A program made the translations under genes and the position numbers. DNA of 64,000 nucleotides, taken from positions 186,001-250,000 of the forward strand of contig NBIV01000075.1 in NCBI GenBank assembly GCA_003194525.1. Reading direction: 5' to 3'. The notes beneath the pieces were generated by a model. The model saw only the letters and a list, made by a program, of their open reading frames with translations. It had not been told where the DNA came from and did not search any database. The DNA comes from Gracilariopsis chorda (taxonomy: Eukaryota; Rhodophyta; Florideophyceae; Gracilariales; Gracilariaceae). Shown in pieces: positions 1 through 64,000 of this stretch. Numbering within the stretch: the first letter of the stretch is position 1; each line of letters starts with the position of its first letter.

Positions 1-1
1 T

Positions 2-1651
2 GTCACAGATGCTAAAGTGGAAGAATTCACCACTCCTCTTGAAGATGTTGTGCAGGAGTGCGTCGATCTCTTTGATGGTATGCCCCATTGGAGCCATCCG
101 TTCACGATGCCCAACGTTATCCCACCGGCCAACAAGGCTGCCATTATTGCCGCTACTCTCACTAATGTGATGGGTCCGAACATCATTGAAGGTGAGTATG
201 CCTGGAATGTCGAGAAGGCTGAGATGGAGTCTGCTGCTATGATGGCCAAGGTCATTGGATGGGATGAGACCGTAGCCGGTGGGATTTATACCTATGGTGG
301 GTCTGGTTGTTATCTCTACGCTCTGAAGTATGCCCTTACGCACGTGTTGGGGTATGACACGCGCTTGAACGGCATCCGCACTGATGGCAAGATATTGGTT
401 TCCCAACAAGGGCATTATGCTAAGATGAACTCCACTGACTGGACTGGACTTGGCATGAATAACATAGTTGACATTGAGACCGATGACGACACCAATGAAA
501 TGGATCTGGAAGATCTTGAGGAGAAGCTCCAGATGTTCCAAGACCAGAAAGTTCCGGTTATTTCAATCATCTGCACAATGGGTACTACAGACGCGTTTGC
601 TGTCGACCCTGTTGATAAAGTTCGGGCGCTTGTGGATAAGTACCCGAACCCTGAAGGATATGGACCTCCATTTATTTACTGTGATGCAGTCATCGGGTGG
701 TCGTGGTTGTTCTTCAATGACTATGACTTTGATGGGAACCCGTTGGGATTTGACGATAAGGTCCTGCCTATGCTTAAGAGCAACAACGAGAAAATGCAAA
801 CTGTCAAGTACGCTGATGCTGTGGGTATCGACTTTCATAAAACTGGATGGGCCACGTACAATTGCAGCTTGTTCTGTATGAAGGACCTGAAGCACTTCAA
901 AAGTTTGATGATGCGTCCTGGTTCCGCATATCTTCAAGAGAGAACCCCTTACAATCCTGGTTTGTACACGTTGGAAGTATCTCGATCGGGATCTTACGCG
1001 TTAGCTGGATGGGCCACCCTGAGGTACTTTGGCAAGTCTGGATTCCAGTCCGTTCTTGGCGGTGTTTTGGAGGTTCAAGATTACTTGCGTTACCTAATTG
1101 ACCAAGAGCCAAACATGGTGTGTGTCAACGAGGAAGATTCCGGCTTCGTGACTTTATTCCGCGTGTACCCAAGTGGAGTTGATGCTGATACCCAGTACGA
1201 GAAAGAAGTGTCTGATGAAGCGTACCTCAATGAACATATCAGTAACAACAACTATCAGAAGCAGGTTGCAGATATTATTTGGGAATGGTTCAGAAGTGGA
1301 AAGCAGATTGACGGCATGTATGGTGCGTACACGAGCTACACATCCGGGTTCCGCACCACCGATTACAACGATGATATCTCTAGCGATGCCGTTATTTACG
1401 CTTTGAAATCATTCCCAATGAACGTCAACATCACCTCTCAGACCATGGATAAGCTCATCAATGTTGTGAAGGTCGCCAACAAGTTGGCTGAATCTGGAAA
1501 GGTTCCCGGACCTCCCGACCACAGTGACTTGATTTGTCCGCCGTATGACCCGGTAGCTGAAGCTTCTGGAACTAGTGGCACGGCTCGCGTCCATGACTTG
1601 GTCTCCGGCATTGTTGGTAGTCGTGCGTTCACGAGGAAGAAGAAGGCCTGA
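2..1651 (+). CDS. Group II PLP-dependent amino-acid decarboxylase, 5' end cut by window edge
   Basis: The reading frame is open from base 2, so the protein is missing its N-terminus; about 549 codons are present and it ends at TGA 1649-1651. It belongs to the pyridoxal-phosphate decarboxylase family (glutamate/aspartate/aromatic amino acid type). Seen motifs, numbered from the GTG at 17: a glycine-rich phosphate-binding segment (YTYGGSGCYLYAL, about 91-103), a ring-stacking histidine in QQGHYAK (about 133), an aspartate in YCDAVIGW (about 223) that would contact the pyridine nitrogen, and the Schiff-base lysine in DFHKTGW (about 275). A basic tail (RKKKA) closes the protein. There is no internal stop or visible intron, so this is probably a working host gene. 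The substrate (glutamate, aspartate or aromatic) cannot be told from sequence alone. A strong palindrome lies 140 bp downstream. Confidence 0.85.
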   Translation, partial: VTDAKVEEFTTPLEDVVQECVDLFDGMPHWSHPFTMPNVIPPANKAAIIAATLTNVMGPNIIEGEYAWNVEKAEMESAAMMAKVIGWDETVAGGIYTYGGSGCYLYALKYALTHVLGYDTRLNGIRTDGKILVSQQGHYAKMNSTDWTGLGMNNIVDIETDDDTNEMDLEDLEEKLQMFQDQKVPVISIICTMGTTDAFAVDPVDKVRALVDKYPNPEGYGPPFIYCDAVIGWSWLFFNDYDFDGNPLGFDDKVLPMLKSNNEKMQTVKYADAVGIDFHKTGWATYNCSLFCMKDLKHFKSLMMRPGSAYLQERTPYNPGLYTLEVSRSGSYALAGWATLRYFGKSGFQSVLGGVLEVQDYLRYLIDQEPNMVCVNEEDSGFVTLFRVYPSGVDADTQYEKEVSDEAYLNEHISNNNYQKQVADIIWEWFRSGKQIDGMYGAYTSYTSGFRTTDYNDDISSDAVIYALKSFPMNVNITSQTMDKLINVVKVANKLAESGKVPGPPDHSDLICPPYDPVAEASGTSGTARVHDLVSGIVGSRAFTRKKKA

Positions 1652-1790
1652 ATGTGTACCATATAGAGGCATTTGAAACATGTTAACCGAAAGATTAAGA
1701 GAGTATATATATGATGAGAGTAGTCCGGAATGGTGATTGGCTGGCCAAAATCTTGTTTTGATTCAGACGGGCAGAAAGCCATCTATTGGG

Positions 1791-1847
1791 GAAGAAAACT
1801 ATTGTGGATATTATTATCAGATAATAATATCCACAATAGTTTTCTTC
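1791..1847. repeat. Perfect inverted repeat, 28-bp arms, 1-nt centre
   Basis: Left arm 1791-1818 starts GAAGAAAACTATTGTGG and its exact reverse complement occupies 1820-1847, with a single A between. The arms are AT-rich and lie 140 bp after the decarboxylase stop codon. As RNA it would form a long hairpin in the 3' region of that transcript; as DNA it is a cruciform candidate. It may be a tiny fold-back element or a 3'-end processing structure; sequence alone does not decide. Confidence 0.9.
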
Positions 1848-1864
1848 TTCTCTCTCTCTTCTCT

Positions 1865-1948
1865 AACCTTTCTAAGGATTTGTGTGACATCGACCTTCGC
1901 ACCTTTAACCTATCTAAGGATTTGTGTGACAACGACCTTCGCACCCCT
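1865..1948. repeat. Two tandem copies of a 42-bp unit
   Basis: The units 1865-1906 and 1907-1948 share nearly all bases, including TAAGGATTTGTGTGACA and CGACCTTCGCACC. They sit immediately after the 28-bp palindrome. No gene is visible from 1949 to 2258, only AT-rich sequence with no sizeable ORF. Confidence 0.85.
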
Positions 1949-2258
1949 TAAAAAATAAGTAAAATGCACAGTTTCTTTTTTTGGCGCAACCTGCACCAGC
2001 ACCCTAAATCATGCTTCAGGTGCATTCTTTGAACCTTTTTGGTGCGCCAACTTTTTGCGCCAATGATAATCAAACCGTTTGGATAACCAAAACGTTTAAT
2101 TTTCAGGTTTGTGAGGGTTCAAGCTCCGGCCCTGCCACTCTTTTCCTGCAGGCAAGATGCAGACGTTACAACTGCAGAAAAAGAGCAGTAGGGCCGAAGG
2201 CCCTTCTTACCCCTGTTATCTGCTAAGAGCTACAATACTTACACGCCTGCGCGGAACA

Positions 2259-3160
2259 AGTGGAAACGGCCTTCGGCCGTGGGCGGCGCTGCGCGCCGCG
2301 TTGGTTTTGTAGCTTTGTGTATTTAGTAGCGTTCGGAGGCTCTCCGAGCACTTTGCTCGCTTGCGCTCGCAATAGCGCTCGTAGAACCACGGCGCGCCGC
2401 GGCGCCGAGAGTATGTGGAGCCGTAGGGGTTTGTGTTTAGGTGCCTAAATTGACTGCAGTGCCATCCAATGATGAAAAAGCACGACACGTTGCTTTTTGT
2501 AACTAGGTGACACTGCAGTCATTATGGGAGTGCCAGCCAGTAAGCAGGAAGCTTTGCTGCTGCTGCTGAATTTTTTAAATGGTAGGGAGGCGTTGCACCA
2601 AATGGGCGTTTTGCATGGGCAAACGGGGGCGTGCAAGACGATTTTGTGGCGCAACGCCTCCATTCAATCAAGACCACCCCCCTCATAGAGCAACAAATAC
2701 TTATAATGGTGAGAAAAGTGGAAACGGCCTTCGGCCGTGGGCGGCGCTGAGCGCCACGTTTTTTTGTAGCTTTGTGTATTTAGTAGCGTTCGGAGGCTCT
2801 CCGAGCACTTTGCTCGCTTGCGCTCGCAATAGCGCTCGTAGAACCACGGGGCGCTGCGGCACTGAGAGTAGGTAAAGTGATAGGGGTTTGTGTTTAGGTG
2901 CCTAAATTGACTGCAGTGCCAGCCAATAATGAGAAAGTGCGACACGTTGCTTTGTGTAACTGGGTGGCACTGCAGTCATTATGGGAGTGCCAGCCAGTAG
3001 GCAGCAAGCTTTGCTGCTGCTGCTGGTGCTGAATTTTTTAAGTCGTAGGGAGGCGTTGCGCCAAATGGCAGTTTTGCAAGCGCGTAGAGGGGCATACAAG
3101 GCGGTTTATTGGCGCACCGCCTCCCGTCAATCAACAAAACCCCCCTCATACATGTGTAAA
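2259..3160. repeat. 458-bp tandem duplication with internal inverted repeats
   Basis: Copy 1 runs 2259-2716 and copy 2 from 2717 to about 3160, both starting AGTGGAAACGGCCTTCGGCC. Each copy contains two nested fold-backs. One is TGACTGCAGTG against CACTGCAGTCA (2451-2461 with 2511-2521; 2908-2918 with 2968-2978). The other is GGAGGCGTTGC against GCAACGCCTCC (2586-2596 with 2651-2661 in copy 1). Copies differ by substitutions and small indels. No credible coding region is seen. It looks like a pair of non-autonomous fold-back or MITE-like elements, or a satellite in its first step; the family is not recognised. Confidence 0.75.
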
Positions 3161-3379
3161 TCATTAAGAGTGGGGTGTTGAGATTCTGCAAGCCTGCGCG
3201 GAATTCTGCGAGGCACTCACAGAATCCCGGCAATTTTGCATGCCCGCGTGTAAACTAAAATTGATACAGAGTTCTGTTGTCGGGGAGTTTACGCAAGCAC
3301 GCACAAGTTGACTATTGAGTATAACGCAGGAAAGCCTCAGCATCTGTCATGCTCTCGGACTCTGGCAGCAGCCACCATG

Positions 3380-4561
3380 TCTGAGCATCGCCAAAAAGAC
3401 CACTTCTTGGTTTCAATTGCAACTAGATCGCTCACATCTACTTGCACGTTACAGGCTGTCGTTCGCAAGCGTAATGTGTACAGAGCCTTTGTCTTCTCCT
3501 CGGACCACGCGTTATTTCAGCTTGCGCAATTCTACATACGCCATCACAATAACCACAACAATCATTTCCATCATCGCAATCATCTATCTCTCACTGACAT
3601 TACATTTAAATTCAATTCACTTAGCGAATTAGATTGTCTAACCCATTTTTGTTTTTGTAAAGACGATCTTACTAAGCTTATTCGTTTTATGGCTTCGCCC
3701 TCTTTCAAAACTTCAACTATCCATAATCGCTATGCCTGCACATCGTTTCGAGCCACTTGCGTCGTTCTTCGTCGATTTGCTACTCCAACACGTTGAATAG
3801 ACGTAAAAGAGCTCTTTCGCAAGCACGGGTCACAGCTTTCCAACATCTTTTGGGAAAAGATAGAGCTATTGCTCGATAGGAGAAAGCCTTTGCTCAGCAG
3901 CCCCATCAACGCCAAAGTTTTCAGTGAAAGAATTCCTTTGTACGCGGAAGCGATAAATAGAATGTCCAATAAGTTGCTGAACTTTGTCGGTTTTATAGAC
4001 AGGACGGCGCTTGGCGTAGCACGGCCAAAGGGTAACCATGCGCAGCGTGTAGTCTACAAAGGACATAAGCGCAAGCATGCGCTTACGTACCCAGCCATGA
4101 ATACCCCCGATGGAACTATCATGCACCTACATGGCCCACTCGAAGGGCGTAAATACGACTGGACATTATACATTCGCTCCAGACTGGACGACGTATTGCC
4201 ACAAGTGCTGCAGCATGGAGACGTATCGTACTGTACATACGGTGACTCAGGTTATAACGCAAAGTGGTTTATGGTGGTGCCCTTTCAAGGTGCAACTCTA
4301 TCACCAGCACAGAAAGCTTTCCACAGCGCTATGTCAAGCGTGCCTATCAGCATAGAGTGGGTCTTCAAAGAGCTCAAAATGCACTTTGCTACAGTGGACT
4401 TCAAGCCAAAGACGAAGGAATTCGATTCACATATCGGTATTTTATACACAGCATCGATGCTGTTGTCGAACTTCCGCAACTGTTGCTATCCGAACCCGAT
4501 ATCGAAGTACTTCGGTGTGCCCCCTCCCTTTTTTGAGGAGTATGGATCGCATAAAGAATAG
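3380..4561 (+). pseudogene. PIF/Harbinger transposase with one in-frame stop (Harbinger 1)
   Basis: One frame encodes a DDE_Tnp_4-type transposase. The N-terminal helical part (around 3610-3795) has the usual FCFCKDDLTKLIRF-like block. The catalytic part has aspartates in VGFID (about 3990) and YGDSGY (about 4242) and a glutamate in SIEWVFKELK (about 4353). The frame is the same before and after a TGA at 3794-3796, at a place where the family usually has an aromatic residue, so a single nonsense change is the main visible defect. ATG 3380 is the likely start; the frame is open slightly further upstream. Its companion ORF lies convergently at 4722-4884, the layout also seen at 45.7-47.9 kb. 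Confidence 0.8.
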
Positions 4562-4721
4562 CTCGCGGAGAGTCCTGAGGAGCGAGGAAAAAGTTGGCGT
4601 GACGAAGGGACCAAGGGCATGAAGCGAGCAGACTCTTTCGCTCTTCGCGAGGAGACACTAGCGCGATTTTGATGGTTAAGGATTCCATTCTTTATGTCAA
4701 TGGAGAGCAAAAAGGCTACTT

Positions 4722-4884
4722 TTACTTATGCTTAGACAGTAGCTCCAGTAGCGCTTCATGCTTCTCCAACTCGAGTTTACTATGCTTGAGACACTCTTCG
4801 CGTGGCTCCTCTAGCTCTAAGCGCCGCTATTCCCTACGCTCCTCGCGCTCCTTCTCGCGCTGGATACGGTCGGCAATCGCGCGT
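4722..4884 (-). pseudogene. 3' fragment of Harbinger 1 second ORF (Myb/SANT-type protein), cut by E1
   Basis: Read on the minus strand, 4884 down to 4722 encodes a charged helical tail (REKEREERRE, then after one TAG, RRLELEEPREE and EKHEALLELLSKHK) ending at TAA. Coiled-coil tails of this kind end the Myb-like DNA-binding protein that accompanies Harbinger transposases. Position and orientation (convergent with the transposase) fit. The fragment stops exactly where the E1 LTR begins at 4885, so E1 probably inserted into this ORF; the N-terminal Myb part is not found on the far side of E1. Confidence 0.55.
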
Positions 4885-5789
4885 TGAAGTGCAATCCTCA
4901 AGGAGGAAGACTCAGCGATGCCCTGTGGACTTGGTGCTTTTTTTGCCGCTTTCGCGTGTTTATGATTACTACCGCTATTAGCGGGTGTCTCAGCCCTCAG
5001 CGGATCCGCGCTGTGCGCCAGGTGCACACCTGTGCATTCGCCGTGTGCCGCCTAAGGCGTGAGTGGACCACGTGTGACACAGATAGTCAAGAGGAGGTTG
5101 GCACCACGGTGTGGACATTTGGTTAACTTATATTTATTATTCATTATTTATCTACGCTACAGTAAGGAGGTTACTACACTATATAGTGGCTCGGCGACCT
5201 CGCCCTGACACTGAGTAAACTTCCCCAGCCAGGGTTCTTGGCTCTAGGTCTTTTCCGCTTTCGCGAGTCTTCTACACTCCTCGGAGGTAAAGCCGCGTTA
5301 CTAACGGTAGACCTATCCACCCTGCGTCACTAGGAGTATCACCGCCTTGGGCACTTGTCACTTAATTCACCACCGCCGTGTTCTCGCCCCTGTATAGGGT
5401 TCCTTTGTACCTTTTTTCGTGGTCCCGTTGGCCCACACCCCCGTCGCCCCCAATCGGGCATCCCCCGTATTTCCCTTACCCCACTCTCGTGGTTCCTACC
5501 CCTTTGTGTGGTTGCTCGTCACCGCTGACGCGTGTCTCTCGTGCCGGTATCCCGTGACGTCTTCCCCCACTTACGTGGACTCGTACTACTTGGAAGGGCT
5601 GTTTTCCCATTCGTGGTGATCCTAATCCTACCGTTTCAACTCTCCCCGCTTGGCGTGAGGGTGAGCCTCGGCTTTACAACCGGACTTCGTCGTGCTCATC
5701 CGGAGAGGCTCCGTTCGCTGTGTTACCCTCCAGAGGGGAAGATTCCGAACGTCTTCGTGTGTTGTCCCGCTTGCGGGTATTGCACTACA
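4885..5789 (+). repeat. 5' LTR of E1
   Basis: The start (TGAAGTGCAATCCTCAAGG) matches the E2 LTR start (TGAAGTGCAACGCCCTCAGG), and later blocks align in order up to a CACTACA end just before the shared primer-binding site. Alignment with the E2 LTR is patchy and E1 is about 80 bp longer. Short C-arm/G-arm hairpins are frequent, for example CCGCTATTAGCGG (4972-4984) and CCCGCTTGCGGG (around 5767). Confidence 0.75.
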
Positions 5790-5792
5790 AAG

Positions 5793-5812
5793 TGGTCTCC
5801 CGACCTAGAATC
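5793..5812 (+). other. Primer-binding site of E1
   Basis: TGGTCTCCCGACCTAGAATC lies 3 nt after the inferred LTR end and is identical to the site in E2. It is the complement of a tRNA 3' end that would finish GGGAGACCA and shows T-loop-like bases further in. The tRNA cannot be named from this window. Confidence 0.75.
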
Positions 5813-5904
5813 GGAAACGGTTAGGTTTTGTATTACCGCTCCTCGGAGATTCACTGTCCAAACCTTTGGTTTCTTACCACTTCGTGGGATTTTTTGGTCT
5901 ACAC

Positions 5905-8019
5905 ATGTCTCGGCGACCATCCTCCGCCGAGCCCGTTGTCACGCGGAGTCGTTCCGTCAGTGACGTGGAACAGGCAGAGATCTCGAAGGTCCCCGCTGGC
6001 CACCCTCGACGTGCCACTTTGAAATGCAAGTCGAATGGCCAACACTCGTCGAGAGCCCAGAAACCCCCGCCTAAGGCGTTGAAGGACGCTCCCAACTCTG
6101 GTGTCGACCCGGCTTCTGCCGATGTAGCTGCACCCCGGAGGGGAGAACCCGATACCGACGCCCCCCCTAGTGTCCAAGCGCAGCTTGATGAGGTGCGTGA
6201 AGCACACAATACCCTCGTGGAGGAGTTTGAAGTCCTGCGTGTCAGGTTTGATAGCTCTTCTATGAAGGATTTGGCTGAGGACATTCGCCTTTTAAGGGCG
6301 GATGTCAACACTGTGTTGGAATGTTTTGGTGGTCCTGCCAAATATGTTGAGAATGTGGAAACCCGATTTGATCGTGTCAGTGCCCGTCTGAGGACGTTGG
6401 AGCAAACTATCTTGATGGATGACAACGTCAAGGGTGAGGCCGCTGCTGTCTCGCAAAAAGCGAAGCGCGAGAAGAAAGATTCTACCCGCCGCACTCGTAA
6501 GAAGCAACCCAAGCACGATCCCGACTCGTTGGATTCCTCCCTGTCTTCACAGGATTCTCACCATTCAGATGGTTCGGTGTCGTCGGATTCTTCGTCGGAC
6601 GATGATCGTCGCCGACGCCCGTCCCATTCTAAACGGTCTTCTTCCACCCAAGGTGTGATTCGCCCCCGGAGGAAGGGGAGGAAACACTTAGGATTGAGGG
6701 AACTCAAATGTACTAATCCCCTCTACAAGAGGTTGGTATCGTACCGATATTATCGGCTTGAGGACTCCTCATTGGATCGTACACCCCGTGGTACGGGTAA
6801 GGTGAAGGACTGCATAAAGCGTATGCAGGTTTCCCTTCGTAACCAGTCCTTTTCTGGAGAGGATCCCATATTGGTGTTAGACTTCCTCGGAAGGTTCGTT
6901 TCCGAAGCGGACATACTTGGTATGAACGAAGGACAGGCGTTTATTGCCCTACCGTATTTTCTACGTGGACTCGCCGAGGATCAATACAACTCTGTAAGAG
7001 GTTCTTCCCGAGCCTCCGAAGGAGGTGTAACGTGCTGGCCGGAAGCGGTTCAGTACCTCTTGCGATCCTACGCGACGAACAACGCTATTCAGGCGGCTAT
7101 TCTCGCTCTACGCGATACCTGCCAGAAATCTGGAGAGACGGAAACCGAATTCTCGGTACGCCTTAATAAGGCTTTCCACAGGTGTGGCAATGTTTACTCC
7201 TCTGGAGAGCGCTGCAACATGTACATCGATGGATTGGATCCGGCAATCCGTACGCTGGTGGCCCGATATCGGGAGGATCATCGTAACACCACCTACCTGG
7301 AGCTGATTCAACACGCGCAAGCGGAAGGTGATGCACTTCGAGCTCGTATCCCCGCATCGAAGTCTCGTCCCGCCAAGGCGTTGATGATGGAAGCCAGTTC
7401 ACCATCTTTCTCGCTAGCAGCAAGTGGAAGCCCTTCAAGGGACTAAGATAACGTGTACCTCGCTCAGGCCGGTGCTCAGTCTATTCCGACAACGGAACTG
7501 CCGTCCACGACGGATGCGTCCTACGACACAGCTCAGGAGAATTCCCTGCTGTATGTTGACGGACCCCGTGTTCACGGACCTCGCATTCCCTATGCGAATG
7601 GTGCCCTCCGGCAGAGTCGTCCCGGATGGAGGGATACCCGCCCAGTGGTGAGACACACGGATGCTCGTTCCGGTCAGCCGCCCCCACGCTCTGGAGTCAT
7701 ATGCCACATATGTTACGAACACGGTCACATTTCACCGGACTGCATCCTCACTTTGAGAGAAGTAACCCGAGTGATCAGTAACTATGAAGCCCTTACTCCA
7801 GCGGAGAAGCAGACCGTTCCGATTGCATCGTACTTACGAGCGAAGACGGACTTCCCCCGGAATATCCCGGATACGAACCCGCGACACACGTTGCTTTCCC
7901 CTGCTGAGCAGGTCACTAACCCCCATCTTGTTCGACAAGACACCCCCGCTAGCGCTCCACTGCTAGTGGTTCAGGATTCTGAGACCCCGCCTCAGGCGGA
8001 ACGGGCTCAGGAAAACTGA
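5905..8019 (+). pseudogene. E1 gag with one internal stop
   Basis: The frame starts at ATG 5905 and runs to TGA 8017-8019, broken only by TAA 7444-7446, where the E2 copy has a sense codon. The N-terminal half is a low-complexity charged region, then a coiled-coil-like stretch (about 6180-6420) and a Ser/Asp-rich linker. The retrotransposon gag core follows (about 6690-7350, with MYIDGLDPAIR near its end). A zinc knuckle CHICYEHGHISPDC, spacing C-x2-C-x4-H-x4-C, lies at about 7700-7742. Gag forms the virus-like particle and the knuckle binds element RNA. The ATG was chosen because E2 starts with the same MSR-type N-terminus. Confidence 0.85.
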
Positions 8020-8044
8020 TTTTGGGAGTCTCCCCTACGGGAGA
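8010..8044 (+). promoter_or_regulatory. Candidate -1 frameshift signal at the E1 gag/pol junction
   Basis: GGAAAAC (8010-8016) directly precedes the gag stop. Twelve nucleotides later comes the stem-loop TCTCCC-CTAC-GGGAGA (8029-8044). Pol is in the -1 frame and that frame is open through the heptamer. E2 has the same heptamer, the same 12-nt spacing and the same stem with another loop. The heptamer is not a classic X XXY YYZ site, so function is inference. Confidence 0.45.
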
Positions 8045-11000
8045 GGCGCCCTCAGAGTTGAGGTCGAAGGCGCCCGAGGCGTCACTGCCTCGCTCCCCGG
8101 TCAAAATCCTTACTAGGAAACAGGCCGTCTCAGACGTGAACTCTGAACACTTTAGTGTTCTGCGTCGACCGTGGAAACGTGTTCGAAACAACCGGTTCCC
8201 GGACAGAGTTTTGGTAATGGCCAAGACAAACTACAAGGTATATGCTGACCTTGGCCTTTCCACCCAGTTTATGGTGCGAGTTCTCACTGTTTTGGACACA
8301 GGTGCAGGCCCGAACTTCATCGTTGAGTCGCTCCTGCCACCGTCGTTGCAGTCTCAGATCCGCCATGGCGTGATACCGAATGTCGCGGATGCAAATGATA
8401 ACCCGTTATCAACGGTTGGGACAATCGACCTGGTCGTGCGCCTTGGCTCCTTTCTTGTGAAACTCAACTTTATTGTTTGTCGGAAACTTGCCGCCCCTTT
8501 GATCTTGGGATGCGACTTCTGTGACAGATTCGTCGATGCCATCAGGCCCCGTCTAAGACGTGTGGAAATGGAAGACGGCTCCTCCGTTTCGATCGTACGT
8601 CGTCCTCTACGACGTGCCTCGAAGAAACACGTTCCATTACCTGCTGCGCAGGAACCCCCACCGGCTTCCCGGGACTCTACAAAGCTCCTCGTTGCCGCGT
8701 CTGTCCAACTTCCACCGGAACCCCAAGTTTGGGTACGAGTCACGTCCCGTCAACACGGTTTACGAGTAATTCAACCCCTTTCATCCTTATATGATAGGTA
8801 TCAACTCGCCGTGGCGAATGGAGTAGCTCAAATTGAGCCCGATAAACCGTTCAACGTGCTGGTCGCCAATCTAGGCTCTACGCCCCAGTCACTGGTGAAA
8901 ACCCAAGTCATTGGTTCGGTAATGCCCCACCCCACCGCGATGGTTCCCACGAGAATGAACGCCGCCGATGTCCTCGGTCTCGTTCACTCTAAGAAGGGGG
9001 AGGACACTGCCGTCAAAATGCCCAAATGCTCGGATGCTAAGCCGGTTCCAACCAGTTACGACCGGATTGATCCCGTGAAAGAACTCGAGGAACTTGACCT
9101 CGGTCATGTGCCGGAATCGCACCGTGAACGTCTCCGTGAGATGCTACGGAATTTCACCACGATGTGGGATGGCTCCCTAGGGGAGATTACTACAACGGAG
9201 CACCGGATTGACTTGCTACCTGATACCAGGCCGATCGCTCAGCACCCCTATAGGGCAGGCCCTAAAGCTCGAGAAGAGGAAGAATTCCAAGTGGAAAAGA
9301 TGCTCCGAGCTGGAGTAATAGAACCGGCTCAGTCGCCGTGGGCATCCCCAGTGGTACTGGCTCCGAAACTGGGTGGATTCTGGCGCTTTTTCATCGACTA
9401 CCGTCGCCTGAACGCCGTAACCATCAAGGATGTGTACCCGATCCCACGAATGGATGAGTATATCGATTCACTCGGAAATGCTACCGTTTTCACGGCCCTA
9501 GACGCCAATTGGGGATACTGGCAGGTGCCCGTCAGGGAACAGGACCGCGACAAGACTGCTTTTGTCTGTCACTCCGGACTCTACCGTTTCAAACGGATTC
9601 CTTTCGGTTTGACCAATGCTCCCGCTACTTTCCAGCGTGCTATCGACATACTACTGGCTCGCTTCAAATGGCGTACATGCCTCGTCTACCTGGACGATAT
9701 CATAGTATTCTCAGATAATCTGGATGACCACCTCACACACGTGAAAGATATCATGACCACGCTACGTGAGGCTGGAGTTACTCTCAAGTTGAGGAAATGT
9801 GAGTTCTTTACAGATACAGTGAAGTATCTGGGCCCCATAATCCGCCCTGGGCGTGTGATGATCGAGGAAGCTCGAGTTAAGTCGCTCCGTCAAGCGAAGG
9901 AACCCGCCACTCAAACGGAACTGCGCTCCTTTCTAGGATTAGTCAACGTCTATCGACGGTTTATCCCGAATTGTGCAGATATCTCAGCACCCTTGAACGC
10001 GCTCTTGCGGAAAGGCCAACCACCGAAATTGGAACCCTTTACGTCCGTCGAGACGAAGGCGTTTAACTCCCTCAAGGAGGCTGTTACATCAGCACCGATA
10101 TTATCGTTACCGAAACCCGGACTACCGTTTACCGTAGACACGGATGCTAGTGACTACCAAGTAGGTTGCGCTCTCTTTCAGACAACTCCCGAAGGAGAAT
10201 GAACCCCTATTGGGTACTGGTCACGCTCACTGAATGTTCACGAGCGGAATTACTCCGTCTCGGAGAAATAGTGTCTTGCAGTTGTGTAGGCACTCTCCAC
10301 TCTCCGCCCCTATCTTATGGGTGTGCACTTCACTGTTTACACGGATCAATCGTCATTACGATGGCTCATGACAGTCTCTGAACCGTCAGGCCGCTTAATG
10401 CGTTGTAGGCTCCGCCTTGCGGAATTCGACTTCGAGGTGATCTACAAAAAGGGCACAAAGAACGCTCAGGCGGACGCGCTGTCGCGTTTATCCACGGATG
10501 GTGAAACTCTACCCGCTGGGGACGAGGACATTTCTTGCTTCGTCGTCGACAGTCGAGAACCGGAGAACCCGGACCGTGAACCCGATAACAAGGATGAAGA
10601 ACCGGAATCGGATGATGAACTGGACGCACTACTCGTCTCGGACGATGCTCAGAAACCCCCACCGGGTAATTTCGTGCCAATACCCCCGGAGGAGATGGTC
10701 AGAGAACAACAAGGTGATCTCTTCTGTACTCAGATTCGCGCCCGACTTAATGGCGGTGCGCAACTCCCTTTCGAGGTGAATGATGTTGGATACCTCGTCA
10801 AGACGGTTCAAACAACCCCACAGGTAGTGGTACCGCATACTCTACAATCTAGAGTGTTGCACTTGTCGCACTATGCGAAACTTGGTGGACACGCCGGTGG
10901 ACGGAAACTTTACCTCACGTTGCGACGGAGTTACTATTGGCCAGCCATGGCTGTGGACTGCTACGCGACTGTGTGGTCATGCACGGAGTGTGCCAAAAAC

Positions 11001-12770
11001 CGGGTCAAACTCCGGAAGCACTCAACGAAGTTGAAGTTATTCCCAGCACGGGCCCCTCTCGAGTTTGTCGCAATTGACCTCTTGGGACCGCTGCTCACCA
11101 CAAAGCGTGGACATAAGTTTTTACTCGTTATCACGGATCGTTTCTCCAAGTTGGTTCGCACCGTACCTTTACGGAAGATATCCGCTTTCGCGGTGGCGCA
11201 AGCCTTCGTCACCCATTGGGTATTTGTCTACGGACCACCAGTTAACATTCTATCCGATAACGAAAAGCAATTCGCATCGCGATTCTTTGAGGACGTGTGT
11301 CGGATTCTCGATATCAAGAATCTGTTCACAAAGACCTACCACCCCCAGTGTAATGGGCAAGTCGAGCGGTTTAAACGAACGCTGTTAGCCTCTCTCCGTT
11401 CTTACGTTGCTGATCACCCCAAAACATGGGACCTGTACACTGACGCCTTGACGTTTGCGTATAACACACAGGTACACCGTACATTGGGTTTGACTCCATT
11501 TGAATTGGTACTTTCGCGTCATCCGCCCGCCGTAGCGTTGGAACCTCAGCCTACGCTGGCAAACTTCCCTTCCGTGAAGGATTATCGCCAACGATGGAAA
11601 GCGTGGCTTACGAAGTTAATCCCGGTCGCCCGGAGCTCCATGGCACGAGCACAGGCCGCGTACAAGCGTGATTTTGACTCTCGTGTACGAGGTACAGCAC
11701 CGCCAATTACGGAGAGTGACTACGTCTTCTTCCGTAAGGAGCACTGGAACCCTGATAAGGAGAAACGGCATAAGCTCTCACCCGTCGCGGACGGTCCCTA
11801 CAAGGTCATATCAGTGGATAATGACACCTTAGTGGTGGAAATGAACGACGCTCATGAGCGGATTTCCCGCGATCGCGTTGTTATGGCACTGCCACCTTCC
11901 GTAGAGGTTGCTTACCAAGATGAGAACCAACACACCCCAGTGGAACAACCTACATCTGTGGTTAGCAGGCCTTCTGTGTTGCCACACCCTTCAAGGGGAC
12001 TCTCAGATATACCGTCCTTATCGGACGCAGGCCCGAATGGCCTTTCGTCTCTAACGCCACCGCGCGGTGTCTATCCCCGCAGTTTGGGCGCTTCTACCCC
12101 TCCCCATGCCGCTCCATCTAAGGAAGGGGAGGAGAACCCTAACTCTCGTCCAGAGACTGAAACCGCTTCGTCGCGTCATGACAACCGTGGTGCACGGACC
12201 TCAGGACACATCGAAAAGGACAATAGTGGACCGAGAATTCCGTCTACTGACGTGCCATCTACGCATTTGCGCGGTACAGCTCCGGCTGAACCCTCTCGAG
12301 GAATTTCTACCGCATCTGCGCCAGATCGCACTCCCCACCGGGATTCTAGTCGTCAAAATGCACCACGCAGTGGGAAGTCTCTCGCCAAAGTGAAATCGTT
12401 GCAGGAAACTATTTGCGTTCGCAATACTGAACCGGCTGTGCCGTCGAGCGTTGATCCGCATTCCGTGGGTCACGGTTCGTCAACAACAGCTACGCTGGAT
12501 AATGCAGAGCAGGCCCTCGCGGGATCCTCTGAGCCGACTACACCGGACGTGGTAACTCCTACTGCACGGCAGAACACACCGGCCAGGCCGGGCAAGCACA
12601 CCGTACAGGACGGAAGGAAAACGACCAGCAAGCTGGATTCTGGTTTAGGACCATCGCGCAGTCGCGAACTCACTCCGAGTGTCTCGGTTGATTCCGACAG
12701 TGTCGCCGAAGTCGCACCGGTCACTCTGGAAGGAAAGCACGTCAAAGACGGAAATACTTCGTCGCCGCTT
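8022..12770 (+). pseudogene. E1 pol: protease, reverse transcriptase, RNase H, integrase
   Basis: One frame carries the whole polyprotein. Domains: aspartic protease (VLDTGAGPNF, about 8289-8318); reverse transcriptase (IPFGLTNAPATF, then YLDDII, about 9685-9705); RNase H (VDTDASDYQVG, about 10132); integrase with H-H-C-C zinc region (10860-11000), core acidic residues in AIDLLGP, LSDNEKQF and QCNGQVERF (11070-11370) and a GPY/F-like module (about 11790). Three stops fall close together in RNase H (TGA at 10200, then two TAG before 10295); E2 has arginine, glutamate and tryptophan codons there. The C-terminal tail is proline/serine-rich. No chromodomain remains. An ORF continues to 12908 by reading through the intron-like sequence, which is probably chance. 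Confidence 0.88.
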
Positions 12771-12771
12771 C

Positions 12772-12841
12772 GTATGTGTTTTGTTTCTTACTTAATCTAC
12801 GTTGTTGAAATTACATCTATTCACTGTTTTCTTTGTTCCAG
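12772..12841 (+). other. Intron-like segment at the E1/host junction
   Basis: The segment starts GTATGTG, has a possible branch region (CTTACTTAATC), a pyrimidine-rich 3' part and ends TTCTTTGTTCCAG, followed by coding-like sequence. It is 70 nt long. It marks the right edge of recognisable E1 sequence and probably belonged to the downstream gene. Confidence 0.45.
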
Positions 12842-15340
12842 GTGTTGTGGGGATCAACTGCATGCCTTGCAACATGAGCACGGAGCAAGCTACATCAACC
12901 GGCGGTAAGGAATTTACATCGTTGTATACTTCGTCCCACTCGAGTGTAGGAATTAAGACTAACGAATATCATGTGTTGCACATTACTGCGATAGACGCTG
13001 AACACATTCGGATTTTGCAACGCGAATGGCGTATTAGGAAGCGCAAAGAGCTTGAGGAGAAGAAGCGTAGGAAGAAGCTTAGAAAAATGAAGTCATCTCA
13101 GCATGATCCACGAGTTCAAGATTTGCGCGCCGAGGATATAAAAGTTGATATCATGTCACTACAACCTTCCAGATCTCATGTTGGCCGTCCATTTGGTACG
13201 AATGCAGTTCAAACACCCCCTAGCACATCCGACACTTTGCACGTGGGTGCCACCGATGTTGGAAGGGGATCACAAGGTGCGCCACACTATGACCTGCATC
13301 AAGATGAAAAGGAACAAAACGTACCACAAAAGTTTACGCCACAGATGTCCCATTATGAGGATTCTCGGCAAGAACCAGATGCATTGTCTCATTCAGTGCT
13401 GTACGCCAGCTGTGAACTTGGACAGCACTCTATCTCTTCACCATCCAACAAAGCAAACATCATTTCTCCTGGCATGCCGTCTTGTTTGCCAATGTCTCAG
13501 GAAATCGAAGACAGAGACGGTCAGATTGCCCAGAGGCCTGGGCCGTTCGCACATGAGTCCAGGTTTCGCAATCCAGACGGCAATAAGAAGAAGCAGACCA
13601 ATAGCACTGCATCATCGCATCGGTCCAATACGATTCAGTTCTTCTTCACAGATTCAATGGATGACTTTGCAGCTATCACGGGCGACGAATCAACCGTTTT
13701 AAGCGCTCAGAACCCCGTAGATATCCCAGGGTGTCCAGCGGTGCGCAATACTTGGAATGGTCTTGCCAGCGAAGAAGCCCATCTTCCAGAAGAGGAGCTG
13801 GAAAGATTCTATGGGCGAGAACAAACGTAAACAACGGGCAATGAGACCAGCGAGGTCATCGAGTTCCAGAAGAGGAGGCAAGAGATTAGAAATCATGCGG
13901 GGCCAATCCTGTATTGCTCAGGTGGTGCAAGTTTTGCCCTCAAGTTCTTCCCTTCAGGCAAGCGTAAGTTCATCCACAGCCCCGAGTATAGACATCAAGT
14001 TTCAAGTTTCATCCACCCTGCCTACTACTCACGGATCTGAGCATGTACAGGTATCATCTCCCATGATCGTCTCTGTTGGAAAAGGCTCAATCGATGTATC
14101 AACATCGGAACCAACGTCTGCACCCAGTACGATCGCGAGTTCTGTGCCGTAGTGTATACCTGGAATCATTCGTCAATACGCGTCCCCTCATCCATGGCAG
14201 TAGACGTTTTCGCCGAACTATCCACTTGATCTGCATCCGGTTCTTTTCATGTAACGGCGAATGGATCTTATACGGGAGTTGATCCACTGTCGCTGAATTT
14301 CTTGCATGAAGACATAAGTGCTAGCACGTCTGAAACAGTGCAGCAGCAGATTGTAATCGCCGCAACAGCGGTGAATGTTGTAGCATAAGATGGAGGTGGC
14401 ATCAACTTACACACATCTGCACCGCATGTCGCGAAGAACAACATGGTACTGGCAGGGACTACTTGGGGTGCATCGGCGGTGCCCTATGCCTGCGCAGCAG
14501 CGTGCGCTACTAGAAACAGCCTCTTGGCAGAATGAAAACAGAGATGTCACGGAAGAGTGGTTCAAGATCTTTCAATCTGCGCTAATGAGCATGAAACTAC
14601 TTCAGAAACAAGATGATCGCTAGTAGATCAGACTCCAAGCAAAGCAGGTCCCGAGAAGGGTGAATCTCGTACCCCAAATGAGAGCGAAGGTGACACCATT
14701 GTCGAAGAACAGAACAACAAACACTGTTCAAAACTAAGCATTTGTCTCAGGCTTGTGCAAAGAGCTAGGGGTTCCACGGCCGCCCATGAAGCTAAGAACA
14801 GACTTCCGTAGGTGGAAGAATAGGAACAAGAAGGCAGGCGGGTGAGCAGTGGAAGAAAATTAAGACAACCTGTGAAAAGCAACTTGAAGATCCTGTACAA
14901 ACGTTATACGAAGGTGGAAAGGATGATCTTGCTAACTGCGTGACATATCAGGGTGTTGCGGGCATTGCGGATCAGCAGATATTTGGAATCACTGCCCTGG
15001 CACATGGTGCGCAATCAGCACAAGGGGATGGTACCGTTGGTACATATGGTTGTGAAATGATGTTTCTGAACTTTTGGATGCACAGGTAGGAAAAGTAATG
15101 AGAGCAGTAGAGAAGTTGGTGGCTAGTAGGAGTATCTCTAGGGCACCCTGCCGATTGTAGCTCTTGGTCAGAACCGTTTTGACAGGGTTTGCGGTTCTAC
15201 AGGAGGTTAGAGAGTACTTCGGTGGCGTTGGCCCAGAAGGGATAGCCATTTTGTCAAATGGAGTCAGGTTTCCACTGAGTGCCTTCAACGAGTTGTGGGT
15301 ATCTGAAGCGAACCGTTATCTTTTGTACCGTTCGTAATGT
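12842..15340 (+). pseudogene. Decayed unidentified host gene, several frame changes
   Basis: Coding-like sequence runs through three frames. Frame one (12842-13830) has a basic stretch rich in K, R and E (about 13010-13095, REWRIRKRKELEEKKRR) followed by Ser/Pro/Gln-rich sequence. A second frame continues to 14152 (Ser-rich). Further pieces include SLNFLHEDISASTSETVQQQ-type sequence (about 14290), LEDPVQTLYEGGKDDLANC (about 14890-14950) and EYFGGVGPEGIAILSNG (about 15210-15260). Stops and frame changes separate them. I do not recognise the family. The composition suggests one long, largely disordered protein with a more ordered C-terminal part, now a pseudogene, possibly broken by E1. Confidence 0.4.
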
Positions 15341-18300
15341 GAATTGCAAATGGTACGCGAAAGAGATTGGTGTACAGTACATTGTTACATGGTGGCGAAG
15401 GACAGCGGAGGGTAAGGGTTTAACCCTTCATCTTTGTGTCCTGTGTCGAAGCGTTTCCGACGATGCTCGATCGTAGCGACGCTGCCGGATTCGTTCCTTT
15501 TCTGGTTGCTAGCTAGGGAAGGACTGAAGAGCGGTGCAGTTGCGCCCAGCTCTTGGCGAGTTACGTGCAGCGAGTGGCTGTTTGAGCAATTGCCCATTAT
15601 TGTAAAGCATTTGGGGCGGCGGTGGCGTGTGCCCATCTGGAGCCGTGTGAAGAACTCGGCATGCGACGCGCGTGCCGTACATGCGCAGCACAACCGTCAG
15701 GAAGAGGAGAGGCGCGAAGCTAAAGGGGCGCGTACGCGTCTGGCTCCGCGCTTCTGGACTCCAACCGATGCGCGAGCGATGGAAACGTAAACGCTTGTGC
15801 TGCAAGACGCCAACGGCGACCCGACGGTCGCGGGCGATGTAGGCACCCGACGGACAACGTTCGCGTGCGAGAACTGCCAGTATAGCGTGTAGAGCTCATT
15901 CAACACTCTACGCCATACGTTTACAACGTACAGGGATCGACGGCTTTCCTGTGGCAATTTGGGCTCGAATTGAAAACCCAATCCCTTTTGGTGATAGGCT
16001 TAAAGCTGGTTGTATGTATTCTCCAAAACCATCAAACAGCAGAAGGGGCGATTATTAGCGATGGGCAGACTCCGACAGACCCAGGTCTTGAATGTGTTTA
16101 CATGGACGAAGCAATTTGATGAAGTGAAACTGAGAAGTGTATTTTAGTGAGAGTCTGCTCATTTGGGAGCAGGCACGTTCCTGTTCAACGTCCATGCACT
16201 ACTTGGAATACGCAGAGCCCTGTTTCTCTCGCGTTGCAAGCTTGAAAACTCGTTAGCTTCCTAAATGGCATCTTGGTGACCCAACCATTCACCGAACGAC
16301 CTCGAACAGGAATAAATCTTCCGCGGTGCAGTTCTCTGTAGGAAGGTTCCTTTTGTATCGGCTGGCGCTACAGATCGGGAGAGAAGGCATGGTAGACATT
16401 ACGTCTTTCGAAAACCATGAAAGAATGTTTCAATATGATAAACGAGGTGAACATTTCAAACGTAATGTGCAGATCTACATCCACTGCATGGATAAAAGTG
16501 TCCTGCGATGAGGCGACGTCACTTCTTGTTTAGTCCAATGGAGACTGGATGTTGTTCGATACGAGAGTGTTTTGGAAGTTTCAGTGAAGTTTCTAATGGA
16601 CAAAACAGTTTGCGGTGCAGTATCGGCTATTTCTGAAAGAAGGGCTTTCGTGCAGCGCAAGTTGACGGTAGACATCAAGGAGTCGGAGCAAGGTCGAAGG
16701 AAGAGCAGGACTATCGGCGATGTGATAGGTTGCGTGACACTTAGTTTACGGGTTTTTATCTTCTATGTCAGAGACCGCATATTCCCTATAAATGTGTTCA
16801 TACTCTACGTAGAAGCCAATGTGGTAAAAATATTCGTTTAACTCTTAATCCTGACGCCCAAAAACGATTCCTCTGCGAAGCAATGAACTCTGAAGGCCTT
16901 TCTGCTTTCTGCAACTTCTATGTCATGTTGTTGGGGTAAGTGAACCTGTCAGATTTCTTTGCTGATATTTCAATAGTAGGACGTAAAGCACGGTCGCTAG
17001 CTCTGTTGTTATTGCTTGAAAGTTTCACCAAAGGCTAAGGAATATACCAAGCCATCCTTTCAGTATTATACCGTATGAATTGCGGAAGAAAACTACCAGC
17101 AGCAGTTCGAATGTGCTGGGGCCAAGCAAACCGTTGTTAGATGGGGATGTTAAACAATACGAACCCAAAAACTTCACAATTAAACCATGAGAGGCGGTAG
17201 ACATAGATCCGGAAGCACAGGGCGTAAAAGCCCGTGATGTGTACTTCCAACAACCAGTCCGTTCTACTCATACCGAAGAAGAACGACAAGTACTTTCAAG
17301 TTCTTTAGTGAGTCTCTTGATGCCAGCAGTCATTGCGCTCTAATACAAAAGTACAATCGGGAACTCTATACAAGAATATACAGTGGTAGGAAGATGCGAT
17401 CGACAGCAGCACTACGACATGGTAAATGAACAGGAGGGAGAGCGGCTATCTACAGACGACGCGGCCTCGCGGTTTGTCTCGTTGAGGCAAAACATCTTAG
17501 TCCGGGAATATATACAGTTCATGCCACAGTGAGACAGTGGGTGCCGTCCTACGGCTTTCGAAAGTATACGTACCTTCCCAACATAAGGCCGAAACTTGGG
17601 TCACCGATCTTTGCAAACAAGACATGGTGGTAGTAGAGAGCAACACATGCGGTTCTTGGTTCCCTAGCAGCCAGGGTGCTGGTGCAGCCCTGGAGCTTGA
17701 GTGTACGGGATGCAGTTGCTGAACAGAGAACATGCTTCAACAAGAACAGAGCCGCCAACAAGCACAAGGAGCGCAGTAGACATATCAGCTATACCCTCTT
17801 AACTGGGACGGATGCAGAGATTTGCAGGATCTTTCGCAGCCCTTTTCAGACCAACAAATGCGTACAACTGCTCTGAAGGTAGGACGAGTTCCTCGATAGT
17901 GCATAACAAGACGAAATGAAAAGTCGCAGAAGGTGACGGGTCTAGATTCAGGAGGTAGTAGAGACAGAACTGAGGGAAAATGTGCCAAACCCATGAACTA
18001 TTGAAAATGTTGTATCGGAGAAAAGCCTTGGCATGCCTACCCAACTGCAGCTGTAGAGAAAGATCGATTTCTTGGAGAATAGGCAAGGGCGTCATGTCCA
18101 CTTTTCAAGTGCTGAGCCAACAACTGAAGATCCACAGCGGTGGTTGGGAATATATCTCTCCGAAGAGCACAAACAACTCTGGAGCAGCTGTTTACCAGGC
18201 ATTTTTCAACCATACATCCGATGTCTACATGCCTCCACAAAAAGAATATCTTGTCCGCTCGGAATCTGACTCAACATACTGTTGATCACTTATTTCCACG

Positions 18301-18720
18301 ATGTTGTCATAGAGCAACATTACGACGGAAAGAGCGGCCTCCCCTTGTGGAAAAGCAAGGCTTTAACGTCCAAGCAATAGTTAGAACATGAGCAATCAAA
18401 GTTGCTAGTATGATTAGACAATGAGGGGTTCCTCATAGATCAGCCCTACGACTGTCATGGAATTAGGGACTCGGTCAAAAAACACACACACTCTCTTGTT
18501 AATCTAGGGGAAGGTACAACGGACCCGAGCATAACCAAAAGATTGAACTTTGGACAAGGTTGGATCGGAATGGAAAACAACGCTAGAGTAGATTATGCAA
18601 CATGAAGTTTACCAGTTTGCATATTCTGCTAAAGAGATTACACATTCCTGTCGTATGCATGTGTAATGTACAAAATCCAAAGGAGTATACTAAGGGATCA
18701 AACCCAAATACTTCTCTGGT
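15341..18720. other. No confident gene; scattered coding-like fragments
   Basis: Only short broken frames are found. The longest, 15434-15790 on the plus strand (118 codons, Arg/Ala-rich end), matches nothing I know. Some segments (around 16400-16570 and 18040-18270) read like decayed protein sequence in changing frames and may be further remains of the pseudogene to the left. No LTRs, tRNA or conserved domain are visible. Confidence 0.4.
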
Positions 18721-18723
18721 TGT

Positions 18724-19470
18724 CTAGATTCCTCCGTGACGGACACACACAAATCGTGAGAAGGTTTCTTCCGAGAGGGCGAGCAGTGTGTTCTCGAGCG
18801 TTTTGAACGCCAATACCTTCGACAGTATCGTTTGCGGGGCGGGAAGAGCGGCGGTTTGTGAGTAAGGGAGAGAGGAGTGTGTACTGTGAAAGAATTTTGT
18901 GTTGGAAGAGCGCTCCGGATACGAAAAACGCTTGACAGAAGGTGTGACCGTTTCTTGCTTCTTATCATTGTTAAGAACGATATAGCGGTTGTTGCCGAAG
19001 GCGAAGATGACTCTTCCGGGGTAGAAGAACTTGTCCAGGGGTAAGTATTGGGCAATACGAGCTTTGATCAGCGACGCGATGGCGGTTTGTGCGGTTTGGG
19101 GGGCTTTGGGGGCTTTGTTTGCTTTGGGGGCTTTGGGAGCTTGGGGTGGTTGGAGTGGTTGGGGGGCTTGGAGTGCTTGGGGCGCTTGGAGTGCTTGGGG
19201 GCTTGGGGTGCTTGGAGTGCTTGGGGTGCTTGGAGTGCTTGGGGGCTTGGGGTGCTTGGAGTGCTTGGGGGGCTTGGGGGGCTTGGGGGGCTTGGGGGGC
19301 TTGGGGTGCTTGGAGTGCTTGGGGGCTTGGGGTGCTTGGAGTGCTTGGGGGGCTTGGGGGGCTTGGGGGGCTTGGGGGGCTTGGGGGGCTTGGGGGGCTT
19401 GAGCGGCTTGGGCGGTCTGGAAAGTTAGGGCGGTGTGAGCGGTGACATTTGGTGGAGCATCTGGACACAT
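18724..19470 (-). CDS. Hypothetical Pro/Ala/Lys repeat protein with unique C-terminus
   Basis: A 248-codon minus-strand frame whose first half is made of tripeptide-type repeats (APQ, PKP, KHS) encoded by the G-rich minisatellite. The second half (after about residue 135) is not repetitive and contains FYPGRVIFAFGNNRYIVL and SVKRFSYPE. That second part resembles the end of a retroelement integrase (a strand-rich module with a closing SVKR block), so this may be a pol remnant fused in frame to a minisatellite rather than a host gene. Because the repeat unit is 9 bp, all frames across it stay open, so ORF length alone is not evidence of coding. Confidence 0.3.
   Translation of the reverse strand: MCPDAPPNVTAHTALTFQTAQAAQAPQAPQAPQAPQAPQAPQALQAPQAPKHSKHPKPPKPPKPPKPPKHSKHPKPPSTPSTPSTPSTPSPQALQAPQALQAPQPLQPPQAPKAPKANKAPKAPQTAQTAIASLIKARIAQYLPLDKFFYPGRVIFAFGNNRYIVLNNDKKQETVTPSVKRFSYPERSSNTKFFHSTHSSLPYSQTAALPAPQTILSKVLAFKTLENTLLALSEETFSRFVCVRHGGI
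19093..19412. repeat. G-rich 9-bp minisatellite
   Basis: About 35 imperfect copies of a unit close to GGGGGGCTT, with variants such as GTGCTTGGA in blocks. Plus-strand runs of four to six G every 9 bp make a strong G-quadruplex candidate. The unit length is a multiple of three, so every frame on both strands is open and repetitive. From 19517 to 20110 I see no gene. Confidence 0.9.
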
Positions 19471-20121
19471 CGTGGGAAGGGGTCGGATGATGACAGCGGG
19501 AGGAGGACGGCGGCAATGGTACGAGGGCGGTACGCGTTCGCTTAAGAGGCAGCGCTCATCAAAAGCACTGAAAGACCGCGCTTTACAGCAATCGCATGCG
19601 TCACGCGTAGGTGTCCCCTCTAAGATTAGCCAATCGCAGCGCGTGCTGCGGCGCGCATTTTGAGCGGTCTATCCCCGACTCCACGTGGAAGTCCTGCAGC
19701 CATGCTCTGCTTTCTGAGGTGATTCCGTGCCTCCGACGTGAGGCGGATGGCGGTGGTGGCTTTGTTGTTGTTGTTTACAGAGAATGCGGAGGGGCACGTT
19801 CTGGGGAGGAGATAGTTTGTACCTAACGAACTGCTGACATTTCACGTAGTAAGCTCTACGAGACTTGAATATAGCAGTACACCAAGCTTTTCGTACCCCA
19901 TGCTCGCAATGCGTACCACATACCGTGCAAGCTTTGGTCCCTCAGGATTAAGAACACATCAGCCATTTGCTGCGTTGGCCCCAGAAGTTAGCGAAGACAA
20001 ACATTCTCAGATTTGCGAACGCCAAAACGAGGACAGAAGGCAATCGAGAGCTATGCAGATCGTAGCACGCTGAAAGGAGTCCAAGAGACCAGAACACGGC
20101 GCTTAGTATCATTTCCATCAG

Positions 20122-20128
20122 TATATAA
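20122..20128 (+). promoter_or_regulatory. TATA box of the small acidic gene
   Basis: TATATAA lies 93 bp before the likely start codon at 20221, leaving room for transcription to start near 20150 and a short 5' leader. It is one of the few clear core-promoter signals in the window. Confidence 0.55.
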
Positions 20129-20220
20129 GAACCCCACCGCCGTTCAAACTCGTCCTCCTTCTACAAGCCGCTTCTCCACTACCTCCGAACTCAGACAGGT
20201 TCTTCATCAAAACACTACAA

Positions 20221-20666
20221 TGGATTTCCCACCTTTCACATGCACGTCCACCCAGAACGAGAAGAAAGAAGTCGAAGACGCGCTCGACGGTGTCACCAAA
20301 GCTTCCACGGAAGCCAAGCAATCCCATTCTCTACAAATAAACTCGAACAATAACACACACAATCGCGCAGAGCAGAACCCCTCCGATTCCGCAGAGCTGA
20401 AAGCCGCTATCGACGCTGCCATCAAAGCTTCTATGAAATACGAGCAATCTCAAGCTCAGAAACTGAACACGGACAGTGACACAAACGTCCCCAACGAACA
20501 GGACGTCCCTGATCGTGCAGAGCTCAGAGCAGCTATCGATGTTCTGAAAGCCGGAAAACCTGGAGCTAATGAATTGGACACAAACAGCAACAGAGATGAC
20601 CCCTCCGAACAGAACGAATCCCAGTTCGTGGGAGAATCAGATGATTCTCTAGACGAGACAGAGTGA
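20221..20666 (+). CDS. Small acidic repeat protein, 148 aa, unknown function
   Basis: The frame is open upstream to 20013, but ATG 20221 is preferred: it follows a TATA box at normal distance and its first residues (MDFPPF) begin the protein-like composition. The product is hydrophilic and acidic, rich in N, S, Q and E, and ends SDDSLDETE. Three related helical segments can be seen, VEDALDGVTKAS, AELKAAIDAAIKAS and AELRAAIDVLKAG, separated by Asn-rich linkers with NEQ or AEQ. The middle one loosely fits a ubiquitin-interacting motif pattern (hydrophobic-x-x-Ala-hydrophobic-x-x-Ser), but key acidic positions are not ideal. There is no signal peptide or membrane segment. I do not recognise a family. 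Confidence 0.5.
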
Positions 20667-22640
20667 AATCAGCATGGGACTCTTTCGAAGGGCTCTCAAA
20701 ATGCATTCTCCAGCGCTGAAAAGTCATTGTCAATTCGAAAGTGGATTGTGCGTGTAGGCCCAAAGACCAGGCTTAGAGTTTCTGTCCGTACAAATTGAAG
20801 GTTCAGTGTATTGGACAGAATCTGCAACAGTGAGAAGAAAGGCTGGTTTTCCTTTTTTGGGCCAATTGTAGGTGCCGGCTAATATTCACTTGTGCAGGAT
20901 ATTGACGATTTCGTTCCTACGGAATCACTGAGAAAATCCGGTGCCCTTATGCTGGTTGTCTGTAGGACCACATGGCACTGTTACACGAGGTTAGACTTTG
21001 AAATAGATAAGAGAGTTAACCTTCTCTTGAGGACGACGAAGGTAGATATCTGGTTTGAAGTCGACATGAATGTCAGACTCGTGCTTACAGCAGGAATGCA
21101 CAGGCATCATTGTCTTTAATCTGTACCCCTCTAGAGAAAATTCGAAAAATCCTGAAAAACGAAATCCTAGCTAGAGCCAAACAATAAAACCGTTAAACCA
21201 ATCCGGAATGGATTCCATTCCCGATTGGTTCAATTCAATAGAACCCCAGACCTCTGTAACGGCTGCGTTTAGTAATCACGGAAGGTACACCCGTAAGTAG
21301 AGCTATCGAACAATGCCAAATGTCTCCCCGACTCGAGATGCGGTAGAAGGCTATCGAAGCTACGTATGGAGATTGGCCAGAAATGACCCCTGAGAAACCG
21401 CAATGCCGGCCCATAACGATGTATGACTGACTATTTTGCTACATGTGATCACCAGTCAACACTTCTCTCAACGTGCTAGTCAACAGCCTTCAATAGTAAT
21501 CAAAACATAGGGCGGTTACTACTTTCTTTTTTTCAAAGTAGTCAGTCATATTCTTCATTATGCGTGTGTGTGTGCGTGTTTACATGAGCTGGAACGCATA
21601 CTACTCAGCTATCGCGTCTTACTGCCACCCGTATTCTTCTATGCGTTAGATTGTGCGCACTAAAAGCTTCTTGAAAGCCACCGTGTCTTTTAACAACCTT
21701 TGCTCCTGGCTTGCGGTCTAGACCGACAACCTGAAGCTTTTATTGGTAACCCATTGCAGTCACGTCACGTTCCGCATAGACCCCTTCAACCTTAAAGTAC
21801 GATTACCGACGGCGAACTGAAAATCTTCAAATCCTGAATACGTCCTCGCGGTTTCATTAACCTGCAAGTAAATTTGAATATAAGACGGGCAAATTCATAA
21901 GTCCTGAATAAGCGGTCTGCCGCTATTAATCCTTTAGGGAAGTTAGAAATTGGCTCAGCGAAAACTACCAAACCAAATGTTGGTAATAAATCGACTCGGG
22001 ACTTAAACTAAATTTTTAGATAGCACAATTGCCGTATACTTGGCTACGCTAGGGTGAGTGTAGCTGCTAGTACGTGTACAGGGTGTCGTGTCGTTTTGCC
22101 CGAACCTTAGTCAGGACAGACACCTCTTACAGAGCAAGATCACCACGCAAGTAGCGGTAAAACATTAGAGGAGGTTAACTGGTGAAAAAATATTCTGCTG
22201 GTAGTAATCTCTCCTTGAAATTCTGTCAGTTACACACAACCTCGTTCTGGATTGCGCAGAACTTGGACAGGCCGCTGAAATCGCATCTTGTCGAGATAGT
22301 CTTACTAGGAGCCAGATGTCTGACCGTTAGGTAAGCGGAGATAGCATCTACTGCCTGTAGACCGGGCTACGAAAAAGTAGTAAAACGATCCCTCCACCAG
22401 TAGTGGACCGGTGAATAATTCTTTCTGCCTGTCTCACTTAGTGTCTCGTTGAGTGGTACTCCGCGATGGACTCTGAGACTCACAACGAAAATAAACGCAT
22501 ACCCCATCTAAAATGGGGCGCTGATTATTACAATTGTCGCATATACATTAGGGATCCTTTGCAATCCCTACAATCATTATTCGTTCTGAGGGAACTTCGC
22601 CCAACTGAGGGTTCCGCTGCAGCTCGAAAGAGATAATACG
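20667..22640. other. No gene recognised
   Basis: AT-richer sequence without long frames on either strand. A short GT-rich run lies near 21565. The right part may contain the leader or LTR of the copia relic whose gag is recognisable from about 22741, but no matching LTR was found on the other side. Confidence 0.4.
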
Positions 22641-22740
22641 ATGCCGATCGTAAGGCAAGATCGGCCATCGTTCAGAGCCTTGCACGCAACCGATCATCGC
22701 AGTCTCGTTACTACCCGAACGAGAACACTGTTCTGCTTTG

Positions 22741-23170
22741 GAGGTATGGAATAAACTGGAGTCTACCTACAACAAGGACAAAATACAATCCGAGTTGAAC
22801 CTTCGCCAAAATCTAAGCAACTTGAAATTCAAGGATGGCGACGACATACAGAGACATTTGCTAGAGCTGGATACAACCTAATTAGAACTTGCTAGACTAG
22901 GTGACCCACTCACGGACAAGGAGCGAACTGCGACTTTGCTTCGCCCCTTGCCGGACTCATTAATGGCAATCACACTGTAGGAGTACGCAGACAACATAGA
23001 ATACGATCAAGTCATTTTGCTTGTGCGATCTGAAATGGATCGACGTATTCACTGGGCTTCTACACCTACAACAAAAATCACAGCCGCCAAGAAACATGGC
23101 AGTCACCCTTACCACGCTTCGAAGAAGTCTACAACCCGTTGCAAGCAGCGTGCAAAAGGGAAAGAAAAGG
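22741..23170 (+). pseudogene. Ty1/copia gag relic, left part, interrupted by E2
   Basis: One frame with two stops reads like a UBN2-type copia gag: EVWNKLESTYNKDK, then LNLRQNLSNLKFKDGDD, LGDPLTDKERTATLLRPLPD and a basic stretch ending KQRAKGKEK at the E2 insertion point. The missing zinc knuckle follows directly after E2 at 32785. The frame may extend left to about 22650. The leader and 5' LTR are not identified. Confidence 0.7.
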
Positions 23171-23995
23171 TGAAGTGCAACGCCCTCAGGGAGGGATTGT
23201 TGGTACTTGAATGCTTTCCCGATATTATCGGTTGTGTAGTGTGTATATGAACTACGCCCCACAATAGTGGGTATGGACACGTGGGACACGGTTTTGGGTC
23301 AGTTGGCGGTTGGCCACAGTAGTGGATGTTGCCACGAATGTGGAGTATTTGAGTTGATTTTATTTATTATTTTCACACCCATTTCTGGGAAGCTAGTACT
23401 TAGTGCGACGGCGCACTGCCGTCGCACCAGTACACCTTCCCCAACAAGGGACCCCAACCTGGGGAATTGGCTCTATTTGTTACCGCTTGCGCGCGTGCTC
23501 TACTCCTCCTTGGAGGGAAACGCCGTGAACCACGGGACATCTAACCCCCTTGCACATCTAAAGGGACCCATCAATGGGAGTCATATTGTTCCAATTGAAT
23601 TGGTGTTTCGCCCTGTATAGGGATATTGTTACCGGCATCGCCGTTCGCCCCCGTCGCTCTCGCGACTCACTTCGTCCTCTCTTCCTCCTCTTCGCCCTTC
23701 CTTCTTCCCCTTTTTAGGGTAGCACCTCCCGCTATCTGCGGCCCTCGTGTGCGCATCTGCTCACACACCCCCACTTACGTGGAAACCTACCTCTGGCGAG
23801 GACGCATTCCCGCTCTCGCGGATACCGATTCTTGTCCTAAACCCTCTTGCGCTAGTCGCAAAGGGTGGTCTCGGTCTTACAAACCGGCTCCGCCGTGCCA
23901 CCCCTAGAGGGGCTCTACCCAACTGGGTTCACCTCCACGGAGGAAAGATCCCGAACGTCTTTCGGTGGTTCTCCCCTTTGAGGCGTTGCACCACA
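23171..23995 (+). repeat. 5' LTR of E2
   Basis: 825 bp, starts TGAAGTGCAACG and ends GCACCACA (TG...CA). It contains at least sixteen short stem-loops, for example CCGATA-T-TATCGG (23219-23231), CCCAC-AATA-GTGGG (23258-23271), GCGACGGC-GCACT-GCCGTCGC (23405-23425), CCCCAACCTGGGG (23452-23464), CCTCC-TT-GGAGG (23505-23516), CCCT-GTAT-AGGG (23611-23622), CCGC-TATCT-GCGG (23729-23741), CCCC-TAGA-GGGG (23901-23912) and CCTCC-AC-GGAGG (23932-23943). Confidence 0.93.
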
Positions 23996-23998
23996 AAG

Positions 23999-24018
23999 TG
24001 GTCTCCCGACCTAGAATC
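23999..24018 (+). other. Primer-binding site of E2
   Basis: TGGTCTCCCGACCTAGAATC begins 3 nt after the LTR and is identical to the E1 site, as expected for minus-strand DNA priming by the same tRNA. Confidence 0.8.
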
Positions 24019-24100
24019 GGTTTTTGTTTTCCCTTGTACGAGGTTTGTTTTCATTCACCGGAAGTTCCGTGATCGTTTCCCGTCGTAACAGTATGTTCTC

Positions 24101-26275
24101 ATGTCGAGAAATCCCTCCGATGCGGAGCCAGTGGTGACGCGTAGTCGCTCCCGCGACAATGCGGACACTTCCGAAGTTCGGTTTGTACCCCGTATCCCTA
24201 TACGGACAAGTTGCAGCCGTGCTGGCGCCGCTTCCTTGCGGAATGATACCCCCGACCGGGAACCCCGGAACCTCCTTTTGCCCTCGTTATCACCCCCGCA
24301 GGGGAATGCAGCATGAACTCCGGCTGTTGCCGCAGTGCCCCAGGCACCCCAGTCTGCTCCCGCTGTCGCAGCTTCAAGCCCCCGTGGAACGGGCGATAAC
24401 ACCCCCCAGGGGACTTCCCTGGAATCCCAGGTCCGCGCTCTGTGGACCGCCCATGACACCCTTGTAGGGGAACTAAAATCCCTCCAAGAGGTGGTCTTGG
24501 TAACCCTCGTAAAGGAGGTTGCCGAGGAACTCCGTATTTTATGGTCTGACTTCAACTCCGTGTTGGAGAGTTTGGGACAACCCGCCACCTCCATCGAAGG
24601 AGTTGAAGCCCGATTTGATCGGATTGGTGCCTGCCTGGAGACGCTGGAGCAGTTCGTCCTCATGGACAAACCATCCCCGGATGATCCAGTAAACGAGGCA
24701 TCGCACAACGATCAGCTCGCTGGGAAGAAGAAACGCCGTCATTGACGGAAGCACCAGCGAAAATATTCGGACTCTGATTCTTCGACATCCTTGGACTCAT
24801 CCCGAAACCATTCGGTTAGCTCGAGCTCCTCGGACTCCGACTCGGAGGACGAGAAGCGAGGCTACTCCTCCCACTCGAAGCGGTCATCGGCCACTGAAGG
24901 TGTGATCCGAACCCGCCAGAAGGGGAGAAGACACCCCGGTCTACGGGAATTGAAACTGACAAACCCGGATTACCGGAAGCTTTTATCATACCGGTACTAC
25001 CGGCTCAAGGATTCGTCACTTGGACGTACGCCCCGTGGTACGGGAAAGGTGGGAGAATGTATTAAGCGAATGCAGCTCTCGCTCCGCAACCATTATTTTA
25101 CTGGAGAGGAACCAGTCCTGGTACTGAACTTCTTATGCTGCTTCGTAGCGGAGGCCGATATCCTCGGTATGAATGAGGCACAAGCCTATTTGGCTTTACC
25201 GTATTTCCTACGGGGAGTGGCGGAGGACCAATACAACTCTGTCAGAGGATCTTCTCGTGCCTCCGAGGGAGGGGTTACTTGCTGGCCGGAGGCTGTGCAG
25301 TATCTTCTGCGCTCTTACGCCACAAACACCGCTATTCAGCAGGCTATCCTCGCTTTAGGAGATGCACGCCAGCGTGCTGGAGAGACCGAGATCGATTACT
25401 CGGTGCGCCTTAACAAGGCTTTCTACAGATGTGGTAACGTATACCCCGCTGGGGAGCGCAGTACCATGTTCATCGATGGTCTTGACCCGGCAATCCGGAG
25501 TTTAGTTACCCGTTATTGGGAGGACAAGCGGAGGATCACCTATCTCGAGCTGGTCCAACACACTCGAGCGGAAGGGGATGCACTTCGTGCAAGAACTCCG
25601 AGCAATCGGTCTAAATCCGCCAAGGCGTTGTTGCTAGAAAGCGAAGCTTCCTCACTCCCGCTCACTGCGGATGGGAACCCTGGACAGGGATTTGATACCG
25701 TGCATTTAGTGCAGGAGGATGGTGTGTCGATTCCCACCAGTGATTTGCCGTCGGCGACGGAGATGACCCGTGATACGGGAACAGAAGATCCCGTTCTATA
25801 CGGTGGTAACGGTCGGGTCCAACCCCAACCACTCCCGTTTTCAAACGGTCATTCCCGTTATCAACGGCCTGGATGGACTGACACCCGCCCTGCGGTTTGC
25901 TTCTCTAATACTTGGAATAATAATCCGCGTGTCGCGGTGTTGGCTCTCATTTGGCACCTTTGTTATGCCCATGGCCATACCTCGCCTCAGTGTATCTTCT
26001 CACTGAAGCATATGGCCAAGGTGGTGGCAAACTACGAGGCCCTCACTCCAGATGAGAAACGTTCCGTCCCAATAGCTTCCTACCTCCGTGCTAAAACGGA
26101 CTTTTCCCATGCCCTACCACAGACCCCGCGTGCGCGGCAAGCTTCATACACCCCGATTCGGGAGATCACGCAACCATTCGTTGCACACCCCGCTTATGCG
26201 GATAGAAACCCCCGTCAACGGGATGAAGCACTCGTTGTCGAGGAACTCAACCCACCGCCGAAGGCGGAAAACTAA
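24101..26275 (+). pseudogene. E2 gag with two internal stops
   Basis: ATG 24101 (MSRNPSDAEPVVTRSRS) matches the E1 gag start. The same frame continues through TGA 24314-24316 and TGA 24743-24745 to TAA 26273-26275. Order as in E1: disordered basic N-terminus, coiled-coil-like segment (about 24420-24660), Ser/Asp-rich linker, gag core (about 24950-25620, with MFIDGLDPAIR), then a knuckle region HLCYAHGHTSPQC (about 25950-25990). The first cysteine expected two residues before the second is tryptophan here (LIWHLC), so the knuckle is damaged relative to E1. Confidence 0.85.
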
Positions 26276-26300
26276 CTGAGAGAGTCTCCCCTTTGGGAGA
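26266..26300 (+). promoter_or_regulatory. Candidate -1 frameshift signal at the E2 gag/pol junction
   Basis: GGAAAAC (26266-26272) abuts the gag stop TAA. After 12 nt comes TCTCCC-CTTT-GGGAGA (26285-26300). Pol is in the -1 frame. The layout matches E1 base for base in heptamer, spacing and stem, while the spacer and loop have changed. Confidence 0.45.
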
Positions 26301-29300
26301 GGCGTCCTCAGACAAGAGGCTGTTGGCGCCCTAGGCGTCCTCGCCTCGCTCCCGGGTGAAAGTCCTCTCGAGGAAAGACACCGCCGACGCGAACTCTGCG
26401 CACCTCGGTGTGTTGCGTCGCCCGTGGATACAGAGTAAAAATCCCCGGATTCCCGGTAGAGTTTTGGTCTTGGCCAAGCGCGGTTACAAGGTCTATGCCG
26501 ACCCTGGCCTTGATCCCCAGTTTATGGTGAGGTTTCTCACCGTCCTGGATACAGGTGCAGGCCCCAACTTTGTTGTGGAATCATTGTTACTCCCGCTTGT
26601 GTGGTCTGGTATCCGCTCTGACGCGGTCCCCGACGTTTTGGATGCGAACAACCATCCGTTACAAACGGTGGGCACAGTGGACCTCTTCGTGAGACTTGGT
26701 ACCTCTGTGGTGAAGTTGGACTTCATCGTTTGCCGTTCATTGGCAGCACCAGTCATACTGGGATGCGACTACTGCGACAGATTTGACGACGCAGTCAGGC
26801 GCCGCCTCAGGCGTGTAGAACTTGACGACGGATCGTCGGTTCCGATTGTTCGCCGCCCGCTAAAGCGGTCCTCTCGGAAACAAGTTCCGCTCCCTGCTGC
26901 GCAGAAACCATCGCCCGCGTCCCGCGAGTCCACTAAACTCCGCGTCGCTGCCTCGGTTTCTATACCACCTGAGTCCCAAGTCTGGGTGCAGGTAAATTCC
27001 CGTCAACACGGTCTTCGGGTTATACAACCCCTCGCCTCGTTGTACAAGAAATCCCAGCTGGCGCGGGCTAATGGAATTGTCTCCATTACCCCGGAAGTTC
27101 CTTTCCGGATATTGGTTGCCAACCTTGGCAAACACCCCCAGTATCTGGTAAAACACCAAGTAATTGGGAGTGTAACCCCCCATCCTATGGGAATGCTGCC
27201 AACGAAGATGACAGCCGCCGATGTACTCGGAGTTACTACCTCTTCTGAGGAGTTTGCCCCACCGTCCGAAGACGTCAAGTCTAAGGAGGGGTAGGAAACC
27301 GCTACTTCAGCGTCGAACACACCGAGTAACTCGGAATTGCGAACCACACCTGTTCCACAGGACAATGCTCCATCGAGCAACGACCAGATTGATCCGGAAA
27401 AGGCACTTGAAACGCTAGACTTCAGCCACGTGCCAGAGTCGCACCGCGACAAACTCCGTACAATGTTACGGGAATTCACCACAATGTGGGATGGCTCACT
27501 TGGCGAGATTAATGCAACGGAACACCGGATCGATTTATTCCCCGGTGCGCGACCGGTTGCACAACCTTACAGGGCAGGTCCGAAAGCTCGGGAAGAGGAG
27601 CAGTCCCAAGTAGACAAGATGCTCTGCGCAGGTGTGATTGAGCCCGCTCATTCACCCTGGGCATCCCCAGTTGTACTGGCTTTGAAGGCCGACGGAACCT
27701 GGAGGTTCTGTGTCGAATACCGCCGGCTCAATGCCGTGACTGTTAGGGACACGTACCCTATCCCTCGTATGGACGAGTGTATTGACTCCCTCGGAGACGC
27801 CACCGTTTTCACGGCTCTCGATGCCAATTGGGGATATTGGCAAGTACCTGTCAGACAGGAGGATCGCGACAAAACCGCATTCACCTGCCACGCAGGAACG
27901 TACCGCTTCAAGCGGATGCCATTTTGGTTAACCAACGCCCCCGCCACCTTTCAGCGTGCAGAAGATATTCTACTCAACCGCTTTAAGTGGCGGAGTTGTC
28001 TGGTCTACCTTGATGATATTATCATCTTCTCCAACTCGTTGGAGAACCATCTAACCCACGTCCGAGACGTGCTGACCGTACTCCGCGATGCGGGAATTAA
28101 CCTCAAGTTGAGGAAACGCGAGTTTTACACAGATAATGTGAAGTATCTGGGTCACATTATCCGTCCTGGACGGTTAGCGATCGAGAAAGCTCGAGTCAAA
28201 TCCCTCGTTGAGGCGAAAGTGCCCCGTACTCAAACGGAACTGCACTCCTTTTGGGGCTGGTCAACGTCTATCGACGGTTTATCCCGAACTCTTCGGATAC
28301 CGCGGCACCCCTGAACGCGTTGTTGCGAAAGGGGAACCCCCCAAAACTGGGAACATTTACGCCCGAGCAATCGGAAGCCCTTACCTCCTTGAAGGAGGCT
28401 GCCAAATCAGCACCAATCCTACATCTCCCAAAACTCGGGTTGCCATACTCCGTAGATACGGACTAGAGCGACTACCAAGTCGGGTGTGCTCTTTTTCAAA
28501 CCACCCCCGATGGGGAACGACACCCAATTGGTTATTGGTCGCGCTCGCTCAATGTTCATGAGCGGAACTACTCCGTATCGGAGAAAGAGTGCCTCGCAGT
28601 CGTATGGGTGATGACCACTCTGTGCCCCTACCTTATGGGAGTTCACTTCACCGTGTACACGGATCATTCCTCATTGAGGTGGTTAATGAATATCTCCGAT
28701 CCGTCGGGACGCCTCATGCGCTGGAGACTCCGCCTCGCGGAATATGACTTTCAAGTCATTTATTAAAAGAGCGCGCAGAACACCCAAGCCGACGCCCTCT
28801 CGCGTTTACCCACAAGTGGGGAAGCACTCCCAACGGAGGATGATGAAGTCCCATGTTTCATGGCCATAGACCAGAATGATCCGGGATGTGCCGTCGAGGC
28901 TGGGCCAGAAAACTGGGACGAGGATGCTGACTTTGACGAAGTACTCGCATCGCGAGATGAATCTGAGAACCCGTTACCGGGAAACTTTGTACCGGTATCA
29001 CGGGAAGAAATGATCCGAGAACAATTCGGCGACCCATTCTGTACGAGGGTTCGTGTCCATGTCAACGGTGGTGAAGATCTTCCTTTCGGGGTAAACGACA
29101 AAGGCTACCTAGTAAGGAAGGTCGAAGCCCGCCCACAGATTGTGGTACCTCATTCCCTGCAGTCGTGGGTGTTACATCTATCACACTACGCCCCCATTGG
29201 AGGTCACCCAGGTAGGAGGAAACTCTACCTAACCCCGCGAAGGGATTTCTATTGGCCCGCCATGGCGGTGGATTGCTACGCAACCGTGCGGTTTCGTAGC

Positions 29301-31697
29301 GAATGCGTGAATAATCGCGTGAAACTCCGCAAAAATGCGAAGAAGATGAAACTATTCCCCGCAAGGGCGCCGCTCGAGTTTATCGTGATCGATATTCTCG
29401 GACCACTACTCACCACGAAACGTGGAAACAAGTTTCTACTTGTCATTACCGACCGCTTTTCTAAGCTGGTACGGACTGTCCCTCTTCGGAGGATAACCGC
29501 TCTCACGGTGGCCCAGACTCTGGTGACGCACTGGATTTTCGTCTACGGTCCCCCTGTGGAGGTGCTATCTGATAAGGGGAAACAATTCGCGAGCAAGTTC
29601 TTCCAATATGTTTGTCGCATCCTGGATGTCAAGAACTTGTTCACGACTACCTACCACCCCCAATGTAATGGGAAAGTTGAACGGTTTAACCGGACGTTAC
29701 TCGCGGCGTTACGTTCCTACGTCGCAGACCACCCAAAGAACTGGGACATGTACGCTGATGCATTAACCTACGCGTACAACACGCAGGTACACCGGACTAC
29801 CGGAGTTTCGCCATTCGAGTTAGTTCTATCTAGAACACCCCCGCCTGTGGCGCTGGAACCCCAAGCTACCTTGGACAATTTCCCATCAGTGGGTATCTAC
29901 CGGCAGGAATGGAAGCAATGGCTTTCCAAGCTGGTCCCCGCTGCGCAGAAGTCTATGGCACGGGCCCAAGCCGCTTACAAGCGGGATTTTGATGCTCGCT
30001 TGCGAGGGAAACCGTCCCCGATTCGGACGAAAAACTACGTCTTCATCAGGAACGAGTACTACAACCCGGAAGGCGAGAAGCTCCATAAACTCTCGCCTGT
30101 GGCGGATGGACCATTCAAGGTCATCTCTGTGAACACCGACACTGTCGTGGTAGAGATGGGCGACACGGACGAACGGATTTCCCGTCATCGTGTTGACCTT
30201 GCCCCTCCTCCCTCGTCAGAGGTAGTCCTGGATCCAGGCAACCCCGTTTCTACGGACTCTGCAACACCGGAATCATCCCAGAGTACTAGGCCTACGGTAC
30301 TACCACACCCCAGCCGGGGACTCTCAGACCTACCGACCCTGTGGGACTCACCGGCTCAGCCGGGTAATTCGGGCCTCTCAGCGCCCGCCCCTACCACGCC
30401 CGCCCCCCTGGCGCGAATTTATACCCGCTAGGCGGGGACTTTTATCCCTTATCCCGCCGCTCTGTCTAAGGAGGGGGAGGAGAGCACTCGTTTTCGAGGA
30501 ACGATATCGCCGTCGCAACGGGAAACACGGAACATACGGAACACTGACGGTGGAGCACGGAGTATGTCACATGACACTAATCCCCCGTTCTTGGGCAGTG
30601 CTGCGCAACAACAATCAGACGCGCAGGCCCCGCAAAAGCGGCAATTATACCGTGCTACACGGGAGGTTGAAGCGCAACTACCGCACACCCCTGTCAGGGA
30701 AGGATCCCCGATACGTGAGTATGGTGACGATCGCCCCCAATCCCCTGAGCAGAGCGACGCATCGAAGCCGCCATTGACGGAAGCCCCCGCTCCGGGGAAT
30801 AATTTGCGCCAGCGTCCGCAACGCTGCGGCGAAGAACCGAGGAACTCGGGAAAAACGCGCGCCATCGCACGCTCGAAACCGGTCGTACCGGACGCTGCCA
30901 TTCCTCATGGAGACGGTGCACCGCGCTAAGCGGCAAGGCCCCTGAAAAGGTGTCATCGGCAACTGCCCGGCACCCCCCAAAGGGGAATTTTACCCACAAT
31001 GCCGGTGTAGCGGAGTTAGCCTTAGGCAACCCCCCAGAAGCCGGGGACACCACGGCACAGCCGGAACGTATGGCAGAGAACGCTCGTGACCCCCCAGGGG
31101 AGGCGGAACGCTTACCAATCACCGTGGCGCACGGGACACCGCAGGGGATGTCGCAAACGTCGTTCCCGCATATGCGGGAAAGACCCCGCAAGCTCGCGGT
31201 TCGCGAAGAAGACCGCCCTCGCGGAGTTCAAGTCCCCCTCCGACTGGTGGTTCGCCCGGCCTACCGTGATGACGGGAGCGACGACGCCCCTCTGGGGAAT
31301 AACTTGGCGGTGAAAACCATGACGCCAAACCCTCTTGAGGGATATTCTCCCGCACGAGCAGCGGCCGCTACCACAGCGCACGGCAACGCCGGAGTTATCG
31401 CCGACCACCATGATAAGGGACATTATACCGCACCGCGGGCAACCCTCACAAGGGAATACAACCACCACCCAGCACGGCCGGCAGGTCTACGAACGAGAGT
31501 TCGTAGTAGACCGACTGGTCGGACACACCTGGGACCAGGATGGTATTCTACAATACTGCGTCCGCTGGTACGGGTATGACCCCAATGGGGAGACGTGGGA
31601 GCCAATCGAACACCTCCCACGGTCGCAGGTCGTGCGATACCACCGTCAAACGGGAACTGCAGCTCCAGCCACGCTGGTAAATGCCCAAGTTGGGTAA
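26281..31697 (+). pseudogene. E2 pol: protease, RT, RNase H, integrase, chromodomain
   Basis: Protease VLDTGAGPNF (about 26547), reverse transcriptase with YLDDII (about 28008-28025), RNase H (around 28455), integrase zinc region (29170-29310) and core (IDILGP, LSDKGKQF, QCNGKVERF, about 29388-29690), GPF-like module (about 30105), long Pro-rich tail, and a chromodomain at about 31485-31660 (EFVVDRLVGHTW, YCVRWYGYDP, TWEPIEHLP). Breaks: TAG at 26329, TAG at 27292, a 1-base loss near 28253 that changes frame, TAG at 28464, TAA near 28765, TAG at 30429 and TAA at 30927. The RT motif reads MPFWLTNAP, with tryptophan for the usual glycine. Chromodomains steer integration to marked chromatin in this clade. 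Confidence 0.88.
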
Positions 31698-31942
31698 CGT
31701 TGCCGCACGAGCGGAGGGCGATAGGAAAGAATAACAAGGCAAGGTCCGTCGAAGACGGGGAACTCAAACGAGAATCACCGTTCTAAACGGGAAAGTATAT
31801 TAAAGGGAGCAGGTAGCTCCCCAAAACACTATACTACACTAGCTGGCTATGCCAGGAAAGAAGAACCGGAGAGCGCGCACGCGTTTTTATCACCCATTTT
31901 CCTCTGGGAATCCTCCGCGTCCGCTGTCTATTTCCCGTCTCA

Positions 31943-31950
31943 GGGGGGGA
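31943..31950 (+). other. Polypurine tract of E2
   Basis: GGGGGGGA followed by TA sits immediately before the 3' LTR start at 31953, the expected place for the plus-strand primer. Confidence 0.7.
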
Positions 31951-31952
31951 TA

Positions 31953-32777
31953 TGAAGTGCAACGCCCTCAGGGAGGGATTGTTGGTACTTGAATGCTTTC
32001 GCGATATTATCGGTTGTGTAGTGTGTATATGAACTACGCCCCACAATAGTGGGTATGGACACGTGGGACACGGTTTTGGGTCAATTGGCGGTTGGCCACA
32101 GTAGTGGATGTTGCCACGAATGTGGAGTATTTGAGTTGATTTTATTTATTATTTTCACACCCATTTCTGGGAAACTAGTACTTAGTGCGACGGCGCACTG
32201 CCGTCGCACCAGTAAACCTTCCCCAACAAGGGACCCCAACCTGGGGAATTGGCTCTAGTTGTTACCGCTTGCGCGCGTGATCTACTCTTCCTTGGAGGGA
32301 AACGCCGTGAACCACGGGACATCTAACCCCCTTGCACATCTAAAGGGACCCATCACTGGGAGTCATATTATTCCAATTGCATTGGTGTTTCGCCCTGTAT
32401 AGGGATATTGTTACCGGCATCGTCGTTCGCCCCTGTCGCTCTCGCGACTCACTTCGTCCTCTCTTCCTCCTCTTCGCCCTTCCTTCTTCCCCTTTTTAGG
32501 GTAGCACCTCCCGCTATCTGCGGCCCTCGTGTGCGCATCCGCTCACACACCCCCACTTACGTGGAAACCTACCTCTGGCGAGGACGCATTCCTGCTCTCG
32601 CGGATATCGATTCTTGTCCTAAACCCTCTTGCGCTAGTCGCGAAGGGTGGCCTTGGTCTTACAAACCGGTTCCGCCGTGCCACCCCTAGAGGGGCTCTAC
32701 CCAACTGGGTTCACCTCCACGGAGGAAAGATCCCGAACGTCTTTCAGTGTTTCTCCCCTTTGGCGCGTTGCACCACA
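31953..32777 (+). repeat. 3' LTR of E2
   Basis: 825 bp, the same length as the 5' LTR with no net indel. Differences are single bases, many of them transitions. Some stem changes give G-U-compatible pairs in RNA, for example CCGC to CTGC opposite GCGG near 32592. Others weaken a stem. Confidence 0.93.
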
Positions 32778-33985
32778 AAAGGGAGTGATATGTTGGGATT
32801 GTGGACGCATTGGCCACATCAGGGCCTAATGTTGGCGCAAGGAGAAGAATAACCAACAACATCCCAACAATAAAAGCTCCAATTATAACAAAGCGGAAGG
32901 ACATAAAAACAATCGAGCATGTTTCTCGAACAATTTCCCGACTCCAAAAACCAAGGGCGACCAAACTCAAACCGCTACCATGGCAACAGAAACAGGAACC
33001 ACCACCGCGGATTCATAGCAGTGTCTAATGCCAGTCTCCAGCAGGACGCCCTAACCCCAACATGGCTGGACTCTGGGGCTGGTAAGTTTTTCATCAAGGA
33101 CAAACGGTTGTTCTGGGAATATCACCGAACACCTCCATAAACAGTAAACACTTGTGACCACCAGTCATAGATCGTAGGGTTCTAAAATATAAAGCAATCT
33201 TTCGGAACCGGACTTATTGTACCGGCCAAACATACCCCAACCTTCTACTCTAACTTGGTATCCTTATCCGTCCTGGCGACGTATGTCGAGGTACAATTAA
33301 CGAACGATTTGATAATTAGAGACCGCACAACGGGCAAAGTAATACAACAATTCACTCCGAGGGACGGACTCTATCCCATACCGAGCCCCTTACCACCACT
33401 ACAGGTACAAGCTGCGGCAAACGCACCTGATAATAGAGCCAAGGATTGGCACGAGAAACTCGAACACCCCGGCTGAGATAACCTCTTGACATGCATTGAC
33501 TTGTGTCAAGGCGTATCCTAATTCTCCCTAGACGAAGTCAACAATGTCATATGCACTCCGTGCATTAACGCTGGTGCCAAGCGTGCTCCTCTTCTGCAAT
33601 CACACTCCGTGCTGCGGAGAAAATTGGAGTTAACGCACACCGATCTCACCGGACACATCAACCCTACCTCTTTACAAGGTTCCAAGTATATGAAATTCCT
33701 CATTGATGACAACACGAGGGCAAGCTCAATATACTTTCTAAATAAAAAGACGCAGTTCTTTGAATCTTTCCACTGGTCCAAGGCTCACGCGGAAACCTAA
33801 CTACCTCCTAACCTAATGTACCGCGTTCGCCTTGAAGGGGCGGGAGAGAATAGGTCCGACGACTTTGTTTCATACGCTATCGAGAATGGTATAGTATTAG
33901 AGTTCACCCCACCGTACGCACACCAAGCGAACGGCGTAGCTGTGGTACAACCAATCGGGTATCAAGTACCAGCGGGGTAGTCCGT
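32778..33985 (+). pseudogene. Ty1/copia relic, right part: zinc knuckle, protease, pre-integrase, integrase
   Basis: Resumes the interrupted copia gag directly after E2: knuckle CWDCGRIGHIRA (about 32793-32826), protease-like TWLDSGAGKFF (about 33062), pre-integrase WHEKLEHPG (about 33450), a CTPC pair (about 33556), then integrase core blocks HTDLTGHINP (about 33638) and DGAGENRSDDF-like sequence (about 33835-33870) and TPPYAHQANGVA (about 33906). Several stops and frame changes. No RT or RNase H follows, so the element is truncated near 33985. Confidence 0.75.
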
Positions 33986-35125
33986 TTGGAACACCTCTGG
34001 CGGGAGGGCGACGAGAGCTCGACCTGAAGTGTAGACGTTGGGTAACCAAATGGGTTTGGCAGCACCAGATCACTAGGGGCGCAAAATATCCAGGCAGGTT
34101 TACCTTTACCAATTGGTAGTGTTGGTAGTATGGCGCACACGGGTTAGTAAAGGCTGAATAGTCTTAGCTAAACCAAGAGTTGGAGCGAGGCTCGACTTCA
34201 GGTGCGCTCGGCTACATGGCATACGTTGGGGCCGGCATTAGTGGCGTGGCCCCAAACCACAGTAGCGGGGCGTCACTACCTATCTACAAATATTAAATAA
34301 AGTAGTAAACCAATTAGTTAGCCACTCTAATCCACGTGGCACACTGACCAATTGGTCCAGCGCAAGTTGCACTGCCCATGTGGTCAGATCTCACTGTATC
34401 ACAGACCCCCTCCTACCGACAGGCACTCCCTCCTAGATGTACACCGTGGTGCAGCGCCCATTGTCGGTGAACCAGTTTTGGCGGCAACCTCGGCCCGTGG
34501 CGCTGCGTGCGTAGCCATTTTGTAATCGGCTCAACGGTCGGCCGTGCATCTTCCTTGCAGTAGATCCAGACACTAGGGTTCCCACGTGCCCTCAACAACC
34601 CATCCCATACCCATTGGTCACTCGTCTCTTTGGAATAGCGCGACACTCTCCTTAGGGGTTGATCCTTTTCGTTCGTTTCGGTTGACTTCTTCCCGTGGAC
34701 GCGTCCGCGACAGCGTCAATTTCACCACTTGTTTGTCTGACGACTTCAATTTGCGCTGCCCCTTCACGGTTTCGGGTCCCTGCATTAGACGCCTCTACCT
34801 TCGGTCGGTATAACCCCATCGATGTATTTTGGGTGCGACGTAGGCGAGCCACGCGAATGCCCATTGGTCTTCCTCCCAATTGGTTAGTCCTGATTCGACA
34901 CGTCATGCGTCCCCACCCGAACAAGTGGTAAACTTTTTGGACTTGGAACAGTGAGACGCCTCGCCAGCACATCCACTGATTGGTTCTGGGCAGGCGCCAC
35001 CGCAGGTTCATGCTCCTCTCACGCCAACAGAGGACATCGATCCCAAGGGGAATGGGCCAGATACCCAGTCAGTTCACTCCGGGCGGAGAGAACCGTCTTC
35101 CACCCCTTGGCGTTTTCTCCATGCC
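33986..35125. other. No identified gene; start of a CCAATTGG-rich region
   Basis: Short broken frames only. Palindromic CCAATTGG or CCATTGG words recur (for example near 34108, 34347, 34611, 34860, 34876) and continue across 34-45.5 kb. The copia relic ends just to the left. Confidence 0.4.
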
Positions 35126-35557
35126 TTGAGGCCGTTCACCGATGGGTTGCAGCCAACAGGCGATAGCGCTCCTCCAGCGGTCACGGAAACACATCTCGAT
35201 CCCTATTTTGCCACTCGGAACGACTCCTCTTGGCGGTCTCTTTCCTCTTCGCCAAACGGATTTCACACAGGCCCAATTGGTTTGGCACCTGCAATGAATC
35301 GTCACCCTTGGATCCATTCCTACGGAGGCATTTGCAAACGGGTTACTCGCTCCCAGTCCCGGGGAGGTTTGCAGACTCCCAGTAGTGGTCGAGGCCACGG
35401 TCGAGGACACCATTCAGCTTCTCAGAGCAACTATCCAGACCCGGTTCTGATTCCTGAGACTTCCAACACCGCTCCGGTGGCGGTTTGTTCTATGTGTCAA
35501 CCGATTCCGCGTTTTCATCCCGTTGGTGAACCATTTCACCGCCAAGGTGGTTATTGA
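35126..35557 (+). pseudogene. Unidentified ORF rich in Ser, Pro, Gly and His
   Basis: A 143-codon frame with a basic, glycine-rich patch (SQSRGG, then SSGRGHGRGHH, about residues 86-104) and a closing stretch VCSMCQPIPRFHP. Upstream codons read on in the same style, with stops. The patch could be an RNA- or DNA-binding tail, as in some gag proteins. No family recognised. Neighbouring plus-strand frames (35657-35926, 35895-36311) look like continuations after frame changes. Confidence 0.3.
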
Positions 35558-35894
35558 ACTGCTCTGGAGGACATTGACCCCTGCATCTTCGATTCCAATC
35601 ATTGGCCTATCAATACCCACTCGGTTTAGGCTCCGAAAGAATACTGTCGACCCTTCGTGGACACCTATGTCACTGACAGCCGATTGGATTGCGAACTCCT
35701 AGCGAAGATTCCCACCTATAGGGCTCCTCCAACCCCTGGTAGCCGAAACCGGCAACTCAACAGTTCGGCAGTGTTTGATGCCAAGCGACTTCATACATCA
35801 TTCGTGCATTTTTTACCTCCGATGGTTCCGTCTGACCTTCCCTTCATCCGCGGTCGCCAAGAGGTGAAATACTACTGCCGAGTACCTATACGAT

Positions 35895-37542
35895 ATGGGT
35901 CCCCATCCTTCTGCTGGGCAGTGTGACTTTGACATGGTTTGCTTCAACAAACCGTTGCATACCAACAGGTTCATGGACCGTGAAAAGTGGGCTGGGAACT
36001 CGGCTGACGAGTCCGGCCTTCGTCACCGCCAGGCCAACGTGCGGACTATGCACACGTACAACCTAGTGGAATTATTCTTGCAAGACGATGCGATGCGCCG
36101 TAACAGTTATGTGCCACGACCAAATTGGTGGGAGCAATACGAACTATGCCAGTTATTCGACATCCCAACGCCTCTGGTTTTATCCTACTTTGGCAGTGCT
36201 GTTATACATAGCTCTCCTTTTTTAGGTACTGTTTGGACCCTTTCCCCTGCAGAGTTTGCGACCATGACGGCTTTTCTATCACTCCAGACGGCTCGAGAGG
36301 GCGTGACTTGACCTACTCGGTCTAATGATCCTACCTTTCTGGTTCACACTCTGTATCCTCTTGGTCGTATCTTTTGTATGTCGAAGCAACCGGTGGACAT
36401 CATACGCGACGAACGTGGCGTTGAAAAACTGGTAAGAGATACATCGTACTCGGTCGAAGAGCTCACCGCCTTTTCAGATGCAGCTGAAAACCATCCCTGG
36501 AGAGCAGGCCAGGCCTGGACGGTATGGAACCATAAAGAACCGGGTAGCTATGACGGAGGAGCAGAGCCTCCCAGGGTATCTTGTCGATCAGGACGACTGG
36601 GACAACGTGGACGTTGCTATGCCTCAATCGGTTATAAAGCCCCCCGCGGTGCCTGGGAGCGTCCCCGTGGCGGCTACTCCACCTACTACGGTCGCGCCTC
36701 CTTCTGGTTGCGGAACTCCTTCCACTCCAGTAGGTCAGGCTATTGCTGGTCCATTCCGATCCGTTCAGGTAGTCGGCATTTTGGTTCCACGCGATGGCGG
36801 GCACCTCGATGGTATCGAAAGTGCTTTCCACTGACTCCATCATGGTTGTCTACGGTACTTGACCCGACTGGGTCCTCCGAATGCCATTGCGGCCATTAAT
36901 GCCCTGACCAGTTGCTTTCCGATCTTGGTCTGGCAGGAGGCTCAAAATGATGGCCTCCGCCGCTTCCGGGACCAATCCCAGCACGCGCTGTACCAGGAGG
37001 TGACCTACCATGTTGGAGCTCTTTCCCATACAATTTACGATACGCCCTCGGCTGTTATTTCTTATAACCAACAGGCTGCCGAGGGGCTGACTCAACCATT
37101 CAGTGTTACAGCCACGACCACACCAACCTGCTTTCAACTATCCACTTCCTTTGGCTTCAATTCCCATTCAGGTGTTCCGTCCATGGCTCTATTCGGTACT
37201 GCATGCTCTTTGGCTCAACCGAAGCAGACCCATCCGGTGTATCTCAATCGTTCCCCACCAAATCCAGTTACACAGAGTTTACCAGCTGGTCGAGCCGGTC
37301 CCTCGACTGGTCTGTCTCCCATGGAAGGTGGTGGCTCCAGTGCCGGTGGGTCGGCCGATCGTGGACGTGGCCAGGGATGGAATCCGCCAGGGCGTACTTT
37401 ACCTTTCAGTTGGGGGGAGTGGACGGGACTGCTATGTTACTTGGTCTCCGTCTGTTTATATTCCTCAAGATGCAGTTCCTTTGTCGCCTTTGCACAATCT
37501 TGTGAGTGCGAACATGCGTTAATGTGTTCTGTTGCCAGCTGA
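35895..37542 (+). pseudogene. Unidentified broken ORF series, plus strand
   Basis: Consecutive frames read as protein-like sequence: 35895-36311 (MHTYNLVELFLQDDAMRR, NWWEQYELCQLFDIP), 36378-36520 (SKQPVDIIRDERGVEKLV), 36478-36834 (EEQSLPGYLVDQDDWDNVD, then Pro/Val-rich) and 36859-37542 (NAIAAINALTSCFPI, then Ser/Pro/Gly-rich with GGSADRGRGQG). They follow one another with frame changes, as if one gene had decayed. They run opposite to gypsy relic E3, whose 3' end is only about 70 bp away. Either a nested host element or an antisense ORF of E3; I cannot tell. Confidence 0.3.
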
Positions 37543-37612
37543 GTTGTTGTTAGTTTCTTTTAAGTTATACAACTCATGGCATTGCTTCAAAACATTCTCC
37601 CCTCCCCCCTCG

Positions 37613-40600
37613 TTAGCATGGATGCAGGGCATGGGCGTTGAGGGATCGAATTGGTGGGCTTTCATTTCGTTTGTGCCAATACCTTATGAGGACGTTATTG
37701 GGTATGTGGTGGAGTGGTTCCATGGTGTCATGGAACGCTATCCACCCATACCACCGTAAACGGTAAAAAGATCCCGATATGATGAGCTCGTGACCGACGA
37801 TGGAGTCAATGACCCCTTCGATTTCTGTTGGTACATTTCCAAGAGGTTGTTTTGCATTCCCTTGTGGTGGTGTTCCATTTCCAATCGTTGAAGCAGTGGC
37901 AGGGACCGTAAGGTCAGAGGTTACGTTCTTTGTTCCAACTGGTTTAGTGCTCCCACCGGGTGACGGACTAGAGTATGAGTCCCTGGGAGCTTGTTGTTTC
38001 AATTGTTTTGATGGAGCCGTAGCAAGAGACTCTGTGTTCCATCGATAAAATTGGGTGGTACGTTCGCCAGCAGGGCTTTCGTAACCCTATCAATAGAAAC
38101 GGTGTTCTCTAAATCGCCTTCCAGGACGATTACCGTGTGTTCGTCTGCTCTTATAACCTCGTATGGACCTGCTGACCTCCGCAGTAGCTTGGCTTTTATC
38201 TCCTCAGCTACCATCCGGTCATCGTTCTCGTCTTTCGGGACTGGCCGAGCACCACTTGGTGGTAAATCCACGAAAAAATAGTCCCCGACTTCCACTTTGG
38301 TAATTCTTTTCACCATATGGTCGAAGTACTTCTCGTATCTCTCCTGGGCCACGGTCATCTTTGATGATGCTACCGCAAAGGTTTCCCTCAACCTTCGTAG
38401 GATATCCTTCTTCACATGAGCAGCAGATTGTGTCCCAGAGGCACCGCAGTTCGCCGGACCAGCTCGGATAATATTACCTGGTGTCATGACAAAACCAATT
38501 CAAAGGGAGTGGTTCCCGTTGAGCGATGTACCTGTAGGTTGTAAGCGTACGTCGAAGGCTGTACGAACTCAACCCAATCCGATTGGTTTTCAGCTACCTT
38601 AATGATGCAATCGTTCCACAAGGGTTTTGTTAAACCTTTCCACATGCCCGTTGGTCTCGGGGTGGTACGCAGTCGTGAAATAGGGCTTCAAACCTAGCAT
38701 GGTACAAACTGATTGGAAAAACTTCGAAGCCAGGCTAGAACCATCATCGATGAGGAGATAGAGTGGAGAAAGGTACGGATATACCAAATGATTTAGATAT
38801 GCTTCCGCTAGAACCAGTGAGGTTGTGCTCTTGGGGGGACTGCCCTCGTGAGCTTCGTAAACCGATCGGTGATTACCATGACGTACTTATACCCTTTTGA
38901 GGTTTCCGGAAGTGGTCCCAATAGTTCAATAGCAACGAACTCCAAGGGGCCGGCCGCGGGGATTAGCTTCATAAACTCACGATGTTTTCGAATACCACCA
39001 CGAGTCTTAACCCACGATTTGCATGTAGCAACATAGGCATAGACCTCTTGAGCCAGCAGGGTCCTGTAGACTTCTCTCTTTGAGGTGCAGTACATTCGTG
39101 TACCTCCTGGGTGACCGGCCAACCGTAGCCGGTGAGCCATGTAGAGAACTCTTAGGCGAAGCGACTCCGAAACCACCTTTTGGAGCAGGCCATATAAGGT
39201 GGATTTCCTGACTAAATAGCCTTCAAGGTCCACATCGAACTGCGTGTCCTTCCTCCCAAGAAGGTGTAGCAATGACTTGCAATATCTATCGGTTGCTTGC
39301 TCTCGCAAGAATTCCTCCTTGGTAATAGGGGAATATTTCTCCTCCTCCACTGCACAAACTTCACTCGGTGCATGGTCTGTGAGGACAACCTGACGGACTT
39401 CTTCCTCTGCATCCAAAAATTTATCTACTTCAGTTTTGTTTCCTTTTCGATCCCTAACCAATTGGATAGTGAAGCACGGAATATCTTTTTCCACTGATTC
39501 CTTTTCCAACCCATTGGTATTCAAGGGTGACATGGCATCGGCCACGTTATGCTTTATCACTGGGCGGTATTGTATCTAATACTCAAACTCTGGGAGTCTC
39601 AACCTCCATCTGGCTAGACGTCCAGAAGCGTCTGCTAGGCTCAGTATCCACCTTAAGCATCGTGATCTGTCCGCAGGGTAAACTTCGTTCCATGTAGGTA
39701 AGGGCAGAGCATCAGCATGCTTTACACCACTGTTAGGCATTCCTTCTTCGTCATGGTGTAGTTCTACTCCGTGCTAGTGAGCGCCCTACTCCAATAACCG
39801 AATAGTGCCCTGCTTTCATCCGCTTGGTCCTGCCTAGGGCAGCATCCTAGCTGAGCGGAAGACGCGTCCGTATCAAAGGTGTTGAGATAGCCAGACTTCG
39901 TCAAAGCCAATATTGGTGGCGAGATTAGGGCAGCTTTCATTTTCTGAAAAGCCTTGATCTCGTCCTCCTCAATGTATTCAAACTAATCTGGTTTTCGATT
40001 TTGCGGTTTCATATTAAAGGGAGCTGCATTCTTAGCAAACCTCTTGATAAACCGACGGTAGAAGTTGCACAAACCAATGAAAGAGCGGATATTTGTTTGG
40101 GTATATGCGAACCTAGGTCCCTGAACCGCTCGGATATTCCTCTCGGCTACCTGTAGATGCCCTGGGCTGATAATATGGTCCAGATACTCCACTTTTTGGT
40201 CAAAGAACACACATTTTCGTAACTTGAGCGTCACCCTTGCATCCTTTAGGAGCTGTAGCACCGTTCAGACCTGCCCAAAGTGCTATTCAACCGATCGAGA
40301 ATAGATGAATACGTCATCTATATACACCAGAGCGGTCTGCAATTTTACCTTCGATAGAATTATGTCTAGAGCTCTCTGAAACGTAGCGGGCGCGTTCCGT
40401 AAACCAAATGGCATTCGCAAGAAACGGAAGAGACCAGCATGGCAGGTGAAGGTAGTCTTGTTCCTATCCTCCTCAGGTATCTGCATTTGCCAGTAACTGC
40501 TACTGGCATCCAATGTGGTGAAGGCTTTCGCATCCTCGAGAGAATCGATGCATTCGTCCATTCTGGGTATCGGATACGATTCCCTGACCTTAACGGCATT

Positions 40601-41430
40601 TAGTTTTCGATAGTCGATACAAAATCTCATTCTGGTTTCTCCCTTCTTCTGAACCAATACCAGTGGCCTGGCCCACTCCGCATATGCGCGCTCGATAACC
40701 CCTTCCTTCAACATCCTTTCCACTTCTTATATTTCAACCTTTCAGGCTTTCGGACCTCCCCGATATGGTTGTTGGTGTATTGGCTTCGCTCCAGGCACCA
40801 AGTCGATACGGTGTTGCATGGCATTGATCACCCCTATTTGGCCTGACTACATGGCACTGAACGAATTCAATAGGTCAAAGATACCGTCTTTACAAGGTTT
40901 CCTTTTGGACCCCATGGTTACTTCCTCTCCCCAACTGGTATTTCCATCCTGCGTCGGTGTTGCTTCGGCATTTGCCGACATCGCTGAGTTCTTGCTTTCC
41001 GCAGTTGGTTTCCCCCCTTCTTAGGGTGGAGTTCCACGAACGACCTTAATGGTTTCAGGGTAAATGTTCTATCCGGATCAGGAGATGCGAATCCAACAAC
41101 GGTGTTTTTGGGTAATTTCACCATATGGTTGTTGAAGTTGCTTAAGCATACCTGACATGTTTAATTCGGTATATTTTCCACGAATCCGTTTGCCGTCATC
41201 GTCTTGTGGCGTCCCAATACCTTATGGTAGCTTTTTAATATTTGCGTACCAATTTGGCTACCGCTTGGTGCATGGGCAGAACTCGAATGGATCTCGCCAA
41301 TCGAACCTTATTGGATACTGTCACCGAACGCGTTTCCTGTCTCTGACCTGATGCTGTTCTCGATTTTTGACGAACTAAATTGGCGACTGTTGGACACTTA
41401 TGGAACAAAACCGTTCTAGTACGAGGCAAA
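37613..41430 (-). mobile_element. E3: Ty3/gypsy relic, pol on the minus strand
   Basis: Read leftward: end of protease (LGTTFINNYFPAILPR-like, about 41430-41500), protease-RT linker (KNTVVGFASPDPDRT, about 41110), RT (MPFGLRNAPATF; YIDDVFIYS, about 40320), RT thumb and RNase H (39560-40261), integrase zinc region and core (38600-39560, GPLEFVAIELLGPLP), and a chromodomain (about 37660-37800, YRLRWYGWIAFHDTMEP). Frame changes and stops break it into at least six pieces, so it is dead. Gag is not identified; the DNA to the right (41.5-45 kb) instead shows unidentified plus-strand frames. LTRs were looked for by eye and not found. Confidence 0.75.
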
Positions 41431-42600
41431 ATTGCCGGAAAATAGTTGTTTATGAATGTAGTTCCAAGGATACAATCCCTTGCCTATTGGTTGATCACGA
41501 TGAACCGTACCCGAACCTTAAACTCTCCTACGGCTAACATTAGGTATACACTTCAACGGACCGCTAATGGACGCTTATTTGCATCCACCAAAAGGGTGGT
41601 GATGGTACTCGTTCGTACCCTTTCCAATATCTGTCGGGATAGACACTTCGCATTCGATGGCGGTACACGGAACCAAATGGTTGTATTGCAAAAACCGAAG
41701 GTTGAGTATCACACTCAAGGGGTCCGGGGCTATTCTACCTGTGGAGGCAGACCTAGTGTCAGAGCCCTCTTTGTACTCTTAATACGGGCGTAACTCCGTA
41801 GTTATTTCGGATTGGCCACAGAGGTGGATAAAGAAAGGTGAATCGGAGCCAGAAAGATGGTAAAACGAGAGACCAGTGTGCCATGCGATGCGGAAGTTTA
41901 AAATATACCCGTTGAAGGGTGCCTTTTAACGACAGGAAAACCCACCCGGCGGGTTGAGCGTAAAGAAGAAACAGACCTGACGGAGGGTGCACATGCACGA
42001 AATGTAGCGGACTAATTACCCAATACAGGGGCGATACCAGTACCACACGTTAGATAAATGTTGGACGACAATTATAACACAGAGTATCTGTAGATTTACC
42101 GAGCGGGTGGGTTGAGTGAACCGAATGCGGTGACCCTCCACGAGAAGTAGTACCGGTGAATTGACGTCACAATCCAGAGCAGGATACCTCAGGTCAAACT
42201 GAACAGTTATGAATGACCGAAGTATCGGGTTAACTTTACTTAGTGGTCGCGACGACGAACTCGCGCTCACCTAAGTAGTTACACTACCATAATAAACTAT
42301 ACTAATTAACAACATTATTGCGCACCTTTGCAGGTCCACACACGTGCCCAGGCCAGTTTCAGGCACCCTGAGGTGTCAACCCAAATAAAACAAAACACTA
42401 CAGCATTGTGCTGTCGCACACACACACACGCGTCAACTCATCGTGCAATCCATTCTAGATTCCTACCTTCCTAGGTGAAACTTCATACAGTAAACCATCC
42501 TATTGGCATCACCCCGTACAGTTCCAACTCATATACGGTAGAGCCGCCACGGTAGCCGCATCGCGCTCCTATGAGTATCATCATCGCGATGTCCACTCAT
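41431..42600. other. No confident gene; probable remains of E3 protease/gag side
   Basis: Minus-strand pieces up to about 41700 fit a decayed protease region. A frame at 42016-42270 (minus) has no known motif. A CA-repeat run lies near 42418-42430. Confidence 0.35.
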
Positions 42601-42661
42601 TTCCCGTTGCATCACATCTCCCCCTCCCTAGCCGAGGGCTCCTGCGTTCTTCGAGTGGAAC

Positions 42662-44517
42662 TTGCAGGCAGCGAAGTGCTTAAGTAACAGACTCATGATG
42701 AGTTCCTCCGACATTCCGGTTCCTCGCAAATCAGGCGATACATGCCAGATATCCGAAGCGTCAAACTCGAACTCGAGTAATACTTTGGAATACCAACTCC
42801 TCCTAGGATGCCAACGAAATTTCATTCCAACTATCTCCCGTGTGCGTCCAGCTCTGCTGGTCTTTCTCCACCTCCGCCCACGAGCGTGCAACAGATGACT
42901 GGTTTTACTTCAGCTCCATTGCCCCAACACCAGACGGGTCCTAGATTTGATCCATTGGCCGTGGCCTGGAATTCAGAAGAACCGACGCCGGTGAGGACCA
43001 ATGCTTCTTGTTGGGTGTCAAAGGATGCGCTCCGCGTACACAATCGCCTGCGGGATAGTTATGTATTCTCGAGAGCACCGTGGTATCACTCCGAGACAGT
43101 TAAAATCACGTTTTAATCTCTTCGTAACTTATCAATGGTCTATTACCCGTTGGGCTCCCTATTGACATAGTCGAATCTTCCGATTAGATAGGTCGCATAG
43201 CGATCGATCCGCATCTGTTGGGGATCCATGACCACAATGGTGAAACGTTAGACAACGCCGGTGAAGAGATGACGAAGCTTCCGTACAAATGGCTAAGCCG
43301 TGCGTGGAATGCGAGCCTGGTACCGTACCGGTATAGATTCGGCGAATCGAGATACTGAACTTACGGTGAAATCTAGTCCGGAGACCGACTGGCTGCATTT
43401 GATCCTCTGTGCTTAACGGGAGTATCGTTCGTATCGAACCCGATATGTTCTGCTGGGCACGGCCCCTCCTTCGTGCAGAGTTCAGATACATACGGCGAGC
43501 CGTCACACTCGACAGGTTCGCGAGATATATCCGGTTTGAGCGGAGAGGGCGATCCCGTCACAGATAGTTGATGCCATACGTGAACATCGAAACAGAACGA
43601 TACCAGACACAGGCTTCTGACGGGTGGTTCGTGCCCTTACCAACTTGTTGGTCTCGTGTTGAAGTACCCAAAGGGTGTTACCCAAAACTACCTCCTTGTC
43701 TTACGTACGTGGGGTCCCGCACGCTCATCAATCCGAGGTCTGGATACTGGTCGTTATTACTCCCCGAGTGGGCTGCCTCCGTTGCGATTTTCACCGTGTG
43801 GGAAGCATATGACCATTGTAGGGTTTGGTGCCTACCTCCGTACCTCCAACAGGGAATGGGAACAATGAATCATCCCACCGTTCTTGGTTCCGAATAGAAC
43901 GTGGATGAACTGTACTACATCCTAGATGTGGTGGATCAGGCTAAATGGAACACCGTGTAGTACAGTAATTGCCCGATGGGTAACCGTTCTCCCTATGACA
44001 GGTCTCCAGGTCGTAGGCATCTAGGAGCTAGGGATATCATCTATTACAACCCTTACGAAGGGTGTGAGACGTCGCATGCTCATGCGTTAATGTTAAGCAA
44101 CGGCCCACGCTTGAGTCCTGAAGATCATCCCAATGGGTTTGTCTTCAATGATGATTACATGCTCCGGTTGCCTTCGAAGATCCGATGTTGGATGATGAAG
44201 CGAATGAGCTCGGTGGCGCCGATCCCATGAGAGGTGCGAGCTTCTCAGGAGGTTGCGTTGCCAAATCATCCACTACAGGAGCCGTGGCACCATCCGGTTG
44301 GAATCTGGGAACTCAGCAGGGTGCTCCACCGCCAACTGCGGTATCCGCTGAAGTCGCAGCATTGCGAGCTAACCTGTTGAATATTTGTATCCCAGTTCCG
44401 GCTGAAATGAATGATTTGAGCCAGCTGCTAGCGTTCGCAGCGCAGCATACCCCAGGAGCGTCAAACCAAGGTGTTGCCGGTCCCTCATCGGCAGTACAGC
44501 AACCTAGTGGTAGTTGA
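42662..44517 (+). pseudogene. Unidentified broken ORF series, plus strand, right of E3
   Basis: Protein-like pieces: 42662-43116 across a frame change (SSSDIPVPRKSGDTCQISE; PRFDPLAVAWNSEEP), 43568-43897, 43976-44230 (GARDIIYYNPYEGCETSHA, DHPNGFVFNDDYMLRLPSK) and 44185-44517 (Ala/Gly/Ser-rich, EVAALRANLLNICIPVPAE). They resemble in style, not in alignable sequence, the plus-strand frames left of E3. E3 may have inserted into one long plus-strand element, of which these are the two halves. No known domain. Confidence 0.3.
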
Positions 44518-44598
44518 TCACCTAATAATAGATCTTCTGAACACAGAGTAAACAAACTTATGCTTACATACTTCTTCTTCTTCTTCTAACTTCTTGCT

Positions 44599-44808
44599 TC
44601 AAACCTCTTCTTCGTGTACTTCATAACCATAATGCATATATTCATAAACCGTTAATTCGGTGAAACCGTCAATTGGGTGAGTAAAGCGGAATAGTCCTGG
44701 AACCTCCACTCCTATCAGATTTCTCAACTCATCACTCTCCTCGATTCCCTCCACGTACTGCGTCGCGGTATTTTCAACGTCCTTCGCGATATCACCAAGT
44801 GTGGTCAT
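44599..44808 (-). CDS. Short acidic ORF, 69 aa, unknown
   Basis: Complete small frame (MTTLGDIAKDVENTATQYV, later GLFRFTHPIDGF) ending in EVHEEEV, just right of a CTT microsatellite (44573-44587). The composition is protein-like and acidic, but there is no recognised domain or neighbour partner; it may be another relic of the surrounding element. Confidence 0.2.
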   Translation of the reverse strand: MTTLGDIAKDVENTATQYVEGIEESDELRNLIGVEVPGLFRFTHPIDGFTELTVYEYMHYGYEVHEEEV

Positions 44809-44809
44809 C

Positions 44810-45690
44810 CAACTTGCGCATTATCCAAGGTGTATGGGACAGCCAACCGGGTCCCACGGTGATACGATATACTCTTGGACCCTCGGAGGTGCTCTATAGG
44901 TTTTTATGTATGCTCCTCTGGTGGGTATCCATACCAGTGGATGAAATACTGCAGTACTCCATCACGAGTTTCATGATATACGACACGTTCCACGACGAAC
45001 TTTTGTGAGTACACTTCTGAGTTCTCCATCACTATGAAGCGTACCGTGGGACGGTGTCTCTGAAACCCTAAATAGGGCTAGAGGCACCGCCAGGGGCGAT
45101 ACTAACCCTCTTGGAGAGCAGGAACATCTTCACGAATTCGTCGTATATCGTCGCAGCGACGATATGACAACTTACGTCATAGTCGTCTACATGGCGGTCC
45201 GGGAAGTTCCTTTGAAATTATTCATTCTCACGAGTACCACGAGCTAAAGAACGTTCGTCATGATCGAAAACCCGCGGACCAGTATCCTCGAATATTCGAG
45301 AAGTTCTCCTTGTCCACGCGGATGTACCGCTGCTACGGTTACACTCACATAATGCACGCACTGCGCCAAGGTGTCAATTGACCAAACACGGTGCTTTTGA
45401 CACCATCTGATTGGTGTGGGTCATGTCCACGAGAGGCACAAGATTACTTTGCGTAACCAAATGGTGTTGTGTTTTCGAGCGATCGCCACAGAGCGCGCTC
45501 ACATGCGTTGGCGATCTCTGGCAGTGTAATCCGGTTCTCCGTATTTTCCAAAAGCAAGACTGTTCGGCCCTTTCTACACTACCCCAGAACACGGTGCATT
45601 TCGTCCAAAATCCCCTTGATCCTGGGGATTTCCCATTTCTTAGGACATGCATCGTACACAGGCTCTCCTGTCCAAAATACCCCTGATTTT
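44810..45690. other. No gene recognised
   Basis: Short hairpins such as CCCTAAATAGGG (about 45067) and GGTGTCAA...TTGACACC (about 45370-45405) are present. Frames at 45374-45751 (minus) and 45411-45686 (plus) overlap each other and carry no known motif. Confidence 0.35.
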
Positions 45691-45712
45691 GGGGTCGCTT
45701 GAAAGCGACCCC
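45691..45712. repeat. Perfect hairpin GGGGTCGCTT-GA-AAGCGACCCC
   Basis: 10-bp arms around a 2-nt centre, 42 bp before the transposase ATG of Harbinger 2. It could be part of that element's subterminal structure. No matching copy was found on the right side. Confidence 0.75.
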
Positions 45713-45753
45713 AACTCGTGACCCATGATCATAGCCACTTCCGTCACCCAAAC

Positions 45754-46995
45754 ATGACTACCGAACGCCGTCGACACTTGGCCATGGCCATTGCAGCCAT
45801 TCTAGCAGCCGATGGCGATGTCCAAGAGCCCATTGCAGCAGCAATAGTTTCGTCGACCAACTCAATCGCTCTGCGCCTTTTTTCCACTACTGACAATAGA
45901 CGTAGCATGCCCGGACGGGCATGGAAGCGGTCCAGAAACACTCCTTCATGGTTTTTTGACTATGCAGTCACGCAAGATGTTTTTGGAAGCTCATCCTGGC
46001 GAAGCCTCTTTCGCGTTTCCTACACCATATTTCAACGTTTATCAAACGAATTGCGTCCTTATATAGAAGCGAAAAACACAACATTTTGCAAAGCGTTGCC
46101 TGCAGAACTAAAAGTGGCTGCATTTCTTCTTTACGCAGGTGGTTGCACCTGCGAAAAAGCAGCATCTCATCTTGGAATAGGCTCAAGCACGGTGTCCTTG
46201 AGCGTTTCGATGATTTCGAATGCCATCACGAAGAATTGCCAAGACTCTGTTCGATTTTCTACTATGGAGAACGACGTTGCGCTCGCCATGAAAGGCTTTG
46301 AGAGCATGAACAGGCTCCCGTACTGTGTCGGAGCCATAGACGGGACCCATATAAAATGGCTGTCTTGTCCAGAAGAGCAGTTTTACGAATACAGATGTTA
46401 TAAGGGGTATCCAAGCATCGTTTTATTTGCAGTGGTGACGGCAGATAGGAAGTTTGTGTACGTGGATATTGGGAAGCCTGGGGTATTAGGAGACTCTACT
46501 ATTTACGAACAGTCAACGTTAAAGAAGAATATAGAGAAGGGTGTTTGGCTTGGAGCTCAAATTCCGCATCTGAAGATAGCGAATGTATTTGTGAGACCAT
46601 ATTTGATTGGTGATTGTGCTTTCCAGCTCAACAGAAATATGATGAAGACTTGCAGTGAACCGGAAAAGAACGCTAACCCCGTTCTTCGAACGTGGGATAA
46701 GATTGCCAGCAAGACGCGGAAGCCGGTGGAATGCGCATTCGGAATGCTAAAACAACGTTTCTCTGTGTTGAAGGAGGGGATCAAGCTTCACCACGAGAAT
46801 GATATCGTTTTGTTTACATATGCCTATGTGGTACTACACAAATGGAGTGTCGATAGCGGGGATATCACCGAAGCGTACTTGCCTGCCGATGATGATGACG
46901 ATCCGAATGCTGTAGTTACCGCAGAAACAAGCGCTGGAAAAAAGCAACGAGATACACTTCTTTATTACGTTACGAACTCACTTGATGAACAGTAA
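45754..46995 (+). CDS. PIF/Harbinger transposase, open frame (Harbinger 2)
   Basis: ATG 45754 gives 413 aa; the frame is open back to a GTG at 45718. This is a DDE-type nuclease of the DDE_Tnp_4 family. Order: N-terminal helical region, a winged-helix-like segment (ELKVAAFLLYAGGCTCEKAA, about residues 110-130), then the catalytic core with Asp in VGAIDGTH (about 46330), Asp in YLIGDCAFQL (about 46610) and Glu in VECAFGMLKQRF (about 46732). All three acidic residues are present and no stop interrupts it. It is convergent with a Myb-like ORF only 6 bp away, the standard two-gene layout of this superfamily. This copy may still be functional. Terminal inverted repeats were not found by eye. Confidence 0.88.
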   Translation: MTTERRRHLAMAIAAILAADGDVQEPIAAAIVSSTNSIALRLFSTTDNRRSMPGRAWKRSRNTPSWFFDYAVTQDVFGSSSWRSLFRVSYTIFQRLSNELRPYIEAKNTTFCKALPAELKVAAFLLYAGGCTCEKAASHLGIGSSTVSLSVSMISNAITKNCQDSVRFSTMENDVALAMKGFESMNRLPYCVGAIDGTHIKWLSCPEEQFYEYRCYKGYPSIVLFAVVTADRKFVYVDIGKPGVLGDSTIYEQSTLKKNIEKGVWLGAQIPHLKIANVFVRPYLIGDCAFQLNRNMMKTCSEPEKNANPVLRTWDKIASKTRKPVECAFGMLKQRFSVLKEGIKLHHENDIVLFTYAYVVLHKWSVDSGDITEAYLPADDDDDPNAVVTAETSAGKKQRDTLLYYVTNSLDEQ

Positions 46996-47001
46996 GAAGA
47001 T

Positions 47002-47727
47002 CTAGATCTTTTCCACCAAACGTTCCAAAACACTGCGCGTTTTCTCCCTTTCCTCGTTTCCTTTTCTGAGCTCTGAAATCAAACTGGCATTCGTTTCTTC
47101 TTGTTTCTGTATAAATGCGGAAAGCAACTCATCTCGAGACATCTTTTGGCGTTTCCGCGTGCTCGTGGCTGGACGTTCAAGAGCACTGCTACCTTCGTCT
47201 GTAGAATATTGTGCCGGAGGATCATATCTTGCCTTGACCTTCTCCAGCTCATGCATTTCTCCAAAGAATTCCGGAGTGTTGAAGAGATCTTCGTCATCTC
47301 CATCTCGACCAGATTGTTTCAATTTCGAAATGAAAGAAGAAAATTCTTGCTTGATTCTCGTAAACTTTTTCTGCCATCCTTTGGGAGTGCGTTTGAGGCC
47401 ATGACTTTGCTCAGCTAGCTTGACAGCATCCAAGAAAACGTCTTTCAAACTTTTCTTTTGTTGCTTACGATTACCGTACCCAGCTTTTTTCATCATTGAA
47501 AGCAATAAAATAACAGTGTCGCTATCGTAATTGAGTTTTGTCGGTGAGTTGGAATTAGCATCCGCTTCTGCTTCTTTCTCAGTTAGAGCGACAGCATGTT
47601 GGTTGACGTGACTACGTTCTGCATTGGGAACGTTGTTGTCGTCAGTAGCCGTTTGGATGGCCGGAGCAGAGTGCTTGTTGCAAGTTACAGGCTGTGGTGG
47701 AGCTGAGAATTGAAAATTGTCGGTCAT
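47002..47727 (-). CDS. Myb/SANT-like DNA-binding protein of Harbinger 2
   Basis: 241 aa from ATG 47727-47725; the frame is open to a GTG at 47856, but ATG is preferred. In Harbinger elements this protein binds subterminal DNA and brings the transposase to it. Seen: an Asn/Ala-rich N-terminus; a trihelical Myb-like region starting at YDSDTVILLLSMMKKAGYG and including GLKRTPKGWQKKFTRIKQEF; then an acidic linker (DGDDEDLFNTPEFFGE); a basic patch (RKRQKMSRDE); and a helical coiled-coil-like C-terminus. No stop or frameshift. Six bp separate its end from the transposase end, so the 3' ends of the two transcripts probably overlap. Confidence 0.8.
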   Translation of the reverse strand: MTDNFQFSAPPQPVTCNKHSAPAIQTATDDNNVPNAERSHVNQHAVALTEKEAEADANSNSPTKLNYDSDTVILLLSMMKKAGYGNRKQQKKSLKDVFLDAVKLAEQSHGLKRTPKGWQKKFTRIKQEFSSFISKLKQSGRDGDDEDLFNTPEFFGEMHELEKVKARYDPPAQYSTDEGSSALERPATSTRKRQKMSRDELLSAFIQKQEETNASLISELRKGNEEREKTRSVLERLVEKI

Positions 47728-47860
47728 TGAAAGAAGAGCTTGCGAAAGAACTGCGACGGTACTGTTCTCGAGGTGGGCGTGCGACTTGGAAGAGCTGCTG
47801 GCGTGGAGACTGATAATGTCTGGTCGTGTTTCTATACTATGGCGGGAAATGGGCACCTTT

Positions 47861-48537
47861 CTAAAAAATGTCCAAAGGACAGTTTCCCGCGAATGAGTGT
47901 CTCGGTGTCGAATTGTCCATGTCCATATGTAGAAAGGGCCTTACGGCGCAGGCCATTGCATCCACGTTTACCAATGACGGTATGAATTGTGCCCAAAAGT
48001 TCTCAAAATTGACTTCAATAATTTCACGGAGCTTGGTTCTTCTCCGCACCACGAGATCGACCAACACTTTTAGTCCAGTGTGCGCAACTCAATAAAATGA
48101 CTTTCCATTGCTTTTTGATCCAGGGTCTTGGAAAAGCTGTATGCGTCTGATGAAGAGAAACCACCCGCAGCAGAATATACTTCAGTGGCTGGAGGCACCT
48201 GATCAAGGAACAAGTTTGTGTGCTTCTGCTGTTCTGCTGTTGGCCTCAATGTCGCATTTGACGGTGATGAAGATTCGATTACAGGCTTTATGCGCAAATT
48301 CCTCGCACGTAGTACCAACGTTCTGTTCTTCTTCTCTTCGCTGGGAGTGCGTAATTCGAGAAAACAATTAAGAGCGCATAACAAGTCATCGGTCCAAAGT
48401 GATTCCTGGGCCCCTGAAGGATATTGCCGTACAATAATATGCAGCAGTGTCTTGGGTATACGCAGATAATCATCAATCATGAACGTAGATGACAGAGCGA
48501 TACCTCTAGAAAATTCAATCGAAATAGGAGTGACAAC
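47861..48537 (-). pseudogene. Unidentified minus-strand ORF with one frame change
   Basis: An open frame runs from about 48537 to a TAA at 48070-48072 (TPISIEFSRGIALSSTFM, then LLHIIVRQYPSGAQESLW). A second frame offset by two continues to 47861 (LREIIEVNFENFWAQFIP, CAVRPFLHMDMDNS). Together they read as one protein of about 225 residues with a single frame change, ending near the right edge of Harbinger 2. This may be a host gene that the transposon landed in, or an exon pair. No family recognised. Confidence 0.35.
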
Positions 48538-48539
48538 AG

Positions 48540-49028
48540 TGGTTCAGAGAAGATAATTCTCTTCGTACATGTTAATATTAGACAAAAAAATCAATAAATT
48601 AGCTACGAGCACTGATCTTCCACTCTCTTGTGGTCCTATACATGATTCAATCTTGCAGCTCTTTTGGCTACCAGATCTTGAACTTGAGCATGAGAATCCG
48701 AGATAATCACCAGTGTGAGAGACATCCAAACTTTCACCGAGTATTATGAAAGCAATAAAATTTATAATTGCCGACACATACACTCGTCCTTACGCAATAG
48801 TAATCGATCGTGCTTATGTAAGAGAGGAGAGAGGATAGCAATTGAAGTTCACGTTTACACACTGCAACGATGAAGCTTGCTGCTTCTGTCGTTTTCTATG
48901 AGACTCTTCTCTTTTGTAGGCATATCTCCGACCGTTCATATGTTTGAATCACATTCAAACATATGAATTGAAATAAGCGGTCGTCATTAACAGTAGTCTA
49001 AAAGGAGTAGCTTAATACTATATTACAT
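48540..49028. other. AT-rich spacer with a 15-bp-arm palindrome
   Basis: No gene. TTCATATGTTTGAAT (48935-48949) and its perfect complement (48953-48967) flank CAC. This is where the 3' LTR of minus-strand gypsy D would be expected, but no matching 5' LTR was seen. Confidence 0.5.
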
Positions 49029-50553
49029 TCAACCACTCTTTGAATCAAACGTACTCGTCGATTCTTCAAATTCACGTATGCGATCCTTGCAGTTACTCAA
49101 ATCGCTTTTTGACATCCAGATAGCATCTTCTTGTGCATCATCTTCAAAGCGTACCAAGTAGTAGATCTTTGTACGCGAATTCTTCTTACCAAGGAATGAT
49201 TTCAAGTTCTGTTCGATATTGCCATCAGCATCGATTACTACCGACAATGTAGTATTATCATTCTCAGGTCTCAGGTACTTCTTCAGTTTAGATACGTGAA
49301 GTACATTGTTTACACGATTCATTGTTGGCAGGAGATCAACTCTGTATGTCACAGCACCCATGACTCCAGTAATTGCGAGAGGACTGACAAATTTTGTTCT
49401 GCACTTCTTCGGGAGCTCTGTACGAGCTAACAGCTCAGAACCAGCAAGATTCAACATGACTAAATCTCCCAATTCAAACGATATATGTATTGATATCTTG
49501 TTGGTTTAGTATACCTGTTTTGCTTGTGCCACAGCGAGGTGGTCACGTGCAATCGTTTGAAACATTTTTCGTCGTTCAAGCATATCAACTGCACCTTGAC
49601 AATTTGAAACAGTTCTAGTTTCCTTTCACAGTTGCGATTTTCGCACATGGCCGAAATCCACTTCAAACGGAGTAAGGCCTGTGCTCTTGTGCTTCTTAGA
49701 GCTAAATTCGAACTCTAACTCACTCAGAATCACATCCCAATCCTTAGGCTTGTTCTAAATAGCATGGCGTAGCATTTGGCTAAGTGCCCGAATTATGATC
49801 TCACTCTGTCCGTCCATCTGAGGGTGTCTCTTTGGTGCCATGTTCTTCTCGATGGTCCATATGTCTGTGATTCTTTCAAAATACTTCGATGTGAACAGTG
49901 GATCTCTATCCAAGATGATCCTATCCGGAATTCCGTGCTTGGAAAACACATGATCGAACGAAATCTGGACAACATCCCCAGATATAATACGCTTAGTCGT
50001 GGGAATGAAAAGACTACGCTTTGAAAGTTTGTCCACGATGACAAAAACAGAGTCATTTCCTTTCGCGGAGGTTAGAAATTCAGTTAAGAATTCCATTGTT
50101 AGCACTTTCCAACATTGCTTAGGACGTTTATGTGGCTCCAGCATGCCTTTTTCTTTAGCACGTTCTTACTTGTTATGCTGACACGAAAGACACGAACGCA
50201 CACAATCCACAACATCTTTTTACATACCTTTCCATTACAACAAACTGGGACATTGGTAAAACGTTTTCTCGAGTCCAAAGTGAGTAAAATTATGTACTCC
50301 AGCAATAGCTCGTCTCGTAGATCTCCTGCTTGCGGCATGTAGAGTCTCTGTGTGCCTCCTGTTGTCCAGAAAATTTTCTCGTCCTCAAAAGTATAATTAC
50401 TTACATACATCTGGACTTTTATGGAGTGCTGCATTCCTTTGTCCAAAAACCATGCTCTAAGTTCCTTTGACTTCACATGTTTAACGTTGCCATGCGAGCA
50501 ACTGGCATCGTTTCTTGCAAATCCGGGTCTAAACCAGCAATATGGTCCTCCAT
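49029..50553 (-). pseudogene. Gypsy D: integrase and chromodomain relic with a gag scrap
   Basis: Read leftward from 50553: a gag scrap (IAGLDPDLQETMPVARMATL, 50553-50468), then directly integrase zinc-binding sequence (YMPQAGDLRDELLLEYI; 50144-50460, frame-shifted), integrase core (VDKLSKRSLFIP, GIPDRIILDRDPLFTS, HPQMDGQSE; about 49755-50100), then a GPY-like part and a chromodomain (YYLVRFEDDAQEDAIWMSKSDL about 49080-49160, given here only in part). Protease, RT and RNase H are missing between gag and integrase, an internal deletion of about 3 kb. The rest of gag lies beyond the copia insertion at 56103-56563. Confidence 0.75.
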
Positions 50554-50935
50554 AAATAAAAGTTTGACTAGGCACGACGTTGGGTTTATGGATCGGATAA
50601 CAACGGGTTTACTACACGGGGGTAGAACTCGACGTTTTGTCTTCGTCTCTCTTCTTCCCTTGGTTCTCCTGTTATCGAAGAACTGCCACCGGTATTTATA
50701 TGCTTTGCGACCGACTACTTGTGAGCGGCTCCAACTCAGATATTCTGCAGTCCATGTAATCAGCTCACCATCCAAGTGGAATCAATAACAATCAGCAGAG
50801 AAAGACACGCATATGCGCAAATTCACAACAGACACGCACTAGTCCACACAGGTACTAACGTCAGACCAGTTCTTACGCAAAAGAGATACATCTCTTGTAA
50901 GAGGTGAGACTCCTAAATCTCACCTAAATCTCACA
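50554..50935 (-). repeat. 3' LTR of copia C (left side in window)
   Basis: On the element strand it starts TGTGAGATTTAGG. It matches the right LTR with about fifteen base differences by eye (about 4 percent). Confidence 0.85.
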
Positions 50936-50978
50936 CCAATCCCTTTTCAAAATACTACCAACCAGTGGACTTGTCCGA

Positions 50979-53900
50979 TCAATTGAAAAGTGCAACTTCG
51001 AAATCAATCGAGATTCGTCCAGAATAGAGGAGGTTCTGTAGAGCGTCGGCCATAGGACTGTCTGTTTTGGTTAGAGGATCGCCGTAGTTGCACTTCCCAG
51101 GAACCCAAAACATGCGCTCAATCTTCTTAGTTTCAAAGTCGAATCGGATAACACTCACGTCTCCTCGAATCGATCTATCAGACGCGTTCCTGCATGTAGA
51201 CAATGTTCCATACAGATCTTTTGAATCGAAGACAATCCATAGTCCAATTTCAAACCCCAATAGCTTACTATATGCCTTCGCTAAAACCTTTGCTTCGTCG
51301 ATTGCCTCTCCTGCCGCACGGATCTCAGCAGATTCAATTGACTTCACCGGCCTGCGAGACTTATGAGAGCTCCAGCTGATAGTATGAAACACTGAATCCA
51401 AGGACAGGTCACCGAAGAGCATTCCTGCCACAAATCCGAGCTGTTCATGATCGGTGCTGCGACTTGCGTCGCAAAATACAACTATTCGACACTGCATTTC
51501 TCCAGTTTGTCTAGCAAACTTGAGCACAGAACCACGCCTTTTCAATAACTTGACTAAATTGACCTGGGTAACAAGGTGTTTGACAAGTGGGCTAGGTCCC
51601 CTTCGCTGAAGATAGCTTGCAGCATGTGCACAAAACGGGGAAGCTGCAATTCCTAACCATCCAATGGAGCTACTCAGGGACCGAAACGCAGAGGCTTCAA
51701 TTGCACTTAGAGCTTGGTCAAGTTCCTTACGTCGGGGCCGAGACAGTACGTATCCATCAAAGGCTTGCAGCTTCTCTTCGCCATCAATCGAGATAGTTGC
51801 ATCTTCTGTCTGCTCCACACGGAGTCCGTAGAACTTGAACTGTCCAGGACCGTACACTATAGTACCCAGTTGATATTGCTCTCCAATCTTCTTGATTAAG
51901 GCGGACACTTTGTTTCTCTGGCCTGCAAATAGGATATCGTCTACTACCTTTACATCCAAGATGCAAATACTGCCGCTTTCCACAAGATAGAATAGCTGCG
52001 GGACATAAACCACCTGCAGAAATCCGAAACTGCGAAGCACGTCATCGCTGAGTTGCTGCCATTTAGCACATGCATTAACCAGTCCATATGCTGCGGACAG
52101 GAGCAGCCAGTAGTGACGATACCTTGTGCTGCACTCTCTTGGAGGTATGACGCAAACGTCACGGTTCGCTTCGGTCTGGAGATACGCAGATTTGAAATCA
52201 ATTTTTGCCAGTGTCCACATAAAGAAAACTGCAAGTGACAACAGAATGCGAATACCAACGAGAGGACAGGTAGCTGAATCAGTCTTCAATAAGTGCTTCT
52301 CCCTGTCCTTGTTGCCATGAACAGCTATACATGCCTTGAGAGTAAGAGCCCCGTCGTCGCCCTTCTTGACTTTGTACAGGACGTGACTTGTCAACACGTT
52401 GGCATTTTGAGCCACCTTCAACATTGGAACGACGCGTACAGTTCTCATGAAAGACTTTTCTTCTCTCTCGTAGGCGTTCTGGGTCGCGTACGGAGGCAAA
52501 ATTTGCGCTTGGTGAAGCATAAACTCTCGACTACCAAACGCCTGGAAGTACGAAGCAATTATTACGAGTTTTTTGCTTTCCAGCTCATGCCCTGGAGAAA
52601 GCTGAATTTCCGCTGCTTCCAAAGGGTTTTCCACAACCTCGTCTAATTCTGCACCTTCAGTTGGTCCTCTCTCGGTCGCTTCACTTCTTCCTTCAGCATA
52701 TTTCCACTTCTCTTCCTGCAGCTTCAATACTTCTTTGTCTCCATCAAGATAATTGACAGAGTACTTCTGTGTACGGGGGTTGTGTTTCGTTACAGTTCCT
52801 TCTTAGAACTTCTCGTCTTGGGGCCAGTACACTTCAGTGCGGTCCCTTACGCTAGGGTATTGCGGTCCGATAGATACTGATTCTGAATCCGAGTTCAGAA
52901 GTGATTTTCCACTCTCTACCAGAGAACTGTCGAGCGGCTCGGTGGGTACGTCATCTGCGAAACCATTGTTGTCCGACAAGGAGTATTCCAACGTCCGATC
53001 CATGTCGTCAATAGCGTGTTGCACAGCAGTAGCTAGTTCTTCGGTGTGAAGAGCGGGTCTGATATCTTCTATGGCTGTGGACACTGTTCTGCCAGATTTA
53101 CCAGGGACAGTAACTGTCCTGCTTTCTATGTCGAACGAAAGAACAGGTTTCGGTTGCGACCACTTTCCTCTTTTCTCATGTTGGAGTTTGATGAACACTT
53201 GCACCAAATCGCCAACTGAAATAGGAAATTCTTTCAAACTCTTGGAGCGTAAAATGAGGGTGAGCTTGCGTTTTGCCATCAGAGTTTGATGAGCGTCTAC
53301 GATTTCTTGCGGCAGTAGAGTCGGGCGCTGACCAGATTCAAGTGGCCTAGCGTAACCCTTTGCAAGTTAGTGGGCTAAAATCACATCGTTACCATAGAGA
53401 TCGTTAGAAATGCGAATTGCCTGACTGATCATCAGAGGAGGATTGCGCTGATAAGAAATTTTCAAATCTTCCTTCATGCGGAGAAAGACGTCACGGATAA
53501 CCCTATGCTTAGACTCAAGCACGTTCTTGTTGTGCCTTCGAGGTGGCAGCGGCCTTGAATCTATCCCGGTGTGTTGCAGAAATTCCAGAAATACAGCATT
53601 GTTGAATGCTGGGTCAAACGCGACAGTTTCTGGCGTCCAGAAGGGTGTAATCCAGTGCACATCGAGGACATAAATGGCATGTTCCATCGAGGCGTTCTCA
53701 ACTACTGCACCGGTTTAATACCGAGAGGTTGAGTCCATGATGTGCATGACGCAATACTGGTCAAGGTACATATGATCAACACAAACAACTTGGTTGAAAC
53801 CCCGGCTCATGCTGCTGAGTGAAACTTTGTGAGAAGCCTTCGGCTTGGCGGTTGTTAGGCAAACCGTACAGTCCTCCAATGTCCTTGTAAGGTAGCCATC

Positions 53901-54212
53901 AATTTGATCATTCCATAGCGCGTTTCTTTTGAGAAGTGTTTTGATGTCCGTATACGTGGAGTGGCCACATACATGTTGGTGCACCTTGTCGACTACTTTC
54001 TTCAATTCTCTCCACGGCCTTACGGACAATCCTGGATCGATGCGAGCAGTCGCACATAACAGAACAGACTTGTTCTGTGACGTCAGGGGGGGGTTTGTTT
54101 TGGAACGTGAAAGCAGAGTGTGGAATGTAGGTATGCATGTGTACATCGACAAGAGAAATAGTACTGGGAGCTTGATCTTCGCTGGCTGGTGGTAGCCTGA
54201 GTATGTTGCCAT
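50979..54212 (-). pseudogene. Copia C pol: integrase, reverse transcriptase, RNase H
   Basis: One frame from 54212 down to 50979 with stops at 53715, 53367 and 52803. Integrase: zinc region with LEDCTVC (about 53870), core VVCVDHMYLDQY (about 53775), DPAFNNAVFLEFLQHTGI and PRRHNKNVLESKHR (53500-53610); C-terminal module DLVQVFIKLQHEKRGKW. RT: KIDFKSAYLQT (about 52200) and catalytic VVDDILFAG (about 51935). RNase H: VFCDASRS, ESAEIRAAGEAIDEA, FDSKDLYGT (51180-51480). The last long frame (582 codons, 50979-52727) is unbroken. Integrase before RT is the copia signature. Confidence 0.88.
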
Positions 54213-55305
54213 TCATGTGCAAAATGTCACATCGACTCGTGACGTTACGACCAATGACCCACTGTGATGATCCTTCAATTACCAAATGTCTGATTTTCAC
54301 GACGTCACCTTTGTCTGATTGTCCAGAGAGAACAATCGAGCCAAGAATGGCTCTAGGCTCACTACGATGCGAACCTGAGCCATACTGCCAGTGTGTCTTA
54401 TCAGCTACGGAAGGTGGGAGTGGATCGAGTGATCCGTCCCAATCTTGGCAGACGAGATTCTTGATTAGCTTGAGCTCTGCCATTTCAATGCCGCTATAAG
54501 GAGCAGCATTGTCTAACAATGGCCCATCAGATCCCCTTATGTGATCAGCCGCACAGCGCATTTCACTCAGGGTTGCCATATTGAATGTGAGAACATTATT
54601 GTGGCCTCTCTCCGGATGCATAGGTGCATCGAGAGCCTTAAAACCCTGTTTGAGTGACCCGTCACGGCGATGGTCATGAGCCCAATGTCCGTACTTACTG
54701 CAGCGATTACACTTGGTCTTCTGCTTGAGTTCCATAATCTGCTCAGGGGTTCTGCGTTGCTTGTGCGTAGGTCTGCGGCTTCGTGATCGCGGAGGTGTAG
54801 CAAAGGATGCATTTGAAGACAGAGTGTTTGATTGCGAAGAGCTGGGAGAAGCTCGAACCTTTTCGCACTGACGCAGTACGGACGCAATTGATTCGTAAGA
54901 TACTGCCTTCAGAAACTCATTTGTGCTAGACGTTGATGTGAAGGAAGACCCCTTCGGTGCACAGTTTGCTAGTACAGAAACGCGCTGGTTACTGTCAACA
55001 TCGGAATTGGCCAGCAGAGTAAAGGCCACCAGTGCCTCTGATAGCTTAGCTTCTGATCCGTGAACGTTAAATCTGGAAACATGCGCTTGGAAGCGCGACT
55101 CAAAGTTCTTGAAGCTCTCATTGGCATTCCTTTTCGTATTCAGAAGCGCCAAGAAATCTTGATAGACATCAGAAACTACAGCCAGTGGATCTCTTTTGTA
55201 CAGTGCATCGACTATAGCTTGCGCACCGGCTTCGGATCGGATGGTGTCTGCTGGTATTGCCTTGCAGATATCACGGGCTCGGCCAAAGAGCTGGGAAAGA
55301 AGCAT
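53908..55305 (-). pseudogene. Copia C gag and protease
   Basis: ATG 55305-55303 starts a 465-codon frame: gag core (FLALLNTKRNANESFKNFE, about 55110-55170), basic Ser-rich linker, a zinc knuckle CNRCSKYGHWAHDH with C-x2-C-x4-H-x4-H spacing (last ligand His, not Cys; about 54665-54710), and a retropepsin-like region with LLDNAAPYSGI where the catalytic Asp-Ser/Thr-Gly is expected. The Gly-to-Ala change there would impair catalysis. The change to the pol frame falls at a run of eight G on the plus strand (about 54087-54094), a likely slippage indel. The true N-terminus may lie upstream in another frame. Confidence 0.75.
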
Positions 55306-55720
55306 GATACCTTGAACACCTGGTCAGATCTTGTTATCGTTCGAGTGTGCCAAAGTCTGGTGGAAGGCTTGCCATACCGAAACGGCATTCGCGTACTGCT
55401 CTTGACTCCCTTTTCCGTCGGTCCACGGAACATTTCGGATGTCCCACGAAAAACGGGGACGCGTTGGTGTAACACTGAAACTGGAGAGGCGGCACGATGG
55501 AAGGTCTGGCTGGTTCTGAGGAGAGAAAGCCAGACTTCATCTCCTTTAATAGAGTCTAATGGCTACAATCGATACATCTAGAAGATCCTGACACTACATT
55601 ACGGGACACTAACGTCGGAGACAGAGCTTGTAGTCTGTCTTCGACTGAGCTCCGTGGCCCTACAGGTACGTCTGTGTTACAGTTGGCAGATCAGATGAAG
55701 AAATTTCTGGGCCCATAACA

Positions 55721-56102
55721 AGTAAAAGTTATGACGTGGCACGAAGTTGGGTTTATGGATCGGATAACAACGGGTTTACTACACGGCGGTAGAACTCGAC
55801 GTTTTGTCTTCGTCTCTCTTCTTCCCTTGGTTCTCCTGTTATCGAAGAACTGCCACCGGTATTTATATGCTTTGCAACCAACTACTTGTGAGCGGCTCCA
55901 ACTCAGATATTCTGCAGTCCATGTAACCAGCTCACCATCCAAGTGGAATCAATAAAACTCAGCAGAGAACGACATGCATATGCCCAAATTCACAACAGAC
56001 ACACACTAGTCCACACAGGTACTAACGTCAGACCAGTTCTTACGCAAAAGAGATACATCTCTTCTAAAAGGTGAGACTCCTAAATCTCACCAAAATCTCA
56101 CA
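55721..56102 (-). repeat. 5' LTR of copia C (right side in window)
   Basis: Pairs with 50554-50935. It ends on the plus strand in TCTCACA, followed directly by the target duplication TCCAT. The inner edge is uncertain by a few bases because the sequence around GTAAAAGTTATGAC aligns with small gaps. Confidence 0.8.
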
Positions 56103-56563
56103 TCCATCGGCGTGTTTACATCGTATTGACGGCTTGTGGAAGTCGTCAAGCTCGTGAAGCGATCCCTTCAATTTTGCACAGATTTTGATCCTCCTTGGCT
56201 AACCTTCATGATATTACGTATCAGTTTATCTCTAATCACTAAAGACTGGAAATGGTGGAGGATCTTTGAGTATATCGCATCCCACCGTGGGCCAAAAAAG
56301 TACATTCTGCCCACTGTCAACCATAGTTCTTCAATTTTGTTAGTGCCACTGTGAGCAGAGAACGTGTTTTGCTTATGTGTAGTTTTGTTTCTTCTATGTT
56401 CTGCATCACATCCTTTTGCTACTGGGTCACGTGGTTCATTCGTTTTCGATATTTTTCAAGCTGCGTCGAGTCCAAACCATCAGCGCTGAGCGCGCTCGAT
56501 TCATTTCACTTTTCTGCCAACTTCAGATTCTTGCCAGCTAAAGACTTCATCTCAGTTTTCTGA
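56103..56563 (-). pseudogene. Gypsy D gag relic, right of the copia insertion
   Basis: Minus-strand translation gives a coiled-coil-like N-terminal part (NESSALSADGLDSTQLEKY) and a gag core (GTNKIEELWLTVGRMYFFG, HHFQSLVIRDKLIRNIM, QYDVNTPM) that continues across the copia insertion into YIDGLDPDLQ-type sequence as seen uninterrupted at 61637-61722. Two or more stops and one frame change. The IDGLDP motif is shared with E1 and E2 gag. Confidence 0.7.
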
Positions 56564-57020
56564 CGCCGCAGCAGCGGGTCAACGACTGCCGACGAACCGC
56601 ACGTCATTATCCTGTTGCACGCAAAATAGAGTTCTTTTGTCCTTCGAAAAAATGTGAAGTGGGAATCTGAGGAGGCAGTCTAGTTCGATCAGACACCTGC
56701 CGGTGGTTCTGGTGTACTGGCTCCTGGCCGTTCTTCTAGGAGGACTCCTGTCTAGCTACCTATTTGACTGCGTGGGTTGCAGGATTCCCAAATGGGAAGC
56801 ACTATAACTGGGTTCAACTTGATTCCGTTTGAATCAAGTTGTATTCGGTTTTGCTCTTTGGGCTCCTGCCCAGCATGACCAGGTTCTGCACCACACTGAC
56901 CACTCCAGGCATCCAGCGCAAAACGAATTGGCATCTTGGTTCCATATAGGCTACGGTCAGATTAGAAATATCAAGATCAGCAGCACTAAGTAGATTAACA
57001 AGCAAAAGGAACGAGCAGCC

Positions 57021-57592
57021 TTGAAGCGCAAGAGATCGGAGCACGGGAACGACATAATCGACGACCGCGCAAAGAAGATGGCCAAAACCTCTCGTCGGGA
57101 ACGTAAAGGCACGGTGCAACTGAATGGAATCTTGGAACAAATTGAAATCGTTCGTAACACCGAAGGGCATATCGTTCCAAACACTTCGATCATTAGCATC
57201 GCTCGTCTTCAAGAGGCCAAATCTCTATTGGCGGGGGTTGGCTACTACAAATCTCGCTGAGCCCAAAGACACTGGATTGTATTCCACCGCTCCTGTAGAC
57301 GTGAAGCTCGTCCCAATGTACACGGAAGTCGTCAAGAACAAGATGTACCTGAACTTGATACGTCAAAAATGTAAGAAGATGACCTATGAAACAGCTGAGC
57401 AGTTTGAAACTGACTTGGACTTAATAAAATCCAACGCTCGCTTATTCAACAAGAGTGTAGATGTGCGATAGATAGTGCAAAATGCGGGGTTACTACTTGA
57501 AGTTGCTCGGGAACAAGTGCAGAAGCGATCAGATGACATTGGAGCCGCTGCTGAGATGGCGAAACTGGATAAATGTGAAGCAAAAGCCTAGC
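57021..57592 (+). pseudogene. TAF1-like bromodomain relic, copy A
   Basis: Pieces in changing frames give the bromodomain plan: a basic lead (AKKMAKTSRRERK), helix Z (TVQLNGILEQIEIVRN, about 57112-57160), ZA loop with PVDVKLVPMYTEVVKNKM (about 57295-57350), helix B (LNLIRQKCKKM, ETAEQFETDLDLIKSNARLF) where NARLFN holds the acetyl-lysine-binding asparagine position, then past a TAG, helix C (LLLEVAREQVQKR). The basic lead and LEQI-type helix Z are most like the bromodomains of TAF1. Stops at 57258-57260, 57469-57471 and 57589-57591 and frame changes mark it as dead. The same TAG after helix B occurs in copy B. Confidence 0.65.
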
Positions 57593-58440
57593 AATACTAG
57601 ACAGACAGACGTTTGTTTGTTGTCCAGAAAGGCACGCTTCACTCATTCCGAATCACGGATACTGGCCAAGAATTGCTCTCTCTTTCTCTTTCTCTCTTAT
57701 TAGACCATTCCAGACGGCTGGAGTTGCCTCCGAGGAAACCGTTTTGTAACCCGAGAGCAAAGGTCCCGAAAGCAAACTCAGTTGCTGATTAATTCGCTCG
57801 CTTTTGCCAAAAATCCGCACTTGTCGGATGGTGGAGTAATGTATGAAGGGTACGTGCCCTTGTATCTAACTATGGTAGCGCTTTGGTTCATGACGTGACC
57901 CCACGGAATAATGAGTCGAAACAACGCGTTACAAAGCAGGTAAACTTATAAAGTATCATATGGGGCTTCAACATCAGCAAGTCTGGATCCGACCGTTGTG
58001 GCCATTGATGTGCTTCAGCGCTTCTATTTCGTTTGTTATCATTTGCTAGCATTCACTGTTTGAAAGCATCTGCTCACGTCACGTCTGCCATTATTTGACT
58101 GAATCTGAACGTTTGAAAGCTCAGCCTGTCTGATTTTGGAATATCAGTACGTCAAACGAACAATACGTCAAACGAACAGTGAAGTTTAATTAATAAAATA
58201 ATTAACAAACACGCGCGTGTTGAGACTTGTGGGACCGCCAGTCCGCCGCAGAAAATATTTGATCGCGCTTCATTATCGAACTGTAAGGGTATCATGAACC
58301 GACGGCCGTCGCTATCTCAGATCTGCAGGCCCGAGCGTGTAGTATCCTGTCGGAACTTCTCTCCATAGCTCACTCACCTCCTCCCTACTTCCTTCGATAC
58401 CTGTACTAGCTCGGGCACTGAGCATAGTTCTTTCAGGATT
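57593..58440. other. No gene; spacer before the F-box gene
   Basis: A CT-rich run (about 57668-57700), a short direct repeat ACGTCAAACGAAC (about 58150-58182) and AT-rich TTAATTAATAAAATAATTAA near 58186. Probably holds the promoter of the F-box gene; no clear TATA box. Confidence 0.4.
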
Positions 58441-58446
58441 CACCAC

Positions 58447-59625
58447 ATGGATCTAAACATGTCCAACTTTCCGTGTGATGTGCTTCAACGCATTTTCAGT
58501 ATTGGAGTTAGCATTTTCAGTATTGGAGTTAGGGAAGTGTGGCGCCCAGCTCATGGAGAATACGCGCACTTGTCTGTGTCCTCCGCGGAGGATGTTGAAG
58601 GTGGCTATCGCCTTCTTTTCAAACCAGACCGTGACGATTTTCGGGGAATCCCTGAAGTTTTCACATTGATGCAGTGCGCACAAGTGTGTAAGGTGTGGTC
58701 AGACGCCATCATTGAAAAGCGGTTTTGGGATTCAAATGTTACCACCATGCTTGGTGAACAGTATGCGGAGCCTTGGAAACTCGGACGAAGGTGGAACGCT
58801 CTGTTTGCGCATGTACCTGTACCGATACTCGGTACAATGGATCAGTTTCTTTCAAACATAGGAAAGATTGAGACATCGATTCGTAGAGGGCGCCCGAGTT
58901 TTCACGTATACCTGCCTCTCTCTAGTGATCGAAGACGTGAAACCATCAGGGCATGGTGTAGTTTGGAACCATTTCTTCGGACGAAGGCTTTGCATCTCAA
59001 AGTTTCGAATATGACGACAGGAGATGATGATTTATTTAGAGGCAAACGGGTTGGCTTTAAAACGTTAACGCTCAACGAGTGGCCTTTACTGCAGAGCTTG
59101 GACGTTGACCTTGCAGAAAACGGCATCCTTTCTCCCGCAATGGTGAGATCTCGAACGGAGCTCGATTCAAAACTAGAGCATGTCGTAAGAGCAAACCTGC
59201 CGTTTCCCTGTCTCAAGAAACTGTCTTTACCCACACCTCCAAATGGCCGTGGAGCACAGCTTGTGACTCTAGTCGCGCCAAAAGTTGAACACTGCTTCAT
59301 TTTCAATTCTGGATACAGCAACGACCCACCGGGTGGGGATATGCACTGTAACTGCATTTGGCACTCCCAATTTCTTCAAGAGGATAAGAAATATAGAACC
59401 TTTGTCACACCGTACTTCCTGCATGCGTTTCTGTGGCTCGGGCCCAAAGCCATTGGGTACGAAAGATGGATATGGGAATGGTTCTCGAGAAAGTCACACT
59501 GTCCAGATTATGGAGTTCTTATATCTGAGCGGAGAGATGGAAAGGTCTATGAGGTTGGCTTCACTCTCAAACAGTTTTTCGAAGAGGAAGATCTTCGAGA
59601 AATCTCTATTCCTTTTCGTGCTTAA
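58447..59625 (+). CDS. F-box-like protein with duplicated segment
   Basis: 392 aa, one uninterrupted frame from ATG 58447 (a second ATG at 58459 is possible). F-box proteins link substrates to SCF ubiquitin ligases through Skp1. The N-terminal motif reads FPCDVLQRIFSIGV (residues 7-20), then after a longer than usual insert, TLMQCAQVCKVWSDAIIEKRFW (residues 73-94, shown in part), matching the two halves of an F-box. A 21-bp direct repeat (58491-58532) duplicates SIFSIGV in helix 1. The remainder looks like a repeat-poor globular region, with conserved-looking W, C and P and no LRR or WD pattern. It lies between the two segmental duplicates, so another copy may lie past the window end. Confidence 0.6.
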   Translation: MDLNMSNFPCDVLQRIFSIGVSIFSIGVREVWRPAHGEYAHLSVSSAEDVEGGYRLLFKPDRDDFRGIPEVFTLMQCAQVCKVWSDAIIEKRFWDSNVTTMLGEQYAEPWKLGRRWNALFAHVPVPILGTMDQFLSNIGKIETSIRRGRPSFHVYLPLSSDRRRETIRAWCSLEPFLRTKALHLKVSNMTTGDDDLFRGKRVGFKTLTLNEWPLLQSLDVDLAENGILSPAMVRSRTELDSKLEHVVRANLPFPCLKKLSLPTPPNGRGAQLVTLVAPKVEHCFIFNSGYSNDPPGGDMHCNCIWHSQFLQEDKKYRTFVTPYFLHAFLWLGPKAIGYERWIWEWFSRKSHCPDYGVLISERRDGKVYEVGFTLKQFFEEEDLREISIPFRA

Positions 59626-59739
59626 GTGCAGAAGGCTTTCAGAACCTGCTTAACCATGTTGTAAATTTATTGGAGCAGCTTTGTAGCTTTTGGGCGCAGT
59701 TAGAATCAGTTAGGTGCTGGCGCTGAAAAGCTTAAGTAG

Positions 59740-60653
59740 GTCGCGGCGCGTACGGCATGGTGTGCGCCGCTTTTGACCACGTCAACCAACAACAAGTTGC
59801 CATCAAGAGAATAAACGGCGTCACTCAAGAAGAGACAGACTGTAGGAGAACCCTGCGTGAAATGCTTTTACTTCGTCATTTCACTCATGAACATATTATC
59901 TCTTTGAAGGACGTCTACACCCCAGCCGTGAATATGCACAACTTTCAGGAGGTCTACTTCGTCACTGACCTAATGGAGTTCGACCTTCATCAACTCATCT
60001 CAAGCAACCAGCCCATTAGTGCTGACCACACTCGGTACCTAACCTATCAGCTTCTTAACGGTCTTAAGTACATTCATTCCGCTGGTGTACTTCACAGAGA
60101 CTTGAAGCCATCTAACATTCTGCTAACGCAAGAATGTCAACTCAAAATATGCGATCTTGGGTTGGCGCGTGATGCCCCACGCACCCCGTACACGCAAAAC
60201 CGCATAACTTCCTATACCGCAACTCGGTGGTATCGCGCCCCTGAGATTATGTTTGGAGCACCTTATACTTCGGCCGTCGATGTTTGGAGTGTTGGTTGTA
60301 TTGTGGCAGAGATATTACTTCGAAGACCCATTTTTCCGGGAAGAACGTACGAGGAGCAGCTCGTCAAAGTGGCACAAACCCTTGGTCCACCACCTCCTGA
60401 TCTGCTTAAATCGCTTGCACCACCGGCAGCGCGAAAGTTTGCCCAATCACGACTTAGTCACTTTCCAAAGCGTGATGTCAGGAACTTGTTTCCGTACGCA
60501 CCACAAGCTTTGTGTGACCTGCTGGCCAGAATGTTTGAGTATGATCCCAGCAAGCGTATTACCGTTGTTGACGCTTTAACTCATCCATATCTCGTGGCTG
60601 TGAGTATTGGGCCGCGAACGGGATCTGTTGGTATCGCTTCAGTGCCTCTGTAA
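59740..60653 (+). pseudogene. MAP-kinase-like Ser/Thr kinase with TSY activation loop, missing both ends
   Basis: The longest ATG frame (59757-60653, 298 aa) starts inside the glycine loop; upstream in-frame codons read GRGAYG before a stop. A splice acceptor (TAG ending 59739) is likely, with a missing first exon. Seen: VAIKRI lysine, HRDLKPSNILL catalytic loop, CDLGLARD (DLG for DFG), RITSYTATRWYRAPE with TSY in place of TEY/TDY, DVWSVGCIVAEI, and C-lobe DPSKRITVVDALTHPYL. A consensus donor GTGAGT starts at 60600, just after HPYLVA, so the last codons are probably intron and the C-terminal exon is not seen. Downstream DNA is a minus-strand gypsy relic. It could be a real gene with introns or a truncated copy; the core domain itself has no break. 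Confidence 0.65.
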
Positions 60654-60786
60654 CCTCGGTGGATATGCTTTCTGGCGTGTATGGTTTTACCGCTGAAGCC
60701 TCTTGTTCATAGAGAAGTGGTTCAGAGGTGGGCTGATGCTCATCAGATGATATGCTCACGACCTGTAGAACACCTTCGAAAGAGAA

Positions 60787-61636
60787 TCAAAACGGCCGAA
60801 AGTGCGGCAGGGCAATAATCATGTCGCGTTTTGGAGCCATTTGCATGAGCTTTGCCATGATAATGGCAATACGTGATCCATTTATCACGCATACCAATGC
60901 TAAACCCTCCCGTTGAGCCACAAAACTGTATCGGCCGCCGCTGATATTGCCTGAAACTGTCGTGACGCGAATACTATGCTTCTGTAGGCACTCTTCTAAG
61001 AAGAATGATAACGAAGCGTCGGAGTCCAACATAGCCCAGTCTTCAACATGATATATGAGGACCGGGGTATACATGAGTTTGTCCACATCGTTCGGGGCAG
61101 CTGCCAAGGAATTTAAATTCGGATCTCTACTCCCGCTGGCCGACATAATATCGGCACTCACTAATGCTTCATGATCGAATTTATCGTGCCCCATCAAGGC
61201 TCGAAGTTCAGCGTCGCTACATTCTTCGCCGTGTTGAACGTTCAACGCGGTGTCGCCTCTAATGCCCTTAATCTTTACACTGACTGTCTGTGGCTGTTTG
61301 TCGTTTTTGTCGGCGCGTTTATGTCCAGCTTCTACGGTTCTTTGCAATCAAAACACTTACCATCTTACCGCATTCGTCTTCGTGTGTCCGCGTCACAATG
61401 CTTTTCTTTGACATGCTCGTTCTCTTTGGTCTTGAAGCGGTACTTATCAGTGGAATTTCGGGTTTAGTTGCAGTGCGCGCAGCGTATTTTCTTGCTCTCG
61501 GTGGGATTTGCGTTGCCGTTTTTTGCTTTTGTTAGAGTTCTGTTCAGCCTTCTGGCTGGACTTTCGAGAGTAGTCTGCACTTATGGCCTTCGAACTTTCA
61601 TTGGAAATAGATACGCCTAGTGTTTTTTGCTTTGTC
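60787..61636 (-). pseudogene. Gypsy relic: end of gag with zinc-finger-like motif, and protease
   Basis: Minus strand. Around 61400-61480 two frames carry IRCAHC and, after a stop, KTKENEHVKEKHC, a CxxC...HxxxxH-like finger at the gag end. The long open frame 61347-60787 (from a TTG; no ATG) then gives a retropepsin-like segment TPVLIYHVEDWAMLDSDASL (about 61010-61070), with DSD where active proteases have DSG or DTG, followed by a strand-rich part (YSFVAQREGLALVCVING). It stops at 60787; short sequence further left, to about 60660, also reads like a pol linker. RT is absent. Confidence 0.5.
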
Positions 61637-62180
61637 TGACTTCACATGTTTAACGTTGCCATGCGAGCAACTGGCATCGTTTCTTGCAAATCCGGGTCTA
61701 AACCGTCAATATAGACCTCCATCGGCGTGTTTACATCGTATTGACGGCTTGTGGAAGTCGTCAAGCTCGTGAAGCGATCCCTTCAATTTTGCACAGATTT
61801 TTGATCCTCCTTGGCTAACCTTCATGATATTACGTATCAGTTTATCTCTAATCACTAAAGACTGGAAATGGTGGAGGATCTTTGAGTATATCGCATCCCA
61901 CCGTGGGCCAAAAAAAGTACATTCTGCCCACTGTCAACCATAGTTCTTCAATTTTGTTAGTGCCACTGTGAGCAGAGAACGTGTTTTGCTTATGTGTCGT
62001 TTTGTTTCTTCTATGTTCTGCATCACATCCTTTTGCTACTGGGTCACGTGGTTCATTCGTCTTCGATATTTTTCAAGCTGCGTCGAGTCCAAACCATCAG
62101 CGCTGAGCGCGCTCGATTCATTTCACTTTTCTGCCAACTTCAGATTCTTGCCAGCTAAAGACTTCATCTCAGTTTTCTGA
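61637..62180 (-). pseudogene. Gypsy D gag relic, copy B, uninterrupted
   Basis: Same gag as 56103-56563 plus 50468-50553, here without the copia insertion: NTPMEVYIDGLDPDLQE reads straight through the TCCAT site (61718-61722). It carries the same stop in the QN*RDRF region, so the stop predates the duplication. It joins directly to the finger and protease relic on its left. Confidence 0.7.
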
Positions 62181-64000
62181 CGCCGCAGCAGCGGGTCAAC
62201 GACTGCCGACGAACCGCACGTCATTATCCTGTTGCACGCAAAATAGAGTTCTTTTGTCCTTCGAAAAAATGTGAAGTGGGAATCTGAGGAGGCAGTCTAG
62301 TTCGATCAGACACCTGCCGGTGGTTCTGGTGTACTGGCTCCTGGCCGTTCTTCTAGGAGGACTCCTGTCTAGCTACCTATTTGACTGCGTGGGTTGCAGG
62401 ATTCCCAAATTGGAAGCACTATAACTGGGTTCAACTTGATTCCGTTTGAATCAAGTTGTATTCGGTTTTGCTCTTTGGGCTCCTGCCCAGCATGACCAGG
62501 TTCTGCACCACACTGACCACTCCAGGCATCCAGCGCAAAACGAATTGGCATCTTGGTTCCATATAGGCTACGGTCAGATTAGAAATATCAAGATCAGCAG
62601 CACTAAGTAGATTAACAAGCAAAAGGAACGAGCAGCCTTGAAGCGCAAGAGATCGGAGCACGGGAACGACATAATCGACGACCCGCGCAAAGAAGATGGC
62701 CAAAACCTCTCGTCGGGAACGTAAAGGCACGGTGCAAACTGAATGGAATCTTGGAACAAATTGAAATCGTTCGTAACACCGAAGGGCATATCGTTCCAAA
62801 CACTTCGATCATTAGCATCGCTCGTCTTCAAGAGGCCAAATCTCTATTGGCGGGGGTTGGCTACTACAAATCTCGCTGAGCCCAAAGACACTGGATTGTA
62901 TTCCACCGCTCCTGTAGACGTGAAGCTCGTCCCAATGTACACGGAAGTCGTCAAGAACAAGATGTACCTGAACTTGATACGTCAAAAATGTAAGAAGATG
63001 ACCTATGAAACAGCTGAGCAGTTTGAAACTGACTTGGACTTAATAAAATCCAACGCTCGCTTATTCAACAAGAGTGTAGATGTGCGATAGATGTGCAAAA
63101 ATGCGGGGTTACTACTTGAAGTTGCTCGGGAACAAGTGCAGAAGCGATCAGATTGACATTGGAGCCGCTGCTGAGATGGCGAAACTGGATAAATGTGAAG
63201 CAAAAGCCTAGCAATACTAGACAGACAGACGTTTGTTTGTTGTCCAGAAAGGCACGCTTCACTCATTCCGAATCACGGATACTGGCCAAGAATTGCTCTC
63301 TCTTTCTCTTTCTCTCTTATTAGACCATTCCAGACGGCTGGAGTTGCCTCCGAGGAAACCGTTTTGTAACCCGAGAGCAAAGGTCCCGAAAGCAAACTCA
63401 GTTGCTGATTAATTCGCTCGCTTTTGCCAAAAATCCGCACTTGTCGGATGGTGGAGTAATGTATGAAGGGTACGTGCCCTTGTATCTAACTATGGTAGCG
63501 CTTTGGTTTCATGACGTGACCCCACGGAATAATGAGTCGAAACAACGCGTTACAAAGCAGGTAAACTTATAAAGTATCATATGGGGCTTCAACATCAGCA
63601 AGTCTGGATCCGACCGTTGTGGCCATTGATGTGCTTCAGCGCTTCTATTTCGTTTGTTATCATTTGCTAGCATTCACTGTTTGAAAGCATCTGCTCACGT
63701 CACGTCTGCCATGTATTTGACTGAATCTGAACGTTTGAAAGCTCAGCCTGTCTGATTTTGGAATATCAGTACGTCAAACGAACAATACGTCAAACGAACA
63801 GTGAAGTTTAATTAATAAAATAATTAACAAACACGCGCGTGTTGAGACTTGTGGGACCGCCAGTCCGCCGCAGAAAATATTTTTGATCGCGCTTCATTAT
63901 CGAACTGTAAGGGTATCATGAACCGACGGCCGTCGCTATCTCAGATCTGCAGGCCCGAGCGTGTAGTATCCTGTCGGAACTTCTCTCCATAGCTCACTCA
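61718..64000. repeat. Segmental duplication, copy B, runs off the window
   Basis: Aligns with 56103-58376 over its whole length and ends at the window edge (CTCACTCA), exactly where copy A passes into the F-box gene leader. Net length difference is about 9 bp over 2.28 kb. Homology on the left extends to 61637. Confidence 0.95.
62641..63212 (+). pseudogene. TAF1-like bromodomain relic, copy B
   Basis: Same order of bromodomain pieces as copy A, including PVDVKLVPMYTEVVKNKM and SNARLFNKS, followed by the shared TAG (63088-63090). It has extra single-base insertions (after GACGACC near 62683 and GTGCAAA near 62735) that break helix Z further. Confidence 0.62.

Follow-up and report, generated by a model that had tools for sequence, protein, structure and literature searches.

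Short hairpins arrayed along two Ty3/gypsy elements of Gracilariopsis chorda resemble a repeated binding signal

E1 and E2, two related elements in a 64,000-nucleotide stretch of the Gracilariopsis chorda genome, hereafter the window, are Ty3/gypsy elements, and both are densely packed with short stem-loops. An earlier note on this DNA had proposed that the elements are under selection for many local hairpins, a proposal that is supported by codon-preserving shuffles, by the conservation of stems in all pairwise comparisons and among shared as opposed to private variants, by compensatory changes, and by a distant relative, L048. The array looks like a repeated binding signal, which would be unusual for such elements; the target would be the single-stranded RNA or cDNA of the element, with dispersed binding sites that are perhaps occupied by Gag.

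Both elements lie on the forward strand; the host genome measures 91 Mb. E2 (23171..32777) is bounded by a 5′ LTR (23171..23995) and a 3′ LTR (31953..32777) that are 97.2% identical, and it has the TG...CA ends and short target-site duplication of an LTR retrotransposon, the latter being the 5-bp AAAGG at 23166-23170 and 32778-32782. A primer-binding-site-like stretch (TGG...) follows the 5′ LTR at 23999..24020, as it does in E1, and a purine tract (31942..31950) adjoins the 3′ LTR on its upstream side, both as read from the sequence. The gag frame of E2 occupies 24746..26275, stop to stop, and the pol region (26335..30431) is open in pieces at 26335-27294, 27295-28314, and 28767-30431. The related element E1 (4885..12770) carries a sparser array. 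Its 5′ LTR (4885..5789, repeat family D11) has a related LTR at locus L031, and no second E1 LTR is among the repeats listed for the window. The first part of the E1 gag frame (5809..7446) ends at an in-frame stop, after which the same frame continues to 8019 and contains a CCHC pattern. In E1 pol, a reverse transcriptase part (8022..10202; PF00078, E 2.9e-35) precedes an RNase H and integrase part (10317..12770; PF17921, PF00665), the order of Ty3/gypsy elements. No chromodomain was matched in a Pfam search of E1 10317-12905; PF00385 (E 9.2e-09) is present in the E2-family copy L034, which marks that copy as a chromovirus. The gag-pol order, the chromodomain of L034, the LTRs, and the 5-bp target duplication are shared with chromodomain Ty3/gypsy elements at large, whereas the hairpin array and an antisense gene set the elements described here apart. 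Translations of the gag frames of E1, E3, and L048 contain a CCHC pattern, and that of E2 in the window contains a degenerate zinc knuckle. PF03732 is listed for 17 of 45 relatives and not for the E2 gag frame at 24746..26275 itself.

Perfect stems of at least 4 bp with loops of 2-6 nt number 403 in E2 compared with 168.0 in 60 dinucleotide shuffles (z 18.4) and 286 in E1 compared with 138.2 (z 13.6), an excess stronger than the earlier note had stated. Stems whose 5′ arm contains CC and whose 3′ arm contains GG account for 225 in E2 (47.1 in dinucleotide shuffles) and 114 in E1 (29.1), and the reverse class for 76 (46.0) and 48 (30.5), respectively. When only the strict classes are counted (5 bp + 3 nt, 4 + 4, and 4 + 3), CC-first hairpins amount to 153 versus 10.1 in E2 and 56 versus 5.8 in E1, and the GG-first mirror class stays near chance (10 versus 10.0 and 9 versus 6.2). 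Both elements are thus enriched as had been described, but E1, at 7.1 strict CC-first hairpins per kb, is roughly half as dense as E2, at 15.9. The density rises and falls stepwise at the element ends, and stems of any type cover 31% of E2. The array spans the LTRs, gag, and pol, plus an antisense gene that is absent from the E2 of the window. Codon-preserving shuffles gave an excess of z 6.1 to 17.5 in all 11 element segments, with CC-first counts of 28 versus 2.7 in E2 gag and 18 versus 2.5 in the first part of E1 gag; the corresponding hairpin counts are 17 versus 3.4 in the reverse transcriptase part and 18 versus 3.8 in the RNase H and integrase part of E1 pol. Eighteen hairpins fall within the first 828 bases of E2, at the non-coding 5′ LTR. 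Base composition as the cause is ruled out by the dinucleotide shuffles, and coding constraint by the codon-preserving shuffles together with the hairpins in LTRs. No Rfam family reached its gathering score in 4885-32800. The folding energy of a 900-nt stretch of E2 reached z -3.85, compared with 0.05 in one control stretch (20 shuffles each); in 600-nt folds, the mean pairing probability of the hairpins was only 0.32, or 0.63 when the span was limited to 30 nt.

The hairpins conform to a module of 10-13 nt in total, with a 4-5-bp stem and a loop of 3-4 (5) nt. The stems of 4-6 bp and loops of 2-5 nt first described hold within this range, but 6-bp CC-first stems are almost absent, and loops of 1-2 nt occur as often as chance would add an extra inner pair. 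Similarly, CC...GG stems are enriched, but the CC is limited to the outermost two positions and the inner arm is not CC. Representative hairpins of 5 bp + 3 nt are found at 23452..23464 in E2 and 10253..10265 in E1, which were among the five examples cited originally; all five exist at their positions, although that at 8145-8160 is not CC-first. The size of the module appears to be fixed, because a sixth pair is avoided and pairs outside the stem are depleted: a sixth pair extends 6 of 100 triloop stems of 5 bp compared with about 25 expected (4/60 in E2 and 2/40 in E1; p 1.2e-6 against 0.25), and Watson-Crick pairs stand immediately outside the stem in 13 of 222 cases compared with 52.9 expected. 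In two other stretches, a sixth pair was present in 4/12 and 4/13 such stems. Tetraloop stems show no such avoidance, a fifth pair occurring at the chance rate (33/130 and 18/83).

Inner pairing halts at a 3-nt loop, the next inner pair forming in 22-31% of cases wherever the loop would fall below this minimum, which favours a strand folded on itself over a site in duplex form and agrees with the local RNA or single-stranded DNA form suggested at the outset. Palindromes with outer CC/GG could also serve a dimeric protein as binding sites on duplex DNA; with inner arms that vary yet must pair, pairing that stops at the loop minimum, and polar flanks in E2, such a protein is highly improbable. 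GG-first and CC-first stems are equally stable by nearest-neighbour stacking. Only the CC-first stems are enriched, which suggests that recognition, rather than stability, determines the rule. Genome-scale ordered RNA structure (GORS), a thermodynamic property of some RNA viruses, may be comparable in the excess folding energy of E2, to judge from one 900-nt stretch, but differs in that E1 and E2 favour neither longer stems nor GG-first ones; a structure ruled by stability, with neither stem-length nor outer-pair rules, does not describe these elements. The limited stem length, the coverage of the whole element, and the lack of such an array in Copia loci and in two further gypsy loci of the genome, which would make it an adaptation of these elements, are compatible with hairpins that shield the transcript from small-RNA silencing or nucleases and are kept short because long duplexes are sensed. 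This form of evasion is unlikely, as it leaves unexplained the exclusive enrichment of CC-first stems and the cut between 5 and 6 bp, and stems of any type cover less than a third of E2.

Regular spacing was not found (CV 0.94 versus 0.99, near random), but no hairpins in E2 lie within 3 nt of each other, compared with 9.4 expected. Codon-phase locking is absent from one pol ORF (23/24/22), and the phases in E1 gag are uneven (1/5/10). Avoidance of exposed GG was ruled out, the observed/expected ratio of free GG being 0.91-1.02 in five sequences.

Hairpins had been described as oriented on the coding strand. This does not apply to the stems, because CC...GG is its own reverse complement and CC-first is no strand property; polarity is confined to the flanks in E2. 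Among 40 hairpins from the E2 LTR and the L021 antisense region, 25 have an A after GG, compared with 4 of 40 for the mirror T before CC (p 1.5e-6). The preference is weaker in L034, a second copy of the antisense region (9/20 and 4/20), and was not observed in E1 coding hairpins (19/51 versus 164/358 for other GG). G.U pairs on the plus strand are little above chance (GT 13 versus 12.7, TG 25 versus 12.9), a level that is unusual for ordinary RNA helices. The nearly strict Watson-Crick pairing, and inner mismatches that most often correspond to G.T on the minus strand (CA 58 versus 14.3 and AC 27 versus 13.9, in a partly redundant set), would fit a functional form that is single-stranded minus-strand cDNA, with hairpins that compact or protect this intermediate or are recognised by integrase or reverse transcriptase. 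Private mutations, however, share the same bias (G>A + T>C 97 versus C>T + A>G 62), so that decay may create those mismatches, and the difference shrinks in non-overlapping counts (19 versus 8 in E2, 24 versus 15 in L034); the cDNA form is quite unlikely.

In each of 12 pairwise comparisons, stems are less changed than free sites. Shared derived changes affect 6/400 stem, 11/138 loop, and 140/2773 free positions, and private changes 33/400, 9/138, and 300/2773, respectively; in 16 E2-type LTRs, 24 of 155 stem columns hold shared variants compared with 138 of 544 free columns. Private mutations of E2 thus strike stems at about the normal rate while stems vary least between lineages, which indicates that the constraint acts in propagating elements and rules out mutational cold spots for E2. 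The LTRs of E1 have few private changes in stems as well (4/58 versus 147/770), and E1 alone would not reject cold spots. Where both sides of a stem have changed, pairing is kept in 25 of 40 cases (1/3 expected, p 1.5e-4). The 5 bp + 3 nt LTR hairpin at 23219..23231 has a counterpart in a related LTR whose inner pair differs on both sides and still pairs, and the 4 bp + 4 nt hairpin at 23611..23622 likewise has a compensatory change in a related LTR. Perfect arms and compensatory changes, in coding and non-coding regions alike, could be written by a mutational process without function, such as fold-back template switching during reverse transcription. Arm correction of this kind predicts double changes about as frequent as reversions, but stems are mostly unchanged, as the shared derived counts show, and they change little at each of the three codon positions; the size limit would require extra assumptions. 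Template switching is, on this evidence, decidedly unlikely.

The host genes of the window had been said to look different, and eight other ORFs there indeed contain 0-5 strict hairpins each. The hairpin density of E1 and E2 thus matches neither shuffled controls nor host genes, a match that would have counted against the earlier proposal. In four neighbouring stretches, stems of at least 4 bp occur at 0.99 to 1.38 times their own shuffles, but 33000-50400 shows an excess of CC..GG stems (93 versus 43.6) and 52001-64000 of strict CC-first hairpins (11 versus 3.8), and the background is therefore not perfectly clean. Elsewhere in the genome, a single hairpin was counted over the roughly 30 kb of eight Copia loci, and two further gypsy loci contain 0.9 to 1.3 per kb. 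Among 200 one-kb windows from 20 sampled 10-kb stretches, 45 have at least 8 CC-first hairpins and 141 have 0-2. These three samples rule out that the array is a genome-wide feature or one common to all transposons. The search for other copies that had been advised found matches to E1/E2 of at least 80 bases in 8 of the 20 stretches, and a piece of the E2 LTR used as a query gave 1,643 candidate matches, of which 40 were scored. The relative L048, from another record, has a Gag 35% identical and an excess of 5 + 3 hairpins over codon shuffles (gag 15 versus 3.3, pol 8 versus 1.2). It lacks the CC rule (CC 11 versus 3.2, GG 15 versus 3.0) and clear avoidance of a sixth pair (5/27); the supposed rule of recognition has therefore not been conserved. 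Scans of viral contigs found no relative.

In E2-type copies, the antisense gene (540 aa in L021) lies after pol and ahead of the 3′ LTR, and four homologs of its protein were found (Gracilariopsis, Gracilaria, and two further contigs; 7,998 candidates scored). This protein could be a dedicated factor for which the hairpins are sites, in a transcriptional or nuclear-export role. Its 243-aa L034 version has no Pfam domain, the structure model is poor (pLDDT 38), and nucleic-acid binding is hypothetical, making such a factor very unlikely. The plant Retand elements (PMC11963269) have an antisense ORF in the same position but are described as non-chromoviruses; the 243-aa protein has no match in Pfam.

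Dispersed binding sites for one protein are the reading that we tentatively prefer. E1, E2, and their kin would constitute a Ty3/gypsy clade with a dense mini-hairpin array on a single-stranded form, in units of 11-13 nt with 4-5 bp and a loop of 3-4 nt and, in Gracilariopsis chorda, a C-G/C-G base and unpaired flanks. Each hairpin would be a weak, repeated site for a protein whose pocket has a fixed size, the likeliest candidate being the Gag of the element itself, with its zinc knuckle, acting on genomic RNA, and many sites may jointly mark, coat, and compact the nucleic acid for packaging. Both the binding and the partner are proposed from sequence comparisons. MS2 and STNV are known systems with dispersed RNA packaging signals. 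It is debated whether genomes are packaged via numerous weak stem-loops scattered along them, one reason being the small number and degeneracy of the sites proposed. In enterovirus-E, as PMC7793301 describes, many degenerate short sites across the genome have affinity for the virus's own coat protein, and many are conserved among variants. Similar to these, E1 and E2 have many short sites spread over one genome, here under a common rule, but binding was measured in enterovirus-E and is only inferred here. Unlike viral packaging signals, the hairpins number about 15 per kb in E2, are bounded by CC/GG, have an upper size limit, and reside in a retrotransposon. Among the papers listed in literature searches, nothing resembled the array, in agreement with the original remark that no described gypsy family is known to have one.

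Possibly, the clade bears a second, length-ruled structural code, with more than 100 hairpins of 11-13 nt per copy at most, that serves as a mark of self-identity for one putative reader and drifts between hosts as reader and sites co-evolve. The code so conceived is selected, limited in stem length, and specific at its base, and lies over LTRs, gag, pol, and the antisense gene alike; its drift would be seen in hairpins that are CC-bounded in Gracilariopsis and unbounded in L048. A strong constraint beyond protein coding overlies gag and pol, and the array provides a sequence-only mark of the clade and a means of searching for the putative reader protein. With a signal so dense and so sharply ruled in size, loop, and outer pairs, the loss, gain, and co-evolution of sites would be readable from many copies.

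All five mini-hairpins quoted in the earlier note are present at their places in E1 (4885-12770) and E2 (23171-32777), the Ty3/gypsy elements of the window, and the high hairpin density read there from sequence alone is confirmed. Both elements contain more perfect stems (4 bp or longer, loops of 2-6 nt) than expected from 60 dinucleotide shuffles (E1, 286 versus 138.2; E2, 403 versus 168.0). Most of the excess is due to stems whose 5′ arm carries CC (114 versus 29.1 and 225 versus 47.1); the reverse class contributes less (48 versus 30.5 and 76 versus 46.0). For strict hairpins, with stem and loop of 5 bp and 3 nt, 4 and 4, or 4 and 3, E2 contains 153 that open with CC (10.1 expected) and 10 that open with GG (10.0 expected), and E1 contains 56 (5.8) and 9 (6.2), respectively. 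The outer rule is looser in E1, where stems opening with CA, CC, CG, CT, or TC are all raised. In 1-kb bins, the density of stems with outermost CC steps at the ends of both elements, with 11 to 23 per bin in E2, 4 to 11 in E1, and 0-4 in the remaining bins. The background is not fully clean: CC..GG stems number 93 versus 43.6 expected at 33000-50400, and strict CC-first hairpins 11 versus 3.8 at 52001-64000. At 36001-46000, CC-first (13 versus 5.9) and GG-first hairpins (11 versus 6.1) are similarly frequent, and thus there is no CC preference.

Coding constraint as the cause of the hairpins is ruled out by codon-preserving shuffles (200 per segment), against which all 11 element segments tested give z values of 6.1 to 17.5, including an antisense ORF with 23 hairpins versus 5.3 expected. 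As the earlier note had stated for what it called host genes, seven of the window's eight other ORFs, one of the eight being part of another gypsy, carry 0-2 hairpins; the exception is 58447-59625 (5 versus 1.0 expected).

The excess spans loops of about 1-6 nt and peaks at 3-4. Among E2 stems with outermost CC, the stem and loop combinations (4,4), (5,3), (4,3), and (3,4) occur 50, 35, 28, and 33 times versus 4, 1, 4, and 13 expected, but (6,3) occurs 0 times, (6,4) once, and (5,4) 6 times versus 1. Loops of 1-2 nt also lie above shuffles, as in (5,2) with 17 versus 1, at the frequency of a chance extra inner pair: for total lengths of 10, 11, 12, and 13, an inner pair leaving a loop below 3 nt is found in 15/48, 8/36, 17/67, and 11/46. 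A loop minimum of 3 nt is the rule of a folding single strand. At the outer end, five-pair triloop stems with any outer bases have a sixth pair in 4/60 cases in E2 and 2/40 in E1; the corresponding values are 4/12 and 4/13 for two stretches outside these elements and 5/27 for L048, a relative in another record. A fifth pair on tetraloop stems is not avoided, occurring at chance level (33/130, 18/83). Immediately beyond the CC/GG base of 222 hairpins, Watson-Crick pairs number 13 versus 52.9 expected, a deficit that for C-G pairs is partly a product of how nested hairpins were picked; A-T and T-A pairs alone number 11 versus 37.6. Folding of 900 nt of E2 yields a z of -3.85 (control stretch, 0.05). 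In 600-nt folds, the mean pairing probability of hairpin stems is only 0.32, and local or assisted folding must therefore be assumed.

Orientation on the coding strand, also claimed in that note, fails for the stems, since perfect CC...GG stems are strand-symmetric, though the flanks in E2 are polar. Plus-strand G.U pairs are barely above chance. The excess of C.A mismatches may reflect decay, since private changes, seen in one copy, lean to G>A and T>C (97 versus 62) and changes shared by several copies do not (51 versus 54). An A directly follows GG in 11/18 E2 LTR hairpins and a T directly precedes CC in 2/18; for the antisense-region hairpins of two E2-type copies, the values are 14/22 and 2/22 in L021 and 9/20 and 4/20 in L034. 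As the antisense gene is encoded on the opposite strand, flank polarity follows the element. It is not seen for A after GG in E1 coding hairpins (19/51).

E2-type elements carry this antisense gene between pol and the 3′ LTR, in one frame of up to 540 aa, on the minus strand of L021 (2807-4429), L034 (6838-7569), and, in pieces, a third copy, L024 (4828-6451). The window's E2 lacks this stretch. Among 7,998 candidates scored, four homologs of the protein reach E<=0.001, from Gracilariopsis, Gracilaria domingensis, and two further contigs; the L034 version has no Pfam match.

CC-first stems diverge less than free sites, those outside stems and loops, in 12/12 pairwise comparisons, and loops diverge more than free sites in 9/12. 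Between E2 and the copies L022 (92.5% identical), L021, and L034, divergence is 3.2, 3.9, and 4.8% in stems, 12.7, 21.1, and 12.9% in loops, and 7.9, 11.0, and 8.3% at free sites, respectively. At third codon positions of E2-type copies, stems differ by 2.6%, loops by 6.0%, and the remaining sites by 7.9%; coding-frame loops are thus no more variable than other sites. Because picking perfect stems in one copy biases pairwise divergence, variants were split into shared and private. In 16 E2-type LTRs, with 13 mixed columns left out, shared variants occupy 24/155 stem, 27/66 loop, and 138/544 free columns, and private variants per column are 0.34, 0.27, and 0.27. In 11 E1-type LTRs, the shared counts are 0/58, 1/25, and 26/770, and the private counts 4/58, 7/25, and 147/770, stems being low here too. 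Polarized with outgroups within E2, and with stems defined from E2 alone, shared derived changes number 6/400 in stems, 11/138 in loops, and 140/2773 at free sites, and private changes 33/400, 9/138, and 300/2773. Where both sides of an E2 stem have changed, pairing is kept in 25/40 cases (1/3 expected; p 1.5e-4), in comparisons that all include E2 and so are not independent.

In the 91.3-Mb genome, pieces of the E1 and E2 LTRs have 219 and 1,643 candidate matches, 40 of each being scored. Across 20 sampled 10-kb stretches, 45/200 one-kb windows contain at least 8 CC-first hairpins and 141/200 contain 0-2. Eight Copia loci (about 30 kb) hold one hairpin in total. The gypsy at 38487-40726 (minus strand), with an RT up to 54% identical to that of E2, has about one hairpin per kb and lies in the 36001-46000 stretch without CC preference; this element, which lacks the array, is a possible outgroup. 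The array is weak in E3, a third related family (L032:6304-10000), with 15 strict CC-first hairpins versus 2.5 expected and 6 GG-first versus 2.4 at L032:6001-10000.

Elsewhere in the window, positions 1-4884 mirror the E1/E2 rule, with 13 strict GG-first hairpins versus 1.8 expected, and a 457-bp tandem duplication (1.9 copies) at 2258-3150 carries several GG-first mini-hairpins. A 9-bp tandem array at 19096-19412 (35.6 copies) lies inside antisense frames and yields Pro/Gln/Ala-rich repeats. A near-identical direct repeat at 56100-58376 and 61715-64000, ~5.6 kb apart and reaching the window end, is possibly a recent duplication or the LTR pair of another element.

Gag relatives number 45 among 7,995 candidates scored, Agarophyton chilense included. 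Outside this genome, DNA was recovered for one relative only, L048 (1-4100; Gag 35% identical), a gypsy fragment on a 4.1-kb contig of a bacterial MAG record, Robiginitomaculum, presumably eukaryotic contamination. Its 4-bp stems with loops of 2 to 9 nt number 19, 56, 32, 44, 20, 25, 19, and 27 versus about 17 each, and hairpins of 5 bp and 3 nt exceed codon shuffles in gag (15 versus 3.3) and pol (8 versus 1.2). Since CC-first and GG-first hairpins are about equal here, the small-hairpin array seems, from this one relative, to be older than the CC rule.

Hairpin arrays of this kind in LTR elements were not found described in the literature covered, which comprised titles and the starts of abstracts, most subscription papers lying outside it. 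The hairpins would be read by a protein with a fixed pocket. Gag would be the first candidate, because the hairpins span the whole element and Gag coats element RNA, and the antisense-gene protein the second; alternatively, the hairpins may serve evasion of silencing or may function in the cDNA. The hairpin itself is a size-limited folded module that is kept in the propagating lineages of these elements.
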